A DNA stretch of 64,000 nt from Tetradesmus obliquus (Eukaryota; Chlorophyta; Chlorophyceae; Sphaeropleales; Scenedesmaceae). Each line of letters starts with the position of its first letter. Positions within the stretch are counted from its first letter, which is position 1. Positions 1-64,000 of the stretch are shown here, piece after piece. The translations under genes were made by a program, and so were the position numbers. Under the pieces are notes generated by a model that saw only the letters and a list, made by a program, of their open reading frames with translations, ran no database searches and was not told where the DNA came from. The stretch covers positions 2,728,001-2,792,000 of the forward strand of contig CP126200.1 in NCBI GenBank assembly GCA_030272155.1, read 5' to 3'.

Positions 1-39
1 CGCACATGCACCCACATGCACACACAGTCACATGCTCAC

Positions 40-97
40 ACGCACCTGCACATGCGGACCTTCCTGTGCGTGTGCACATGCACGTGCATTGCACTGC
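40..97 (-). repeat. Echo of CRAL-TRIO exon 6 donor edge
   Basis: Resembles 129-178, which holds the 3' end of exon 6. On the minus strand it reads HVHVHTHRKVRMC before a GTGCGTGT donor-like site, against LLHVHTRKKIRMC in the true exon. It lies within a CA/TG-rich region at the window start. A shorter echo of the exon's 5' edge (LYMVRLP) lies near 300-325. Confidence 0.65.
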
Positions 98-134
98 ACT
101 GCACACGCACCCACATGCTCACACTGACACGCAC

Positions 135-1716
135 CTGCACATGCGTATCTTCTTGCGCGTGTGCACGTGCAGCAGCTGCAGGCAGGCCTTGAAGGTCCAG
201 CGCAGCGGGAAGGGCAGCCCGACCATGTACAGCACCTGCAGCCAGCACCCGCAGAGGCAGCAGGGTGTTGGCACTGCTGCCAAAAATGCGTGACTGGGCA
301 GCCTGACCATGTACAGCATTTGCTGGCAGCGCCCACCAGAGGCGTTGCATGCTACCACGACATGACCCAGGAGCTGGAACACGGGCATATGTGCGGTGTG
401 GTGCAAGTGTGCAGCCCAAGACAACAAGCAAAAAGTGACAAATAACTTGTAACAAGTGACAAGACGATGTGACAGGTAACGCATTCTCACCTGCAGCCTG
501 CAGGGGTACATGCGGTCCATGACGTGCCCCACGCGCTGAAACACGCCGCGGTTGCGCAGCGTGGTGCCGATGTGCACCCCTGAGGTGTCCACCACCACGC
601 GCAGCGTGCTGGCGCAGTGGCACTCGCCGATGAGCTGCCGCACACCATACTCCATCTGCGAGCAGAGTTGCGGAAGCAGTGGGCAGCAGCTTGTGGGGTT
701 GTGAGGCAGGATTTCAGGCTGTTGTTTGCCAAATGCCATGAAGACAGTCACAGCCTTGGTGCGCTGGCGCCGCACAGCGCGCCGCAATGCAATATGGTTC
801 ACTGCACGTTTATCACACGTCGCAAGCGATCACTACTGCATGGTACAGAACACAACAATGCAGGGCATGAAGTGCGCTTCATGCATCGCCGCACCACAAC
901 ATGCGCAGTGCATATGCATAAACGCATGTAACAGCATCTCCCCTCCCCTACACACTCACGTTGGACACCAGCACGCGTGCCACCAGCTCCGGCCCATGTG
1001 TCCTGCTGGCGCTGACTGCTGCCCTGAAGTCGATCATGAGCCACAGGTGCCCTTCTGCATCAGGCCCCTCCCACCACGCAATGCGCTGCCACGCCGCCAG
1101 GTCACCTGCAGGCCCATATGCAATCAAGCAGGAGCACAGAATGCGCAGCTCTCAGTGATTACACAGATAGATTGGTATAACTCTTGGGACGTGTGCGCCT
1201 TTAGTATTAGCTCAAGGTGGTGGCACCTGCGCGTTGGTCGCCTTGGAACAACAAGCTTGAAGTCAATCATGAGCCACAGGTGCCCTTCTGCATCGGGCCC
1301 CTCCCACCACGCAATGCGCTGCCACGCCGCCAGGTCACCTGCAAGGACGTGTAGCAGCACCCAGCACATACAGTAAGTGAGCTGCGTGCGTGGCTGCAAA
1401 CAACGGTGGGATGTGACATGTTCCGGCTGCAGCAGTGACGGGCACAGCAGACCCTGTGCTGTTACATTGCGCACAATACAGAGGCACCCTGGGTACCCAA
1501 AACAGGTACAAGCGCAGCCTTTGGTTTGTGTGATACAATACAATACTCTCAGGACCAAAACCTGCCTCAGGCTCACGCCCAGCTAGGACTTGGTGCTTCC
1601 CCAACTTAGTTTACCTGGTGGTATGAAGCTGTACTTGGCGTGCCATGCTGCAAACTCCTTGATGTTGGACATGGTGCGGTCCATGGCCACCAGCGCATCC
1701 TTGAGGCTGCGAGCCT

Positions 1717-1762
<46 letters not shown>

Positions 1763-2335
1763 GGTGAGTCACAGTAGAACATGGTGAGGGTTGCTACATT
1801 GCAGTTGCACGGTTGTAACAGAATTGGCTACATTACCGCACTTGCAGGATGTTGTAGCAGAGCGCAAAGCGCATCAGCTCCTCGTCCCCTTCCGGCCCCT
1901 CAGCAAACAGCGCCTCAGGCAAATCCACGCCCGCCTGCGCCCCCGCAGCAGAGCTGTCTGTTGCGGGCACATGCACTGCTGCCCCGCAGTTTGCTGTCAT
2001 CCTTCCCCATCTACCACACTATGCACACAAAGCCTACCCACTCTTTTTTCACCCCAGAAGAACATTTATGCTAGGTCTATCGCATACCTGCAGGATGTTG
2101 TAGCACAGCGCAAAGCGCATCAGCTCCTCATCCCCTTCCGGCCCCTCAGCGAACAGCGCCTCAGGCAGATCCACGCCAGCCTGCGCCAGCCGCCCCCGCA
2201 GCAGCAGCAGCCACTCGCGGTAGATGGTGCAGTAGTCTGCCAGGCTGCGGGGCATGCGGGGGTCCACGCGCGGCACCACTGACAGGCCCAGCTGGAGAGC
2301 CCGCACTGCAAGAGTCAACAAAGTTCAAGGTAGAA

Positions 2336-2366
<31 letters not shown>

Positions 2367-2962
2367 ATGTGAGGCACGGTAGGCAGGCCCAGCTGCAGAG
2401 AGCGCACTGCTCAGGTGATGGTCACAATGATAGCAGACAGCATCAGCAGCAGCAGCAGGGGCGGCGACGGCGGCATGTTATTGTTGTTGGTGGTGCAGTA
2501 GTCTGCCAGGCTGCGGGGCATGCGGGGGTCCACGCGGGGCACCACCGACAGGCCCAGCTGCAGCGCGCGCACTGCAAGATTAAACAAAGTTGAAGGTAGA
2601 ACAGCAGCAGCAGCAGCAGCAGCAGCACGTGAGGCACAGCAGGCAGCCCCAGCTGCAGAGAGCGCACTGCAAGATAAACAAAGTTGAAGGTAAAACAGCA
2701 GCAGCAGCAGCAGCAGCAGTGACATGTGAGGCACGATAGGCAGACACAGCTGCAGAGAGCGCACTGCAGAAAACATGGTCACAATGATAGCAGCATCAGC
2801 AGCAGCAGCAGCAGCAGCAGCAGCGGCGGCGACGGCGGCATGTTGGTGGTGGTAGTGGTGCAGTAGTCTGCTAGGCTGCGGGGCATGCAGGGGTCCACGC
2901 GCGGCACCACTGACAGGCCCAGCTGCAGCGCGCGCACTGCAAGATGAAACAAAGTTGAAGGT

Positions 2963-3004
<42 letters not shown>

Positions 3005-3906
3005 CAACAGCGGTAGCAGCAGCAGCATGTTAATGTTGGTGGTGGCACAGCAATGTGCCAGGCTGCGGGGCATGCGGGGGTCCACGCGCGGCACCACTGA
3101 CAGGCCCAGCTGCAGCGCGCGCACTGCAAAAATGCAGTATTCATGCAGACGAGGAGCAGCAGATGCAGCAGCCATATGTTGGAGTGATGTCCTTCAAGGA
3201 GGATCAACAGCAAAAGGCAGCAGCACCAGGTGATTGTAGCTGGGTGGCAGGAATTTTGGGACACCACACGGAGCAGCCCTGCTGGCGCTGCCAGATATAT
3301 TAGCCTTGTGCTGCCCCTGCTGCTGCTGCCCCTGTGCTGCTGCCCCTGTGCTGCTGCATTTGCTTTGGTTTTAGATGCAGAGCGCTGCAGCCACGGCAGC
3401 TTGGTCACCGCTATGCATATCTGCTGCTTCCACTGCCCTTGATCATTACAAAATGCACTGCTGCAGCAACCGAACACACCTTCTGTGCCCTCTCTGCCCG
3501 CCTTTGCTTCATCTTTGTTCTCCCGCTGCTGCACCACACTGCCCACCAGCCGCACCCCTTGCGCCAGCACCACTGCAGGGGCCCAGCCCCTAGCCAGCCT
3601 CAAGCTAAGCAGCAGCAGCAGCTTCAGAGGAGCCGCAGAAGCATGCCCGACTTGACCAACAGGCTGCGGCACATGCATGTGCCCATGCCGTTGCCTGCTG
3701 CTGCTGCTGATGCTGCTGCTGCTGCTGCTGCTGCTGGGTGGTGCGGCTGCAGCAGCTGATGCATCTGCTGCATCTGCTGCTGCTGCTGTTTGTGTGGAGC
3801 TGTCTGCGGATGTTCTGATCAGGGGCGCTGCGAGTGCTGCTATCTCAAAGATGGTGGTGAGGGTGGGGGCTGCCCTTTGGCAGCGGCAGGTAGCCACTGC
3901 CTGCAT
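135..3906 (-). CDS. CRAL-TRIO (Sec14-like) domain protein, 3' end outside window
   Basis: Proposed exons, 5' to 3' on the minus strand: 3906-3480, 2305-2088, 1714-1615, 1105-960, 655-491, 235-135; splice phases agree across all joins. The first exon is low-complexity (Ala/Ser runs) and the least certain. Exon 2 carries the short basic/hydrophobic CRAL-TRIO N-terminal region (DEELMRFALCYNILQARSLK continues over the junction). Exon 4 has GDLAAWQRIAWWEG and exon 5 has LRVVVDTSGVHI, the hydrophobic strand of the lipid-binding fold, followed by MYPCRLQ. Exon 6 continues LYMVGLPFPLRW and TRKKIR, which match the YPERL...NAP.FR...KPFL...T..KI order of Sec14 proteins. By family it would bind and transfer a hydrophobic ligand such as a phospholipid; the ligand cannot be told. 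The C-terminus lies before position 1. The introns are full of copies of its own exon edges. Confidence 0.8.
1263..1341 (-). repeat. Echo of CRAL-TRIO exon 4 (5' edge)
   Basis: Almost identical to 1030-1106, the start of exon 4. It keeps the acceptor CTTGCAG and reads GDLAAWQRIAWWEGPDAEG in the same phase, but diverges after MIDFK, loses the exon's donor and runs to a stop. It could be a non-functional duplicate or an alternative exon; the copy at 1105-960 has a clean donor and is the one I used. Confidence 0.8.
1843..1946 (-). repeat. Echo of CRAL-TRIO exon 2 (3' edge with donor)
   Basis: About 100 bp nearly identical to 2091-2190, the 3' half of exon 2 encoding the stretch up to FALCYNILQ. 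It sits in the intron just downstream of the true exon and includes the tgcaggatgttgtag end of the exon. The upstream half of the exon is missing. Confidence 0.8.
2380..3131 (-). repeat. Array of CRAL-TRIO exon 2 acceptor-edge copies with CAG tracts
   Basis: The start of exon 2 (RALQLGLSVVPRVDPRMPRS, real copy 2305-2235) recurs in the upstream intron. Long copies lie at about 2500-2577, 2866-2942 and 3050-3128; short copies of only about 25 bp lie near 2388-2412, 2645-2670 and 2740-2768. They are separated by (CAG)n runs and a recurring spacer with caaagttgaaggta (near 2585, 2680 and 2948). This makes a higher-order repeat of exon edge + acceptor + spacer + triplet tract. Most copies keep the AG acceptor. 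Confidence 0.85.
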
Positions 3907-4986
3907 CGGCAAATAAAGCAATCAATCAGGCAGCAGGATAGATTGGAGGGGTAGCTATTTATCAGGGTTGCATGTGGTGTAGTGCCAGACTGCCCCAGTG
4001 CTGAACTCTGGCACACATAGTGCTGGAGGTGGAATCCCTCAGACTACTCAGGCTGTTGCAGTTTATGCAGATGCTGTGAAGCATTGACATAGCAGCAACC
4101 ACTGTATCTGGCTGGAAGTGCATGTGTAGCTAGCATGACAGCGAATGCACACCATCACAGGGAATCGCAGATGCTGCTGCACTATGCGGGCATGCACAGC
4201 AGCTGCACGTCACGTTGGGCGGAGCTGAGCTCTTGTTGTGACTGTTTGTTTTACTGATATGTAATACAAATGCGCAAGGAGAGCATTGATCTAAGTACAA
4301 AGAGTCTGCCAGCCCGCCAGCTTGCTGTGCCTGTAGAACCATCACCCACCTTGACCAGCGTCGACACTACACGCCTTATTCGCCTTATAACCATTGTTTT
4401 GGCTGTGTTACTACATGTTCGTCACTCAGCATGCGGCGTGATTCTGTGCCACTCGCTGGGTGCCGAGACTGGTTGCCTACCGCTCGAAAGTACTGGCAAG
4501 CTTATCTCAGCGCAGTTACGCTGAATTCAGAGCCTTCAACAACGTTCAGCAAAAGTTATTGCACTCGGGAACGTGCATATCCTTTGCTAGATGCTGATTC
4601 AGCTCTGTTGGCCCTGGGCCGTGTGCCTACTGCCATACTCTGAGAAAGTAGAGGTTCAAACGTTTGACAGATGTAGTGTTTCTGATAGGGATCGAGCGGA
4701 CAAGAAGCTGTGCTGGTTATGTAGGTAGGGTTTCGGGTAAGGACGCAATAGCTCAGCTGCGGACAGGTAGAGCTGTACAGCTCACGCTCAAGCAAATTCC
4801 TCAGTATTTTGTGTAATCTTGCCTTTAACAGCGCCTGGCAACAGCTTTGTGACAGCCCCAGCTCCTGCAGAAGGACAGCTGCAGTGTGCAGGCTGCAGTG
4901 CGGTTGTACGGAACCCAATGTCAGCCCTTTGAGGCGGGTTGTGGTGTGTATGAGTGTACACTTCTTCTGAGTTTGTCTGTTTGACA
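3907..4986. promoter_or_regulatory. Divergent intergenic region, CRAL-TRIO / F-box-RCC1
   Basis: About 1.08 kb between the outward-facing starts of the CRAL-TRIO gene (minus) and the F-box gene (plus). No convincing coding sequence or TATA box was seen. By position it should hold the promoters of both genes. Confidence 0.4.
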
Positions 4987-5784
4987 ATGTCTGCCCCTGG
5001 CCAGGCACAACCAGCAGGTTCACCTGCAGCAGCAGTGCACACACAGCTCAGCAGTGATATGGGCGATGTGTCTTGGGCTGCGCTGCCACCAAACGTCTTG
5101 ATCCGGGTGTTCCTACAGCTCAGCTTGCAGGAGCTATGCAGCTGCAGCCAGACTTGCGCCACATGGCGCAGTGCAGCAGCAGAGGACAGGCTGTGGCAGA
5201 GACTGTTGCAGGAGCACTGCTGCAGGAGCACACCTACTGGCAGAGCACAGTCCTGCAAGCAGTGCCTGATGCAACTGGTGAGAATTTCTTACAGCACAAC
5301 AGCTGTGATGTTCTAGTCATTTAGTGGAAAGTTCATGTGACTCTGCGGATGGCTGGTATCTGCGCGATGCTTCAACAATCTGTGCATGCAGCATCGTGAC
5401 AGACTTGCTGGGCTATGTTCTCTGATATCATGATTGGGCATACATGGCTCACCAAATCATGAGGCACTGATATGCCTGACTCTGCATGCTAATGGAATGT
5501 TGCCGCCGCTGCCAATGCTGCTGCCAAATTGACACACTGCAGAAAACTGGCTCATTGTGGAGCTGCGGCAGCCCATGGCCCTCCCTCACTGCATTTTTGG
5601 GTGGTGCTACAGCCAGCAGCAGGCCCACAGAGCTGGTCAAACTCTGGTCAAACTTGTCGGCTGCTACAGCCTCGCCCCTGGAACGCTACTGCCGCCTGCC
5701 TGGAGGCTTTGCTGTAGCAGCAGTAGCTGCTGGCAGCACCCACATTGTGATGCTGAGTGCGGCAGGGGAGGTAATCGACACGCG

Positions 5785-5817
<33 letters not shown>

Positions 5818-8800
5818 TGACGTGCCAGCAGCAGCGCCACCGGCTGAGCCGCCGGCCGCAGCAGCTGCAGCAGCACTGGCAGAGGAAGCAGATCCAGGGG
5901 CAGCAGCAGCAGCAGAGCTGCAGCAGGGGGATGTGCACGATGCTGCTGCTGCTGCTGCTGCTGCCACTGCTGCTGCTGCTGCTGCTGCTGCCGCCGCTGC
6001 TGATGAGGATGGTGGCCTGCAACAGCAGCTAGGTGTGCTCCAGCTGAGCAACCCCTGGAGGCCTTTGGGAGCCACAGTGGCCAGCATAGCAGCAGGTGGG
6101 TGCGTGGTCAAGCTGCAGCAGCTACGTTACTGCATATATCACGTATGCACTAAGCTGCCTACTGTGTCTGCAGTTCAGCTGAACTTGTGTGCAGTTACCT
6201 GCCAGCCTTTGCTCATGCCTTCTATATCCCACAAACATGTTGTTACTGCCAACACATTCATGTCAAACGGCATATGTGTCCATATGTTTGGCCTCTTGCA
6301 TGCGTGCCACATGCCTTGCCACGTGTGTGCAGGCGCTGGTCATGTGCTGGCTGTCACCGAGTGTGGCCAGGTGTGGGGCTGGGGCCGCAACACGCAAAAC
6401 ATACAACTCTGCATGGAGTTGTCTAAAATTTTGAGAAGCTCAATTTGTTTGACCTCCTGCATGCCGTGGCTTGTGTACACCTGGACTGCAGGCGCTGGTC
6501 ATGTGCTGGCTGTCACCGAGTGTGGCCAGGTGTGGGGCTGGGGCCGCAATGCGCAAGGCCAGCTGGGGCTGGGCCACAGCCGGGCCTGGGTGGCAGCACC
6601 AACAGAGGTCACAGCAGCACTTGAGGGCGCGTGGAAGGTGCGCAGCAAGGTATAATAGCAATAGAGATAGAGGGGTGCACACTTTGTGGCCATCACCATG
6701 GGAATTGGTTGGTTCCTTATTTGTGCTTGTGTTGTGAAGGCGTGCAACAGGCCACTCATCACTAGCTGCTGCACAACAGCAATGCCCCTCTCCAACGTCA
6801 ACGTGCACCTGTGTTTGATACCTGCCGATTGATTGGCGCTATCTCCTGCAGGACGCTTGTGATGTCAAGGCGTGCAACAGGCTACTTAACACTGGCTGCT
6901 GCACAGCAGTTTCACTCTGTCGCCAAAATGCACCTGATGTTGACACTTGATATCTGCCGATGTGGAATTTCCCCTGCAGGGTGCTGCTGACGTCATCACA
7001 TCAGCTGCCTGTGGTGACGCTCACAGTGCGCTGCTGGCTGCCAGTGGGGCTGTGTTCACGGCTGGCTGCAACAGGCAGGGCCAGTGCGGACAGGACCCTG
7101 CACTGCAGCTGGTGAGGGTGATGCTGGTGGAAGTGGTTATTGGTGCATTTGTTGGTGCAATTTGTGGTGCATTTTTTGGTGCTCGCCCTGCACTGCAGCT
7201 GGTGAGGGTGGTGCTTCTCTGCTGGCCATCTGCACGCCATAATGGTGAATCTGTAATTGCTGGTGCTTACACTGGTGCTTAATACAATTTGCCGCAGCTC
7301 ATGACAGCAGGTAGCGGTTAACATACCGGTTCCTCGTGAAAGTTAGCAATGGTTTCAGCTGGTGCAGCGCCCAGCTTGACAGAGGAACAGCTTCTGCTCC
7401 TGCAGCATACAGTCACAATACAGTTCCTTGGAGGTATCAATGTACTTCTGTGTGAAGGAGCTTGTGGTGAGACCTAATGATGCCGTCGCAGCGTTCATGA
7501 TAGCAGTCTGCTGCTGTTGCATTGCTGCTGCTGCTTGCAGTGCCCGGTGTTTTGCCAGCCGTCGCTGCCTGGCAGCAACCCCGACCCTGTCAAGGCAGCA
7601 GCGGTTGCCTGCGGCACAGCCAACACAGCAATCGCCAGCCGCCAAGGTAACTTGCGAAGCAAGGCTTGGCACCACCAGCACAGTGTGGTTGTTTCTCATT
7701 GGTTGCCTGTTGCAGCTGGCAGCTAATCCGTGCAACCGATAAAGTATGTAGCTCTGCTACATGCAGTGTAGCATTTACAGTACGACAGTGTTGAGGTTTT
7801 TGTGCTGTGCTGGCGGCTGTCGGTGCCCTGGTGCTACAGTACGACAGTGTTGAGTTCTTTGTTACATTACATTACAATACATGCTCCAGTCAAATGAGGA
7901 GTGGGAACTTCAGTCAGGTTGTGCTGTGCTGGCGGCTGTCGGTGCCCTGGTTGCTTCAACCAACGCCAGCCATATTGCGCTGCTTTGTCTGCCAACCATC
8001 AACCTCCTGACATGTGTTTCCTGCTGTCCTGTTTGCAGGCCACCTGCTGGTGTGTGGTGACGCATCAAGTGGCCAGTGTGGGCAGAGCTGTATCAAGCAG
8101 CGCTGCTGCTGGCAGCTTGTGGACCTTGGCCCTGAACTGGGCTGGCACGGGCTGACACGGCCCACAGCAGCAGAGGTGGCAGCAGCAGGCGGTGCTGTGG
8201 CGCAGGCGCTGCCAAAGGTGTGTGTTGCTGCTGTCAAAGGCTTATTGAGGCTTATTGAGGCTGATTGAGGCTGATTGAGGCTTATTAAGGCTTATTAAGG
8301 CTTATTGAGGCTTCTTGAGGCTGATTGAGCCTGATTGAGGCTTATTGAGGCCTGGGTATTCTGGTGGAGCTTTGGAGAATATTTCTTTGGTGCACGGCTA
8401 CAGCTGATCCTGGCATGGCAATGCTGCCACAGCAGCAGCTGCTGCCAGATGATGGACGCATACGAATGTACGTCAGGTGTTGATGAGGATCCATGCTTGT
8501 TGCTACTATTGTATGCAGGAGCTGAGCTGCTTGCAGCTTCCTAATTTACCAGGTGTCTGTGGTGGCGTATGCCGCATGAACACACCGTGTAACCCCTCTA
8601 TCTATTGTTGTGCTGCAGGTGGTGGATGTTGCAGTGGGCTGCGGCACCTGCTATGCTCTGACAGATGGCGGGGACGTGTATGCCTGGGGAGCAGGCAGCA
8701 AGGGGCAGCTAGGGCGAGGTAAAGTTGCCGGGATGTTGCTGCTGTATACACGTGTATGTATAAACTCATATGATTGCCTGGCAAGAGAAGCCTGACCGCG

Positions 8801-9833
8801 CTTTCTTTGCCTTCTCACCACCATCTGGATGTATAGCACGTCTGCAGCACTTGCTGCGATGCGGCACAGGTGGTAGAAGTGCGGTCCTGCATTCCCCCAC
8901 TGTCTGGAACCTGGAACGCTGCTCCTTATGGGAGCTGAAACTCGTTCAGCGGGCTGCAGCACGTCCAGATTCAAAATCATATATAATAGGACACGTGTCC
9001 GGCACTTGACACAACCCCTTTGCACTGATATGCGTCTGCTGCTGCCGTTTCGAGCTGCAGGGGGCTGTGCCAAGGTGCAAGCCACACCAGCAAAACTGCC
9101 CTGGGCGAAGCGCATAGTGCAGATGTCGGTGTCGCTGGATGGCCACTTTGCAGCAGCAGTGGATGCAGCAGGTCACCTGTACACATGGGGAGCTGGTGAG
9201 TAGTACATAAATGCACGTTGAGCTGCAGTCCTGCAGTATGTGTTTAGGTGTACCTAAATGCCACTTCCAACACACTGGCGCCTGCAGCAGTAGCGGACAA
9301 GTGGTCAGTACACCTTTGTCAAGTTGCTGGCATCATATGGATGTTGTGCACCTACCACTGCTGCTGCTGCTGCTGCTGTCTGCGTGTGTGCTGCCACCCC
9401 AATGACAATGTTGACAAACTTGGTCAAACCACCCGCAACTTGTATGTGTACGCTGCTGCTGCTGTCTGCGTGTGTGCTGCCGTCCCGCAGGCAAGTGGGG
9501 CCAGCTGGGGCATGGCGACACCTCAAAGCGCACCGTGGGCAGGGCAGTGAAGCAGCTCAAGCAGTCAGACGTGCTGCAGGCAAGTGCACGCGTAGTGTGC
9601 TGCAGCAGAACCCGCAGCATGTCACATGCGCTATGTCACTCTGTTACGTTTTGCACCAAGCTGCCAGCAGTCTTGTTTTGAGCTGGGCCTGTGAACACGG
9701 CGTATGTGGATGCACAGCAGACGCACAGCAGCGACGGGACGTTGAGCTGTACTCGGCAACACTTTCCTTGCAGCCTCAACTGCTGCAGCTCCATGTGTGT
9801 TGTGCTGACCTGCTGCAGGCCTGATCATTGTTG

Positions 9834-9876
<43 letters not shown>

Positions 9877-10046
9877 GCAGGTGGTGTGTGGCAGTGAGAG
9901 CCTGCTGGTGCTCACGAGTGACAGACCACTGCAGCACGCCACCACCACCAGCACCCTTGCAGGACGCAACAGCAACAAACAACAGCAGCAGCAGGACAGC
10001 CTTTTGGCATTGGTGAATCGGGCTGCCAGCCACACCAGCAGCTCCT

Positions 10047-10085
<39 letters not shown>

Positions 10086-10530
10086 GGGATATGAGCATGG
10101 ATGGGGCGGACTGGGTGGATGTGGAGGGCCGGGGGCCTTTCTACTGCCCCGCTCCTCGCAGGGTGAGTGACTACACAGCTCAGCAAGGCAACATGGAGTT
10201 GCAAGCGCACTGCAGACAAGCTGCTTATGTATACACGCCGTACCGCTCTTGACTCGGCGCATACATCAGCGCGTTGGCCTGTAGCGCGTGCACATAAAGC
10301 GGCACTCGCTTGCTTGCTCAATCATGCCTTGCTGTGCTTACTGTAGGGCTCCAAGGTCGCCAGGCAACATGACGCAGCAGCAGCAGCAGCCCCCGATGCT
10401 GCTCCTGCAGAAGCTCCAGCCGGTAGCAGCTCTGAGCATGATACCAGCAGCAGCAGTACTGCCAATATGCCCTGGCAGCAGCAGCATCACCCACGTGATA
10501 GGCGCCAGCAGGCTGCGGCTGCAGGATCAT

Positions 10531-10566
<36 letters not shown>

Positions 10567-11452
10567 ACTCTGCAGCAGCAAGCAAAAGCAGGGGAGTGCA
10601 AGGCAGGCTGCAAGGCAGGTTCACAACCGACAGCTGGGAGCCTGAGGGCAGGCGCAGCAGAGCAGCAGCAGCACGAGCCGCTGCTGCAGCAGCAGAGGTG
10701 GCTAGCTACAAGGCCATGCACACGCCAGGTCAGCAGCACCACAATTACCAGCGGCGGCAGCAGCAGTCTACAGCTGCTGCAAATCAGAATACACATGACA
10801 GCAGCGGCCACACAACAGAAGCGGGAGAAGCAGAGGCAGAACAAGCAGGTGCCGCAACTCTGCCTGGCGGCAGCAGCAGCAGCAGTGCAGTTCATCTGGC
10901 AGGAAGTGACATTGGGGACGAGCCTGCACCCCACAGGCGCCCCCGCATGGACAAGGGCTTCCGGCGGCTGCTGAAGCGGCTGCTGCATGACTTTGCTGCT
11001 GACAGCAGGCAGCGGGAGCTGAGCCTTCCTGCAAACCTCTCCGCTGCAGACAGGTGCGCACGGGGTTGCGCAAGTGTATGCGCCTTTAATCATGCCGCAA
11101 GGTGTTGTTGACATAGATACTGCATCGGGTGCATGCAAGCAGGCTAATGAAGCATCCAGCAAATTTGAATAACAACGTTTTGGTGACATTAGGGTGATAT
11201 ACCGTTTCACTGCTCAACAATCAAAACTTATAAGTATGTTGTGTTAGTGACTTGAGTACTGCGGCTGGCAGCGAAGGGGTGATGGGATTCATGCTCCTGG
11301 CAGGCTGAATGCTCTGTCTCCGGAGCTAGCCCGCAAGTCTGCTGGTGAACACAAGCCATCACACTGGCTGGCATGCATGGGTCGTGCAGAGCATCGAGGG
11401 CTGCAGCGTTGTGCACAGACTGAACGGGCTGAGTTACATCTGCCACCGCCCG

Positions 11453-11495
<43 letters not shown>

Positions 11496-11973
11496 GCAGA
11501 TACTACGTGCATGTTGCTGCTGAGGCGTGGGGCTTGGGGCATGCCAGCCACAATGAGGGCGGGGAGCGCGTGATCAAGGTGGGCTGCACTGCTGCTGCTT
11601 GCTTTATCATGCTGTCTGCTGCTGCTACGGCGGCGGCGCTAACGCTGGGCATGTATACATATGGGCTGTTTCGCTACGCAGCCACTGCAGGATGTGCTTA
11701 TGGCGGCTGCAAGCAGGACCAGGACTGATAGGTGTGCAGCGCGCCATGCTGGGCCGCAGGCCCTGTGCCAGGCTGACATGCGACACATGCCACAGTTGAA
11801 GAAACTGTGAGACTGTTCCTGCAGAGGCATCTTGACCTGGCAGAGACTAGGCCTCTGCTTTCTATGGCATCAACAAGCTGCTGCTGCCGCTGCTGCTGCT
11901 GCAGGTGTGGAAGCTGTCCCGCTCGCGCCGGTCCATGCGCTCAGGAGCTGACCCTGGCTTTGGGTCAGACTGA
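4987..11973 (+). CDS. F-box / RCC1-repeat / R3H protein (955 aa, 13 exons)
   Basis: Exons: 4987-5277, 5543-6095, 6492-6637, 6980-7111, 7541-7646, 8039-8217, 8619-8718, 9061-9195, 9491-9579, 9881-10162, 10347-11053, 11500-11578, 11905-11973. Exon 1 encodes an F-box (ALPPNVLIRVFLQLSLQELC, about residues 30-77), which normally binds SKP1 in an SCF ubiquitin ligase. Exons 2-9 encode RCC1-type blades such as GAGHVLAVTECGQVWGWG, VACGTANTAIAS, CGTCYALTDGGDVYAWG and LDGHFAAAVDAAGHLYTWG, a propeller that could recruit a substrate. Exon 2 also has long Ala runs. The end encodes an R3H domain with the signature Arg-x3-His (RYYVH), a single-stranded nucleic-acid-binding fold. The intron after exon 9 of the list (9580-9880) starts with GC rather than GT. 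Function as an RNA- or DNA-linked ubiquitin adaptor is inference. Confidence 0.85.
6333..6400 (+). repeat. Echo of RCC1 exon 3 (5' edge)
   Basis: Nearly identical to 6491-6558: acceptor-like GCAG followed by GAGHVLAVTECGQVWGWGRN in the same phase. It then diverges (TQN) and has no good donor, so the full exon at 6492-6637 was used. Confidence 0.8.
6735..6965 (+). repeat. Tandem duplication inside intron 3 of the F-box/RCC1 gene
   Basis: Two diverged copies of about 115-125 bp: each starts aaggcgtgcaacagg (6738 and 6868), continues through a CTGCTGCACA-CAG segment and ends with a gatatctgccgat-like stretch (about 6818 and 6950) followed by a CTGCAG acceptor. The second copy precedes the real exon 4 at 6980. 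Confidence 0.65.
7185..7206 (+). repeat. Echo of RCC1 exon 4 donor edge
   Basis: ccctgcactgcagctggtga repeats 7097-7116, that is the last codons (PALQL) and the GTGAGG donor of exon 4, 88 bp further into the intron. It leaves a second in-phase donor. Confidence 0.7.
8236..8350 (+). repeat. 10-bp tandem repeat in intron, unit like aggcttattg
   Basis: About eleven decamer units alternating aggcttattg and aggctgattg, directly after the donor of the exon ending at 8217. Confidence 0.9.
9355..9490 (+). repeat. Duplicated acceptor segment before exon 9491-9579
   Basis: A (CTG)n stretch followed by tctgcgtgtgtgctgcc occurs at about 9360-9397 and again at 9454-9484. Only the second copy ends in the CCGCAG acceptor. 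Confidence 0.7.
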
Positions 11974-12724
11974 GGCACGCACAGGTGCCTGCTAGTGTAC
12001 ATCAGGCACAGATCTGGTACCACGTACCTGAGCTTGGTATCGGTGGCAGTTCTAGTAGCATTGCGTATGCTGGTGTTAGGAGCTGTAGTTGCGCAACAGC
12101 AATAGGCACTGCAGTTGACTGGAAGCTTTGACCTTTGAAGCCTACTTCTGCCTGTGGTATGCCTCTGAGCGCATGTGCTGCACCGTCACAATGATTTTTT
12201 GTTGACCTCTATTCTGTTCGGGGTTGCATTCGATGTAAACATGCTGGTTGCCACTCATGCCTGGCAGTTGGCTACAGCATTGCTACTGCCAAACCCTGCC
12301 ACGTCCGTGCTGTTGATGTGTCGATAGCCTGGTTGAACAACCCAATTTGTACATATCGTCTGCACGTTTAGCCAAGATGCAGCGTTGGCAGTCTCCTCAG
12401 GCACTCCACGCGGTGCAGTGCACGACTCAAACTGTTCTCCTAGCTCAGCTCGTCGGCATGGTAAGACCAGCTTTTAGTTCGGTATGAGCTTTTGTTTGAT
12501 GCTTTTTTCTGCCAGCCAGGTTGGCACGAAGCGCAGTCCTGACGCTGTTGACAGTACAGCCTCAATGGTACTGTACATCAGCAACCTTCTCAAACATTAA
12601 ATTGCCCGCTGTAGGTACTGAAACCTCTCGAAACCTGGACGTATGTCAGCATGCATCTTGGTACTAGCAGCAGCTGCTGCTGACTGGGTTCCAGCAGCTG
12701 TGCTTTGCACCACCTCAAAACAGC
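11974..12724. other. Intergenic 751 bp, no gene seen
   Basis: Holds the 3' UTR of the F-box/RCC1 gene and, by position, the promoter of the following gene. Apart from the TGTAA noted I see nothing specific. Confidence 0.5.
12234..12238 (+). terminator. Possible TGTAA polyadenylation signal, F-box/RCC1 gene
   Basis: TGTAA is the usual chlorophyte poly(A) signal. This one lies 261 bp after the stop codon at 11973. Motif only. Confidence 0.4.
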
Positions 12725-15700
12725 ATGCCCAAGCGCAAAGGCAGCGCTGGCAAAGCTGCCCCTGGGCAGCTGACCAGCAACCACAAAGCAGGATGCGCAG
12801 CAACCAATGAGGCTTTCAAAGCGCCTGCTGGTGCAGCAGCTGGCAGTCATGGGGCCAAAGCAACTGCACACACCGCAGCACAGCCAGCACCTCAGGCTAG
12901 AGAGCAGCAGCTGAAAGCTGTGGTGCATGGCATGCAGCAGCCTGAAGCGGTGTGTGACAGTCAAACTGCACCTGCAGCACTCACAGCAGGCAGCAGCACA
13001 CGCCTGAACAGTCCAAGGACCTCTATCCAGGCATGTAAGTCAGCAGCAGCATCACCAAGAACAGTGGGGAGCCCAAGAGCAGGCAGCAAGCAGAGCGGGT
13101 CTCCTGCTGCCTCCCCACGAGCAGCAGCAGCTACATCACCAGCTGGTCAAGCAACATTCAAACCCGCTTGGAGCTCCAGCTTCAAAATCAGCAGCAGCAG
13201 CAAGCACAAGTTGGCGCAGGCCAGCAGCAGCAGCAGCACTCTGACTCAAGCAGCAGCACCTACAAGCCCTGTCCGCACTGCAGATGGCAGCAAGCCTGTC
13301 TCGCCCAGCAAGAGCAGCAGCAGCCAGGGCTTCAAAAAAGCAACAGCTGCCAGCTCGGCCAAGAGGGCAGCAACAGCTGCAGCTGCTGCCAGTGCTGGTG
13401 CTAGTGCGGCTGCAGCTGCGGCTGCAGCTGCAGCTGCAGCAGGCAGCCGGGTGGTCAGCGCTGCTGGCAGGCTTGAGGCTGGCAAGCGTTGCACATTCAG
13501 CGCGCCTCTGTCGGTTTCTGTGGAGTGCTGTGAGGCACCAGGTGAGGGTTGCATGATCAGCAGCAACAGCAGCATTGCGATGGTTGAAAGCAGCACACCA
13601 CAGGATGCGTCGTCTCAGAGTTGCATACAAACAAGGTCGTGCATGATGCCTGCACATTACAGGGGCAACCAGCCACATCGCCATATCATGCCTTGCCTGC
13701 TGTGAACGCATCAAACTTCTATCACAGCAGTTGTGTTGCAATGTCTGCTGCTGACTGCTTGCAGGCATGCAGCCCTGTGACACGCCGACAAGGCATGAGG
13801 CAGCAGAGCAGGCATTCAGCAGTGCACTGCCGGCAGAGCCATTGGTGCACTTCCACTGTGTCAGCTTGAATGGGCATGGCAGCACGTCTGGCCAGCAGCC
13901 TGCAACCAGGGGCAGTGCAGCTGCAGATGCAGCAGACACTGACGACTGGGAACTATGCCCTGCACCAGCATTGCCAGCAAGTGAAGATGTAGATGACGGT
14001 CTATCACATGATGGGCACAACTGCAGACCGCAGCAGCACACAGTAGCAGGCAACAGTAGCAGCACCAGCACACCACGGTCGCGCCGGCTGTCAGCAGCAG
14101 CATCAGCAGCAGAGGATGCTGACGGCAGCTGCTTCTTCAGCACGCCGCGGCGTGGTGAGCGGCGGCTGTTCAGCCAGCACAGGGCGGGGCTCAAGGGCGA
14201 GGCGTACCGGGCGTGCGGCACAGCAGCAGCAGAAGAGGGTGCAGCAGTGGGAACGGATCCAGTAGCAGCAGCAGCAGCAGCAGCAGCAAAAGAGAAAGAT
14301 GAAGCGGCAGACGAGGCAGCGGCAGTACCGGCAGCAGATGCAGCAGCGGAGGCGGCGGCAGGAGCGGGGCATGATGCTGGAGTAGAGGCAGCAGAGGGAG
14401 CGGCAGCAGGCTGTCACAGTCTAGCACAAGCAACCCATGTGTCTGCAGCAGCAAGCACAGGTGAGGCAGCAACAGTCGACCTGATGGTTGCAGCACGGCA
14501 GCTGCTGGATGATAGGGACGCATGTGAAGCAGCACGGCAATCACAACTGAATGCAGAGATGTGGGTGCAGTCTCGACTTCAGCATGAGGCAGATGCGACA
14601 GCAGCTGCAGCAGCAGCAGCAGCAGTTGAAGGTGATCTGGGGCTGGAGGCAGCAGAGGCAGCGGCAGCAGGCTGTTCTATGCTAACACAAGCTTTCCATG
14701 TGTCGGCAGTAGGAGACGCGGCAACAGGCGATGCTGCAGCCGTGGACAGCATGGTGGCAGCACGGCAGCTGCTGGATAATAGGGACGCATGTGAAGCAGC
14801 ACGGCAATCACAACTGAATGCAGAGATGTGGGTGCAGTCGCGACTTCAGCATGAGGCAGATGCAACAGCAGCAGCAGCAGCTGCAGGTGATCTGGGGCTG
14901 CTGCCGCTGCCTTCTGATGACAATGCGTGCTGGTTGACAGCAGATGCGGCCACCATGGGACAGGTGTCCCTGGCGCCTGCTGATGAGCAGGCAGACACGC
15001 CAGAAGTTGTGCACATGGCGCACTCAGATCCTGGTCTTGAGGCAGAGGCAGGCACAGCAGCAGAAGCAGCAGAAGCAGCAGCATCTGAGGCTGTCCTGGA
15101 TCTGCTGCCGCTTCCTTCATATGAGGAGGCGTGCTGCCTTGCAGCACCTGCAGGCGTGATGGACGATGCCCTTGCAGGAAATGTGCAGGATCCAGCAGCA
15201 GCACCATTGCAGCAGCAGCAGCCGGACGCTGCAACGCTAGAAGGGCAGCAGCAGCAACAGGGGCAGCAACAGCCTGATCGGTACGAGCCCTTGCAACAGC
15301 AGACAGTACTTGGCAGCCGCACCAGCATCGCAGCAGCAGCAGCCAACGACAGCAGCAGCAACGACTTCACCACCCAGCCGCATCACCGACCAACCCTGTC
15401 ATGCGACATGCCACTGAACGACATGCTGCTGCGGGGTGACACCGCAGCAGTTGAGGAGATCACGCAGCGGCTAACAAGGCGGCTGTCTGCAGCAGCAGCA
15501 GCAGTTCTGCCGAGGGGGAGTGCAGATGGTGTGCTGCTGGGTGGCTTGAGCAGTGATAGCAGCGGAGTGCAACTACCGGACACGCAGACAGCAGCACCAG
15601 CAGCTGCGGCAATTGCAAGCGAAGTAGAGGCGGGTGGCAGCACTCCACTGGCGGAGCTGCTGTTTGCAGACAGCAGCAGCGGCAGCTACGAGACAGATGA

Positions 15701-17041
15701 TAACGATGATGGAAGCAGCGATGAGCAGGATCAAGGGGAGTGCAGTGGCTGGCAGGGGCAGCTGGCGGTGCAAACTTACGAGCCTACTGAGGCAGCTACA
15801 GCAGCTGTAGAAAGCTGCTTTGGCAGCGTGCCACCAGAGCCCGCTGCAGAAGGTGCTCAGGACAAAGCTCAGGCAGCAGCGGGCAGGGATACTACAGCTG
15901 CAGCAGCCAGCACAGACGCTACACCAGCACTCCCAGCCGCAGCCAGCATCAATACTGTTGAGGCAACAGATCATAGCAGCAGCGACAGCAGCAGCACAGG
16001 CAATGATGCTGCAGCAGCAGTTGCTGCCCAGAACCCAGGCCACCATGCACACCTGGCACAGCCACAGCCACGACACCCTTTGCAGCTGCCACCTGCTCCC
16101 TGCTTTGCATTCATCTCAGACGGCATCCTGGAGCTTGGAGCAGCTTCAGCAGATGAGCTGCCAACACCTCACTTGGCGACGACCAGCAGCAGCAGCATCG
16201 TGGGCTGCAGCACTGCTCGGGCTGGCAGCAGCTTGGCCGGCCAGCTGGCAGCAAGGCACCTTGCAGGCAATGGGCTGCTGCTGCAGCAGCGGGAGCGTGC
16301 TGGTGGGAGTGATGTGGCTGTGGGCTCATGCTTTGGCAGCGCAAGGGCTGTTGCAGGGGCCAGGGCAGAGCTGATGGCTGCTGGGGCCCTGCAGCAGCAG
16401 CAGCAGCAGCAGCAGGGGCATGGGTTTGAAATTGTGGAAGCAGTGATACCAGCAGCAGTAGCAGCTGATGATGAAGCCTTATTTGGGCCGGATTGCGACT
16501 ATCGGTATGATGACGGCAGTGCGTTAGCTGCGGCTGCAGCACCAGAAAGCAGCACGTCTGCTGATGGCGAGCAGTGCCCGGCTGTGCAGCAGTCGCTTGC
16601 TGGGCAGCATCAGCCCTACCAGGTCAGCCTGAGCGGCACATTGAGGATCAAGAGTGATGCAGAGGCTGCTGAGCAACAGGGCAATGCAGCATTTAGCAGC
16701 AGTGGCAGGTGTGCACCCCCCTCAACAGCAGCACCAGCAGCAGCAGCGGTGCCGAGGGTTAGTGACGACTTCTTGGCTGCATTGGACTCCTTTGCTGCCA
16801 GCCAGCTGCTGCCACAGGCGCGTGCACTGGCGAGTGAGGTGACAGCTGCGCGCACGCTGCTGCAGCAGCTGAGCAGCGAGCGGCGCAGCAGCGGCAGGGA
16901 CAGCAGCAGCAGCCTGGCTGGGCAGTGCTGTACTACAGAAGCTGCGAGCGAAGTGTTAGGCGAGGTGCCGTCCAGCAGGCGGCACAGCAATGCAAGCAGC
17001 ACTGGAATCTGCAGGAGGTCCAGCTCCAGTGACGCAGCTCC

Positions 17042-17082
<41 letters not shown>

Positions 17083-19454
17083 GACGGTACAGCCACCGCG
17101 CCAGCTGCCACATGCGTCACATCAGCATGGATGGCAGCAGTGTATCTGGTTCAGATGAGGCAGCGCTAGCAGCAATAGCAGCAGAGCTTGAGGAGATACG
17201 ACACTGCAGCAGAGATGGCAGCTTGCCTAAGCGGGGGCCCAGTGGCAGCCTGCAAGGCCTAGGAGGTGATGGTGAGGCGTGTTTGCGGCCATTGAGCAAA
17301 AGTGCCAGTGGCAGCGGTGAGGCTGGTGTGGCGTGCAACAGCAGCAGTGGCAGGCGCAGCTTGGACAATGCTGGCTCGGGCTGTGTTGCAGGAGGGGGCG
17401 GTGGGCAGACAACAGCAGCAGCAGCACCAGCTCCAGGTCATTGTAGGAGGGTGAGTCAGCACAGTCGGCAAGTGAGCATGGATGGCTGCAGCAATATTGG
17501 CTGGCTGCAGCAGCTGCAGCAGGAGACTGGGTCCTGTTCGACACCAGTAGCCACGCCAGATGAGGTGCTGCGCCCTGCACAACATAACGCAACGGACAGT
17601 GGGCAAGCTGCAGTGTTGTCGTCACAAGAGGACAGCTTCAGCAGCGGCAGCAGCAGCGCAGGTGGGGCCAGCTTCCCGCTGCAGCAACAGGAGCTGCAGC
17701 CGTTGCATCAGCAAGGGCAGCAGCCGTGTGCTATTCAGCTGGCAAACCTAGCTGCCATTGCACTTACGCCGCAGCAGCACCAGCAGCATCAGGGTTTGGG
17801 AACAGATACAGCAGCAGCAACTGCAGCAGAAGATGTGCTGTCAGCTGGCTGCTCCGGCGGCAGCAACACAGGCTGCAGCACTCCACTGGACCTTCAGGAC
17901 AGCTTGCAGGAGCTTGAAGTTCACCACGAAGCTCCTGCAGCAGCCAGTGAAGTTCACGCTGAAAGCAGCGCAGTGATGTGGAGCTACAACCAGGCGTATG
18001 AGCTGCAGCCCAACACAACCAGGACGCCCGGCATGCCAGCAGCAATGATGCAACAAACACAGCCCCAGCCCCGCAGTGTGACGACTGCTGTGCAGCCGTA
18101 TGTTTGGGGCTGGGGCTGTGCTGCCACCACAGCAATGGCAGCAGCCACCATGCAGCAGCGCAGTGATCCTGCAGCAGAAGAACCTGGTGCATTTGGTGGC
18201 CCTGAGGACTGCCCGTTTTGCTCTTGTGAGGCAGCCTTCAGTACTGATGATAACGGTGGATGTGAGAAGGCTGTGGGCAGCAGCAGCAGCAGCAGCAGTG
18301 TTGCCAGTGGCAGCACCAGTGACAGGAGAGGCAGCGCAGCTGCAGCAGCAGATGACACAAGCAGCTTGCACACACCTTCACATGAAGCGCAGCAGGTTGG
18401 AGGTGATGATACTGGTGATGCTGGCAACGACGATGAGTTGCCGCTATTGGAGAGTATATCAAGTGTTGTGGTGCTGAGCAGCGCATTAGATGCCATCTGC
18501 AGCAGCTGCAGCCAGCCAGGCTCAGTGTGCAGGCAGGCTGACGACCTGCTAACCGCCCTGGCAGATGCCAGTAGCAGCAGCACTGCTGGTGCAGTTGCAG
18601 CTGCAGATGGCCATGCGCCGCCAACTACAGGCAGTATGGATCAGCAGCAACCAGGCAGCACAGCAGCAGGCCCCAATGACCCAGCAATGCCAGTGTGTGA
18701 TGCTGCTGCTGCTGCTGCTGCAGCCAGCAGCGACCTGAGCAGTGCTGTTGCACTGCTGTTGGAGATGAAGGGGCTGCTGCAGGAAGACGTTGCTGCACTT
18801 CGAACCTCGCTGTCAGCAATGCACGCAGCACAGCTGAGTCAGCTGGCAGGCAGTGAAGCCAGCAACGGCACTGGCAAGGATGTTGGCAGTGGTGCTGGCT
18901 GTGCTCCTTGCATTATGCCTGATGCAGCTGTCTGTGCTACACATGCAGCAGGAGCTGACTCAGCTGCAAGTCACTGTGTGGCTGCAGTGGCTACATTAGG
19001 GCGGGCTGAGGCAGTGCCTTGCATGGCAGAGCTGGGTCAACTGCAGCAGGTCTTGCCAGTGGCAGCTGCAGCTGCAGCTGTGGACACTCAGCAGCAGCCG
19101 GCAGAGCTGCCTGCTCAGCAGGTGCTGGCGCTGCTGCTGCGGCTGCTGCCGGCTGTTGCGGCACTTGCTACAGCTGAGGCTCCGCGCCGCGCACAGTGTG
19201 GACAGTGTGCTGTGCCAGATCAGCTTGCAGGAAATGTGCGGCGTGTGCAGGGATTGGGGCCAGGTCAGCTTGCAGGAAACAGGCAGCAGCAGGCTGGGCA
19301 GCTTGCACAGGCCATCCTGCGGCTGCTGTATCCTGCAGATATGGATGGGTCTTCGGAAGATGGCAGCGGCAGCAGGCGTGGCAGGCTGGTGCGGACGCTG
19401 ACGTCTGTTGTACGGGAAACTCTGGACAGCAACAGCTGCTGCAGCAGCCCTTGA
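12725..19454 (+). CDS. Very large Ser/Ala/Gln-rich low-complexity protein (2168 aa)
   Basis: Two exons, 12725-13541 and 13765-19454 (phase 1; CCA-G|GC-ATG). The product starts MPKRKGSAGK, with a small basic cluster that may be nuclear. It is dominated by Ser, Ala and Gln runs from CAG-type triplets, with acidic patches. A non-repetitive unit with MVAARQLL and EMWVQSRLQHEADA occurs twice, at about 14484 and 14751 (89 aa apart, nearly identical). LGLLPLPSDDNACWL (about 14896) and LDLLPLPSYEEACCL (about 15102) are related. RHISMDG and RQVSMDG (near 17118 and 17475) look like possible phosphosites. No known domain is recognised and the function is unknown. The long open frame through such biased sequence, one clean intron and the internal unit duplication support a real gene. 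Many antisense frames are also open here because CAG runs lack stops. Confidence 0.7.
14405..14905 (+). repeat. Internal coding duplication, two 89-aa units
   Basis: In the large low-complexity protein the segment holding ARQLLD(D/N)RDACEAARQSQ and EMWVQSRLQHEADA is present twice with a 267-bp period. The codons are nearly identical, which points to recent duplication. Confidence 0.85.
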
Positions 19455-20021
19455 TGGATGACAATGGCGAGTAGGACAGCAGCGCACAGCAGGCAATGAG
19501 GACTGTTCTTGGGCTGCAGCTGGGAGGGGCTTCAGGCAATAAGAGATGTACATAAGTGTCCAGCAGTCAATGTTACATATGCTTGAGACGGCCTACATGC
19601 AGCTGGGGTGCTGGCAGCAGAATGTAAACATTGGAATGACTGCGCCAATGCTACGGTGAAGCATCGAACCTTTTTTTACGCAATGTTGTAGAGAACTTTT
19701 AGCGGTCGGCAAAAGAGCGGCGCACGTGTGGCAGAACCCTTCTGCTGCAGTCATGGATTCACATGTACAGTGCGCTTGACATCAACTCAACTCGCATATG
19801 CGCTACACCTGCAGGGGCTTAAGCCAACGTATCAGGATTTTGTAATACGAATCATATCTAAAACTTGTCTCAGCGGTCCAACACGAGGTGACTGAAGCAT
19901 TTTGCACCGTACGCAGCAGTAGCAGTCCGTGTGACTGGGATCTCGACAGTGCACTCTAGATGGTCGGAGTACAACCCCATTTGCCCTCAGTAGATTGAGT
20001 TGGTTCATTATCGAAGGCCTG
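19455..20021. other. Intergenic 567 bp
   Basis: Contains the presumed 3' UTR of the preceding gene and the promoter/5' UTR of the next one. No coding or structural feature was recognised besides the TGTAA motif. Confidence 0.5.
19623..19627 (+). terminator. Possible TGTAA polyadenylation signal, large low-complexity gene
   Basis: TGTAA lies 169 bp after the stop codon at 19454, within the 567-bp gap before the next gene. Confidence 0.45.
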
Positions 20022-23000
20022 ATGGGCCGTAAGTCCGACCATCATCAGCCAGCAGTGCTGCTGCTGCTGTTGGAGCTGCTGCTGGCCATCCCCAGCACAT
20101 CAGCCAAGGCAGGCGTCGAGCTGTCATCTTCGGTGATACTGTTTTACGACAGCGAGCTGGCGACGCCTATGTATGGCAGTGCTGTGCCTCAATGCGAGCT
20201 GCTGCTCAGGCGTGCGGTCAGGCATGGAGGCAAGCGAATACAGCTGGTGCCCACACACTACTGGTGAGATGTTGCTAGGGAGTTTGCATACGGCAATTCA
20301 GCATGTTTGTATCCTCAGATGTGGCAGGCGATCTTGAAATATTTCTATGTGAAGATTGCTTCACTTTCAGCACCTGCTGCGTCGAGGTTGTGTCACACTG
20401 CTGAAGACGAGCTGGCAGAGAAACACTGCACAGCAAGCTGAGAACGTGTAAGTACAGTTATAACTGATTTCACGTGTTTTGCTGTGTTGCAGGTATGACA
20501 AGCGCTATGAATCTCAAGATCAGAACGCTTGCCTGCCAGACAATTGGTGAGTGCGGCATTGCCATACCTTGCGGCTCCTGGATCCAGCTGCTGCATGTTC
20601 TGTTCAGCTGCAGGCACCTACCAGGCTGACACATGCGCAACAGCAGGCAGAACAGCACAGCACAGCAGCACAGCAGCACAGCAGCACAGCAGTATAGCAG
20701 CACAGCAGCATCAGCAGCAGCAATTCAAAGGACTATGCAGCTGCAGCAAAGCAACACCAGCAATGCTCAGATGCTTGCTTGGCTGTCCTAAACACCTTGC
20801 TGCCACCCCCCCCCCCCACCCCCATGCTGGTGGCTCACGTTATCTTTGTATGTGTCACTTTTGATTACATTTTGAATCACCGCACAGGGCTGACACTGAC
20901 CTACGCGTTGACTGCTACTGCTCCAAGTGGGCATGGGATGCGCCCTGCAAGCCCTTCACCAAAGAATCAATAGCATCTGTTAGGGATGCGATGCGCAAGG
21001 TGTGGCTTTTGGCACGCAATGCAGTGTCCAGGATACGGGCGCATCAGGGTCGCCATGAACCTAATGAGATGCTGCTGCATGGCATAGCAACTGCAGAGGT
21101 GCTGCTGGGTTTGCGTAAAAGGAACGTGCTTGCTGGGATCAAGTCCGTTTAACTCATCATTCGTGTGCTGTGTGATGCCTCGTGTGCCTGCAGTGCTTGT
21201 CACTAGCTGTACAGCTGTATGAGGAGGTGCTGATTGCACCACATTTGGACCGTGTCGCGGGCAGCAGCAAGCGCGGCAAGTGGCGCAACATGCTGCGGTT
21301 TGACCCACTGCAGAAGGACCGGCACGGCAACAGGTACAGTTGGCCTGACAAGTGTGTTTGAGCATGTCAGACGTCATAGTAATGTGTTCAACCTGTTGTG
21401 GCTCATACCATCCAAGATGGTGCCAGGACCACATGTAACTATCCCCTCTCAAAGGCAGCGGTGTTGAAGTGCCCATGGCTGCAAGGTTGCTGGGTCGATG
21501 TCACAATGCAGTTTAGCTCAGCACCAGCGCTGCTGTTGCTGTGCAGGATCGTGATTTGGTTTTGGCAGATTTGGGTTTCCTTATGTGCCTGCTGCTGCTG
21601 CCCTGCTGTTGTTATGCAGCTACTGGGAGATCATGCTGCAGCCGCTGCTGCAGGCGGCCAATGATGCTTTCAACAGCAGCAAGGGCAAGACCCTGCACTT
21701 TGCAATGGGTGGTGAGTAATAGAATCCACCGTAACCACAGAACTACGACTGCTTGTGGTGGCGAGCTTGTGATGTGCAGTACAGGCACAAACGGCAACTG
21801 ACCAAAACCCTGCACATAACCCATCACATTACCCAGCCATTTACACTGCTCCAGACAGTATAATCCTGCTGTTTTCTTTCACACACTGCAATTCTGTGCA
21901 CCGATGTTGAGCTGAACTGTGAAGCACAACTGAAGTGGCCTGCACGGATGAAAGGTTGCATGGTGAACCCCAACGCAACCATCTCATTCTACCAAGCACC
22001 TGTATGCAGGAGAAATGGGCGGCACCCTTCTCAACCACCCAGCGCAGTACCTGAAGATTTTCAACGCCACACGTGCAGCCTGGAAGGCACCCGCACGCCT
22101 GCAGCTGGGGGTAACCTTCTACCATGCTTACACCCCGGGGCAGATCAACCACCAGCCAGACCTTAAGGGTGTTAAACCCTTGCCTGACAGCCCCCTTGGA
22201 ACCTTGGACGGTGGCTATGGACCGCTGCTGCCATATGACAAGTGGCCTGGCGTGGCGCAGGTACCGTGTTGGAGGTTTTGAGTATCTGACCATTGATAAT
22301 GAAATGTTCCTGGTGTGTTGAATTCGTGTGTGTGGTGCTTACGTTGCAATTTGCTCAGTGCGTCCAGCACATTGCCATGCTTGCCTGTAGGGCCTCATTC
22401 TGCTGCTTGCTCTGCTGTGTGTTCTGCTGTGTTGCAGCTGCGGGCAGTGCTGCCTGACTTCAAGAGGCTGCTGCAGGAGGCTCAGTTCATTGGTGTCAGC
22501 AACTATGCGAGGTGGGTGTGATGTGAGCGTTGTCTTGATCACCTGTACGTGTGAGCGTTGTCTTGATCACCTGTACGTGTGAGCGTTGTCTTGATCACCT
22601 GTGCGTGTGAGCGTTGTCTTGATCACCTGTACGTGTGAGCGGTGTCTTGATCACCTGTATGTGTGAGCGTTGTCTTGATCACCTGTACGTGTGAGCGGTG
22701 TCTTGATCACCTGCACGTGTGAGCGGTGTCTTGATCACCTGTACGTGTGAGCGGTGTCTTGATCACCTGTACGTGTGAGCGGTGTCTTGATCACCTGTAC
22801 GTGTGAGCGGTGTCTTGATCACCTGTACGTGTGAGCGTTGTCTTGATCACCTGTACGTGTGAGCGGTGTCTTGATCACCTGTACGTGTGAGCGGTGTCTT
22901 GATCACCTGTCCCTCAATAGCCAGCGCCTGCAGCGTGTGCGTAGTGTCACTGCTGCAGCAGACGGCCTAGTGATGATGCGCGCAGACTGTCAACAAGACA

Positions 23001-23659
23001 CGCACTTGAAACTCAGCTCTTCGAAAGATGCGCCGGCTGTATGAGCCACCAGCAGGTGCGTGCTTGCTTTGCTGACTCACCTAGGGATGAGCCTGCTGCT
23101 GCTGCTGCTGCCGCTGCTGCTGCTATTGATGTGGACTGTCATCACTGCTGCCAGGGCACCTGCAGATGTGCAGCCCAGCCACATGGAAGGCAGCACAGCC
23201 AAGCTGCTTGCGGAGTTTGCAGCAATGGGTGTGGACACGCAGCAGTTGCTTTCAAGTGGCAAGCAGCTGATCTGGAATGAGTTTGGGCTAGGTGGCGGCA
23301 TTGGGAGCTGCAATGATGTGCCCGGAATTGATGCAAGAATAGGCTTGTTTCCCTGGCTGGGAATAACTGGCAGCTATGAGCAAAAGATTGATCCGTTCAA
23401 GCAGAGTTTGGCTGCAAAGGAGTATCTGAAGAAGTATTATGCAGCGGCGCTGCAGCTGCTTGCTGCTGGGGGTGGGAGGTATCCGGTGCATGGAGCATAC
23501 ATGTGGAATGTTGCGTCCTGGGATGTGCAGGGGATCCACACGTCTGCCGCTGTGTGGAATACCAGCGTTGTGCAGGCTGATTGGCCTGTGAGGAAGGGCT
23601 TTGCAGTAGCTGATGTGGCTGGGATGATCCAGGCGCACAACACGAGGTTCAGGCATTGA
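20022..23659 (+). CDS. Secreted TIM-barrel glycoside-hydrolase-like protein (522 aa)
   Basis: Exons: 20022-20263, 20493-20546, 20888-21098, 21194-21333, 21620-21711, 22010-22260, 22438-22511, 23155-23659; all phases fit and the stop is TGA. Residues about 8-32 form a Leu-rich signal peptide or anchor (AVLLLLLELLLAIPSTSA). The mature part has the strand-helix rhythm of a (beta/alpha)8 enzyme. HFAMGGEMGG (exon 6) and QLIWNEFGLGGGIG (exon 8) place two Glu residues at strand ends, as in retaining glycosidases, with GAYMWNVASWDVQG near the C-terminus. Cys pairs (DCYCSKWAWDAPCKPF) suit an extracellular protein. I do not recognise the exact family, and activity and substrate are inference. Intron 7 contains a 14-unit minisatellite. 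The acceptor of the last exon was chosen because AG|G gives SNYARAPADVQPS without a break. Confidence 0.65.
20806..20824 (+). repeat. Poly-C tract in intron
   Basis: A run of about 13 C residues, with more C-rich sequence around it, in intron 2 of the glycosidase-like gene. Such a run is prone to length error. Confidence 0.8.
22523..22912 (+). repeat. 28-bp minisatellite, 14 units, each starting GTGAGC
   Basis: Units start every 28 bp from 22523 to 22887, with consensus gtgagcgktgtcttgatcac followed by ctgtacgt. It lies 11 bp after the donor of exon 7 of the glycosidase-like gene. Each unit opens with GTGAGCG, a near-perfect 5' splice site, and contains the palindrome TGATCA. There are no variable spacers, so it is a tandem repeat and not CRISPR. 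Confidence 0.95.
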
Positions 23660-23676
23660 CTGCAGCCGCTGCCTCA

Positions 23677-23681
23677 TGTAA
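23677..23681 (+). terminator. Possible TGTAA polyadenylation signal, glycosidase-like gene
   Basis: TGTAA begins 18 bp after the stop codon. That is close but usable for a very short 3' UTR. Weak evidence. Confidence 0.3.
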
Positions 23682-23959
23682 AGCAGTGGCTATTGATTCT
23701 GCTGTGGACAGCATCAGCTGCGCTATATCATGGCGAACTGTTGGCTGCAGGGCATTCTTCGGCATGCGATGCAAGATGTGAGTTGCTGACCCCGATTACC
23801 GACAGATAACATATTATACATTGGTTTATAAAGGACTACTACACTCAAATTCAAGCGGAGTGAAATGAGTGATCAGTTCAAAACGGGCCCAAAGCGCGGG
23901 CCCAAAGGACACACTACGAACATACCTCATTCCTTTCGGCTGCAAGCTCCGGCATGGCA

Positions 23960-23965
23960 TATAAA
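23960..23965 (+). promoter_or_regulatory. TATA box of the beta-propeller gene
   Basis: TATAAA lies 154 bp before the ATG at 24119, in the 459-bp gap after the glycosidase-like gene. Just upstream, gggcccaaag is directly repeated (23885-23908). Confidence 0.5.
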
Positions 23966-24118
23966 CCAGACCTTGCCGTTTGAACAACTCACGCAGTAGC
24001 TGACTTGCGCTCGTTTCCTCTTGTCACTCACACCACACCAGTGCAGCAACAGTGTCAAACAACAGTGTCAAGCATCACTGTCACGTTGGCTGCATAGTCG
24101 CACTCAAGCTTAGAAATC

Positions 24119-26644
24119 ATGACTACGATGTCTCAGCTGTTCTGGCCAGCTTTGGTGGCCTGCCTCGCCCTGCTGTCAACAGCAAGTGCGGGCCAACCGC
24201 CCTATGCAGCAGCAGCTCCCAACATCAAAATCAGCTCGCAGGACAGGCTGTACCTTAGTGCACAGTCCTCGAACGCAATTAGCGTGATAGATCCCTCGAC
24301 AAACACGCTTTTGGGCGTGATAAAGCTGGGAGGAAAGCTGCAGGAAACGCTTGCTGCTGTGTACAGAGGGCAGTCCCTGATCCATGGCATGGGCTTCTCT
24401 CCAGACGGAAAGATGCTTGCTGCTGTTGCTGTGGCCAGTAACGCAGTCATTTTTGTTAACACAGCCAATAACAGCGTGCAGCATGTGGAGTATGTTGGAA
24501 GGGCGCCCCATGAAGTGATGTGGACGCCAAACGGCAGGTGAGATGAGAGCTTGCTTGCAAGCAGTTGCGCAGCTGTGTTTGCAGAACGCATACCCACGTG
24601 ACGTTGCCAGTTGAAAGAACTGTCATCAAGGCAGCAGCAGCTACAGCCAGGAGAGCTACAGCATGCATTGGCAATCTGCAGCAGCAAGGGCAGTATCTGC
24701 TCAAGCCCTGCCAGTCACTGGGCAGATGATGCTTGTGTGCCTGCCTGCGCAGTGTGCACGCCTGCAGGTAGAAGTGCTTTCGAAATTACTGGAATGACTG
24801 TTTTGCAGCAGTAACAGCCCCTCTGTTCAAGCAGCCACATAGCGCCACCGCCCACTGTCCTGCATGCCTTGCTGCCAACCTGTCAAGCGCTGACATGCGG
24901 TGTCAATGCATCTGTGTTGCAGGGAGGTGTGGGTGGCGGTGCGTGGAGAGGACTATCTCCAGGTGCTGGATGGTGCCACATACAAACCGACACGCCGCAT
25001 TCAGGTGAGGGAAGCAGCACACCCACCCATGCCCTGCAGCAGCTGGTGCAGAGTGGGTGTGGTATGAAGCGGTAGGCGTGCGCCTTGCGCAATGCACACT
25101 GCGCTTTATAACATGACCGCGCCCTTTTGCTGGGTGCCACATACATAGGCAGACCAGCATGAAATGTACCAGTGCAGTGCTCCCAGCACAGCAAGCTACA
25201 CGACCTCTGGTAGATAGTGTCCTGACTGGCTGCTGCTGCTGCTGCTTTTTTCTGTATCTCACAACCATCTATTTGTAGGTGCCCAATGGTCCTGGTATGA
25301 CCATCTTCTCCCCTGATGGCAAGTACGCATACGTGTGCTCCACATTCACCCCAGAAACCGTTGTGATTGACACAGCCTCTTATGAAGTTGTGAAGCGCAT
25401 CAAGCAGGCGTCCACATTCTGCCCCAACATAGCAGCAACCCCTGATGGCTCCCAGGTGGGTTTGCCTTCCATTTCTCCTGAGTGCAGTCGGTCAAACTGC
25501 TGTTGAGCATGCTGCTTCAGCGGCAGTCATTCTGTCTCCTGATGACTGCATTGCTGCTGCTGCTTGACATTTTGGAATGGTACTCGAGACCATCATCAGA
25601 AGCGCCATGTTTGTACTGGAGGTGTCGCATAATCTCTTGTACAGAAGAGCTAGCTGCGGCTCGTCGGCTGCAACAGCAATGCAGTAGCAGTGCCCCAACA
25701 TCGAACTGCATGGCTAAGAAACACATTAACAATATCAAACTATTCAGCAGTGCGATTCTTGCTGTGTGCAGGTCTGGTTCACTCTCAAGGACAGCGGCAA
25801 GGTCCAGGTGTTCAGCGCCCAGCCGCCTTTCAACTCTATTGCAGTGCTGGAGACTGGCGCCATCACCAACCACGTGAACTTTGCCCTAACTCCAAAGGGC
25901 CAGTTTGCATACGTGACAATTGGAGGCCTGCGGCAGGTCAAGGTGTTCACTACAGGCCCGCAGCCAAAGCTTGTTGCAACAATTGACACCGGAGACAACC
26001 CCCACGGGCTGTGGCCAAGCGGCGATGGCTCCCGCATGTACGTTGGTCTGCAGCTCAGCAATGCGGTTGCTGTGATTGACACCGCAAGCAACCGGGTGCT
26101 GTCAACAGTTGATGTCGGCGCGCAGGCACCCATGGCTTTGATGTACGTGCCTCGCGCGGTACCTGACAGCAGCAGCAGCAGCAGCAGCGCAACTGCAAAC
26201 TTGGTACCTGCTGAGGAGGCACGCAAGGCTGCCAGTGCACTGCATTTCGGGCTGGTAGCAACTGCCAGTGGTAAGGTCAGCAGCAGCAGCAGCAAGGCGC
26301 CTGAGAAGCAGGCAGTGCTGAGCTCAGTGGCTGTCAACAGTCAAGGGCCCTTTTCTGACTCTCTGGAGGCTGCCTTTTCAGGCTTGAAGCCGGGCCAGCA
26401 GTACGTGCTAGCTTTGGCAAAGAAGAAGGATGGGTCGGGTGATGTAGAGCCTCTTGCTTCTTTTACAGCTGGTCCAGATGGGGCAGCGGGTGCTGCTGTG
26501 CTAGGGCCCTTTCGGGGGATGCTGCTAGGTGGTCAGAAGGACAGTGCTGCTGGCAAGAAGCAGGCAAGGTACTTGACAGTTGCGCTGCTGAGTGGCTCAG
26601 GGGATGCTATGAAGGTCGGGTCGCCTGTGCAGGTGCAGCAGTAA
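24119..26644 (+). CDS. Secreted YVTN-type beta-propeller protein (516 aa)
   Basis: Exons: 24119-24537, 24923-25004, 25279-25455, 25772-26644, all in phase. The N-terminus is a signal peptide (LFWPALVACLALLSTASA, residues about 7-24). Blade motifs repeat through the protein: SNAISVIDPSTNTLLGVIKL, GMGFSPDGKMLAAV, MTIFSPDGKYAYVCSTF, VVIDTASYEVVKRI, FALTPKGQFAYVTIGGL and AVAVIDTASNRVLSTVDV. This is the YVTN/lactonase-like seven-bladed propeller seen in surface and cell-wall proteins. A Ser-rich linker (residues about 360-410) leads to a C-terminal part (SLEAAFSGLKPGQQYVLALA) that looks like a small beta domain of unknown role. Binding or enzymatic activity cannot be told from sequence. Confidence 0.85.
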
Positions 26645-27455
26645 TGCATGTGCATGTGGTGCATACAGCACAACATGCAAGCATGATAACGCATGTGGGG
26701 CATACAGCATGTCATGCGAGCGGTGGCAGAAAAGTGGCACACGATTCTGGTGATAAACCCTACAAGTCTTGCCTGCATAAGTCAGTTCCAATAAAGGCAT
26801 GGTTTGTGCTGCTTCTACTTTTGGCGAGGCAGTATGTGCCTGTTCTGATTGTTGGCTGTACTGGCCTAAGGGTGGCTGGCAGCCCTTGACTTATGCCGAG
26901 GTTTTTACCTATTTACAAAACAGTTGTTGACGCCAACGATGATCATGATGGCTGCTATTCTAGGTTATTTGTTGCTGTAGACGGGGGCTGGCTGTCCCTG
27001 CAATTCCCATGTGGCACACACCACACTCTGTGTTGTATGCTTTTACTCTAGGGGTTTTTCTGATAGTGCTGGGGTGATGCATTAGTGTGGGTTTTTGAAT
27101 CATCGGCTGTGGCTACAATGCTGTGGGCATCTGAGATGTTTGTGTGGGCAAGCCCTATTTTTGGGCAAGTCCGTGCATAAAGATTCCGATTGTTCTTTGA
27201 TGATTTATCACAGCTGTGCACAGGGCCTGCCTAGCAGCAGGAACTGGGTGCTCTTCAGTGGCTGTATGTGTTCAAGATCTTGGCAGTTGACACAGTCGCT
27301 GCTAGTATGGTGCTAGTACGCAGCAGAGCCGTTACTTCTGCAGTGCTTTGTAAGGAGTGGAGGACTGCAGCAGTTCAAATTGGTGGACACCTGTCTTTAG
27401 TTGTTGTTTACACTCTTACTTTCTGATGCCGGACCGTCTGTTCGCCCTGTTAGGG

Positions 27456-27497
27456 GCTCGTACCGTCTCAGATGGTGCCAGGATACACATGTAACTA
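27456..27497 (+). repeat. Dispersed repeat, second copy in glycosidase-like gene intron
   Basis: About 85% identical by eye to 21401-21441, sharing agatggtgccagga and acatgtaacta. Probably a fragment of a dispersed element. Confidence 0.55.
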
Positions 27498-28216
27498 CTG
27501 CTACAAAGAAAGAGAGTCTCTCATATCAGCCTGGTCACCAGGTTCCAGGCACCAGGTGGTTCCTGCTGCATGACACCGTGTCATGCTGAGACAGCGGCTT
27601 CAACAACAACTTGTTCTCGGTTCCTGTCAACAGGCAGGCCACCAGCCAGCTGTTCTGCATTGTGCTTGTAATTTATGACCTGCATGCACGTTGAAACCCT
27701 TTTACACTGCAGGCAGGTCTGTGTGGGAACAGCAGGTGTGTGTGCACCTGTTTGTACAGCACCACGTGGGACACAGTTCGTGAACCCGGTCGGGTGCCAC
27801 CCAACACTACAACAACATGTGCCACGGCTACGCCTGATCACAAATTTCTTTTACAGGGTTCAACGCTGGTTACAATTGGTGGTGGCTCATCAGAGGCCAC
27901 GCCGGGAAGCTGCACCCGCCCGCACATCTATTTGGTCGCGGCGAACTCGCAGCTCCTGGTTTTTTGACTCCGGTGAGCAAACCGTGGTGGGTGATATAGC
28001 TTTTGAAACCTTTTTTGAGCAGCACAAGACGCGCTCACTTGCTGTGGTGAGGTGCAAGCTAGGCAGGTCCCACCGATAGTGGCCCAAACTGATGTAGGCA
28101 ACCAGCTGGCTTTTCTATGTATTTGAATCGCTGAATAGTATGCAATTACCATGCAAGTACTCCTCTACTCGATGTGGCAGCGTGCACGACGCACTGCTGC
28201 TCTGTCTGCTCCTGAT

Positions 28217-28233
28217 CGCAACACTGCAGGTGA

Positions 28234-28323
<90 letters not shown>

Positions 28324-28362
28324 GCTGCTGAACACAACACTGCAAGTGACCTGCAGCACTGC

Positions 28363-28394
<32 letters not shown>

Positions 28395-28440
28395 AATACA
28401 ACACTGCAGGTGACCTGCAGCACTGCTCAGCAGTACCAGC
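28217..28440 (+). repeat. CTG expansion flanked by three caacactgcaggtgacctg units
   Basis: A nearly pure (CTG)n of about 25 units plus 6 more after one TAC interruption (28235-28330). The 20-bp motif acaacactgca(a/g)gtgacctg occurs before it (28217), after it (28332) and again at 28398, each followed by CTG triplets. It lies immediately upstream of the start codon at 28442. Confidence 0.9.
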
Positions 28441-28441
28441 C

Positions 28442-30096
28442 ATGGTGCAGCTCAGCAAGTTTGCCCCGCCTGGAGCTCTGCGGATGCTGCTGCTGCTGCT
28501 GGCTCATTGTGAGTGCGAATTCTGTCAGAGCAAGCAGCAGCTGCCTGGCCCGCAACCTGTTTCAGCACAGCAAATATAGACCCTCAGGGTTATGTGTAAC
28601 TTCAAGTTGCGCATCTGTTGCAGCAGCCGTGGTGACCTGGACAGACACCAATGATGCATGCCTCATAGTTGTGACTGATGCACAGATTCGCAGCAGCAGA
28701 CCACAACAAACCCTCCATGCGACAGCTATTCATTCAAGACGCGCAGAGACATGGTGAGTGCACTCTGATCAGCTAGCGTAAAGTTTTCGCATGCATGGAA
28801 ACATTTCTGTCGCGATCGTGTCTCTGTGGTACAGTAATAGTGAAGCAAGCGTGCAACTGTTTATGATGCCTTGTCTGTGTGTTGCAGGTATCATCGCTGT
28901 TGCGGGAAGTGCAACAGCAGCAACAGCCCAAGCCAACACCAGACAGCTGCTTCAGCTGCAAGAAGATGGTGCGGCACCCAAGTGCCTAGGCTTTGCTTCG
29001 AAAACATGCTGCTGTGCTTTTCGTGCTCAACAACAGATAATGAGCCTGGCTTGTTGCAAGCAATTGCCGCGACATATGAAGTAGCCATCCGCTGTGGGTG
29101 TGAACTCTTCAGTTCCACATGTCCACATGTGCAGAAGACTGCTCAAATAGGCAGCCTGCTGTGTTGTGCCTATGCGTGGTGTTGCGGCGCATTGAGGGCT
29201 CTCAGCGCTGCAGCTGCTGATCATAAATGTGCTATCAATCTCAGACTTTGCCATGCAGTATTTACGGCTGAAAGCTGGCAAGCTGGCAATGCTTGCTGCA
29301 GGACTGGTGCAATCTGCTGACATCATGATGCTGTCATGTTCAACAGTTGGCCGCTCATATGATCACCATGTGAAGCTTCTGTAGGGTGTGCTCATGCATG
29401 TGTTGCTTGCTGCCGCTGCTCTGTTTTTGCAGCTGCCGTAGGTGCAAAAGTAGCCGCCGCCTTTTGCAGGAGCCCGCAGATCAAGAAGCTGCGCTGCGGA
29501 TGGGCCACCGTTGAGGAGCAGTACGCAACTACCACAGGGTGTGGATTCTGCGGCACTTTCTGGGGCCCTCGGATTGAGCAGTCAGACCTGCCCTTCATGC
29601 TTGATGCTGATAGTGGAGGAGGCTCGTGGTCTGTCTCCCCCAACATTGTGTCACTGGCTTGCCGCCCTGGGACCTTGGTTACAAGAGTGGTGTACAAGCT
29701 GCTCGCTGCGCCACCTGGGGGCTTCAATGCTATGTGCTCTACACCGGCATGGGGATGGGTCAACCCATTCCTGGGTCGAAGCAAGGCAGTTTTGTGTCGC
29801 CAGTGCGGCGCTGTGATCTGCAGCTGCCAGCTTACAACAAAGCAGCTGCGAGTGGTCAAACCTCAAAGAGCGAGATTGATGCTGCTCTGCGGTCAAAGGA
29901 GGTCAACTGCCAAGGGTTGCGAGACTTTGGTCAGCTAAAGCCAGGGCAGTGGTACAGCGATACCGTTACTTTTGACTTCAGTGGCTGCAGTGGTGTCATT
30001 AAACCCAATGCTGAGTACTGGCCAACCTATCCAATTCTTATACGCAACAAGGGCAAAGTCTTGGTGGCAAAGTTTGAGGTGCAGGAGCTGTGGTAG
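28442..30096 (+). pseudogene. Secreted Cys-containing protein, paralogue 1, frameshifted
   Basis: Modelled exons: 28442-28508, 28888-28968, 29433-30096; junction phases match those of the intact paralogue at 31371-32979. The signal peptide is split over exons 1 and 2 (APPGALRMLLLLLAHCIIAV, then ATAQANTRQLLQLQ). Exon 3 reads IKKLRCGWATVEEQYATTTG in one frame up to about 29715. The rest (PIPGSKQGSFVSPVRRCDLQ to VLVAKFEVQELW, stop at 30096) is in another frame from about 29750 on. The two frames can be joined only by an indel, since no intron fits. This is either a young pseudogene or an assembly error. The family is not recognised. Confidence 0.6.
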
Positions 30097-31370
30097 CAGC
30101 AGGCACCATGTTTGACAGTTTCATCAGATGCCTGCACACATTGTCTTTGGTCCGCGCATGTGAGAGCATTCGAATCAGATGCCTTGACTAAGAGATCTGT
30201 ACTCACCATCTGGTACCGTATCACTCAAGGCATTTCATGGGGCCATCGACTCCAAGACTTGAACGGCGTTGAGTGTTGTTGTGGTCAAAGTAATGTATCA
30301 GCCGCTGCTGGTGTTGCAGTGGCACTGCAGTCAAAGTGGTTGAGGCTGTAGCTAGGGGAGCCTCAATTGTTCAACTGTGCAATACACAATGTGCATGCCT
30401 ATGCAAACCTTTTTCTTATGTGTCATTTTGCTTGCTCACCGAGCTTGAGCGCTGCTAGCACTGCGCAGCTCTGCATGCTGGCAACGTTGCTGTTAACAGC
30501 AGCGCTGCATGCTGGCATGCGCATGTTGCCACAGCACTCGACTGCTGAGACAGCCTAGGGGACAGAATGTGTCTATTATTTGTTATAGGCTTGCTATGAC
30601 AGTGTTGATGTGCAGAAGTAGGCTGTCACAGTGTGTTGACAGGGTGCTACAGCAGTACACTGCACAGTAAGTGTCCACATGGGCACTGCACAGTAGGTGC
30701 CGGTGCCTGGCTGCTCAGCCTGACCTGTGTAGCTGTATACACATGCAAGTGATTTGAGTGCTAAAATCAAAGCTGAAGAGCGCATCAAAGTTGAAGCTGT
30801 GGTTGCACGGCAGCTGCCGGGCAGGTCACCGACCAGCTGCCGGGGCAGGTGACTGTGGGACACAGGGTGGGTGCTGCACAACATAACAGTGACATGCGCT
30901 ATAGCTATGCTTTTTAAAATGAGTTGGCTACAAGCTTGTTAAGCCACCTTTCTGACGTGTCAGTTGTCAAGTTCTGCAAGTGGGGAGCAGCGCCCGTTCG
31001 CACGTCTCTTTCTCCGTGGCTGCAACCTAGCTACTTCTGGTGCTTTGAAAGCTGCGATCGAAGCGAGTTGGGTACTAAACGGAGTTTCGGCAGCGATAAG
31101 AAGCGTCCACGTGCTGCCTTTTGTGTGCAAGCCAGGCAGGTCCCACCAGTGACCACCAGAGCTGCCCTGCACTGGTGCAGCCAACCAGCTGGCTGGCTGT
31201 TCTGTGTCGTCTGACTGCTACATCATGCGTGCTGTGACTTCTGGAACGCGACGCAGGAGCGCGAGACACGAACTGCTGTGCCGAAGATCTGCTGCTCACT
31301 CAGCACCTCCGGAGGCTCTGGATCCAGAGCAGTACGACTCGTACTACGTTCGGGCCGAACAGTACAAGCC
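30097..31370. other. Intergenic 1.27 kb between tandem paralogues
   Basis: No gene seen. Small direct repeats are present: actgcacagta(a/g)gtg (about 30658 and 30688) and cagctgccggg-caggt (about 30809 and 30835). The last 250 bp resemble the region upstream of paralogue 1. Confidence 0.4.
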
Positions 31371-32979
31371 ATGGCACAGCTCGGCACTTATGCCCAGCCA
31401 GGGAAGCTGCAAACTCTCCTGCTGCTGCTGGCTCTATGTGAGTGCAAGTTCTGTCAGCATTACTAGCAGCTGCTGAACATCACTGTCAGCAGTAGCAAAC
31501 ATTGCGTACCGTAGATGCAGCTCTGTTGCATGTTGCAGCAGCATTGGAGTGATTTTGACAACTACCAATCAGGCGATGCGGCATGCATGCCTCATGTTTG
31601 CTGCACTAAGATCATAACACAACGGTGCATGCAGTAGGTTTACAAGTACAACACAAAGCTCAAAGGATCGACTTTCAGAGGTGCTTGCGTCACTGACGTC
31701 ATGTGCGGAGAGTCAAGGTAAATATAGTCCCTTAATCTGCATCATCATGACACCAGTTACCGAGTGCAAGCGATCATAGTGTGTCTGTGATGATGATTCA
31801 ATGATATTGTGCTACTGTACGTGCTTCCTTCTGTCTACAGGCCTTTGTGCTGCTTTGAGGGGTGCAACAGCAGCAACTGCGCAAGCAAACAACAGGAGGC
31901 TGCTTCAGGAACAAGGTATGACACCCAACATTCCTTTGTTTGAAAGTGTTGTTCTGCATAACCTGCAGACTCAACAGCACATGAATGATGTCAAGATCAT
32001 CCTTGCTTGCAACAATTTTGTTGTTATTGTTGTGTATGAGCAGTCCCTGCACATGGTGAACATTGTGCAGGTGTCTGCGTCAGCTGTGCTCTGCTGTGTA
32101 CACACGGTATCTAACGTAAGCATGCACAGCTTGCACAGGTTGCTGTGGTGTCCCAATGCAGAACAGTATCAAACCCCTGACACGGAAAGCTGTCTGCAGC
32201 AGAGCCAGCTGCATAATGTTTACAATGCAGTTGCCACCTTCGAACTGTGCAGTTGGCAGCTGCTTTGGACACATGCGTATGACGCGTGGCAACCAACTGA
32301 GCACGCCATGCTGGATGTTGCCAGCACCCGCATGTAACCACCACTCGGAGTGATCAAGAAGCTGCGCTGCGGCTGGGCGACCCAAGAAGAGCAGAGCGCA
32401 ACCATCAGCAACAGTGCGTGCCCATTTTGCGGCACAATCTGGGGCGGAGAAATCGAACAGTCGAAGCTGCCCTACACATTTGAGGCGTTTAGTGGCTCAT
32501 ACTACAGGTCTCCTCGTATTGTGTCACTGGCATGTCGCCCAGGTACACTGGTCACGAGGGTGGTGTACAAAATGCTGACTGTGCCAAAAGATGGGTACGA
32601 TGGCCCAATCCTGGGTACACATGGATTGGGTGATGCAATCCCAGGGAAGAATGGCACATACACGTTCACATATGTGTCACCAGTGCGGCGCTGCGACCTG
32701 CAGCTGCCAACCCACGACACGAAAGCTGCAAAAGGTCAAACCTCAAAGAGCGAGGCGGATGCTGCTCTGCGGTCAAAGGAGGTCAACTGCCAAGGGTCGG
32801 AAGATTTTGGTCAACTCAAGCCAGGGCGGTGGTACAGCGACACTCTTACGTTTGACTTCAGTGGTTGCAGCCGTGTTACCAAGTCCAAAGCACAGTACTG
32901 GCCAATTATGCCGTATGTTGTGCGCAACCCTGGACCTTCCTTCCTGCTGGCAAAGTTTGAGGTGAAGGAGCTGTGGTAG
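31371..32979 (+). CDS. Secreted Cys-containing protein, paralogue 2 (256 aa)
   Basis: Exons 31371-31437, 31841-31915 and 32351-32979, all phase 1, giving 256 aa. The start lies in the context agtacaagccATGG, shared with paralogue 1. The signal peptide (TLLLLLALCLCAALRGATA) is followed by ATAQANNRRLLQEQ, a sequence type common just after signal cleavage in algal secreted proteins. The mature domain has five visible Cys (LRCGWATQEEQ, ACPFCGTIWG, SLACRPGTLVTRVVYKML, SPVRRCDLQL, VNCQG, DFSGCS) and ends LLAKFEVKELW. I do not recognise the family; it has no transmembrane segment and is probably extracellular or in the wall. The acceptor before exon 3 (ctcggag) is weak; it was chosen because it restores the phase and the alignment with paralogue 1. 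Confidence 0.65.
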
Positions 32980-34292
32980 ATGCTGTGGTAGATGCTGAGC
33001 ACGTCCTGACTGACTGATGCGATCCACTTGAGCAGCAACAGCCTTGAACAGAATGTGTGCGCAAGTACAATGGTAGCAACTATGCATGGCGCCTGCCCAG
33101 CAGCAGCAGCAGCAGCAGCAGCAGTTGAGTGGTGTGTGGCCATGTAGCTTGGCAGCTAGTGACAGTATAAAGCATTGTATGCACAGCATCAGCATTAGCA
33201 GCCGAGTTGTGCTGGGATGTAGAGAGGTGGGCCGAAACATGTTATCTCGTTGGAAGTCACATTGTCGTGCACTCTGTCTGGCATCAGGGCCTTGGAGTGA
33301 TGACCTGCAGCCTGCTGAGCGCTGGTAGTTACTAGTTACTCTTGAAGTCCTACGCGTCAGAAGCAGGCAAGCCTGCTTGAGCCTATGCTCTTCTGTCCGT
33401 GAATTAGAGAAGGACAAGGACAGGCCTGGTATGGGCGCTGAGCACTGATGGGAATGAGGCGCTTGCCGCACATGCTGATGCCAGGTAGTACCCTTGATGA
33501 TGATTCCACATTGACTTGCGCTTTTTACGTTGATATGTTTGAGTTTGGAATGGCTGCATGTTACCTTTCCAGGTTTGCTGCTTCTTGCAAGCATGGGTGC
33601 ATGTGACTCGCAGGCTCAAGCAGTGTCAGCAGCAGCTCACTGCCTTTTTGAGTGGACTGTGTGCCAAGCACACTGTAAAGATGGACAGTCTAGCATGAAA
33701 AATGCAAAGCTGCGCACCTTCAAGCATTGCTTACACTGTGCTTATCCTGCTGTACAGCAGCACATGTGGGCTCCGCAGCATAGCGCATGACAACTTTGCA
33801 CAGAATCAACCGTGAGTGAGCAACATTTTGCTTCAGCTGCTCAATCACAATTTGAAAGTGACTGCAGCACGGTGCTGCAGCCACTGCCAGTGCAGCTGCC
33901 GCAGCGGCAGTGTACAGTCACTGAGTGCTCCAGCCCATGGGCCAGCGTAACTCAGCAAAACTCGGATAGGGCCGACTTATGCCACGAATCCATGCTGTCA
34001 GCAGCTCAGAGCTAAAGCTTTAAAGGTCTGCTGCACGTGCATTCACGTGAGAGGGCTGCAGCATGCTGCATTCCTACGGACCTTGGATGACCTTCGATGC
34101 ATTGTAACCTTCTCCTTGCCTGCGGGCGATATCTGTGTCCCCTACACGACCTGAAATTCTTACATATAGCAAATCCCTTTATCATATGCGCGCTGATGCC
34201 CTCTGATTCGTGGCAAGTCATTGCGTTCCAAGCGTTGATCAAGACACGTCAGCTCCTTTTGCTTGCCTAGCACACACTTCCAGCTCTACTCA
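32980..34292. other. Intergenic 1.3 kb
   Basis: No supported gene. A (CAG) run of about eight triplets lies at 33101-33125. Frames open here are short and lack homologous-looking sequence. Confidence 0.4.
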
Positions 34293-37200
34293 ATGTTACC
34301 GCTTACGAAATCTTTACCTCTAGCAGCTGCTGCATCCTGGCTTGAGGCTGCGCAGGGCTTGCAGAGAACAGCAGCAACACCAGCAACTGCTGGGCAATGG
34401 CGTTCCTTGGCGCAATCCACGAGGAGCCCTCAGGACCTGCGTGTTGCTATTGTAGGCTGCGGTGTCGGAGGACCCGCTCTGGCTCTGCTGTTAAAGCAAA
34501 AGCTTGGATGCACGCCAATGGTGTTTGAAGCAGCACACGCCATCAAAGAGGTGAGATGCCCCATTCAGCTGCAAGGATATATACCATCAGGCAGTGCAGC
34601 AATGGTGCAATCCTGGAGGCGCTGTAGTGACAAACTGGTAGAGCTGCTGACAGTGCGTATGCGTAAAGAGGGTTTCTAAAGTGCACTGCAGAACTTCTGA
34701 GGGGCTGTCAGGCCTGCTGTTGTTCTTGCCTGCTGTTGTGGCGTCAAATGCTGTTCAGCACACCATGAAAAGACACGCAGACCAGGCTTGCGCAAGCCAA
34801 CGCTCCTTTCCTGCTAGGAATGCTGTGGACGACTCCTGCTGCTTGCAAGCAAGCTTGAAAACCCATGAACTGCTGCCCTGCCCCCACCAGCACAAAACAA
34901 GCGCAACGCCAAAGTTGTTGCAAGCACCAGCCTATCACCCGGCCCTCTTCATGCTTTATGGCAGCATAACTACTCAACGCCCTCCAATCCGGCTGCTGCT
35001 GCACACTTCTGCTGCACTAAGCACTCAATTGCAATGTGGCCGAACGCAGCCTGCAGGTTGGCGCAGGCATCAGCAGTTTGGCGCCAAGCGGCATGCGTGT
35101 ACTCAACTCCCTGCATTACCACTGCACTGTTCACAAAGTTCCCGACCCGCAAGGTGGTGCATGCATCAGCTTGGCACCAACTGCCGCACGCTCCCTGCAC
35201 GGTCACTGCAACCTCACTGCACTGTGCACTGTTGTCAAACTGCAGGGTGGCGCAGGCATCAGCTTGGCACCAACTGCCGCACACTCCCTGCACTGTCACT
35301 GCAACCCACTGCACTGTGCACTCTTTCCCACCCGCAGGTTGGCGCAGGCATCAGCTTAGCGCCAAACGGCATGCGAGTGCTGGACTCTCTGGGCCTTGCT
35401 CAGAAAGTGGCAGCAGATGTGGGCGAGCCAATCCACACAATGCATGCCTCACGGCCAGATGAGCGCACCATCGTCGAGTTTCCGACTATGGCTATGGAGG
35501 TGCGGCAGGAAAGGGGCCTGGCAGTGTGGCAGTGTCAGTGCAACACACTGCAGTCATCGAAAGGGGCGCGGCACTGTGGCAGTGTCAACACAACACCCTG
35601 CAATCATTGAAAGGGGCCTGGTAGTGTGGCAGTGTCGATGCAACACCCTGCAATCAGTGAAAGGGGCCTGGCAGTGGCAGTGGCGTTGCAAGGGCTACAG
35701 ACTAGGGGCTGGGAGATAAGGAGGCTTCTTGTCCCTTTTAAGGGTGGTGGAGTGGTGGAGTGACACGCGCAGCAACCATTGATGCCATGTGTGAGGCATG
35801 TGGCTCTAGGAGCCAGGTGCATGACAACCTTGAAACAGCCTGCATGACAAGCAAAGAAGCTGTGGCAGCTGCCTCCATACACCTGCACCCCAGTTCAAAC
35901 ACCTGTTGTGTGGTTGACATGTAGCAGCTCTCCAGTGGAGAGGTTCCTATGTTTGCCTGCTGCCTGCCTGCACTGCATGACCGTCACCGCTGTCGGTTGC
36001 TACTGCTGCTGCTGCTGTTGCTGCCAGCGCTTTGGCCTGCCTATGATTGGCGTGCGGCGCTTCCGGCTGCTCAATGTGTTGCTGGAGGCAATGCAGGCAG
36101 CCAACATTCCGCTGCAGCTGGGCAAGCGCCTGCATGAGATACACCAGCCGCCAGGCAGCAGCAGCAGCGACAACAGCAGCAGCAGCAGCAGCAGCAGCAG
36201 TAGCAGCACTGGCCCGGCAACGCTGGTGTTTGAAGACGGCAGCAGCAGTGAGGCAGATTTGGTGGTGGGGTGTGATGGGCTGCGCTCACGCACACGCGCT
36301 ATCGTCAACGGAGGTGCGGAGCCGCCGCCAAAGTGAGTATGCTTGCGCTGCTATACATCACATACTATGCACGCCATGCTGTAACTTCTGCCCAGCCAGG
36401 AGGTGCTTGCACCATCACGCACCCAAAGTTCCGCCTCACCTGACAAATGTGTCTGTAATGACATTGTTTGTTGACAGTCCACATACCAGCGGCAGCAGCT
36501 GATGCTGTTGTGTGCAGCCGTCCAGCAAGATAAATATATTTAGCAAGCCTTGCAAGCAGCATGCTGCTGTCGAGTGCCTGGTCTTACTAGGAGCCAGTAG
36601 CTGCATACAGTTTGTTGCTGCTGTCCATACATGCCTGTCAGTGCATGTAGCTAGCGACCGAAGCACACAACAACTCAGTACTGACCTGCTACCTGCATTT
36701 GAAATGCGCACCATGTGCAAATTTCAGGTACACCGGCGAGGAGATAGTTTTTGCAGTCACCATGGATCGAAACCATGACCTCGTGCCACCAAACACCTGC
36801 CGCATGGTGTACGGCCCTGGCCACAAGCACTTTGGCACGTATGGCTTAGGCAGCGACTGCAGCTGGTTCACGTCGACGGCGCGCAGCAGCAGCAGCGACA
36901 GCTGGGGCCCCGTTGCTGATGCTGCTGCCATTGAAGCAGTGAAAAGCGAGCTGGCTGACAAGTTCAAGGGGTGGGGTTTGGTACAGCGCATGCTGGAGCG
37001 CGAAGTGGCAGTCATGATTCGCGTGAGTGCCCATGCTACGAATGCAGTGATGACACAAAAATGAAACGATAACCGGTTATGTAGATACACTGTGTGCTTC
37101 CTGTTGCTGGTTCCTGGGCATGACAGAATAGTGATGAGCAGTGTGCTGCCGGGTGTTGGTCAGGAACTAGTGCTGACAGCGGCCCAGTGTAATGCATGTC

Positions 37201-38367
37201 TCTGTTGAGGAAACAGCAGCTGCCTCTGCAGCTGTCCCCAGCTGCCTCTGCAGCTGTCCCCAGCACAACGTCACCTTGTGTACACGCGCTGTGCTGTGGA
37301 GCAACCCCGGCAGTTTGCCACCATGCATCTGGGTGCAGCCGCAGCGGCAACTCATTCCCAGCTTTTGTGCTGCCAGCAACAGTGTTGCTCTGTCAGCTCA
37401 GCTGCGCTGTTTTCAGTGCTGCCCTCATTGGTGTGTGAACCTCTCATTACGCCTGATGGGGGTTCGCACTCCTGGTAAAGTTACGTCAACCCCCTGGATC
37501 CTGCTTGAGGCATAGGGGGTTAACATAACGCTGTGGATACTGACCTGCCGCTTGCAGGTAGGAGTTTTCGATCGCGACCCAACACCTACATGGAGCAGTG
37601 GGGTGATCACGCTGCTGGGTGATGCAGCCAGCCCCATCCCGCCAAACCTCGGACAGGGCGGCAACAAAGCATTGGAGGACGCCGGAGTGCTGGCAGCCTG
37701 TCTGGCACGGTGGGTGTTGGCAGCAGTGGTTCACGCAAACCTGGAGCAAGAAAACGACACGAACGAGGCCATCTATGGTCTTCTTGAACACAAGACATAC
37801 TTGTGTGCAGGAGCAAACTATGTTCCATGGCCAGAACAGCTCCGGCATGGCTGTTGGTGTGGCGAAGCAAGCACAGGGTTCTCCATGCTACCTGGTTGCG
37901 CAACCCTAGTCAGCTCAGTTCACCAACACCTGGCTTGCTGAATTGTAGCACCAGTTGGCGCCGCACCAGTTGCTGATTATTAAATAGCAAGCTTGCTGCA
38001 GGCTGTGTTATTGTTGTGGCATGTATACATGGCACATGCCAATGCTGCCGCAACAGCAATAACCACACCATTGCCAGCTGTGCCCATGTAACCGCTGTAT
38101 GATGGTGCTCCACTGTCCTTCTGCTGTGCCTGCAGTCACCAGAGCAACATCCATGCAGCCCTGAAGCAGTACGAATCGCTGCGCAGCAAGCGCGCAGCAG
38201 CGCTGCTGCGGCACTCCCGCAGCGCCAGCAGTGTGGCAAACCTGCAGAACCCGCTGGCTGCTGCAGCCAGGGACGTGCTGCTGCGTGGCATTGTGGCTAC
38301 GAAGGGCACCATTCCTTCTGACTGGATGTGGCAGTACGACTGCGAGACGGCAGTGGCTCAGGGATGA
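34293..38367 (+). CDS. FAD-dependent monooxygenase (467 aa)
   Basis: Exons: 34293-34550, 35338-35499, 36028-36332, 36728-37022, 37558-37709, 38136-38367, all phase-consistent. The Rossmann motif LRVAIVGCGVGGPALAL (GxGxxG at residues 55-60) binds the ADP of FAD. GAGISLAPNGMRVLDSLGL is typical of aromatic hydroxylases. ADLVVGCDGLRSRTR (about 215-230) is the DG motif and TLLGDAASPIPPNLGQGG (from about 358) the GD motif contacting the FAD ribityl chain. The first 45 residues are Ala/Ser/Arg-rich and may be an organelle transit peptide. A Ser run (about 184-200) interrupts the domain, encoded by AGC repeats. The family includes salicylate hydroxylase-like enzymes and zeaxanthin epoxidase. Overall length fits the simple hydroxylases, with no FHA domain, so I do not assign a substrate. 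Exon 2 and exon 6 edges are duplicated nearby. Confidence 0.88.
35051..35340 (+). repeat. Three echoes of monooxygenase exon 2 (5' edge)
   Basis: The exon start ggcgcaggcatcagc occurs at 35060, 35157 (altered), 35249 and, in the real exon, 35341; periods are 97, 92 and 92 bp. The first copy keeps an acceptor and reads VGAGISSLAPSGMRVLNSL, close to the true VGAGISLAPNGMRVLDSL. The next two degrade to GISLAPTAA. Confidence 0.85.
35506..35690 (+). repeat. About 50-bp tandem repeat after monooxygenase exon 2
   Basis: Four units starting gaaaggggc(c/g) with ggcagtgtggcagtgtc inside, beginning seven bases after the donor of exon 2. Confidence 0.8.
37480..37529 (+). repeat. Imperfect inverted repeat in intron 4 of the monooxygenase gene
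   Basis: gttacgtcaaccccct (37480-37495) pairs with agggggttaacataac (37514-37529), 14 of 16 positions, around an 18-nt loop. It may be a small hairpin or a mobile-element relic. Confidence 0.55.
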
Positions 38368-40263
38368 GCGCCAGAGGCCAGTGATTGAAACCGGGAATGA
38401 CAGACGAGTCTCTCCATTCATGTTCATGGCAGATGTGAGCATGCTGCTGCAGCGCTCGTGCGCAACTTGCAGTGGCACTGCTGTGACAAACCTGCAGAAC
38501 CCGCTGGCTGCTGCAGCCAGGGACGTGCTGCTGCGTTGCATCGTGGCTGTGAAGGGCACCATTCCATCGGACTGGATGTGGCAGTGTGACTGCGAGACGG
38601 CAGTGGCTTAGGGATGAGAAACAGGCCAGCTTTGGGGATCAGGCCAGTGGTTGCAGCCAGCCGTTCACCAATGAGCCATTCACGTGGAGCTGCAGGTGGC
38701 AGCATGTCCAGCTGCCATTGCGAGGATGGCTTTTTGCATTGTACTGACGGAAGGCATGAGTGCTACAGTGTAGCAGGTAGACATCTGTGCTGTTGTGTGC
38801 GGCGACAGGCAGCATGCATGATGGTGCGCATTGCCACCAGCAGAGGCGACACAAGCACGGCTCATCTGGTAACAAATCAATTACAGGCTTGTGAGCAGCA
38901 CCTCCCACATTGTCAAGGCTTGCTCTGCACAGCACCTGGTGCGTAAAGAGAACACAATCCACTGCCACAACACAGCAACATGACCTGCTTGCAGGCAGCT
39001 ATGCACAGCTAACATCTGTGCCAAAACTACTGGTAGCCTTCCTTAGTACCTATAACCACAGCTCAGCACAAAGACACGATACAAGCTGCGTGTTTGCAGC
39101 ACCACGCCAGACAACCTGCAAGGCTTACCAAAACAAAACTGAGGCATATATTGACAGACCTCAGCACAAGCAACACGACTATACGGCATATAATCAATTG
39201 GCTGCACAGCACAGGACAAGCACCCAGGCTTGCAATGCATAGGCACAGCTTACAAACCAGCTTGCAAGCTCCAGCGGACAAAAATCGCACGTGTTTGCAA
39301 GCGCAGCAGGCTGGCCCACAGCATGTACACTGCATTGCAGCGACAAACCACTAACTGCATTGCTGCAGCCAGCTACGCTGAACTTACAATGCGGCCGTGA
39401 CAGCACATTTACACTGACATATCCGCGTGGCTCAACAGCAGCACAAGACAATACAGGACGCCAGGCACTGGCAGAAACTCCCATTAGTCACTGCATGCGA
39501 CGCTGCAGCCCTGCTAGTTCGGCTGCAGCTCACTATACAACATCTTTCTTCCCGTCCACCAAACAGGTGCAATAATACACATGACTAGTCAACATGTGCG
39601 CTGGATGCTATGATGTTACCGTGCAGCTGCTGCTGTCATCTATCTCCAGCTGGGCTGGCCATGCCTGCTGTTGCTGCTGCTGCGCTCTGCCGATGGAACC
39701 TGAGACTTTGGCTCGCTGCTGTTGCTGCCGCCCCCGCTGCTGCTGTTTAACGGCAGGCGCGCGCTGTAGGGACCTGCAGCAGCAGCAGGACAACATAATG
39801 TCAGACAGGAGGCCAGCATTCCAGCAACTGCACACTCACTGCACAGTGCATAAGGAACAGCCACAAACGGCAAGCACAGTCCAGCAACGGAAAGTGGTGC
39901 TGACAGAACAAACAGTGGACAGCGTCTCAGGCTGCGTGCAATGCCAAAGGCAGCTGGGCTGCTCACCATCCACACGTGAGCTTGGTATGCTGATGTTAAG
40001 CTTCTGGGAGCTGCTGCGCTGCGTGGAGCGCTGCGGCGCCTGCGGGCAGGTGAATGCAGGCAGTGTCAGCCACGCAGCTGCCGGCAATTTAGATAATCTA
40101 CAACCATGGCCTCCTTAGCTGACAGCAGCAGCAACGGCAGCAGTCATGCTCGATGAGGAGCTCGACGGACGCACTCAGTAGGACACCTTAACCAGGTTGG
40201 CCCTGCCAATGCTAGCGCGCTACAAGCACAGCAGGCTGTGATACTGCTGCATCTTCCCTTTGG
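38368..40263. other. Convergent intergenic region, 1.9 kb
   Basis: Between the monooxygenase (plus) and kinesin (minus) 3' ends. Besides the duplicated terminal exon I see only short frames, A/C-rich sequence (39000-39560) and CTG-type triplets around 39670-39790. No gene is supported. Confidence 0.45.
38440..38619 (+). repeat. Duplicate of monooxygenase terminal exon, splice-competent by inspection
   Basis: Copy of about 38190-38369 at an offset of 250 bp. It preserves LQNPLAAAARDVLLR and GTIPSDWMWQ. CAG-to-TAG now stops the frame at 38609-38611. A TTGCAG acceptor at 38467-38472 would join to exon 5 in the correct phase, so the segment 38473-38611 could be an alternative last exon. Confidence 0.8.
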
Positions 40264-43200
40264 CTACTTCAGAAGCCCCAGTACAGACTGCAGCACAAAA
40301 TCCACAACAACAAGTCCCACCTGCTGCAGTGCTCCAGCAGGCGAGTGCTCCCGCAGAATCCGCTCAGCCCCCCCGCCTGCCAGCAAGCTGCCATCCATAC
40401 TCTGCGCCACTACCTGCCTCCCTGCTGCCCCCAGCATGGACGCATTGCTGCTGCCGCCACCCGCATTGCTGCTTGTGTTGCTGCCGCCGCCAGCCGCCGA
40501 GTGCCCTGGCGATCTGTAGCGGCCGCTGGCGCTGCTGCTGCGGCCTAATGCACGGAACGGGCTGCTGCCTGTTACTGCTACCCTGGCGCTATCGCCCTGG
40601 ATGCTGTGGCGGGGCGAGGGCGAGGTGTAGCTTGAGCCGGGTGCTGAGCCAGGCTGGGAGTCGGACTGGTTCGAGCCAGCCGACAGCACCCGCCGTGCTG
40701 CGAGAGGCAAAAGCACCAGGCACCAAGCAGCAGCAGCAGCAGCATAGCATCAGGTGCACTCAGCAGAGCACCGGCTCTCAGGCAAAAAGGGAGACATGCA
40801 GAGCTGCGCAGCAGGGTCGTTGGTGAGGCCTCCGGCACGCTCGGGCCCTTCAGGCTTGCAGCAAGCCTGCAGGGCCGCAATACTAGATCTTGTTAGCCAC
40901 CACAGCAGCAAGGCAGCTAGGCCTCACTAGCCGTTGCAGCCAGCTCACCTGCACCACCAGCAGCCAGCGACGTGCCCATGCTGCTGCTGCGCCGCACCAC
41001 ATTGCCGCCGCCGCTGCTGCCAGCAGCAGCGCCGCCATCTGCCATGCGGCTGCGCTGGCTGCTGCTCACTGCTGCGCCGCCTGCTGCTGCAGCGTCTGCT
41101 GCTGCGTCGTGGCTGCTGTGCTGCTGCTGTTGCGGCTGGCTGGTGGGTGAGCTGGGCATGGACCATGTTGCTGCTCCTGTGATGCGATCAATGTCTGTCT
41201 CCTCATCTACACGCTCGTTCAGGTGCAGCATGCGCCTGTGGCAGCGGCAGCAGCAATGCGGCAGTACATGTGATAATGTGCTGAAACACGTCTACCTCGC
41301 ACACGGATATATTTGCCCAGTTGTCATAGTTCTGCCAGTGGCGTTCAGATAGCTACAGGGGCTGGCTGACCTAGCTTTTGACTGGCTGATTGCGAGAGGG
41401 ACTGTTACAAAACCCTGCAGCAGTGCAATCCCTTTGCCCACCTGTAGTCTGCAATGAGGTTGTCCTTGGTCTTGGCACCAGCAGTCCAGATCCTGCCGTC
41501 AATCTCCTGCCCAGTCATAGCCTCCTTCAGCAGCTGCAGCAGCAGCAACAACAGCAACAGCACAGCAAAGAAACCCCAACAGCCGTCAAAAGCAGCCAGC
41601 GAGCGTGACATCAGGGGTAGGACTAGACCATCAGCGGCATCAAAGTACAGTGTCCGTTCAGGTGACGTTGATGAGGCAAGCCATGATACCTTGCTCAAAG
41701 ATCAGCACGGGTTAGCCTAAAAACATCCCAGAAACCTGTACGTAATCCCCACCCTGCACACGCTGCCCACCTGGATTGTGAGCTTATCCACTGCTGCCAG
41801 CCCAGCCGATGCTCTACGTGAATTGATATCCTCCAGCACAGGCCGCTCCCAGCCTCGCCGCTTCTCATGATTGAAGGACACCTGCGCCGCGAGGCTGCGC
41901 CCGCCCGCCATGAACGCTGCTGCCGCTGCTGTGTGGCTGCTGCTGTTGCTGCTGGCTGAGGTGGCGCGGCTGCTGGCGTAGCTGCCTCCCCAGCGGCCAG
42001 ACACGCGGGCGCTTGCTGAGACAGGGGCGCCAGCAGCATCTGCACACCATACATGACAGGAATGAACTGAATCGCTCAGAGAGCAACATATGGGAAGCTG
42101 AAGCGGGTTGGGATGTGGACAGTTGGTCAGGCAGCCCAGGCTGTAGTTGAGTCATGATCAAAGCTCAAAGCTCAGGAACATTTTGCCATCAACCACACAG
42201 AAATCCAGGCAGATTATGCTACTAATGCAGGCAGTGGTGCTTGTGGCTCAGCCCTTGCAGGGAAATATCCATCGCAACTCACCGCCTGTGTCAGATGAGC
42301 CTGCTGACAGCCGCGAGTGCCGCTGCGAGTTCCTGCCACCGTTCCTGTTGGAGCGCCGTCCCGCAGCCCTGCCTGCGGCTGCTGGCGTGCCATGCACTGC
42401 CGGATCGTAGCTGGGATCGCTGTCCTCATTGTCATTGTCATTGTCGTCATCCCAATGTTCATCCTCCACCACTTCGTCTTCCAGCAGCATCTGCACGCCC
42501 TCGCGGCGCCTGCGCTGCTGCTGCTGTTGCTGCTGCTGCAGCAGGGCTCCGTCTACGCTGCGCGCCACCCATTGGCCGCCCCTGACCCTGCTGCTCCTGC
42601 TGCCAGACTCGCCGCCATCCCCGCTGCTTGGAAGCTGCTGCTGCTCACTGCCGCTGCCTCCGCCCTGCTGCTGCTGCTGCCGCCGCGTGCGCCGTCGCCG
42701 GCTGTTGCTGTTGCTCCCGGCTGACTTAGGCGTTGCTGGCTGCGAGCTTGGCCTGCTGTTCCAGCCCGGGCCGGAAGCATGGGGGCTAGATGCTGGCCTG
42801 CTTGCCGAGCCAACTCGGCTTGCACTGCCTTGCCTGCTACTGCTGCTGCCCAGGGCCCCTGCACCTTGCGGCTCTGGTGTGCTGCCACCTAGCGGAGGTG
42901 AAGTTGAGGGCTCTGGCTCCATGTCCAGGAAGTTCAGCTCCTTTGCTACTGCTGCTACGCCTGCATCTTCATGCCCTGCTGCATCCTCATCCTCTAACTG
43001 CCCTGCATCAGGCCCCTGCTGATGTGGCCAAAACCCGCCGCCCCGCTGCAGCCCCTGGTGAGGCGTGTTGCATGCGGAGAGGCTCTGCCGCCGGCCGCCA
43101 GCTGCTGCTGCTGCTGCGTTGTCTGCCTTGCCGGCGCTGCCAGGCCTGCTGCTGCTGAGGCCGAAGCCCCCACCCGGCATGCTACTGCCACCTGGGCTGC

Positions 43201-46200
43201 CAGGCAAGCTACTGTAGCTGGACCTGCCTTGCTTGTTGCCTCCAGGAATGGAGCGCCGGTGCGGGTGCTGGCTGCCTGCTGCTGCAGACTGCTTCTTGTA
43301 TCCCTTCCAGTCGACCTCTAGTGCATCCAGCTTTGCTGCTAAGTCTTGAGCAGCCAGGCCAAGCCCTAAGCTGCCAGATCTATCAGGCCGCCGCAAGCCG
43401 CCGCTGTTGGCGGTTGCAATGCCGCCAGCAGCACCAGCCGCAGCCAAGTTGGCGCCCCCTAGGCTGATGCTCGCTCTGCTGCTGCTGCTGGCTCCTGCAA
43501 GTGAGCTGCGCAAGCTTCCGCCGCCTTCGCTCAAAGAGGAGCGCTTGCCAGCGATAGCCGGCTCAGCAGCTGGCTCTGCGGCAGCTGCTGCAAAGGCGCT
43601 GCTGCTGCCCTTGCCTACTGCTGCTGGGTCGCCGCTGCTGCTACCAGCGATGGTGGGAAAGCCCCCAAAGCTGCTTGAGGCTGCATCTAATGACCCGGAG
43701 GTAGATCTGGGCGAGCCAGGGCTTGATCGCCAGGCCTGACCTGCCATCTGTAGCCGCAGCAGCTCCTGGTACCTGCTGCTGCTGTTGCCGCCGCCAGGTG
43801 AAGCATAGCGCTGCCTGCCAAGGCTGCGTCTGCCCACGCTGTTGTGTGCATAATGGGCCCTGCCAGCCAGTGCGTCTGCATGTGCGCTGCCAGCTGGCGA
43901 GAATGCGTCATCTGAAGGAGTTGGCGTCTCCATGATAGGAGGCAAGCCCATGCTGTGCAGCAAGTTGTCTGCTTCAATGTCTACATCATCACGCCCATCA
44001 TGTGCTGCCTGAGGCCCTGGGGACACCCCTGCAGCAGCAGCACTGCCCAGATGCCCCAGCAGGTCTGCTACACCCGCAGCATCATGCCTGCCAGCTGCTG
44101 CTGCAGCTGCAATCGCCGCAGCAGCTGCGGCTGTGCGCCCCGCAGACTCCTGCTTCGCCAGGCGTGCACGGAGCCTCGCTGCTGCTGCCACAGTAGCTGG
44201 CAAGCTGCCATCATTTACGCAGCCGCTGTCATCGTCCTCCTCACTATCGCTGGCTGCTGCTGCCGCTGCAGCCAGCGCCAGATGGTGGGCCGGAGTCGTG
44301 ATGACTGCTGCTGTGGTGGCTTCTGCTTCGAGGGCCTTGCGCTTGGCCTCTGCTGCCTGCTGCACTGACATGTCCAGCTTGATCTGCAGGATGTCTGCTG
44401 TCTCCTGCAGCTTGGCCAGATCCATGGCACCCTCGCACACCTAGGCGGTAGCAAAGCAGACAATAGCTAGTCAGCAATACCACAAACATCCCAAGAGCTG
44501 CGGTGTGCGCCTCCATTCAGCCAGCTAGGCTGCTTTGACCCTAGTATGGCTAGTCTATGCTGCTTGTGACCAGGTAATCCAATCAGTGAGATGCCCACAA
44601 GGAAGCCCCCAGTGCAGGAACCACCTTCTGTGAATGCGCTGCATCCTGTTCCCACACATAGCAGCTGTCCATCCACTTCTCACGCCACCTGAGCCACCCA
44701 CCTGAGCCTTTTGTGCGCAGGCGCACATGAACAGCGTGCGCAGCAGCTCGCGCGCCTCGATGATGTTCCGGATGCCTGTCCAGCGCTTGACGTCCGCAGC
44801 GCCAGCGCCGCGCGACTGCTCGTCAGCGCGCGCACGCTCCCACTGCTCTTGCAGCTCCTGCAGCACATAACAGGATGCAATGTTTGAGGTAGTGAAGCTG
44901 GCCGTCACTTCTACTCCTTCGGGAGCCAATGACACAACGCGGACCATCAAACCGCCGACAGGCAGGCGTGAGACATGCCATGACAACTGCTGGTTGCTGG
45001 GTGCGGAGTGCTGTGCAAACAAGGCCTGCAGGATAAGCCAGCTGTTAATACAGCAGCGCAGCAAGCCCATGCACTTCCTCACCTTGACATTGGCGCTGTG
45101 CTTGTCAATTGCTGCCTGCAGCCGTGCTGCTTCCTGCTGCAGCACCTCCTCCCTCGGCAGCGCAGCCTTGGCTGCTGCAGCAGCAGCTGCAGCTGCGCCT
45201 GCGCCGCGGCTGGCTGCGGCAGCTGCAGCAGCAGCGGCAGTGACCACTGGGCTGGGTGGCACGAGGCCTCCCAGCAGCATTAGCTGCTTCTGCACCTCGC
45301 GCAGCTTGCGGGTGGCCTCTGCGCGCTGCGCCAGCTCGCCATCAAGCACCTGATGCAGAGCATCAGCGGAGAATGATGCATGGTGTAAGGGAAGGCTGCA
45401 ACCGCACGATTCAAGGGCTGGCCCAGTTGCATGCAAGCAATTTTCTCACTGCCATCTGGTGCCCTCGGCAACAGCCATACTCTGTCCAGTTTTTCGAAGC
45501 GTTCATAAACATTCCTCAACAGACCATTGACCGTGATCTTCTTGATCCTTGATCCATCAATGAAAAGGCTTGTGCTGTCAAATGCAACCCCTGCTGTGTG
45601 CGCAGCTGCCTCCTCTCACCTTCTGGTACTGCCAGCTGGTGCTGCACAGCTCCAGCTCTTGCTCCACCCACTCACGCCGCGCCTTCTCAGTGCGCAGCAG
45701 CGGCGCGGCTGCGTTGGGCTGCAGCTCAAGGTCAGCCGGTGCACTGCCTGCAAGGCGAAGGCGTACACAACAGTGAAACAGGTTGTTAGGGCCGCCGGGT
45801 GTGTAAGGCGCCTGCTGCAGCTCAAGGTCAGCTGGCGCGGTGCCTGCAGGGCCAAGCAAGCACAGCACAGGCGTGGCAGACAGGTGCTAAGGGTGGTGGT
45901 GTGCACACTGGCGAGGCGGCTGTTGCTCACAGCGCACAGCGAGAGCAACAGCTAAAAGCTGCAGAGCGAGGCCAGGTGATGGCAAGGACTGCAATTAAGG
46001 GGCTAGGGTAACCCCAGCCAGCCTGGAGATCGCAGAATCGGCGTCAGCACATGCTGTGCATGCAGCCACGCTACCATAGGTGCGCAAACACACAGCGACG
46101 GGCCCTCCACATCAACGCAGCCCTGCGGTGGCATGCTCACCGCACTCGTCTGTGCCCGCGCCCTGCCCGGGCCGCTTGTCCCTGCGCACACGCGCCTGCA

Positions 46201-49200
46201 GCTCCAGCAGGTCCCGCAGCTTGCGGCGCGCCGCCTCAGCCTCCTCTGTCTTGCGCTTCAGCACAGCCTGCACATTAAGTGGGGCAACAGATGTGAGCAT
46301 GCTGCATGTGATTTTTGTGTGATGCAGTCTGGGTATGCGGTGAGTTGCATACGTGGATGTAACGCCGATTACGGCACCTGCTGGTGCATGTGTGCATGTG
46401 CTGCAAGTGCTTAGATGTGCATGTGTGCAGCATGGTGTCCAGCTGCTAAACTACTGGGCACCAGAAGCCGTCCATTTCAGCTGCAACGCAGGCCACAGGG
46501 ACCACTGACGCACTCTCGCACCTGCTGCTTGCTGTGCATCGCCTGGTGCTGCTGCAGCGCTGCGCTCTGGCGCTGCGCGTTGCGGCGCAGCTGCAGCACC
46601 TCTCGCTCCCGCATCAGCCGCCATTCCCTGAACTCCTTCTCCTTGGCTTCCATGCGGCGCTGCACTGCTGCGCGCGCTGACTTCATGCGGCTGATGTCAG
46701 CCGTCAGCTGCTGGCACACTGCCTGCACACGACCCTGCAGGTGGAGGGTGAGGACATGACACATGGTCAGGTGAGAAAGCTGATCAGTACAAGGCAAAGC
46801 TACAAGAACGGCTCAACTCAGGTAACAGAGCACCATATCACACACTAGGGGCGCTGCAGTGCCGTGCAGGAACTGGCAGTTGCAAGTAAGCTGCAGGGTA
46901 ACCCTGCCTCAGGCCTATGCCAAATTGGGGACTGCCAGGGTGAGAGCAACACAATGCATGTTGTTTCAGCGCGTTCCTCACCAGCTGTGCTGCGCTGCGC
47001 TTGGCTGCCTTCTCACGGTCTGCCAGCTCTTTGAGGCGCCGCTCCACTGATGTCAGCTTGTCCCGGTACTGCTGCTGCAGCCGCTTGCGCTCCTCAGCAC
47101 CAGCCACCTCCACAGCCTGCAGCTTCTGCACTCGTCGAAAGCAGCAGCAGCAGCAGCAGGAAAGCAGGGGTGTGCATGGTCAGTGCAACGCTGCCAGAGC
47201 TTTGTGATTGCGCGTGCATTGCTGCCTCGAAGCGCCAAAGCACCACTGCATTATCCCATGTGGGGCACAACTTGAATCTGTAATGCCAGCTTTCCAGAGG
47301 ATCACATGCTCCATAAACCAGCAGTTTCAACCGCTGCATATCTGGCTACCTCTCACTCAGAAAGCCGGCCATATGCAGGCAGATAAACATACACGGTTCT
47401 ACTGACCTGCAGCAGTGCTGTCTTTTCCTTGGCCAGCGTGTCCCTCTCCTTCTGCAGCTCCATCATGTACTTGCTCTTGGCTCCCTCCATGTCAGCAGCA
47501 CTCTGCAGTGCCAGCAGCCGCTTCTGCTTGGCCTCCATCTGGCGAGCCAGCGCTGCGAGCTTCATGTTCATCGCCTCGCGCGCCATCATGTGAGCAGCAG
47601 ACTGCGCCAGCACCTCAGCATCTGACTCCACCTCCTGCTCGAGTACATGGGCCAGCAGCAGCAGCAGCAGCAGGATGAAGAATAGCACGTTGAAGAAGGG
47701 CTACGGCGATACGCCGTCTGCTACTATCAGCCATGGTTATACGCTTGCACAACTCCAAGCAGCATGCATAAGCTGCTGAACTTCTGTGTGCCGGCAGCGG
47801 AGGTGTGCTGATACAGCAACCTGCCTTGCCAGAAAGATGCTTGTGCTGCCATCCTTGTCATAGCCAGCTGCAAGAGGTCAGGAAAAAAAGCACAGCACCA
47901 CACTCACCATCAGGGGCTCGTCCAGCTCATCTGCTGCCTGCCTAGCAGGAGTCATGGGCGAGCAAGCATCTTCATCTTCCTCCTCCAAGCTAACCCCCTC
48001 CAAGCTTATGCCCAGGCCAGCTGCTGCATGTGGATGCGGCGGGCTGCCGTGGCGGCTGTTGCCTCTGTTGCCGTGCGCACCAGCACCAGCAGCAGCAGCG
48101 CCGCCGCTGCCTGCGTTGCTGCTGCCGCGCGCGCGTGCGCCGCGCACGGATGCTCTGCCGAGGCCCATGCCGCCGCTGCTCATGCCGCGCACCAGCACAC
48201 TGGATGTCATACGCTGCAGGCTGCGCACTTGCCGCAGCTCGGACTCGAGCTCTGACACGCGCGCACGCAGGCCTGCAACCACACCCAGATCACCCATGAT
48301 GCCACCAGCTGGCTGCTGCTGCTGCTCCGCTGCTGTTGGATCCAATGCAGCATCTGCCTGGCTGCCTCCAATGCTACTGGCGGGCCGACCAGCTGCTGCT
48401 GCTGCGTCCTGCTGCAATGCTGCCTTGACTGCGTCGTCGCTGGATGCAGCCAAGGCTAGCTGCAGGGCTTCCAGGCGCAGCAGGGCTTGATCACGCTCTG
48501 TTTCAGCTGATAGCATGCCACTTCGCAGCACCTGAACCTCTGCATGGGCAGTGTCCTGCAGCAAGGCAAGCACGGCGCCACAGTAGTTCACAGTGACGCA
48601 GGGTAGCCAGCGGAAGACTCGGATGGAAAACTGCATTGATGCAAGCCAAGAGCTGTTGCACCCAGCAATCCTGTAGGATAGCTGCCCAGTACAACTCTTG
48701 AGTTCTGACGTCAGCTGCACCTGAAACTTCGCTGAAACAATCTGCACATCAGCTTCACAGAGCTTCATAAGGTACCGCCTTACCAAAAACCAGCACCCGC
48801 CCCATAGCTCGTGCTGCAGCATTCTCCGCAGCTCTTATGCTCTCCCACCAGGTGCCTGACTCACCAGCTCCATCTGCTGCTTTGCGTTCTGCACCTCTAG
48901 AGCGTTGCAGCGCACTGCCAGGTCATCATATGCCTCCTGCAGCGCCTCACTCGCATCTGACTGCCCCGAACGCCCCGCCGCTGCAAACACCGAAGCTGCA
49001 GCTGCATCGCCGCCCAGCGCCGTGCGCAGCGCAGTGTTCTCTGCTCGCAGCCCTGCGATCTGCTGCCGCAGCGCTGCGAGCTGCGCAGCAACAGGGTCGC
49101 GGTTGACGACTGGCTTGTTCTTGATCCTGCGGGCGCGGTCTGCGTAGCGCAGCGTGTTGAGGGACTCCTCCCTGTTGATGTCAGCAGGGCTGACGCAAGC

Positions 49201-51547
49201 GATCATGACGGTGCGCGAGTTGCCGCCCAGGCTGTCCTGCAGCAGCCGTGTCAGCTTTGAGTCCCTGCAGGAAGAAAAGCACAGCAGCAGGCGCAGAGTA
49301 AGGCGAAGCAATATCAGGCGTAGACCGGAAGGCAGCGAGCTGTGCCAGTGCATGGCAATTATAGGTGTGATCGCTGCTGTTTGATGTATTCTGCACCCAA
49401 CAGCCAGTCTTCTGCCCTACACAAGAGTTCACTGCAATGCCTGAACTACCTGTGCGTTGCAAAATGATATTTGTAGTGAGATTCACCTGTATGGCACGTG
49501 GCTCTGGTTGTCCACCAGTGCTGTGATGACCTTGGCCAGCGCCAGCAGGCCCTTGTTAATGTTGATGGCCTCCTTGAGCCGCGCGCCCTGCGCGCCCGTG
49601 CGCTTGGCGCGCTCGCTGCCGGCAAGGTCCACCAAGTGCATCTGCATGGCATGGCCAGGAAAGCATGTGTGCATCGCGATTAGCGAGGGTGCTTTGTTGT
49701 GCAAAATACGTTAAGCAGTAGCAGGGTGAAAGAAGGCATCCGTATGCACAAAAAACCAGTGGCAGGCACAGGCGCATGTGCGCCCTGTAAAGCTCACAGC
49801 AGAGCTGATGCTGCCAAGCACAGAAAGCATTTCACGCTGAATGCTGCCCACCCACCTTGGCAATCAGGTAGTCATCGCCAGCCCCCTCCAGCTCTTCCTC
49901 ATCTTCCTCCTCTGTTGACTCACCCTCACTGGTATCAGAGTTTGCACAAGGCGGCGGCAGCGTAGAGCCGCCAGGCGTGTACTCCACTGCTGGCGGCGCG
50001 CTGGCGGGGCGCACAATGTGGCGCTTGCGCTGCTCTAGTGTGATGGTGAAGATGGCGTGGCTGCGGCTGGACCTGCACATCATATAGGATGGTTTTGTTG
50101 ATTTGTGTAACCTCTGGTTATTGCAAACATTGCTGGCATGTGTTAGTGGGCTGTCCACCTGCAGTACTGTACAGCTGCTTGTGGTCGTCCTGCAGGCAGC
50201 TTGGCGCTGCTTAACCCAAACTGCCAGCTGCTAGCGCTGCATCACTTGCCTATCGCTGGGTTGTAAACCGAGCCACACACCTGTTGTTCATGTTGGTGCT
50301 TGCCACAGCCCGCACCAGTGTGCCCTGCATCAGCAGGTGGCTCATCTCCTCCCTGCTGTGCACCTGGCGTTCGCAGGCACCAGCCAGGCTGACACCACTG
50401 GGCAGCTCCCGTATGGTCACTACTGGGCGCGGTGCAGCAGAGTTTGTCCATAGCAGGTCACGCACCTCTTCCTGCAAGCAGGCAGCAGCATAACGCGCGC
50501 CAGCAAGCTCTTCAGTCATATGCAACGACGCGGCAACTTGCAGGCATTTGTGCAGACTTGTTACTACTGCAGATATGCTACATTCCACTGCATGCAGGAA
50601 CTGGAGCTGCAATTGACAGCTGCTTGGTTAATGCTGCTGCTCGTTGGCCTGCTGCTGCTATGGCCAGGGCAGTGCGCGCTGCTGCACACCTTGTGTATCT
50701 CCACAAAGCTGACTTTGACGACAAAGTCTGTGTTGCTTTCTGCTTCCATCCTGGTGAACATCTCATCCATGACACTGGGGATAACGCCCTGGCTCTCCAG
50801 GTCAGGTGACCAGGAAGAGCCCATGGTGAATGTCTTGCCAGAGCCGGTTTGCCCTGCAGGACAACAAACAGTTGATATGATTTAGGTCACACACGCTGCT
50901 GGCTATGCATAGCACTAGCTGCTGAGAAGGTGCACACGGCCATTGCTGATGCTTCCATGTACTGGAGTAAGCCAACGTTGCCGTCGCTGCAGTGCCGTTG
51001 CTGTTTAGACTGTGAGTTCCTGCAAGATGTCAGCTGCCTGCTAAACCAGCAAGCCTGTGGGCTGCCAGTTGCGCCTTGCAGCTGCTGCGCACCATAGGCG
51101 AACACTGTAGCATTGTAGCCCTTGAAGAGGCCCTCCACCAGTGGCTCCACGCAGTCCGGGTAAAGGTTGGCTGCGTCATCCCCGCCACCGCTGCCATACA
51201 CATTGTCGTAGGTGAATGTGTGCTGCCCAACGCAGATCTGCATACACAGCAAGAACAACATAAGGAACTGCTGGTGTTTGCATGTAGCAGAGGGCAGGCT
51301 TGCAGCTGTCCTGACGGCAACGGTTTATGCTGTTCTTGCTTTAGGGCACCATGGTATCACGCACCTGCGGCGTGCTCGGCGATACGTCTAGTATCTCCTG
51401 GCAGCCCTTGGCGAGTTCCTGCTCCACCAAAGGTCTAATGTGCACAGCCACACGCACTGCCACTGCATCTTCCTCCTTTCTCACTGCAGCACCGGCTGTA
51501 CCAGGGCGAGGGCCACCCCCACCCCCACTGCTGTCTTCCGCTGTCAT
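40264..51547 (-). CDS. Kinesin-4 family motor protein (2202 aa, 20 exons)
   Basis: Exons, 5' to 3': 51547-51365, 51237-51093, 50853-50690, 50471-50281, 50072-49856, 49641-49487, 49264-48865, 48555-47908, 47637-47407, 47125-46982, 46734-46522, 46267-46141, 45747-45620, 45349-45083, 44857-44702, 44440-42283, 42039-41771, 41533-41442, 41235-40949, 40697-40264. All 19 junctions keep phase. The N-terminal motor has [11 protein letters not shown] (P-loop, residues about 107-117), [11 protein letters not shown] (switch I) and HLVDLAGSE (switch II, from 302), then [15 protein letters not shown], the kinesin-4 neck. Long coiled coils follow, with [20 protein letters not shown] and [20 protein letters not shown] as in KIF4/FRA1 proteins. 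These plus-end motors act in spindle midzone, cell wall or flagellar length control. Oddities: an acidic insert ([14 protein letters not shown]) between switch I and II, and a low-complexity Ser/Gly tail of more than 700 aa without a visible Cys-rich domain. Confidence 0.92.
44858..45082 (-). other. Stop-free, frame-preserving intron in kinesin gene
   Basis: The intron between exons 45349-45083 and 44857-44702 is 225 nt, exactly 75 codons, with no stop in the coding frame. Retention would insert a segment with [19 protein letters not shown] between two coiled-coil parts. It resembles an exitron; whether it is retained is unknown. Confidence 0.6.
45812..45852 (-). repeat. Echo of kinesin exon 13 (5' edge)
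   Basis: On the minus strand it reads CTGCAG|GCAC then [10 protein letters not shown], matching the exon start at 45747 ([10 protein letters not shown]), and lies about 93 bp upstream of it in the preceding intron. Confidence 0.75.
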
Positions 51548-52515
51548 GCTGCTTTGAGCCTTGGTCCCATTAATTAGGTGCTAAGCTAACGTACAACGAT
51601 GGCTGTGTTCTACTGACTGCTGAGTACAGCGGAAGAGCAGTGAGCAGGCACAACACAGTAGCATGCAAACATGGCTGTTGCTTGGTGCGTGTCTGCATCA
51701 GCGATGACGTAAATATCATTTCATTGTAGGTATGAAAGTTGTTACTATGAGTGGGGACGCTGCATGCTTGCCGTGTCAACAGCAGGCCAGTCCTGCAGGC
51801 GGTTTGGGTTGTGGTACTTGCAAGTGACAGCGGACGACCAGAAAAATATGTGATCTAATAATATGCAGAAGACTACAACCTCAAATCAAGGATTTGGGGC
51901 CTGGTGACAGACTTGACTTTCAAACAGAGGACAGCTGTGTTACATTTCTTGAAGTCGATCGAGGTGCGGACAACTGAAATGTCTCATCGATGCTAACAGA
52001 GCCCCCAATGCTTTACCCATTGCGTGGTTCATGTGCCATAGTTGCACCCGATGCAGCGGTTGTCGCCTAATGCCTGCACTCGAGTGCAGTGCAGGCCCTG
52101 CACCCAAGATCTCCTTCCTTCAAGACTTATGCGCTTGATGCTCGCCAAGAAGTTGATGCCCTCACATTCTAATGCTTTCTGAGGCCATAGTCTGCTGATA
52201 GCGCTTTGACACAGCCCCAGAGACGGCACGACGTGCAGCTGACAGGTCACCTGTTTGCAGTGCAAACCACATTCTGCACGTGTTCCATTCCTGCAGGCTC
52301 GGGACGTGCGCCAGTGCCCATAAGACAGAATCTTGGACTTCAGACTCAGAAATGACATGGTTACACGCTTCGCAACACAAGGAGTGCTGTAGCAAACGAC
52401 ACGGAGGATATGGCTCAGCTGAAACTGCTGGGGGCCCCCTGGCATTTAACAAACCGTCAGCGATATCTCGAGAGCTGGTGCCAGCCACAGCACCACGCAC
52501 AGATAGGCCAACGCT
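51548..52515. promoter_or_regulatory. Kinesin upstream region / RTF1 downstream region
   Basis: 968 bp between the RTF1 stop (minus) and the kinesin start (minus). Presumed kinesin promoter; no TATA box recognised. TTACA at 52361-52365 is TGTAA on the minus strand, 151 bp after the RTF1 stop, and fits a poly(A) signal. Confidence 0.4.
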
Positions 52516-55500
52516 TCATTCCATCATCTGCTGCGTGTACGCCATCTTGCGCTTCCAGTCGTCCAGCGTCAGCAGGCTGCGCCCTGCCATGTCCTGCTGC
52601 CGCTTCTCTACGCTTTGCAGCCACCGCAGGCCCAGCAGGCGCTTAGGCAGCAGCGCGCTAGCAACCTGGCCCGGCGGTGGCAGCCTGTCCAGGTCTATCT
52701 TCAGGTCAAGCACCTGCAACAGGCCAACAGGCGGCAACGGCGGCGATACTTGGTGTTAGGCGCTTACAACCGCATTTGCCCTTGAACCGCCTGCACGCAT
52801 GTGTCCTCATCCTTGTGCCACACCTACCTACTTGTTGCACTTCAGACCTCATCAATGTGTCAGTGCAATTCCTGCATGCCGCCTTTCAGCAGGTCAAATT
52901 TATGCTGTCAAGCCGCTGGTTCCCGGCACACACCAGCCATGCTGCTGTGCAGCATACGCAATAACACGAGCTCTGCTGCTGTGCAGCAGTCACACATTTG
53001 CCATGCCTATCACTGTCATATTACAACAGCGCACCTTGATGAGCTCCGAGGGCGCCATGGTCTTCTGCTTGCCCTGCAGCAGCGTCACATCCACGCTGCC
53101 CTGCCGCTGCATGCCGCCCTCTGCTGCTGCTGCCTTGGCTGCCTCCTGCTTCTCCTTGCTGGTCTGCCAGTACACCTTGGACTGCGTGTGGCGCCTGCTG
53201 AACACGTCGTTGCCCTCCTTGCCTTCCTTCTTGATGCCAGTGCTGGGGCCCACGCCTTGGAAGATCTGCGGGCACAGGCAAGAAGAGGATGCAGGAAGAG
53301 CAATGCAAGTCAAACAGCTGTGCAAGCCTGCTGTCTTCAACCATGACCTGCTTGCTCCCTTCTTTCTGCCAGACCTTGGGCCCACGCTTTTGACGACTCT
53401 GATTGAGTGAATGTGATTAGCCATGTGGGCTGACTGACACAAACATGACTCGTTGCGCACCTTGAGCACGTTCTTGTCCCTGTTGCGCATGTTGATGACC
53501 GCAAGCGCCATCTCAGTCGTGAGCTTGGCGCCGCCAGCAGCAGCGGCAGCAGCAGCAGCGCCCATGCCGCTGCCTTCTTTTTCTGCGCGAGCCGCCTGGA
53601 TTGCTGCGTCCGCCTGCTGCGTGCGCTGCCGCTCCTGCTGCTCCAAGCGCTCAAGCTCATCCTGCAGCCTGCAGCACAGCATGCAGAGCAGGCAGGTGAG
53701 CACATCCCATTATATCGGCATACACAGCAGACGCCAGCAGCACTGCGAGCGTAACTCGGCGAGGTGCTGAGGATCGGCATCAACAGCTCAGGACACCAAA
53801 GTGCTGCGTGCCTGTCTATTGCATGATCCACCTGGTGGTCCAGGAACGCAGCCTTGGACCTTTTAGCCGCTGCTGTCCGCACTTTTGCATGAAGGCCGTT
53901 ACGGCACCACACTGCCCTCCACCCATATCTCAAGCCCACGCCAACACCACCTTAATCAACAGCAGTCAACACCGGTCAACCCACCGCATGACCACGTCTT
54001 CCGGCTTGCCCTCTTGCCGAGCGATGTTCAGCTCGTGCGTGAGCCGCGCCCTCCGCTCAGCCACAGTGCCCGTGCCCTTGCCTGCTGCGCGCTTGCGGTC
54101 CAGCAGCTGCTTCACCAGCACCGCATTGTACTTGAAGCTGCAGACATGCAAAAGCCAGGTCAGGTCAGGTCATGTCAGGTTGCGTCGGGAGCAGCTTATT
54201 GTGCAGGGCCAGGTGCAGCACTGCTGCTGCCAGCCCAGTAGCCATGCAGCAGAGTTTGAGAGGTTGCTGCTCACTGACCAAGCACAGCTCACTGCAAAGG
54301 GCTAGTTGCAGCACTGTTGCTGCCAGTGCTGTGCCTGTGCAGCCGTATGCGGCAGGTTGCTGATCACTGACCCAGCATCAGCATTTGGGACTTGTAGGCC
54401 ACGCCAGAGCAAAACAAAATTCATCTGCACGTAGATTGACTATCCATCCCAAACGCTGTTATACATCTCTGTGAACCTTTAGGTGCATGACAGAGTAATA
54501 CTTGCTGATGAGCTTAACTCGTGAGTGCTGCGGTCACTCACTTGCGCGCGTGCTGCAGCCGCTCCTGCGCCTGCTGCACGTCGCCTTTGGTGATGAACTT
54601 GCTGTGCCCGCGCTGCGCCTTGGCCAGCGCCTTGTCATACTCGGCCTGCGTGACTGCGCTGTTGCTGACCTGGCGTATGTTGCAAACCACACAGCACACA
54701 CGCAAGGAGCGGTTCAGCGCATGCCCTAGTATGATGCAGTCAGTGATACTCGGCCTGCGCCACCGCGCTGTTGCTGACCCGGGCAAAATGCAGCCAAGCG
54801 GCATGCAGACTAAAATTATGATCAGCAGTTCAGCCAAGTTATATGATACAGTCGGTCACACTCCGCCTGTGTCACCTCGCTGTTGCTGACCTGGCACACA
54901 AGCTGACAGTACAAAGGCATGTCATTTCTCACAGCAGCAAGCCCTGTCAAGCCTCACCATGCTCATCTGGTGCCTGAACACGCTGCCGCCTGACAGGTCG
55001 TCCATGTGCAGCCACTTGCGCGTGCGCGACGCCTTAGACCCAGCAGGGAACCTGCGGCCGCACAGCCACAGCACCGCCAGCAGCAGCAGCAGGCAATAGC
55101 TAGTAAGATACAGCCATTCCAACTGCATGCCGCTGCTAGAAGCAGACGCGACGCACAGCAGTCGAAACAGGCTGCGCATACTCAATCCAAAGCTGCACAG
55201 CATGCCAAGCACGCAGGCTGTTGAACTTCAACACACAGCAGCGCAGCACACGCGCAGCGCCGTCCACACAACTATTTCTGTTCTTTGCGTCAATTTGCAA
55301 ATATACAGCAGGTTGGCAGCGGTTGTCGCTCCCTCTCACGTGTAGCTGTTGCGCGTGACAATGTCGCTGATGCGCGCCAGCAGGTAGGACGGCTGCCCCG
55401 TGCGCGCCTGCTCCGCGCTGTTCACGATGCGCAGCAGGCAGCCCTTCACATCTTCCTCGAAGAACGGCTCGCCGTGCCAGGCTTCCAAGTCGCTGCGGCG

Positions 55501-58023
55501 CAGCGTGATGGAGAGCACCTCGTCCAGCGTCGCGCGCTCCTCGCTCTCCTGCAAGCATACAGCAAGCATGAAACAAGGTTTGGCAGTTGCCAGCGGCTGT
55601 GCTTGGGTGTGTGTCTCGTGCGCGGCCGATTGGAAGAAGATATGCACCTCTTCCAGCATCGTGCGCTCCTCGCGCTCCTGCAAGGGGATGGTGCAAGCAG
55701 TGTGAACAATGCGTGCAGAAGATGTGACGCTGTACATCTCCTCGCTGTCTGCAAGGGGTGCGGCAGGTTTGCAATAGCCGTGTCAGTTGTGAGCCACATG
55801 CACCGTCCACATCCTCTTCAGACAGCCCCATCCTGCCAGGCTTCCTGCATCGCACGCTCCTCACTGTCCTGCAAGGGGTCCAGCCAAGGTGTGCAAGCAC
55901 TGAGCAGGAAGAAGTTCAACAGTACAAGCCGGCCGGCGTCAGTCATCATTGACGCTGCTCAGGACCTGCAAGACGGCGCGCGCTTCGCATTCTTACAAGT
56001 GGTGCGGGTTTTTTTGCAAGCGATGCATCGTGCTGCATGGTGTGTTGCGTGTCTGTTGCATTGTCATGTGCGTGCCAGCTTTCCCCACCACTGCTGTAAC
56101 CTGCACCCCTGTTGCTTTACAATAAACATCAGCTGGCACCTCAAGTTTCTGCCCCAGTGGCGCACCTCATAGGAGCCTGCCCCCTCATCATACACCTCTG
56201 TGCGTGTGCCCAGCTGCCCGGCAGCCCTGTCTGCTGCTGCTGCTGCCTCCTCCTCTTCCTCCTCCTCCTCTGCTTCTAGCTCCTGCAGCTCATCACTGTC
56301 CTCGGCTTCTAAGGAGGCATCTGCGAGCATCAACACACAACAAAAGACACAGCAAAAAAACGTTAGCGTTACTAACTGCAGCAAGACAGCGGTCAGCAGA
56401 TGACCCCAAAGGGCGACGCTAGCAGCTGCGCTAGCTCGTTATATCAAGAGAACACATGCAGCGTGGTTGCTCGAGTGCTGCCTTGACTATCTGCTGTGGC
56501 TACCTGTCTCCGAGGCCATCTTGTGCTTGTAGGAGCTTGCCTAAAACTTTTCGCAGTCGCTGTTCAGCGCTGCGCCCGGCTGCTTCTTGGCATCACAATC
56601 CTGAACGTGCACTGTAGCTTCTGACCTGCTGCAGCTGCTGCCACCCCCAGCTAGTCCACTGCCCCCAGAAGCCGCCTGACGTACATAATTCACTGCCATC
56701 ACTGCTGCTGCATGCTGCGGATCTGCCAACCTGCAGCACAATCGACGATGCTGCCCCTTGCTTACTGCCCCTGGCTGCACTGCACATGCAGCAGCGCCCG
56801 CTACCCCCCACCCACCAGACTCCTCTGCCTCTTCTTCCTCCTCCTGCTCCTCATCTTCCTCATCCTGCTGCTGCCGCTTCTTCCGGCTGCGCTCTGCTTT
56901 CTCCTCCTCCTGCTGCTTCTTCTTCTGCCGCTCCTCGCGCTGCGCATGCGCTGCTGCGATGCGGCCGATGGCAGAGTCGGTGCCTGTCTGTGTGCGGGGG
57001 CGGCGCGATGAGGCGCGCACCTCCACCTGCAGATGCAGTGAGATGCGGCAATCATGCAGTTAAGCGGCACAAAGGTGCAGGTAAGCAGGCAGGGTGCAGC
57101 GCTTGAATGCAGGTGATGCAGAAAGGGCGAGAGAAAGAGGTGCAGAAGCGGTGAGTGCAGATGTGCGGTTGCTGACAGCGTGGATGCTAAAATGCGCTGC
57201 AAGAGCTGCAGTTGCTGAGGATAGAGAGGCACCGATCAGCTGCGTTCTCACCCACACAGAAGCTGGCGGCATGGCATGCAGCTGTGAGGTTCGAGCAGGT
57301 GCAACTGCTGTTCACGTCCTTTTGGCAACCGTGCTTGAATGATGCAGCGTCCATTCCAAGTCCACAGAACAAGCTACACATGACAGGCAGCTGCCCAGCA
57401 CTGCTAGATTGTACTCATGGCAGCATAGAAGCTGGTGATGCTGCCGTTATTGCTGCTACATGAGCGTCTGGCTGCTACTGCTGCTGTGGCTGTTTACAGA
57501 ACACCTGCTGCGACCTGTCTGATATACCACAGCTGTTGCACGCAGCAGTGATACTGTGCATGCGCAGCAGTGCATCAAAATCTGTTTAACTTTCAGCTCC
57601 CTATCAGTTTGGCACAACAAGTTGCCCGTGTCACCCCACGAAACAGGGTATGGCCTTGCTACTGCTGCTGCTGTTGCTGCTGCTCACCTGCTCTGCCTCC
57701 TTGCGGACTTGGGTGAGCACTTGCTGGCGTTCTCGCTGTCTCTGTAGGATTTCTTCCCGCTCAAACAGGTACATCTCACGCTCCAGCTCATTCATGCCCT
57801 CCAGCTTGGCCCGCTCCTCAGCATCCATCCCGTCATCATCTGATTCCGAGTCATCGCTGTCCGCTGCTGCTGCCCTGCGCTTAGGTGCAGGTTTTTGCTG
57901 CCGTGCTGGGCGTTCCTCCTCATCCTCAGAGTCATCTGCCTTCCGGTTGCGCTTTTTGCCTGCTGCTTTGCTGCCTCTGCCCGTCACCAGCAGCAGCTCC
58001 TCGTCGTCAAAGTCCTCATCCAT
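52516..58023 (-). CDS. RTF1: RTF1, Paf1 complex subunit with Plus3 domain (640 aa)
   Basis: Exons, 5' to 3': 58023-57688, 57026-56816, 56320-56166, 55548-55340, 55051-54958, 54669-54542, 54137-53985, 53668-53461, 53265-53035, 52713-52516; all phases agree. The N-terminus is acidic (MDEDFDDEELLLV) with KK/RR patches and MNELEREMYLFERE, a motif kept in RTF1. Exon 2 is a charged coiled coil. Residues about 235-375 form the Plus3 domain (TLRRSDLEAWHGEPFFEEDV, KGCLLRIVNS, YLLARISDIV, KWLHMDDLSGGSVFRHQMSM). It binds phosphorylated SPT5 and helps recruit the Paf1 complex for H2B ubiquitylation and elongation. The C-terminal half keeps coiled-coil stretches and NDVFSRRHTQSKVYW, typical of plant RTF1/VIP5. 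Introns carry several echoes of exon edges. Confidence 0.92.
53350..53402 (-). repeat. Echo of RTF1 exon 9 (5' edge)
   Basis: ccttgggcccacgctt and neighbouring bases match the start of exon 9 (53222-53265 region), though diverged. Located about 100 bp upstream of it in the intron. Confidence 0.55.
54205..54375. repeat. Tandem duplication of about 94 bp in an RTF1 intron
   Basis: gcagcactg-tgctgccag is followed by a CAGC...gaggttgct/gcaggttgct-gctcactgac stretch at about 54212-54279 and again at 54306-54372. Confidence 0.6.
54743..54898 (-). repeat. Two echoes of RTF1 exon 6 (5' edge)
   Basis: The exon start VSNSAVTQAEYD (54669 downward) recurs as ctcggcctgcgccaccgcgc at about 54748-54788 and as ctccgcctgtgtcacctcgc at about 54858-54897, each with a gttgctgacc acceptor edge. 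Period about 110 bp. Confidence 0.8.
55640..55885 (-). repeat. Three echoes of RTF1 exon 4 (5' edge)
   Basis: The exon start ESEERATLDEV (55548 downward, acceptor CTTGCAG) recurs upstream in the intron near 55645-55683 (reads ESEERTMLEEV in part), 55735-55758 (short) and 55838-55873 (DSEERAMQEAW). All keep a CTTGCAG-like acceptor. Confidence 0.8.
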
Positions 58024-58504
58024 TGCTCAATGATACTTATAACACTTTATAGCCGATGCAGGAACGATCTGAGCTACACAGGCAGCTGTGGCAAGCAGAA
58101 GCTGTGTTGGCACCAGAATGGTGCTGTCTGCTGCACCAGTGTGCACCACTTATTCCTTGTACACAAACACTTCTTGAACTTGCAAGACCATGACCACTGG
58201 ACTCCTTCAAAGGCAGTATGCACTTTACACACTGCTAGGCCACTCAGTGCTGTGTCCTGGGCCGCTGTTCACTGTGTTACTGACAGTCATTGCAGCAGAA
58301 ACCCTTGTCACATCAACCCACACCCACGCAGCATACTGACGACAGCCTCGGAACTGTCTGTCCTGCTGCAACACCATTACTCAAAAACTGCCCGTGTCCA
58401 ACCTGCAGCACTCGGCTCTGCTGCAAGCACGCACTACATCTCCCAATCACCAGTGAACTGACTAAATACAATTGGTTGGTGATACTGTCATAACTGACGT
58501 GTAC
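58024..58504. promoter_or_regulatory. RTF1 upstream / RecA downstream region
   Basis: 481 bp between the RecA stop and RTF1 start, both minus strand. On the minus strand TATAAA occurs at 58051-58046, 23 bp before the ATG, perhaps too close to be the TATA box. TTACA at 58225-58229 (TGTAA on minus) could be the RecA poly(A) signal. Confidence 0.35.
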
Positions 58505-58702
58505 TTATGCGCTCTTGACATCATCTTCATCATCACTCTCAGGGCCATCAGCAGCAGGGCCATCAGCATCCAGCGCTGCTTCCAGCGCAGCAGGGTCCTG
58601 CAAGGCCTTGCGCACCAGCCCGGTCAGCTCTGACCGCAGCGCCTCATCTCCTGCAAGCTGTGCACTGGCCGCATCCCTGCCATGGCCCAACTTCTGCTCC
58701 CT

Positions 58703-58795
<93 letters not shown>

Positions 58796-61412
58796 GAGGC
58801 AGCACAGCAGCAGAAGTGACAATTGTCGCTGCCAAGAAGAGTTTGAACTTCGCTGTTTGCATGCACCTGTAGTCATCAGCATCTTGGCAATCGTGTCGTT
58901 GACCAAGCCAGCGCAATGACGCCAGGCTGCCTCCAGTAATAAAATGACAGTGCTAGTAGTACTGTGAGCCCTTGGCAGTCACGCCGTGATCGGCGGCCGA
59001 TGACAAGGACCCTGTCCTGGTTGGCAACAACGGACAAATGGGGCAATTGTTTTGTCGAGTAAGCCAGGCCAATAACCCCAAGCTGCTCACTTGTAGTAGT
59101 AGTGCAAGCCCTTGGCAGTCAACATGGACAAGGTCAAACATAGACACATAGGACGTTCATGTCCTCAAGTTGGCCAGGCCGCTCACTTGTAGTAGTAGTG
59201 CGAGCCTTTGGCAGTCACAATGCCCAGCAGCTCGCAGGCCTCCAGCAGCGTGGCGTTCATGTCAATGCCCTTGTTGAACTGGATGATGAACTCCGCTGAC
59301 CTGCAGCCATGCAGATAGGCACAGGGTCTAGATCAGTTGGGCAACCCCAGCGCCACACTCCTGCTGCTCCTGCTCTAGAAACCGTTGCAAGCCATCTTGT
59401 GCGCAGCTGTAGGGCGGTGCCACCTTGTTCTCAACCACCTAGGCCTGTACATTCACCCCAAAAGTGGGCAGAAAAAGGCCAGGCAGCACAATTCTACTGC
59501 TGCTGCTGCTGCTGCTGCTGTTATGACAGACCGGGTCACCTGTAGGGCGGTGCCACCTTGTTCTTGACCACCTTGGCCTTCACGCGCACCCCTGTCTCCA
59601 CCTTGTCAGGGCCCATCACCTTCTCCCGCACGCGCACATCCACGCGCTGGCTGGCGTAGAACTTGAGCGCGTTGCCGCCGCTGGTCGTCTCAGGGCTGCC
59701 AAACAGCACGCCCACCTGGCGTGCACAGGGCAGCACAAGACATAACAGTCGTCAAATCACGACAGTCATGGTAGAATCTGAGCGCGTTGCCGCCACTGGT
59801 GATGTCAGGGCTGCCAAACAGCACGTCCACCTGGCGCGCATAACTTATGCAGCATAACGTAGCGGCCACCCCGGTCAGAACATAACAGGCATGCGCAGAT
59901 GATCAGCACAGCACATCAGCACGGTACATCAGTTGGCTGCATTTGGCTACACGACTGCAGGCACATCACGCCCACCTTGTAGCGCAGCTGGTTGATGAAG
60001 ATGATGGTGCAGTTGGTGCGTGACGCCACCCCGGTAAGCTTGCGCAGCGCCTGAGACATCAGCCGCGCCTGGCCCGCAACCTGGCGGCAGCAGCAGCAGC
60101 AGCAGTCAAAACGGCGGTCAACTCAGCCAAGGTTATCATCCGGATGATCATCCGGATCCAGCAACAGCGGCAGGAGCAGCAGCAGCAGCACTGTCTGACT
60201 TCCATGGTCTGGCAAGCCAGCAGCAGCTGCAGCAATGCTCCGGCAGCTCTGCGGCATTGTGCCTGCCGATTTGCTGTATCTAGCTGCCGGCCGATGGTCC
60301 CTTCATGCTCTGCTCGTGGTGTCAGGCTCACACCATGACCAGTGCTCACCGCACTGGCCGCAGAGCAGCAGCAGCAGCATCACCTGCGCCATGCCAATAC
60401 CTCCTTCATGCTCTGCTCGTGCTGCTCATGCTCATCATGACAGCAATGGCTGCACTGTATACAGCATCATGCACAGAAGCAGTACACGCCGCCCCACCTG
60501 CGCCATGCCAATGTCTCCTTCGTGCTCCGCGCGCGGCAGCAGCGCCGCCACGCTGTCCACTGCAATGAGCTGCACCGCGTGACTGCGCAGCACCGTGTCC
60601 ACCACCTGCAAGCAGACAGCAGAAATATAGACAAAAGACAGATATATGGCTTCAGCTGCTGGTGGGTGCCTAAGGTTGAAGCCGAGGGTTGCTCGGGCAC
60701 GCCAGACCAACGCCACACGTCACATGTCGTCAGGGCCGCGTCATGCTGGTCGGTTGCTGCGGCAGCCTGTTGCAACTAGTGGGCTATTGACATAGCGATT
60801 GCTGCAGCTACTGGTGGGCTGTATCTACTGGTGGTTTGTAACAACTGGTGGGCGCTGACTCAGCCCCTGCCCACCTCCAGTGCCTCCTCTCCACAGCTTG
60901 GCTGGCACACAATGAGCTCCTGTAGACACCAGACACACACGTGGCAGGGCAGGCAGCAAGGCAGGTCAGCAGCAAAAAGACAAGAAGCGTCATGACACAA
61001 GGCTGCTCATGAGCGCTGAGACACGGCTGAAATCTTGCCATATGTTATGCAGAACACAGTGCATTTCTGAGTACGTGCAGATCTGATAAATGTCACACTG
61101 GTTGCTGCTGTTTCTCCGCATAGTTCCCAGCAAGGCATTTATGTTTTACAGCACTCCCAAATTCACCCAACAGCGTCAGATACGCCTCGAAGAAATTCAT
61201 ACTGAAGCCGCAAGCCCACACTGCCAAAGTTCACCTTCAAGTTCACGCCCAGCTTGCGTGCGAATTCACGGTTGAAGGCGTGCTCGGCATCCACCAGCAG
61301 CGCCTGCCCGCCCGCCTTCTGCACCTCGGCAATTGCATGCAGCGCAAGCGTGCTCTTGCCGCTGCTCTCGGGCCCATACACCTCCACAATACGCCCCTTG
61401 GGCCAGCCGCCA

Positions 61413-61461
<49 letters not shown>

Positions 61462-61681
61462 CGGCCGACATAGAGTGAGACAAGTTGAAGCGAGCTCTTG
61501 CTGCTGCTCTTGGGCCCATACACCTCCACAATACGCCCCTTGGGCCAGCCGCCACCTGGCGGCAGCAGCAGCAGCAGCAGCAGCAGCACGACCGACATAG
61601 AGTGAGACAAGTTAATGTGGGATCTCGCCGCTGCTCTCGGGCCCATACACCTCCACAATGCGTCCCTTGGGCCAGCCTCCA

Positions 61682-61729
<48 letters not shown>

Positions 61730-61730
61730 C

Positions 61731-61776
<46 letters not shown>

Positions 61777-62512
61777 CAGCAGCAGATGCAGCAGCAACAG
61801 GACAGAGAGTGACAATGGTTAGTATCCTCCTGCAGGGCTCCTCTCCGGTGGAAAACATAGCAATGCCTGCAATGATTCCTTGGAACAGAGCGCGGGCAGC
61901 GCGTGCTGTAGATGCATGGCATAACAGCGCCCAGCTGAGCCACTGAAGCCTGCTGAGTACTGCACATGGCAGCACACTACCACTACCAGCCTACTAGACA
62001 CCAGCCTTATGAACCACATAACGCGACTCAAACCATCAGCCGAAAAGACAAACACAACATTTGACCTCACCCAGTGCAATGTCCAGTGTGAGGCACCCAG
62101 TTGAGATGCACTCCATGTGGGTGGCTGGAGTTTCCCCTAGACGCATGATGGTGCCACTGCCGAGCTTTTTGTTGAGGTGCTTCATCGCAGCATCCAGAGC
62201 TGCCACCTGCTGCGAATCTGCTGCCGGTATGCTGCCTGCAGTGCTGCCATGTGCTGCACGTGCGTGGGCTGCTGCTGCTGTGGCAGCAGGTGCTGAGTCG
62301 CTGCTGCTGCTGCTGCTTGAGGCAACATCTTCCTGATTGGCAGCAGGCGTGAACTGTGCTGCCTGCTGGTCTTTCTTAGCAGCTCTTGACCGCTTGGCGA
62401 TGTAGCTGCGCTGAGAGGCGTAGTAAGCTGCAGGTAAAGCGTGCTGTAGCACAGATGCGTGCTGGAGCACAGCATTCAGAGCATTGGGCACCAACTTGCC
62501 AAGCAGCGCCAT
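58505..62512 (-). CDS. Organellar RecA recombinase (454 aa, 8 exons)
   Basis: Exons, 5' to 3': 62512-62071, 61413-61235, 60919-60875, 60605-60498, 60080-59976, 59715-59540, 59300-59187, 58700-58505; phases all agree. The bacterial-type RecA core is complete: [17 protein letters not shown], the Walker A box GPESSGKST (residues 161-169), [19 protein letters not shown] (Walker B region and L1), [21 protein letters not shown] with SGGNALKFY (L2, DNA binding), and an acidic tail [11 protein letters not shown] like that of bacterial RecA. About 115 N-terminal residues precede the core; their start ([16 protein letters not shown]) suits a mitochondrial or plastid transit peptide. The protein would catalyse strand exchange and repair of organelle DNA. 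Introns prove a nuclear gene, not bacterial contamination. Five of its exons have edge echoes. Confidence 0.94.
58700..58800 (-). repeat. CTG tract serving as acceptor of last RecA exon
   Basis: About 30 CAG triplets on the plus strand (CTG on the gene strand), one interruption, ending exactly at the CTGCAG acceptor of exon 58700-58505. The repeat thus forms the 3' end of the intron. Confidence 0.9.
58950..59128 (-). repeat. Two echoes of RecA exon 7 (3' edge)
   Basis: The exon end [11 protein letters not shown] (59187-59219) recurs downstream in the intron at about 58955-58985 and 59090-59124 (tagtagtagtgcaagccctt), with ACTTGTAGTAG including the donor in the second copy. Confidence 0.8.
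59403..59452 (-). repeat. Echo of RecA exon 6 (3' edge)
   Basis: ctgtagggcggtgccacctt and the following ~15 bases copy 59539-59575, encoding [11 protein letters not shown]; in the copy a TAG interrupts further upstream. Confidence 0.8.
59765..59838 (-). repeat. Echo of RecA exon 6 (5' edge)
   Basis: Matches 59661-59720 ([17 protein letters not shown]) in the upstream intron: gcgttgccgccactggt...cagggctgccaaacagcac, with a CGCCAG acceptor. Confidence 0.8.
60285..60430 (-). repeat. Two echoes of RecA exon 4 (3' edge)
   Basis: The exon end [11 protein letters not shown] and donor (60498-60535) recur at 60386-60424 (cacctgcgccatgccaatac) and, shorter, at about 60293-60325. Confidence 0.8.
61485..61775 (-). 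repeat. Two echoes of RecA exon 2 with CTG tracts
   Basis: The exon start [19 protein letters not shown] (61413 downward) recurs at 61555-61490 and 61682-61617. The first copy has GPKSSSKS, which breaks the Walker A Gly; the second ends at GPESSGE. Each copy has its own CTGCCAG acceptor preceded by a (CTG)n tract, plus a shared spacer acatagagtgagacaagtt. Only the copy nearest the downstream exon is intact and longer. Confidence 0.88.
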
Positions 62513-62983
62513 GTCTGCTAGCAGCTCGTATTGCTGAGTTAAATTAGTACATAGTGTAAAGCAAGCAAGGTATCCCTGTGAAGGCCACTGGAAAGCGAAC
62601 GCACCTAGTCCAAAGTGGCACTAGCAGCAGCAAAGGGTGCAGGTAGAACAGAGGACTCGGGCTCGAACAAGTGAAAGCGTAATCTGACAGCTCAATAGAC
62701 GCAAATGAGAGGTGTTTAACGCGCTGTCGCTCGCTCCTTGTCCCTGACAAACCCTGCTGGGGTTCCCGACCAAACACTGGCAAAGAGACGTTGCCACATA
62801 TCACACAACGGCCATACCCTTGCCCGTTCAAACGCGTTGTCACATCCGGAGCCGATCGCGTCAGCAGGCACAGGTCGTTGCGCAGTAGCAGTCGGAGTGA
62901 GCTGCAGCTGTTCCTCTGCCGAGCACTTGCAGCTGCTCAACAGCTTGATCAGCGGAGCTGCTGTACGCTTTCAGACACACATA
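62513..62983. promoter_or_regulatory. Divergent promoter region RecA / glutaredoxin
   Basis: 471 bp between two outward-facing genes for organelle proteins. No TATA box recognised. Shared regulation is inference. Confidence 0.45.
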
Positions 62984-63765
62984 ATGGCACTGCGGCAGGC
63001 GGGATTCAGGAGCCTAAGGGCAGGTGAGCTTGAGTGTATGCTGCTGTTCACAGTGCAACAGCAACAGCCATGCTTCTTGTCAGGCCAGAGAAACTTGGAT
63101 CAGGCCGCTTGTTTGAGTGCTCTACCTGCATGCGACTCAGCAGCATGCATGCAAATTATCATGCACAGTGTCTGTCCTGCACACCCGTGCATGCAGCCGT
63201 TGCGCCTGCTGCTGCATGTGGCAGGGCCAGCCGTGCTGCTGCAGCCAGACGTTTCAGCATGGACCAGCATCAGCACATAACATGCTCAATGCCAGATGAG
63301 CAGTCCTGGACTTCTTAGAACTCGAATATTACAGTCACAGGGTGGCAGCAATGCAGCAGCTTAGCGTCACTGGCTGCCATCATTTGCCAAGTCATCGCTC
63401 ACTTGCCCAGCCTGCCACTAAAGCGGCAACAGCATTCGTGCCCCATCAGCAGCAGCAGCAAACAGCATGCATGTCATGCTCCTGTGCCTACGCCACTCCT
63501 GCACCAACTCAACCCCAGCACTACAACTCTCTTACCACTCTGCTACAAAACACACCCGCCGCTGCAACCTGCACACACCCGCGCCCATGCAGCCGGCTGG
63601 CTGCCGCAGCAGCTGCAGCAGCTGCGCAGCTTTGCTGTTGTGTCTGGTGACGACAGCCACGATGACTTTAAGCCCAAATACAAGCAGGAGCCTGTGGCAG
63701 CAGAGGATGTGGATGCAGTCATCAAGCAGGACATCGGCAGCAACAAGGTCTTCATCTACATGAAG
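62984..63765 (+). CDS. Monothiol glutaredoxin, mitochondrial GRXS15/GRX5 type, 5' part
   Basis: Exon 1 is 62984-63023 (MALRQAGFRSLRA). Exon 2 is modelled as 63341-63765 from phase, although its acceptor is uncertain because several AGs fit. The first about 115 residues are Ser/His/Gln-rich and presumably a transit peptide, ending LRSFAVVSGDD. SHDDFKPKYKQEPVAAEDVD then AVIKQDIGSNKVFIYMK matches the N-terminus of the GRXS15 glutaredoxin domain, just before the CGFS active site, which should lie beyond position 64000. The protein family carries iron-sulfur clusters in mitochondria. The intron starts at 63766 and holds a CAG tract (63790-63836). No following exon could be recognised in the remaining sequence. 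Confidence 0.75.
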
Positions 63766-64000
63766 GTGGGTGGGGTCACAGGCTTGCGCAGCAGCAGCAG
63801 CAGCAGCAGCAGCAGCGGCAGCGGCAGCAGCAGCAGATGAGTTGGTCAGACAGCAGGCAACCAGCTGCACAGCAGGTATTTGGTTTTGACGGAGCCTGTT
63901 CAAGCATTCAGCAATGGTGCGCTTTTGCAAAGCCCGCCTCAGCACCTGCTGCGAGCTGGAGTGCATGCCCCGAGTCCTGGCCTCAATGCTGTCGCTGTTG

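Follow-up and report, generated by a model that had tools for sequence, protein, structure and literature searches.

The window, a 64-kb stretch of the genome of the green alga Tetradesmus obliquus, carries genes for RecA, RTF1 (Plus-3), a FAD monooxygenase, a CRAL-TRIO protein and an RCC1 protein, all of them confirmed by Pfam (RTF1, CRAL-TRIO and RCC1 in pieces only), and a kinesin-4 gene, the motor of which was confirmed separately from the Pfam set. Exon models were obtained from a self-trained HMM with repeat masking, in which the splice consensus was CAG/GTGAG at donors and TGCAG/G at acceptors (slash, splice site) and the median exon and intron lengths were 145 bp and 247 bp. In these genes, short pieces of exon edge recur in the neighboring intron or downstream of the stop codon (Table 1), and we call such copies echoes. 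At a score of at least 40, 19 of the 167 exon edges tested in the window had a local copy, and at a score of at least 36 there were 21, located in the CRAL-TRIO, RCC1, FAD monooxygenase, kinesin-4, RTF1 and RecA genes and one low-complexity gene, which bears out the preliminary description of about fifteen such edges in six genes. In the CRAL-TRIO copy at 1258-1343, both mismatches are synonymous and homology of the intron flank is undetectable. The edge of RTF1 exon 54542-54645 itself falls below the score list (at least 36).

Table 1. Exon-edge echoes in the window; positions are those of the window.
Gene	Feature	Positions	Strand	Details
CRAL-TRIO	Acceptor edge of exon 135-235, copy 296-343	212..343	-	83% over 48 bp; edge 235 scores 41
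CRAL-TRIO	Acceptor edge of exon 960-1105 (81 bp exon + 5 bp intron), copy 1258-1343	1025..1343	-	98% over 86 bp
CRAL-TRIO	One exon segment twice (GVDLPEALFAEG...), 246 bp apart	1840..2204	-	HMM calls both exons
CRAL-TRIO	Array, at least 4 copies of one edge (RALQLGLSVVPRVDPRMPRSLA...), with CTG/CAG tracts	2225..3172	-	
RCC1	Acceptor edge of exon 6492-6637, copy 6328-6397	6328..6556	+	97% over 70 bp; flank homology weak yet present
RCC1	Donor edge of exon 6980-7111 (16 bp exon, 14 bp intron), copy 7186-7215	7096..7215	+	97% over 30 bp
FAD monooxygenase	Exon-edge copy array (exons 35057-35153, 35348-35499)	35050..35391	+	
FAD monooxygenase	Final 183 bp coding including stop codon, copy 70 bp downstream	38185..38618	+	q -183..+1, t +70..+251
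Kinesin-4	Acceptor edge of exon 45620-45747, copy 45814-45856	45718..45856	-	86% over 43 bp; edge 45747 scores 40
RTF1	Acceptor edge of exon 53035-53265, old copy 53343-53401	53209..53401	-	78% identity
RTF1	Acceptor region of exon 54542-54645, two copies	54634..54895	-	Repeat holds about 12 bp exon, rest intron
RTF1	Acceptor edge of exon 55340-55548, copies 55644-55684 (HMM: exon) and 55841-55878	55515..55878	-	
RecA	Donor edge of exon 59187-59300, copy 59078-59121	59078..59217	-	91% over 44 bp; absent from score list (at least 36)
RecA	Donor edge of exon 59540-59715 and its copy	59404..59592	-	84%
RecA	Acceptor edge of exon 59540-59715, copy 59771-59840	59656..59840	-	89% over 70 bp
RecA	Donor edge of exon 60498-60605 and its copy	60361..60533	-	80% over 61 bp
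RecA	Acceptor edge of exon 61235-61413, two upstream copies	61346..61728	-	Clean tandem array including CTG tract and flank

Echo frequency was determined in a 341-kb sample made up of the window, 25 sampled 10-kb loci and 8 kinesin loci, leaving out introns longer than 1500 bp, genes scoring below 25 and any query in which masked triplet runs exceeded 35%. With the main criterion of a direct copy no more than 500 bp away at a score of at least 40, 66 of 681 exon edges were echoed, both at 5′ edges (29/345) and at 3′ edges (37/336), as proposed earlier for acceptors and donors, and matches were found in 14 of the 34 stretches; the pattern recurs across the genome. Local copies were rarer per query in mid-exon (24/1401) and intergenic sequence (53/1637), contrary to what one of the two refuting conditions named earlier would require; for intron edges they were found in 9 of 272 and 7 of 244 queries, and the mid-intron figure of 77 in 1343 includes the echo copies themselves. 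Control searches against other loci gave about 0.01% overall and 0.1% for exon 5′ edges. Since the HMM called some echoes exons, the exon-edge counts are inflated and a count of arrays is safer; there were 45 arrays at exon edges (13 in the window), 5 confined to introns and 2 in intergenic sequence. A uniform duplication simulation run with guessed rates matched the split between 5′ and 3′ exon edges and the low intron-edge counts, and predicted 205-330 mid-intron and 112-190 intergenic matches, compared to the 77 and 53 observed. The excess of edge arrays over intron-only and intergenic arrays is larger than a uniform process predicts.

The copies are direct and close to their source. Summed over six distance bins, in several of which one edge may count, the 341 kb contained 114 direct exon-edge matches and no inverted ones, which argues against insertion in both orientations; 106 of the 114 lay within 500 bp and 1 beyond 1 kb. 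Per Mb searched, there were about 200-270 matches at distances up to 150 bp and 0-1 at distances above 1 kb. Within 900 bp, the total number of copies per echoed edge was two at 42 edges, three at 12, four at 5, five at 2 and six at 3, so that of the one to seven extra copies originally described, one to five were recovered, but seven were not reproduced at the settings used. Multi-copy arrays with common spacers were present at loci L011, L020, L029 and L031 and in RecA. A typical echo consists of 25-80 bp of exon and a few to 20 bp of intron, with a repeat period of mostly 84-300 bp, and the exon part fades within 60-80 bp of the edge, mostly leaving one splice site per copy, a form that does not fit tandem exon duplication or mutually exclusive exons. 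All 18 intronic acceptor echoes lay at least 50 bp from the true site, and 14 of 15 donor echoes at least 70 bp from it; these limits were set after the data were seen, and the 31 pairs called exon in part, among them some with shorter gaps, were excluded. Random units in a first simulation run would leave such gaps in 267 of 369 and 194 of 338 cases, respectively.

The preliminary description also placed the copies often next to (CTG)n/(CAG)n. Such tracts are enriched in echo introns (44% of 39, compared to 25% of 273 others; p = 0.019), but the link is weak and the tracts are present in fewer than half of these introns, which argues against triplet slippage as the sole cause. Echo introns are also longer (median 321 vs 257 bp).

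Edges that involve no splice site were echoed as well. True downstream copies remained after inspection at 5 of 34 stop-codon edges, although the gene model is doubtful for one of the five; this corrects the earlier description, which named acceptor and donor edges. The inspection searched downstream from 60 bp past the stop with a query that ended 60 bp past it, and with these limits the stop-codon copy at L029 may begin earlier and two extensions at L033 are minima. In the copy of the FAD monooxygenase stop-codon edge, 21 of 179 columns are mismatched (8, 4 and 9 by codon position). The L029 gene encodes a glutamate-cysteine ligase, and its alignment to solved structures reaches the last residue, supporting the stop codon used, while the repeats are extra pieces absent from the solved enzymes. 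None of the 25 start-codon edges tested was echoed, a zero that is not significant alone at this number. Duplications lying inside exons had a period divisible by three in 5 of 5 pairs (four places), compared to 6 of 37 edge-intron pairs. Across the 33 intronic echoes, mismatches fell at 52, 42 and 97 of approximately 610 columns at each codon position, about the pattern that we estimate for one free and one constrained copy.

Taken together, the echoes are probably what remains of short direct tandem duplications that arise frequently and straddle the boundary between coding and non-coding DNA. Tandem duplication is supported by the direct, nearby and edge-enriched copies, the near-neutral codon pattern, flank homology in many pairs, the frame rule and the stop-codon echoes. 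The duplicated unit would span a splice site (3′ or 5′) or a stop codon, and the old outer site would still be used, leaving an extra piece of exon inside the intron or behind the stop codon; because the product would be unchanged, such a duplication could persist, whereas one inside an exon would persist only in frame. The transcript would presumably ignore the copies. The new copy would then be free of coding constraint while the true exon stays constrained, so that a pair would remain recognizable on its exon side and fade on the intron or UTR side. Copies may be made and removed, and their exon part may be refreshed, by slippage or unequal exchange at repeats. Counting against boundary-spanning tandem duplication are the surplus of edge arrays, the shortfall of mid-intron and intergenic matches relative to the simulation, the diverged flanks described below and the strong unexplained heterogeneity among loci, as 31 of 90 edges were echoed in L029-L033, 16 of 342 in L009-L028 and 0 of 82 in the kinesin loci.

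Of 64 pairs, 15 were set aside because the gap was short or contained another copy; a shuffle test detected intron-flank homology in 31 of the remaining 49 pairs. A stricter anchored test (p ≤ 0.05) detected it in 9 of the 33 intronic echoes and in 15 of the 31 that were in part called exon, and in 8% of 37 edge-intron pairs the alignment covered at least 85% of the period. In 40 of the 49 pairs, the flanks were more diverged relative to the exon parts than neutral decay from one event predicts, and in 23 even with heavy indels, which argues against simple neutral decay of a single tandem event for most pairs; 15 pairs both reject heavy decay and show no flank homology whatever. This contrast and the excess of edge arrays could be explained by exon-templated refreshing, in which the constrained exon overwrites the intronic copy of an old duplication by short-tract gene conversion or unequal exchange and the unconstrained flanks drift out of recombination range, a possibility that we regard as tentative. 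Consistent with it, echoes are at least as similar to each other in their exon parts (identity 0.915) as to the real exon (0.908), in a set of pairs dominated by a few arrays such as L029. At edge 2273 (minus strand) of L029, the far copy matches the exon best (0.97) with a flank of 0.71, and the nearer copy shows the reverse (0.90 and 0.88); at edge 1375 (plus strand) of L031, the farthest copy is identical over 40 bp and the nearer ones match at 0.89-0.90, although the flank of the farthest copy is not discordant. Against such overwriting, mismatches were clustered in a mosaic fashion in only 3 of 46 pairs at p ≤ 0.05 (combined p = 0.19), a result with which conversion of whole copies is still compatible, and conversion alone ought to homogenize the flanks too. 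A broader proposal, which we regard as speculative to a similar degree, is that coding edges seed self-renewing echo arrays, the exon acting as a permanent template that refreshes intronic and 3′-UTR copies, with birth, homogenization and loss in steady state at several per cent of exon edges and feeding intron growth and gene-structure change.

Edge-bounded copying of coding edges or splice-site regions into neighboring DNA, with one end fixed at the edge as in template switching or RNA-linked copying, appears unlikely, even though the homology of 18 of 33 intronic echoes extends at most 10 bp past the splice site and that of 22 at most 20 bp, and several copies that are 95-100% identical lack flank homology. 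At edge 7320 (minus strand) of L011, three exon copies are identical over 40 bp and the outermost flank is unrelated; we reason that deletion of the outer flank after birth is improbable, since its end would need to coincide with the splice site. Three of the five stop-codon echoes, however, are equally sharp, with ends no more than 4 bp from the stop, a result not predicted by any step linked to splicing, and both the flank homology and the lack of inverted copies argue against such copying. The process copying splice-site regions that was originally envisaged is not supported, given the echoed stop codons, the in-frame duplications inside exons and the co-duplicated flanks. That the copies are functional, as alternative or duplicated exons kept by selection, is improbable; the HMM does call some of them exons and third codon positions hold 97 of the 191 mismatches, but synonymous and non-synonymous changes are nearly equal (93 vs 95), the copies are mostly fragments with one splice site, and the repeats of the L029 gene are missing from solved glutamate-cysteine ligases. 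Least probable of all is an artefact of assembly or gene modeling: the models are ab initio and took some echoes for exons, but most copies differ from the exon by 2-22%, at many distances, a few being identical, and both Pfam and solved structures anchor the real exons in several of the genes.

To our knowledge, boundary-spanning tandem duplications are represented by scattered cases only. Should the frequency in the sample (66 of 681 edges; 45 arrays) apply to the whole genome, there would be hundreds or thousands of natural experiments in the splicing tolerance of duplicate sites, intron lengthening and the origin of new introns and exons. Echoes make gene structures easy to misread and offer a way to follow gene-structure change, and false repeated exons are to be expected when such genomes are annotated ab initio; our models produced them for the glutamate-cysteine ligase. 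The well-kept exon parts beside lost flanks also bear on whether constrained exons homogenize their own non-coding copies.

Among known systems, intron gain from AGGT likewise involves short tandem duplications within genes that splicing can hide, reportedly the subject of Gao and Lynch in 2009 and Hellsten in 2011. In that system, as outlined in brief, the duplicated unit lies within an exon and AGGT supplies both new splice sites, whereas here the duplication takes in a boundary that already exists and lengthens the intron. Such gain would leave a new intron one unit long within a former exon, with ends that match the exon edges; intronic echoes instead sit in longer introns, intron edges are rarely echoed and intron length does not equal the period, so that AGGT gain does not account for them. 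Introners, described in an excerpt as copies of one element inserted in many genes (PMC9860276), share a recurrent genome-wide change of intron content, but only 7 of 49 echo spacers had any match in another locus of the 341 kb searched, all short or repeat-like and apparently triplet repeats and short dispersed stretches. In the potato RdRp gene, in the excerpted account, a tandem duplication across an intron-exon boundary took in the 3′ terminal part of an intron together with the 5′ part of the following exon, and part of the upstream exon copy turned intronic (PMC4974935); it is a single case with a new intron and a recruited donor, whereas here there are dozens, including donors and stop codons, without a demonstrated new intron. 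In human segmental duplications, variable internal tandem repeats at exon-intron boundaries similarly alter gene structure, with 27 intron modifications after inspection according to the excerpt (PMC2812944), in recent primate paralogues, whereas the algal echoes also occur in the conserved RecA and glutamate-cysteine ligase. The suggestion that no system of this form had been described was thus too strong, and among the matches listed, which comprised open-access titles and the starts of abstracts, none was a genome-wide account of such exon-edge echoes. With the single potato case and the human boundary repeats already published, what is new here is the density of boundary echoes.

The window belongs to a eukaryotic genome, as its introns and kinesins show. 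The dataset comprised 341 kb from the 104.66-Mb genome (17 contigs, the window lying on contig 10): the window, 25 stretches of 10 kb at fixed places (L009-L033) and eight kinesin loci (L001-L008). Twenty of the stretches came from contigs 1-4 and one each from contigs 5, 7, 9, 11 and 13, a sampling spread over contigs, yet non-random. Exon models were made with a small gene-finding HMM trained on the same sequence, which yielded 515 exons and 449 introns with consistent splice signals (donor CAG/GTGAG, acceptor TGCAG/G). In the window, it recovered genes for CRAL-TRIO, RCC1, a low-complexity protein, a beta-propeller-like protein, FAD monooxygenase, kinesin-4, RTF1 and RecA, five of them confirmed by Pfam and the kinesin motor separately; for kinesin-4, RTF1 and the beta-propeller, the names go beyond the detected domains and are putative or taken from the preliminary description.

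Plain self-comparison of the window gave about 30 local direct repeats outside CAG tracts. When 40-bp queries were compared with 500 bp on either side, triplet runs masked, a local copy was found for 37/336 exon 3′ edges and 29/345 exon 5′ edges, counts raised artificially where the HMM called exons on the copies themselves, as seen in L029. The corresponding counts were 24/1401 for mid-exon queries and 53/1637 for intergenic ones, most of the latter due to a few satellite arrays. The extra copies of exon edges ("echoes") reported from the window are therefore present, and, per query, mid-exon and intergenic segments are not duplicated as often as edges. Intron-edge queries scored 9/272 and 7/244, mid-intron queries 77/1343, with echoes themselves counted among them, and identical queries against other loci 0.01% overall. 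Clustering of pairs scoring at least 44, with low-complexity pairs removed and a period of at least 60 bp, produced 45 arrays spanning an exon edge, 5 confined to introns (three of them minisatellites with 10-50 bp units), 4 mid-exon/intron, 3 within exons and 2 intergenic.

A typical pair shares 25-80 bp of exon. Homology ends within 10 bp past the splice site in 18/33 intronic echoes, a count that rises to 22/33 if the limit is set at 20 bp. Profiled in 20-bp steps, the echo rate was 5.5% at the acceptor edge and 7.4% at the donor edge; it dropped to 0-1.5% by 80 bp inside the exon and was 1-2% in the adjoining intron. Over six distance bins, 114 exon-edge matches were direct and none inverted; 106 lay no farther than 500 bp away and one lay more than 1 kb away. 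Edges had up to five extra copies. The clearest array, L011 - 7320, has three identical exon starts and two identical 83-bp spacers, and its outer flank is unrelated.

In the 33 intronic echoes, excluding the 31 pairs whose copy was partly called exon, mismatches at codon positions 1/2/3 numbered 52/42/97, and the changes divided into 93 synonymous and 95 non-synonymous; by our estimate, this is roughly as expected from one constrained and one free copy, and not from two constrained copies. For the L029 glutamate-cysteine ligase, alignment to three solved chains reaches the last residue and the predicted protein carries repeated segments extra to them, the HMM having mistaken echoes for exons.

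Contrary to what had been proposed, echoes are not specific to splice sites, since stop-codon edges are also copied: 7/34 scored and, after inspection, 5/34 had a real downstream copy and 2 did not. Three of these five end 0-4 bp from the stop codon, and two continue past it for 58-60 bp or more of the 3′ region. Among start-codon edges, 0/25 scored. The period was divisible by three in 5/5 exon-internal pairs, from four places, and in 6/37 edge-intron pairs. The gap between copy and true site was at least 50 bp in 18/18 intronic acceptor echoes and at least 70 bp in 14/15 donor echoes, limits chosen after inspection of the data; where the copy was partly called exon (31 pairs), some gaps are shorter (e.g., 16, 31 and 47 bp), and randomly placed units in simulation often fell nearer the true site than the observed gaps. 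Taken together, the stop-codon echoes, in-frame internal periods and wide gaps look like the result of a filter, in which duplications would survive where the transcript can ignore them.

Stop-codon echoes and other features located in the window and sampled loci
Feature	Locus	Position	Remarks
Stop-codon echo	L020		True downstream copy on inspection
Stop-codon echo	L029		True downstream copy on inspection
Stop-codon echoes, two	L033		One in a doubtful Q-rich gene model
Stop-codon echo	Window, FAD monooxygenase		True downstream copy on inspection
10-bp repeat	Window	8238-8351	AGGCTTATTG x11; intron of RCC1 gene
Low-complexity gene model (HMM)	Window	12725-19474	Long, Ala/Ser/Gln-rich, containing CAG tracts; part of it may be non-coding
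Minisatellite	Window	22522-22910	28-bp unit, ~14 copies, 96%; intron of beta-propeller-like gene
Related pair	Window	29479-30096 / 32352-32979	72% identical, partly coding; perhaps a pherophorin-like domain pair
Satellite-like array	L024	1-1135	Intergenic; 191-bp unit, up to 99% identical
Shared 82-bp stretch	L029 (minus strand) / L016	spacer near 288 / 1487-1568	90% identity; possible dispersed repeat

Flanks were compared in 49 pairs, 15/64 being dropped for a short gap or another copy inside it. In 31/49, the spacer showed significant similarity to what lies past the copy, indicating that the duplicated unit crossed the boundary; when the comparison was anchored and judged more strictly, with unrelated introns as the reference, 9/33 intronic and 15/31 exon-called echoes were positive. 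Flank divergence exceeded the simple-decay expectation from the exon part in 40/49 pairs and was too high even with heavy indels in 23/49, and in 15/49 heavy decay was rejected and flank homology was absent altogether. A simulation of uniform tandem duplication plus the transcript filter, with guessed decay rates, matched the exon-edge split and low intron-edge counts, and overpredicted mid-intron matches 2.7-4.3x and intergenic matches 2.1-3.6x. This excess and the flank divergence leave three alternatives: exon parts of the copies are renewed from the exon, exons and their surroundings are more frequent starting points of duplication, or decay is slower in sequence derived from exons than in non-coding sequence rich in repeats. 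Renewal is in line with exon-part identities of 0.915 between echoes and 0.908 between exon and echo, values dominated by a few arrays, but gains no help from mosaic patches, seen at p<=0.05 in 3/46 pairs (combined p=0.19).

Echoed edges were unevenly distributed, with 31/90 in L029-L033, 16/342 in L009-L028, 19/167 in the window and, unlike other loci, 0/82 in the kinesin loci (heterogeneity p ~1e-16, edges of one array being non-independent). The suggested association with CTG/CAG tracts amounts to a weak enrichment (44% of 39 echo introns against 25% of 273 others, p=0.019), but echo introns are also longer and fewer than half contain a tract. Matches in another locus, mostly short, were found for 7/49 spacers in the 341 kb; within this sample, the spacers are not one shared mobile element.

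The preliminary description knew of no system of this form, yet there are precedents in the literature: a tandem duplication spanning an intron-exon boundary is described in a potato RdRp gene (PMC4974935), and human genes are described with tandem repeats at exon-intron boundaries (PMC2812944). Tandem genomic duplication is also listed in a review among seven purported routes of intron gain (PMC3443670), and no genome-wide account of such edge echoes was found among the papers listed in an open-access literature search. We rate the type of event as already known; what stands out here, in our rating, is its unusual density, the inclusion of stop codons and the puzzling contrast in how well exon parts and flanks are kept.
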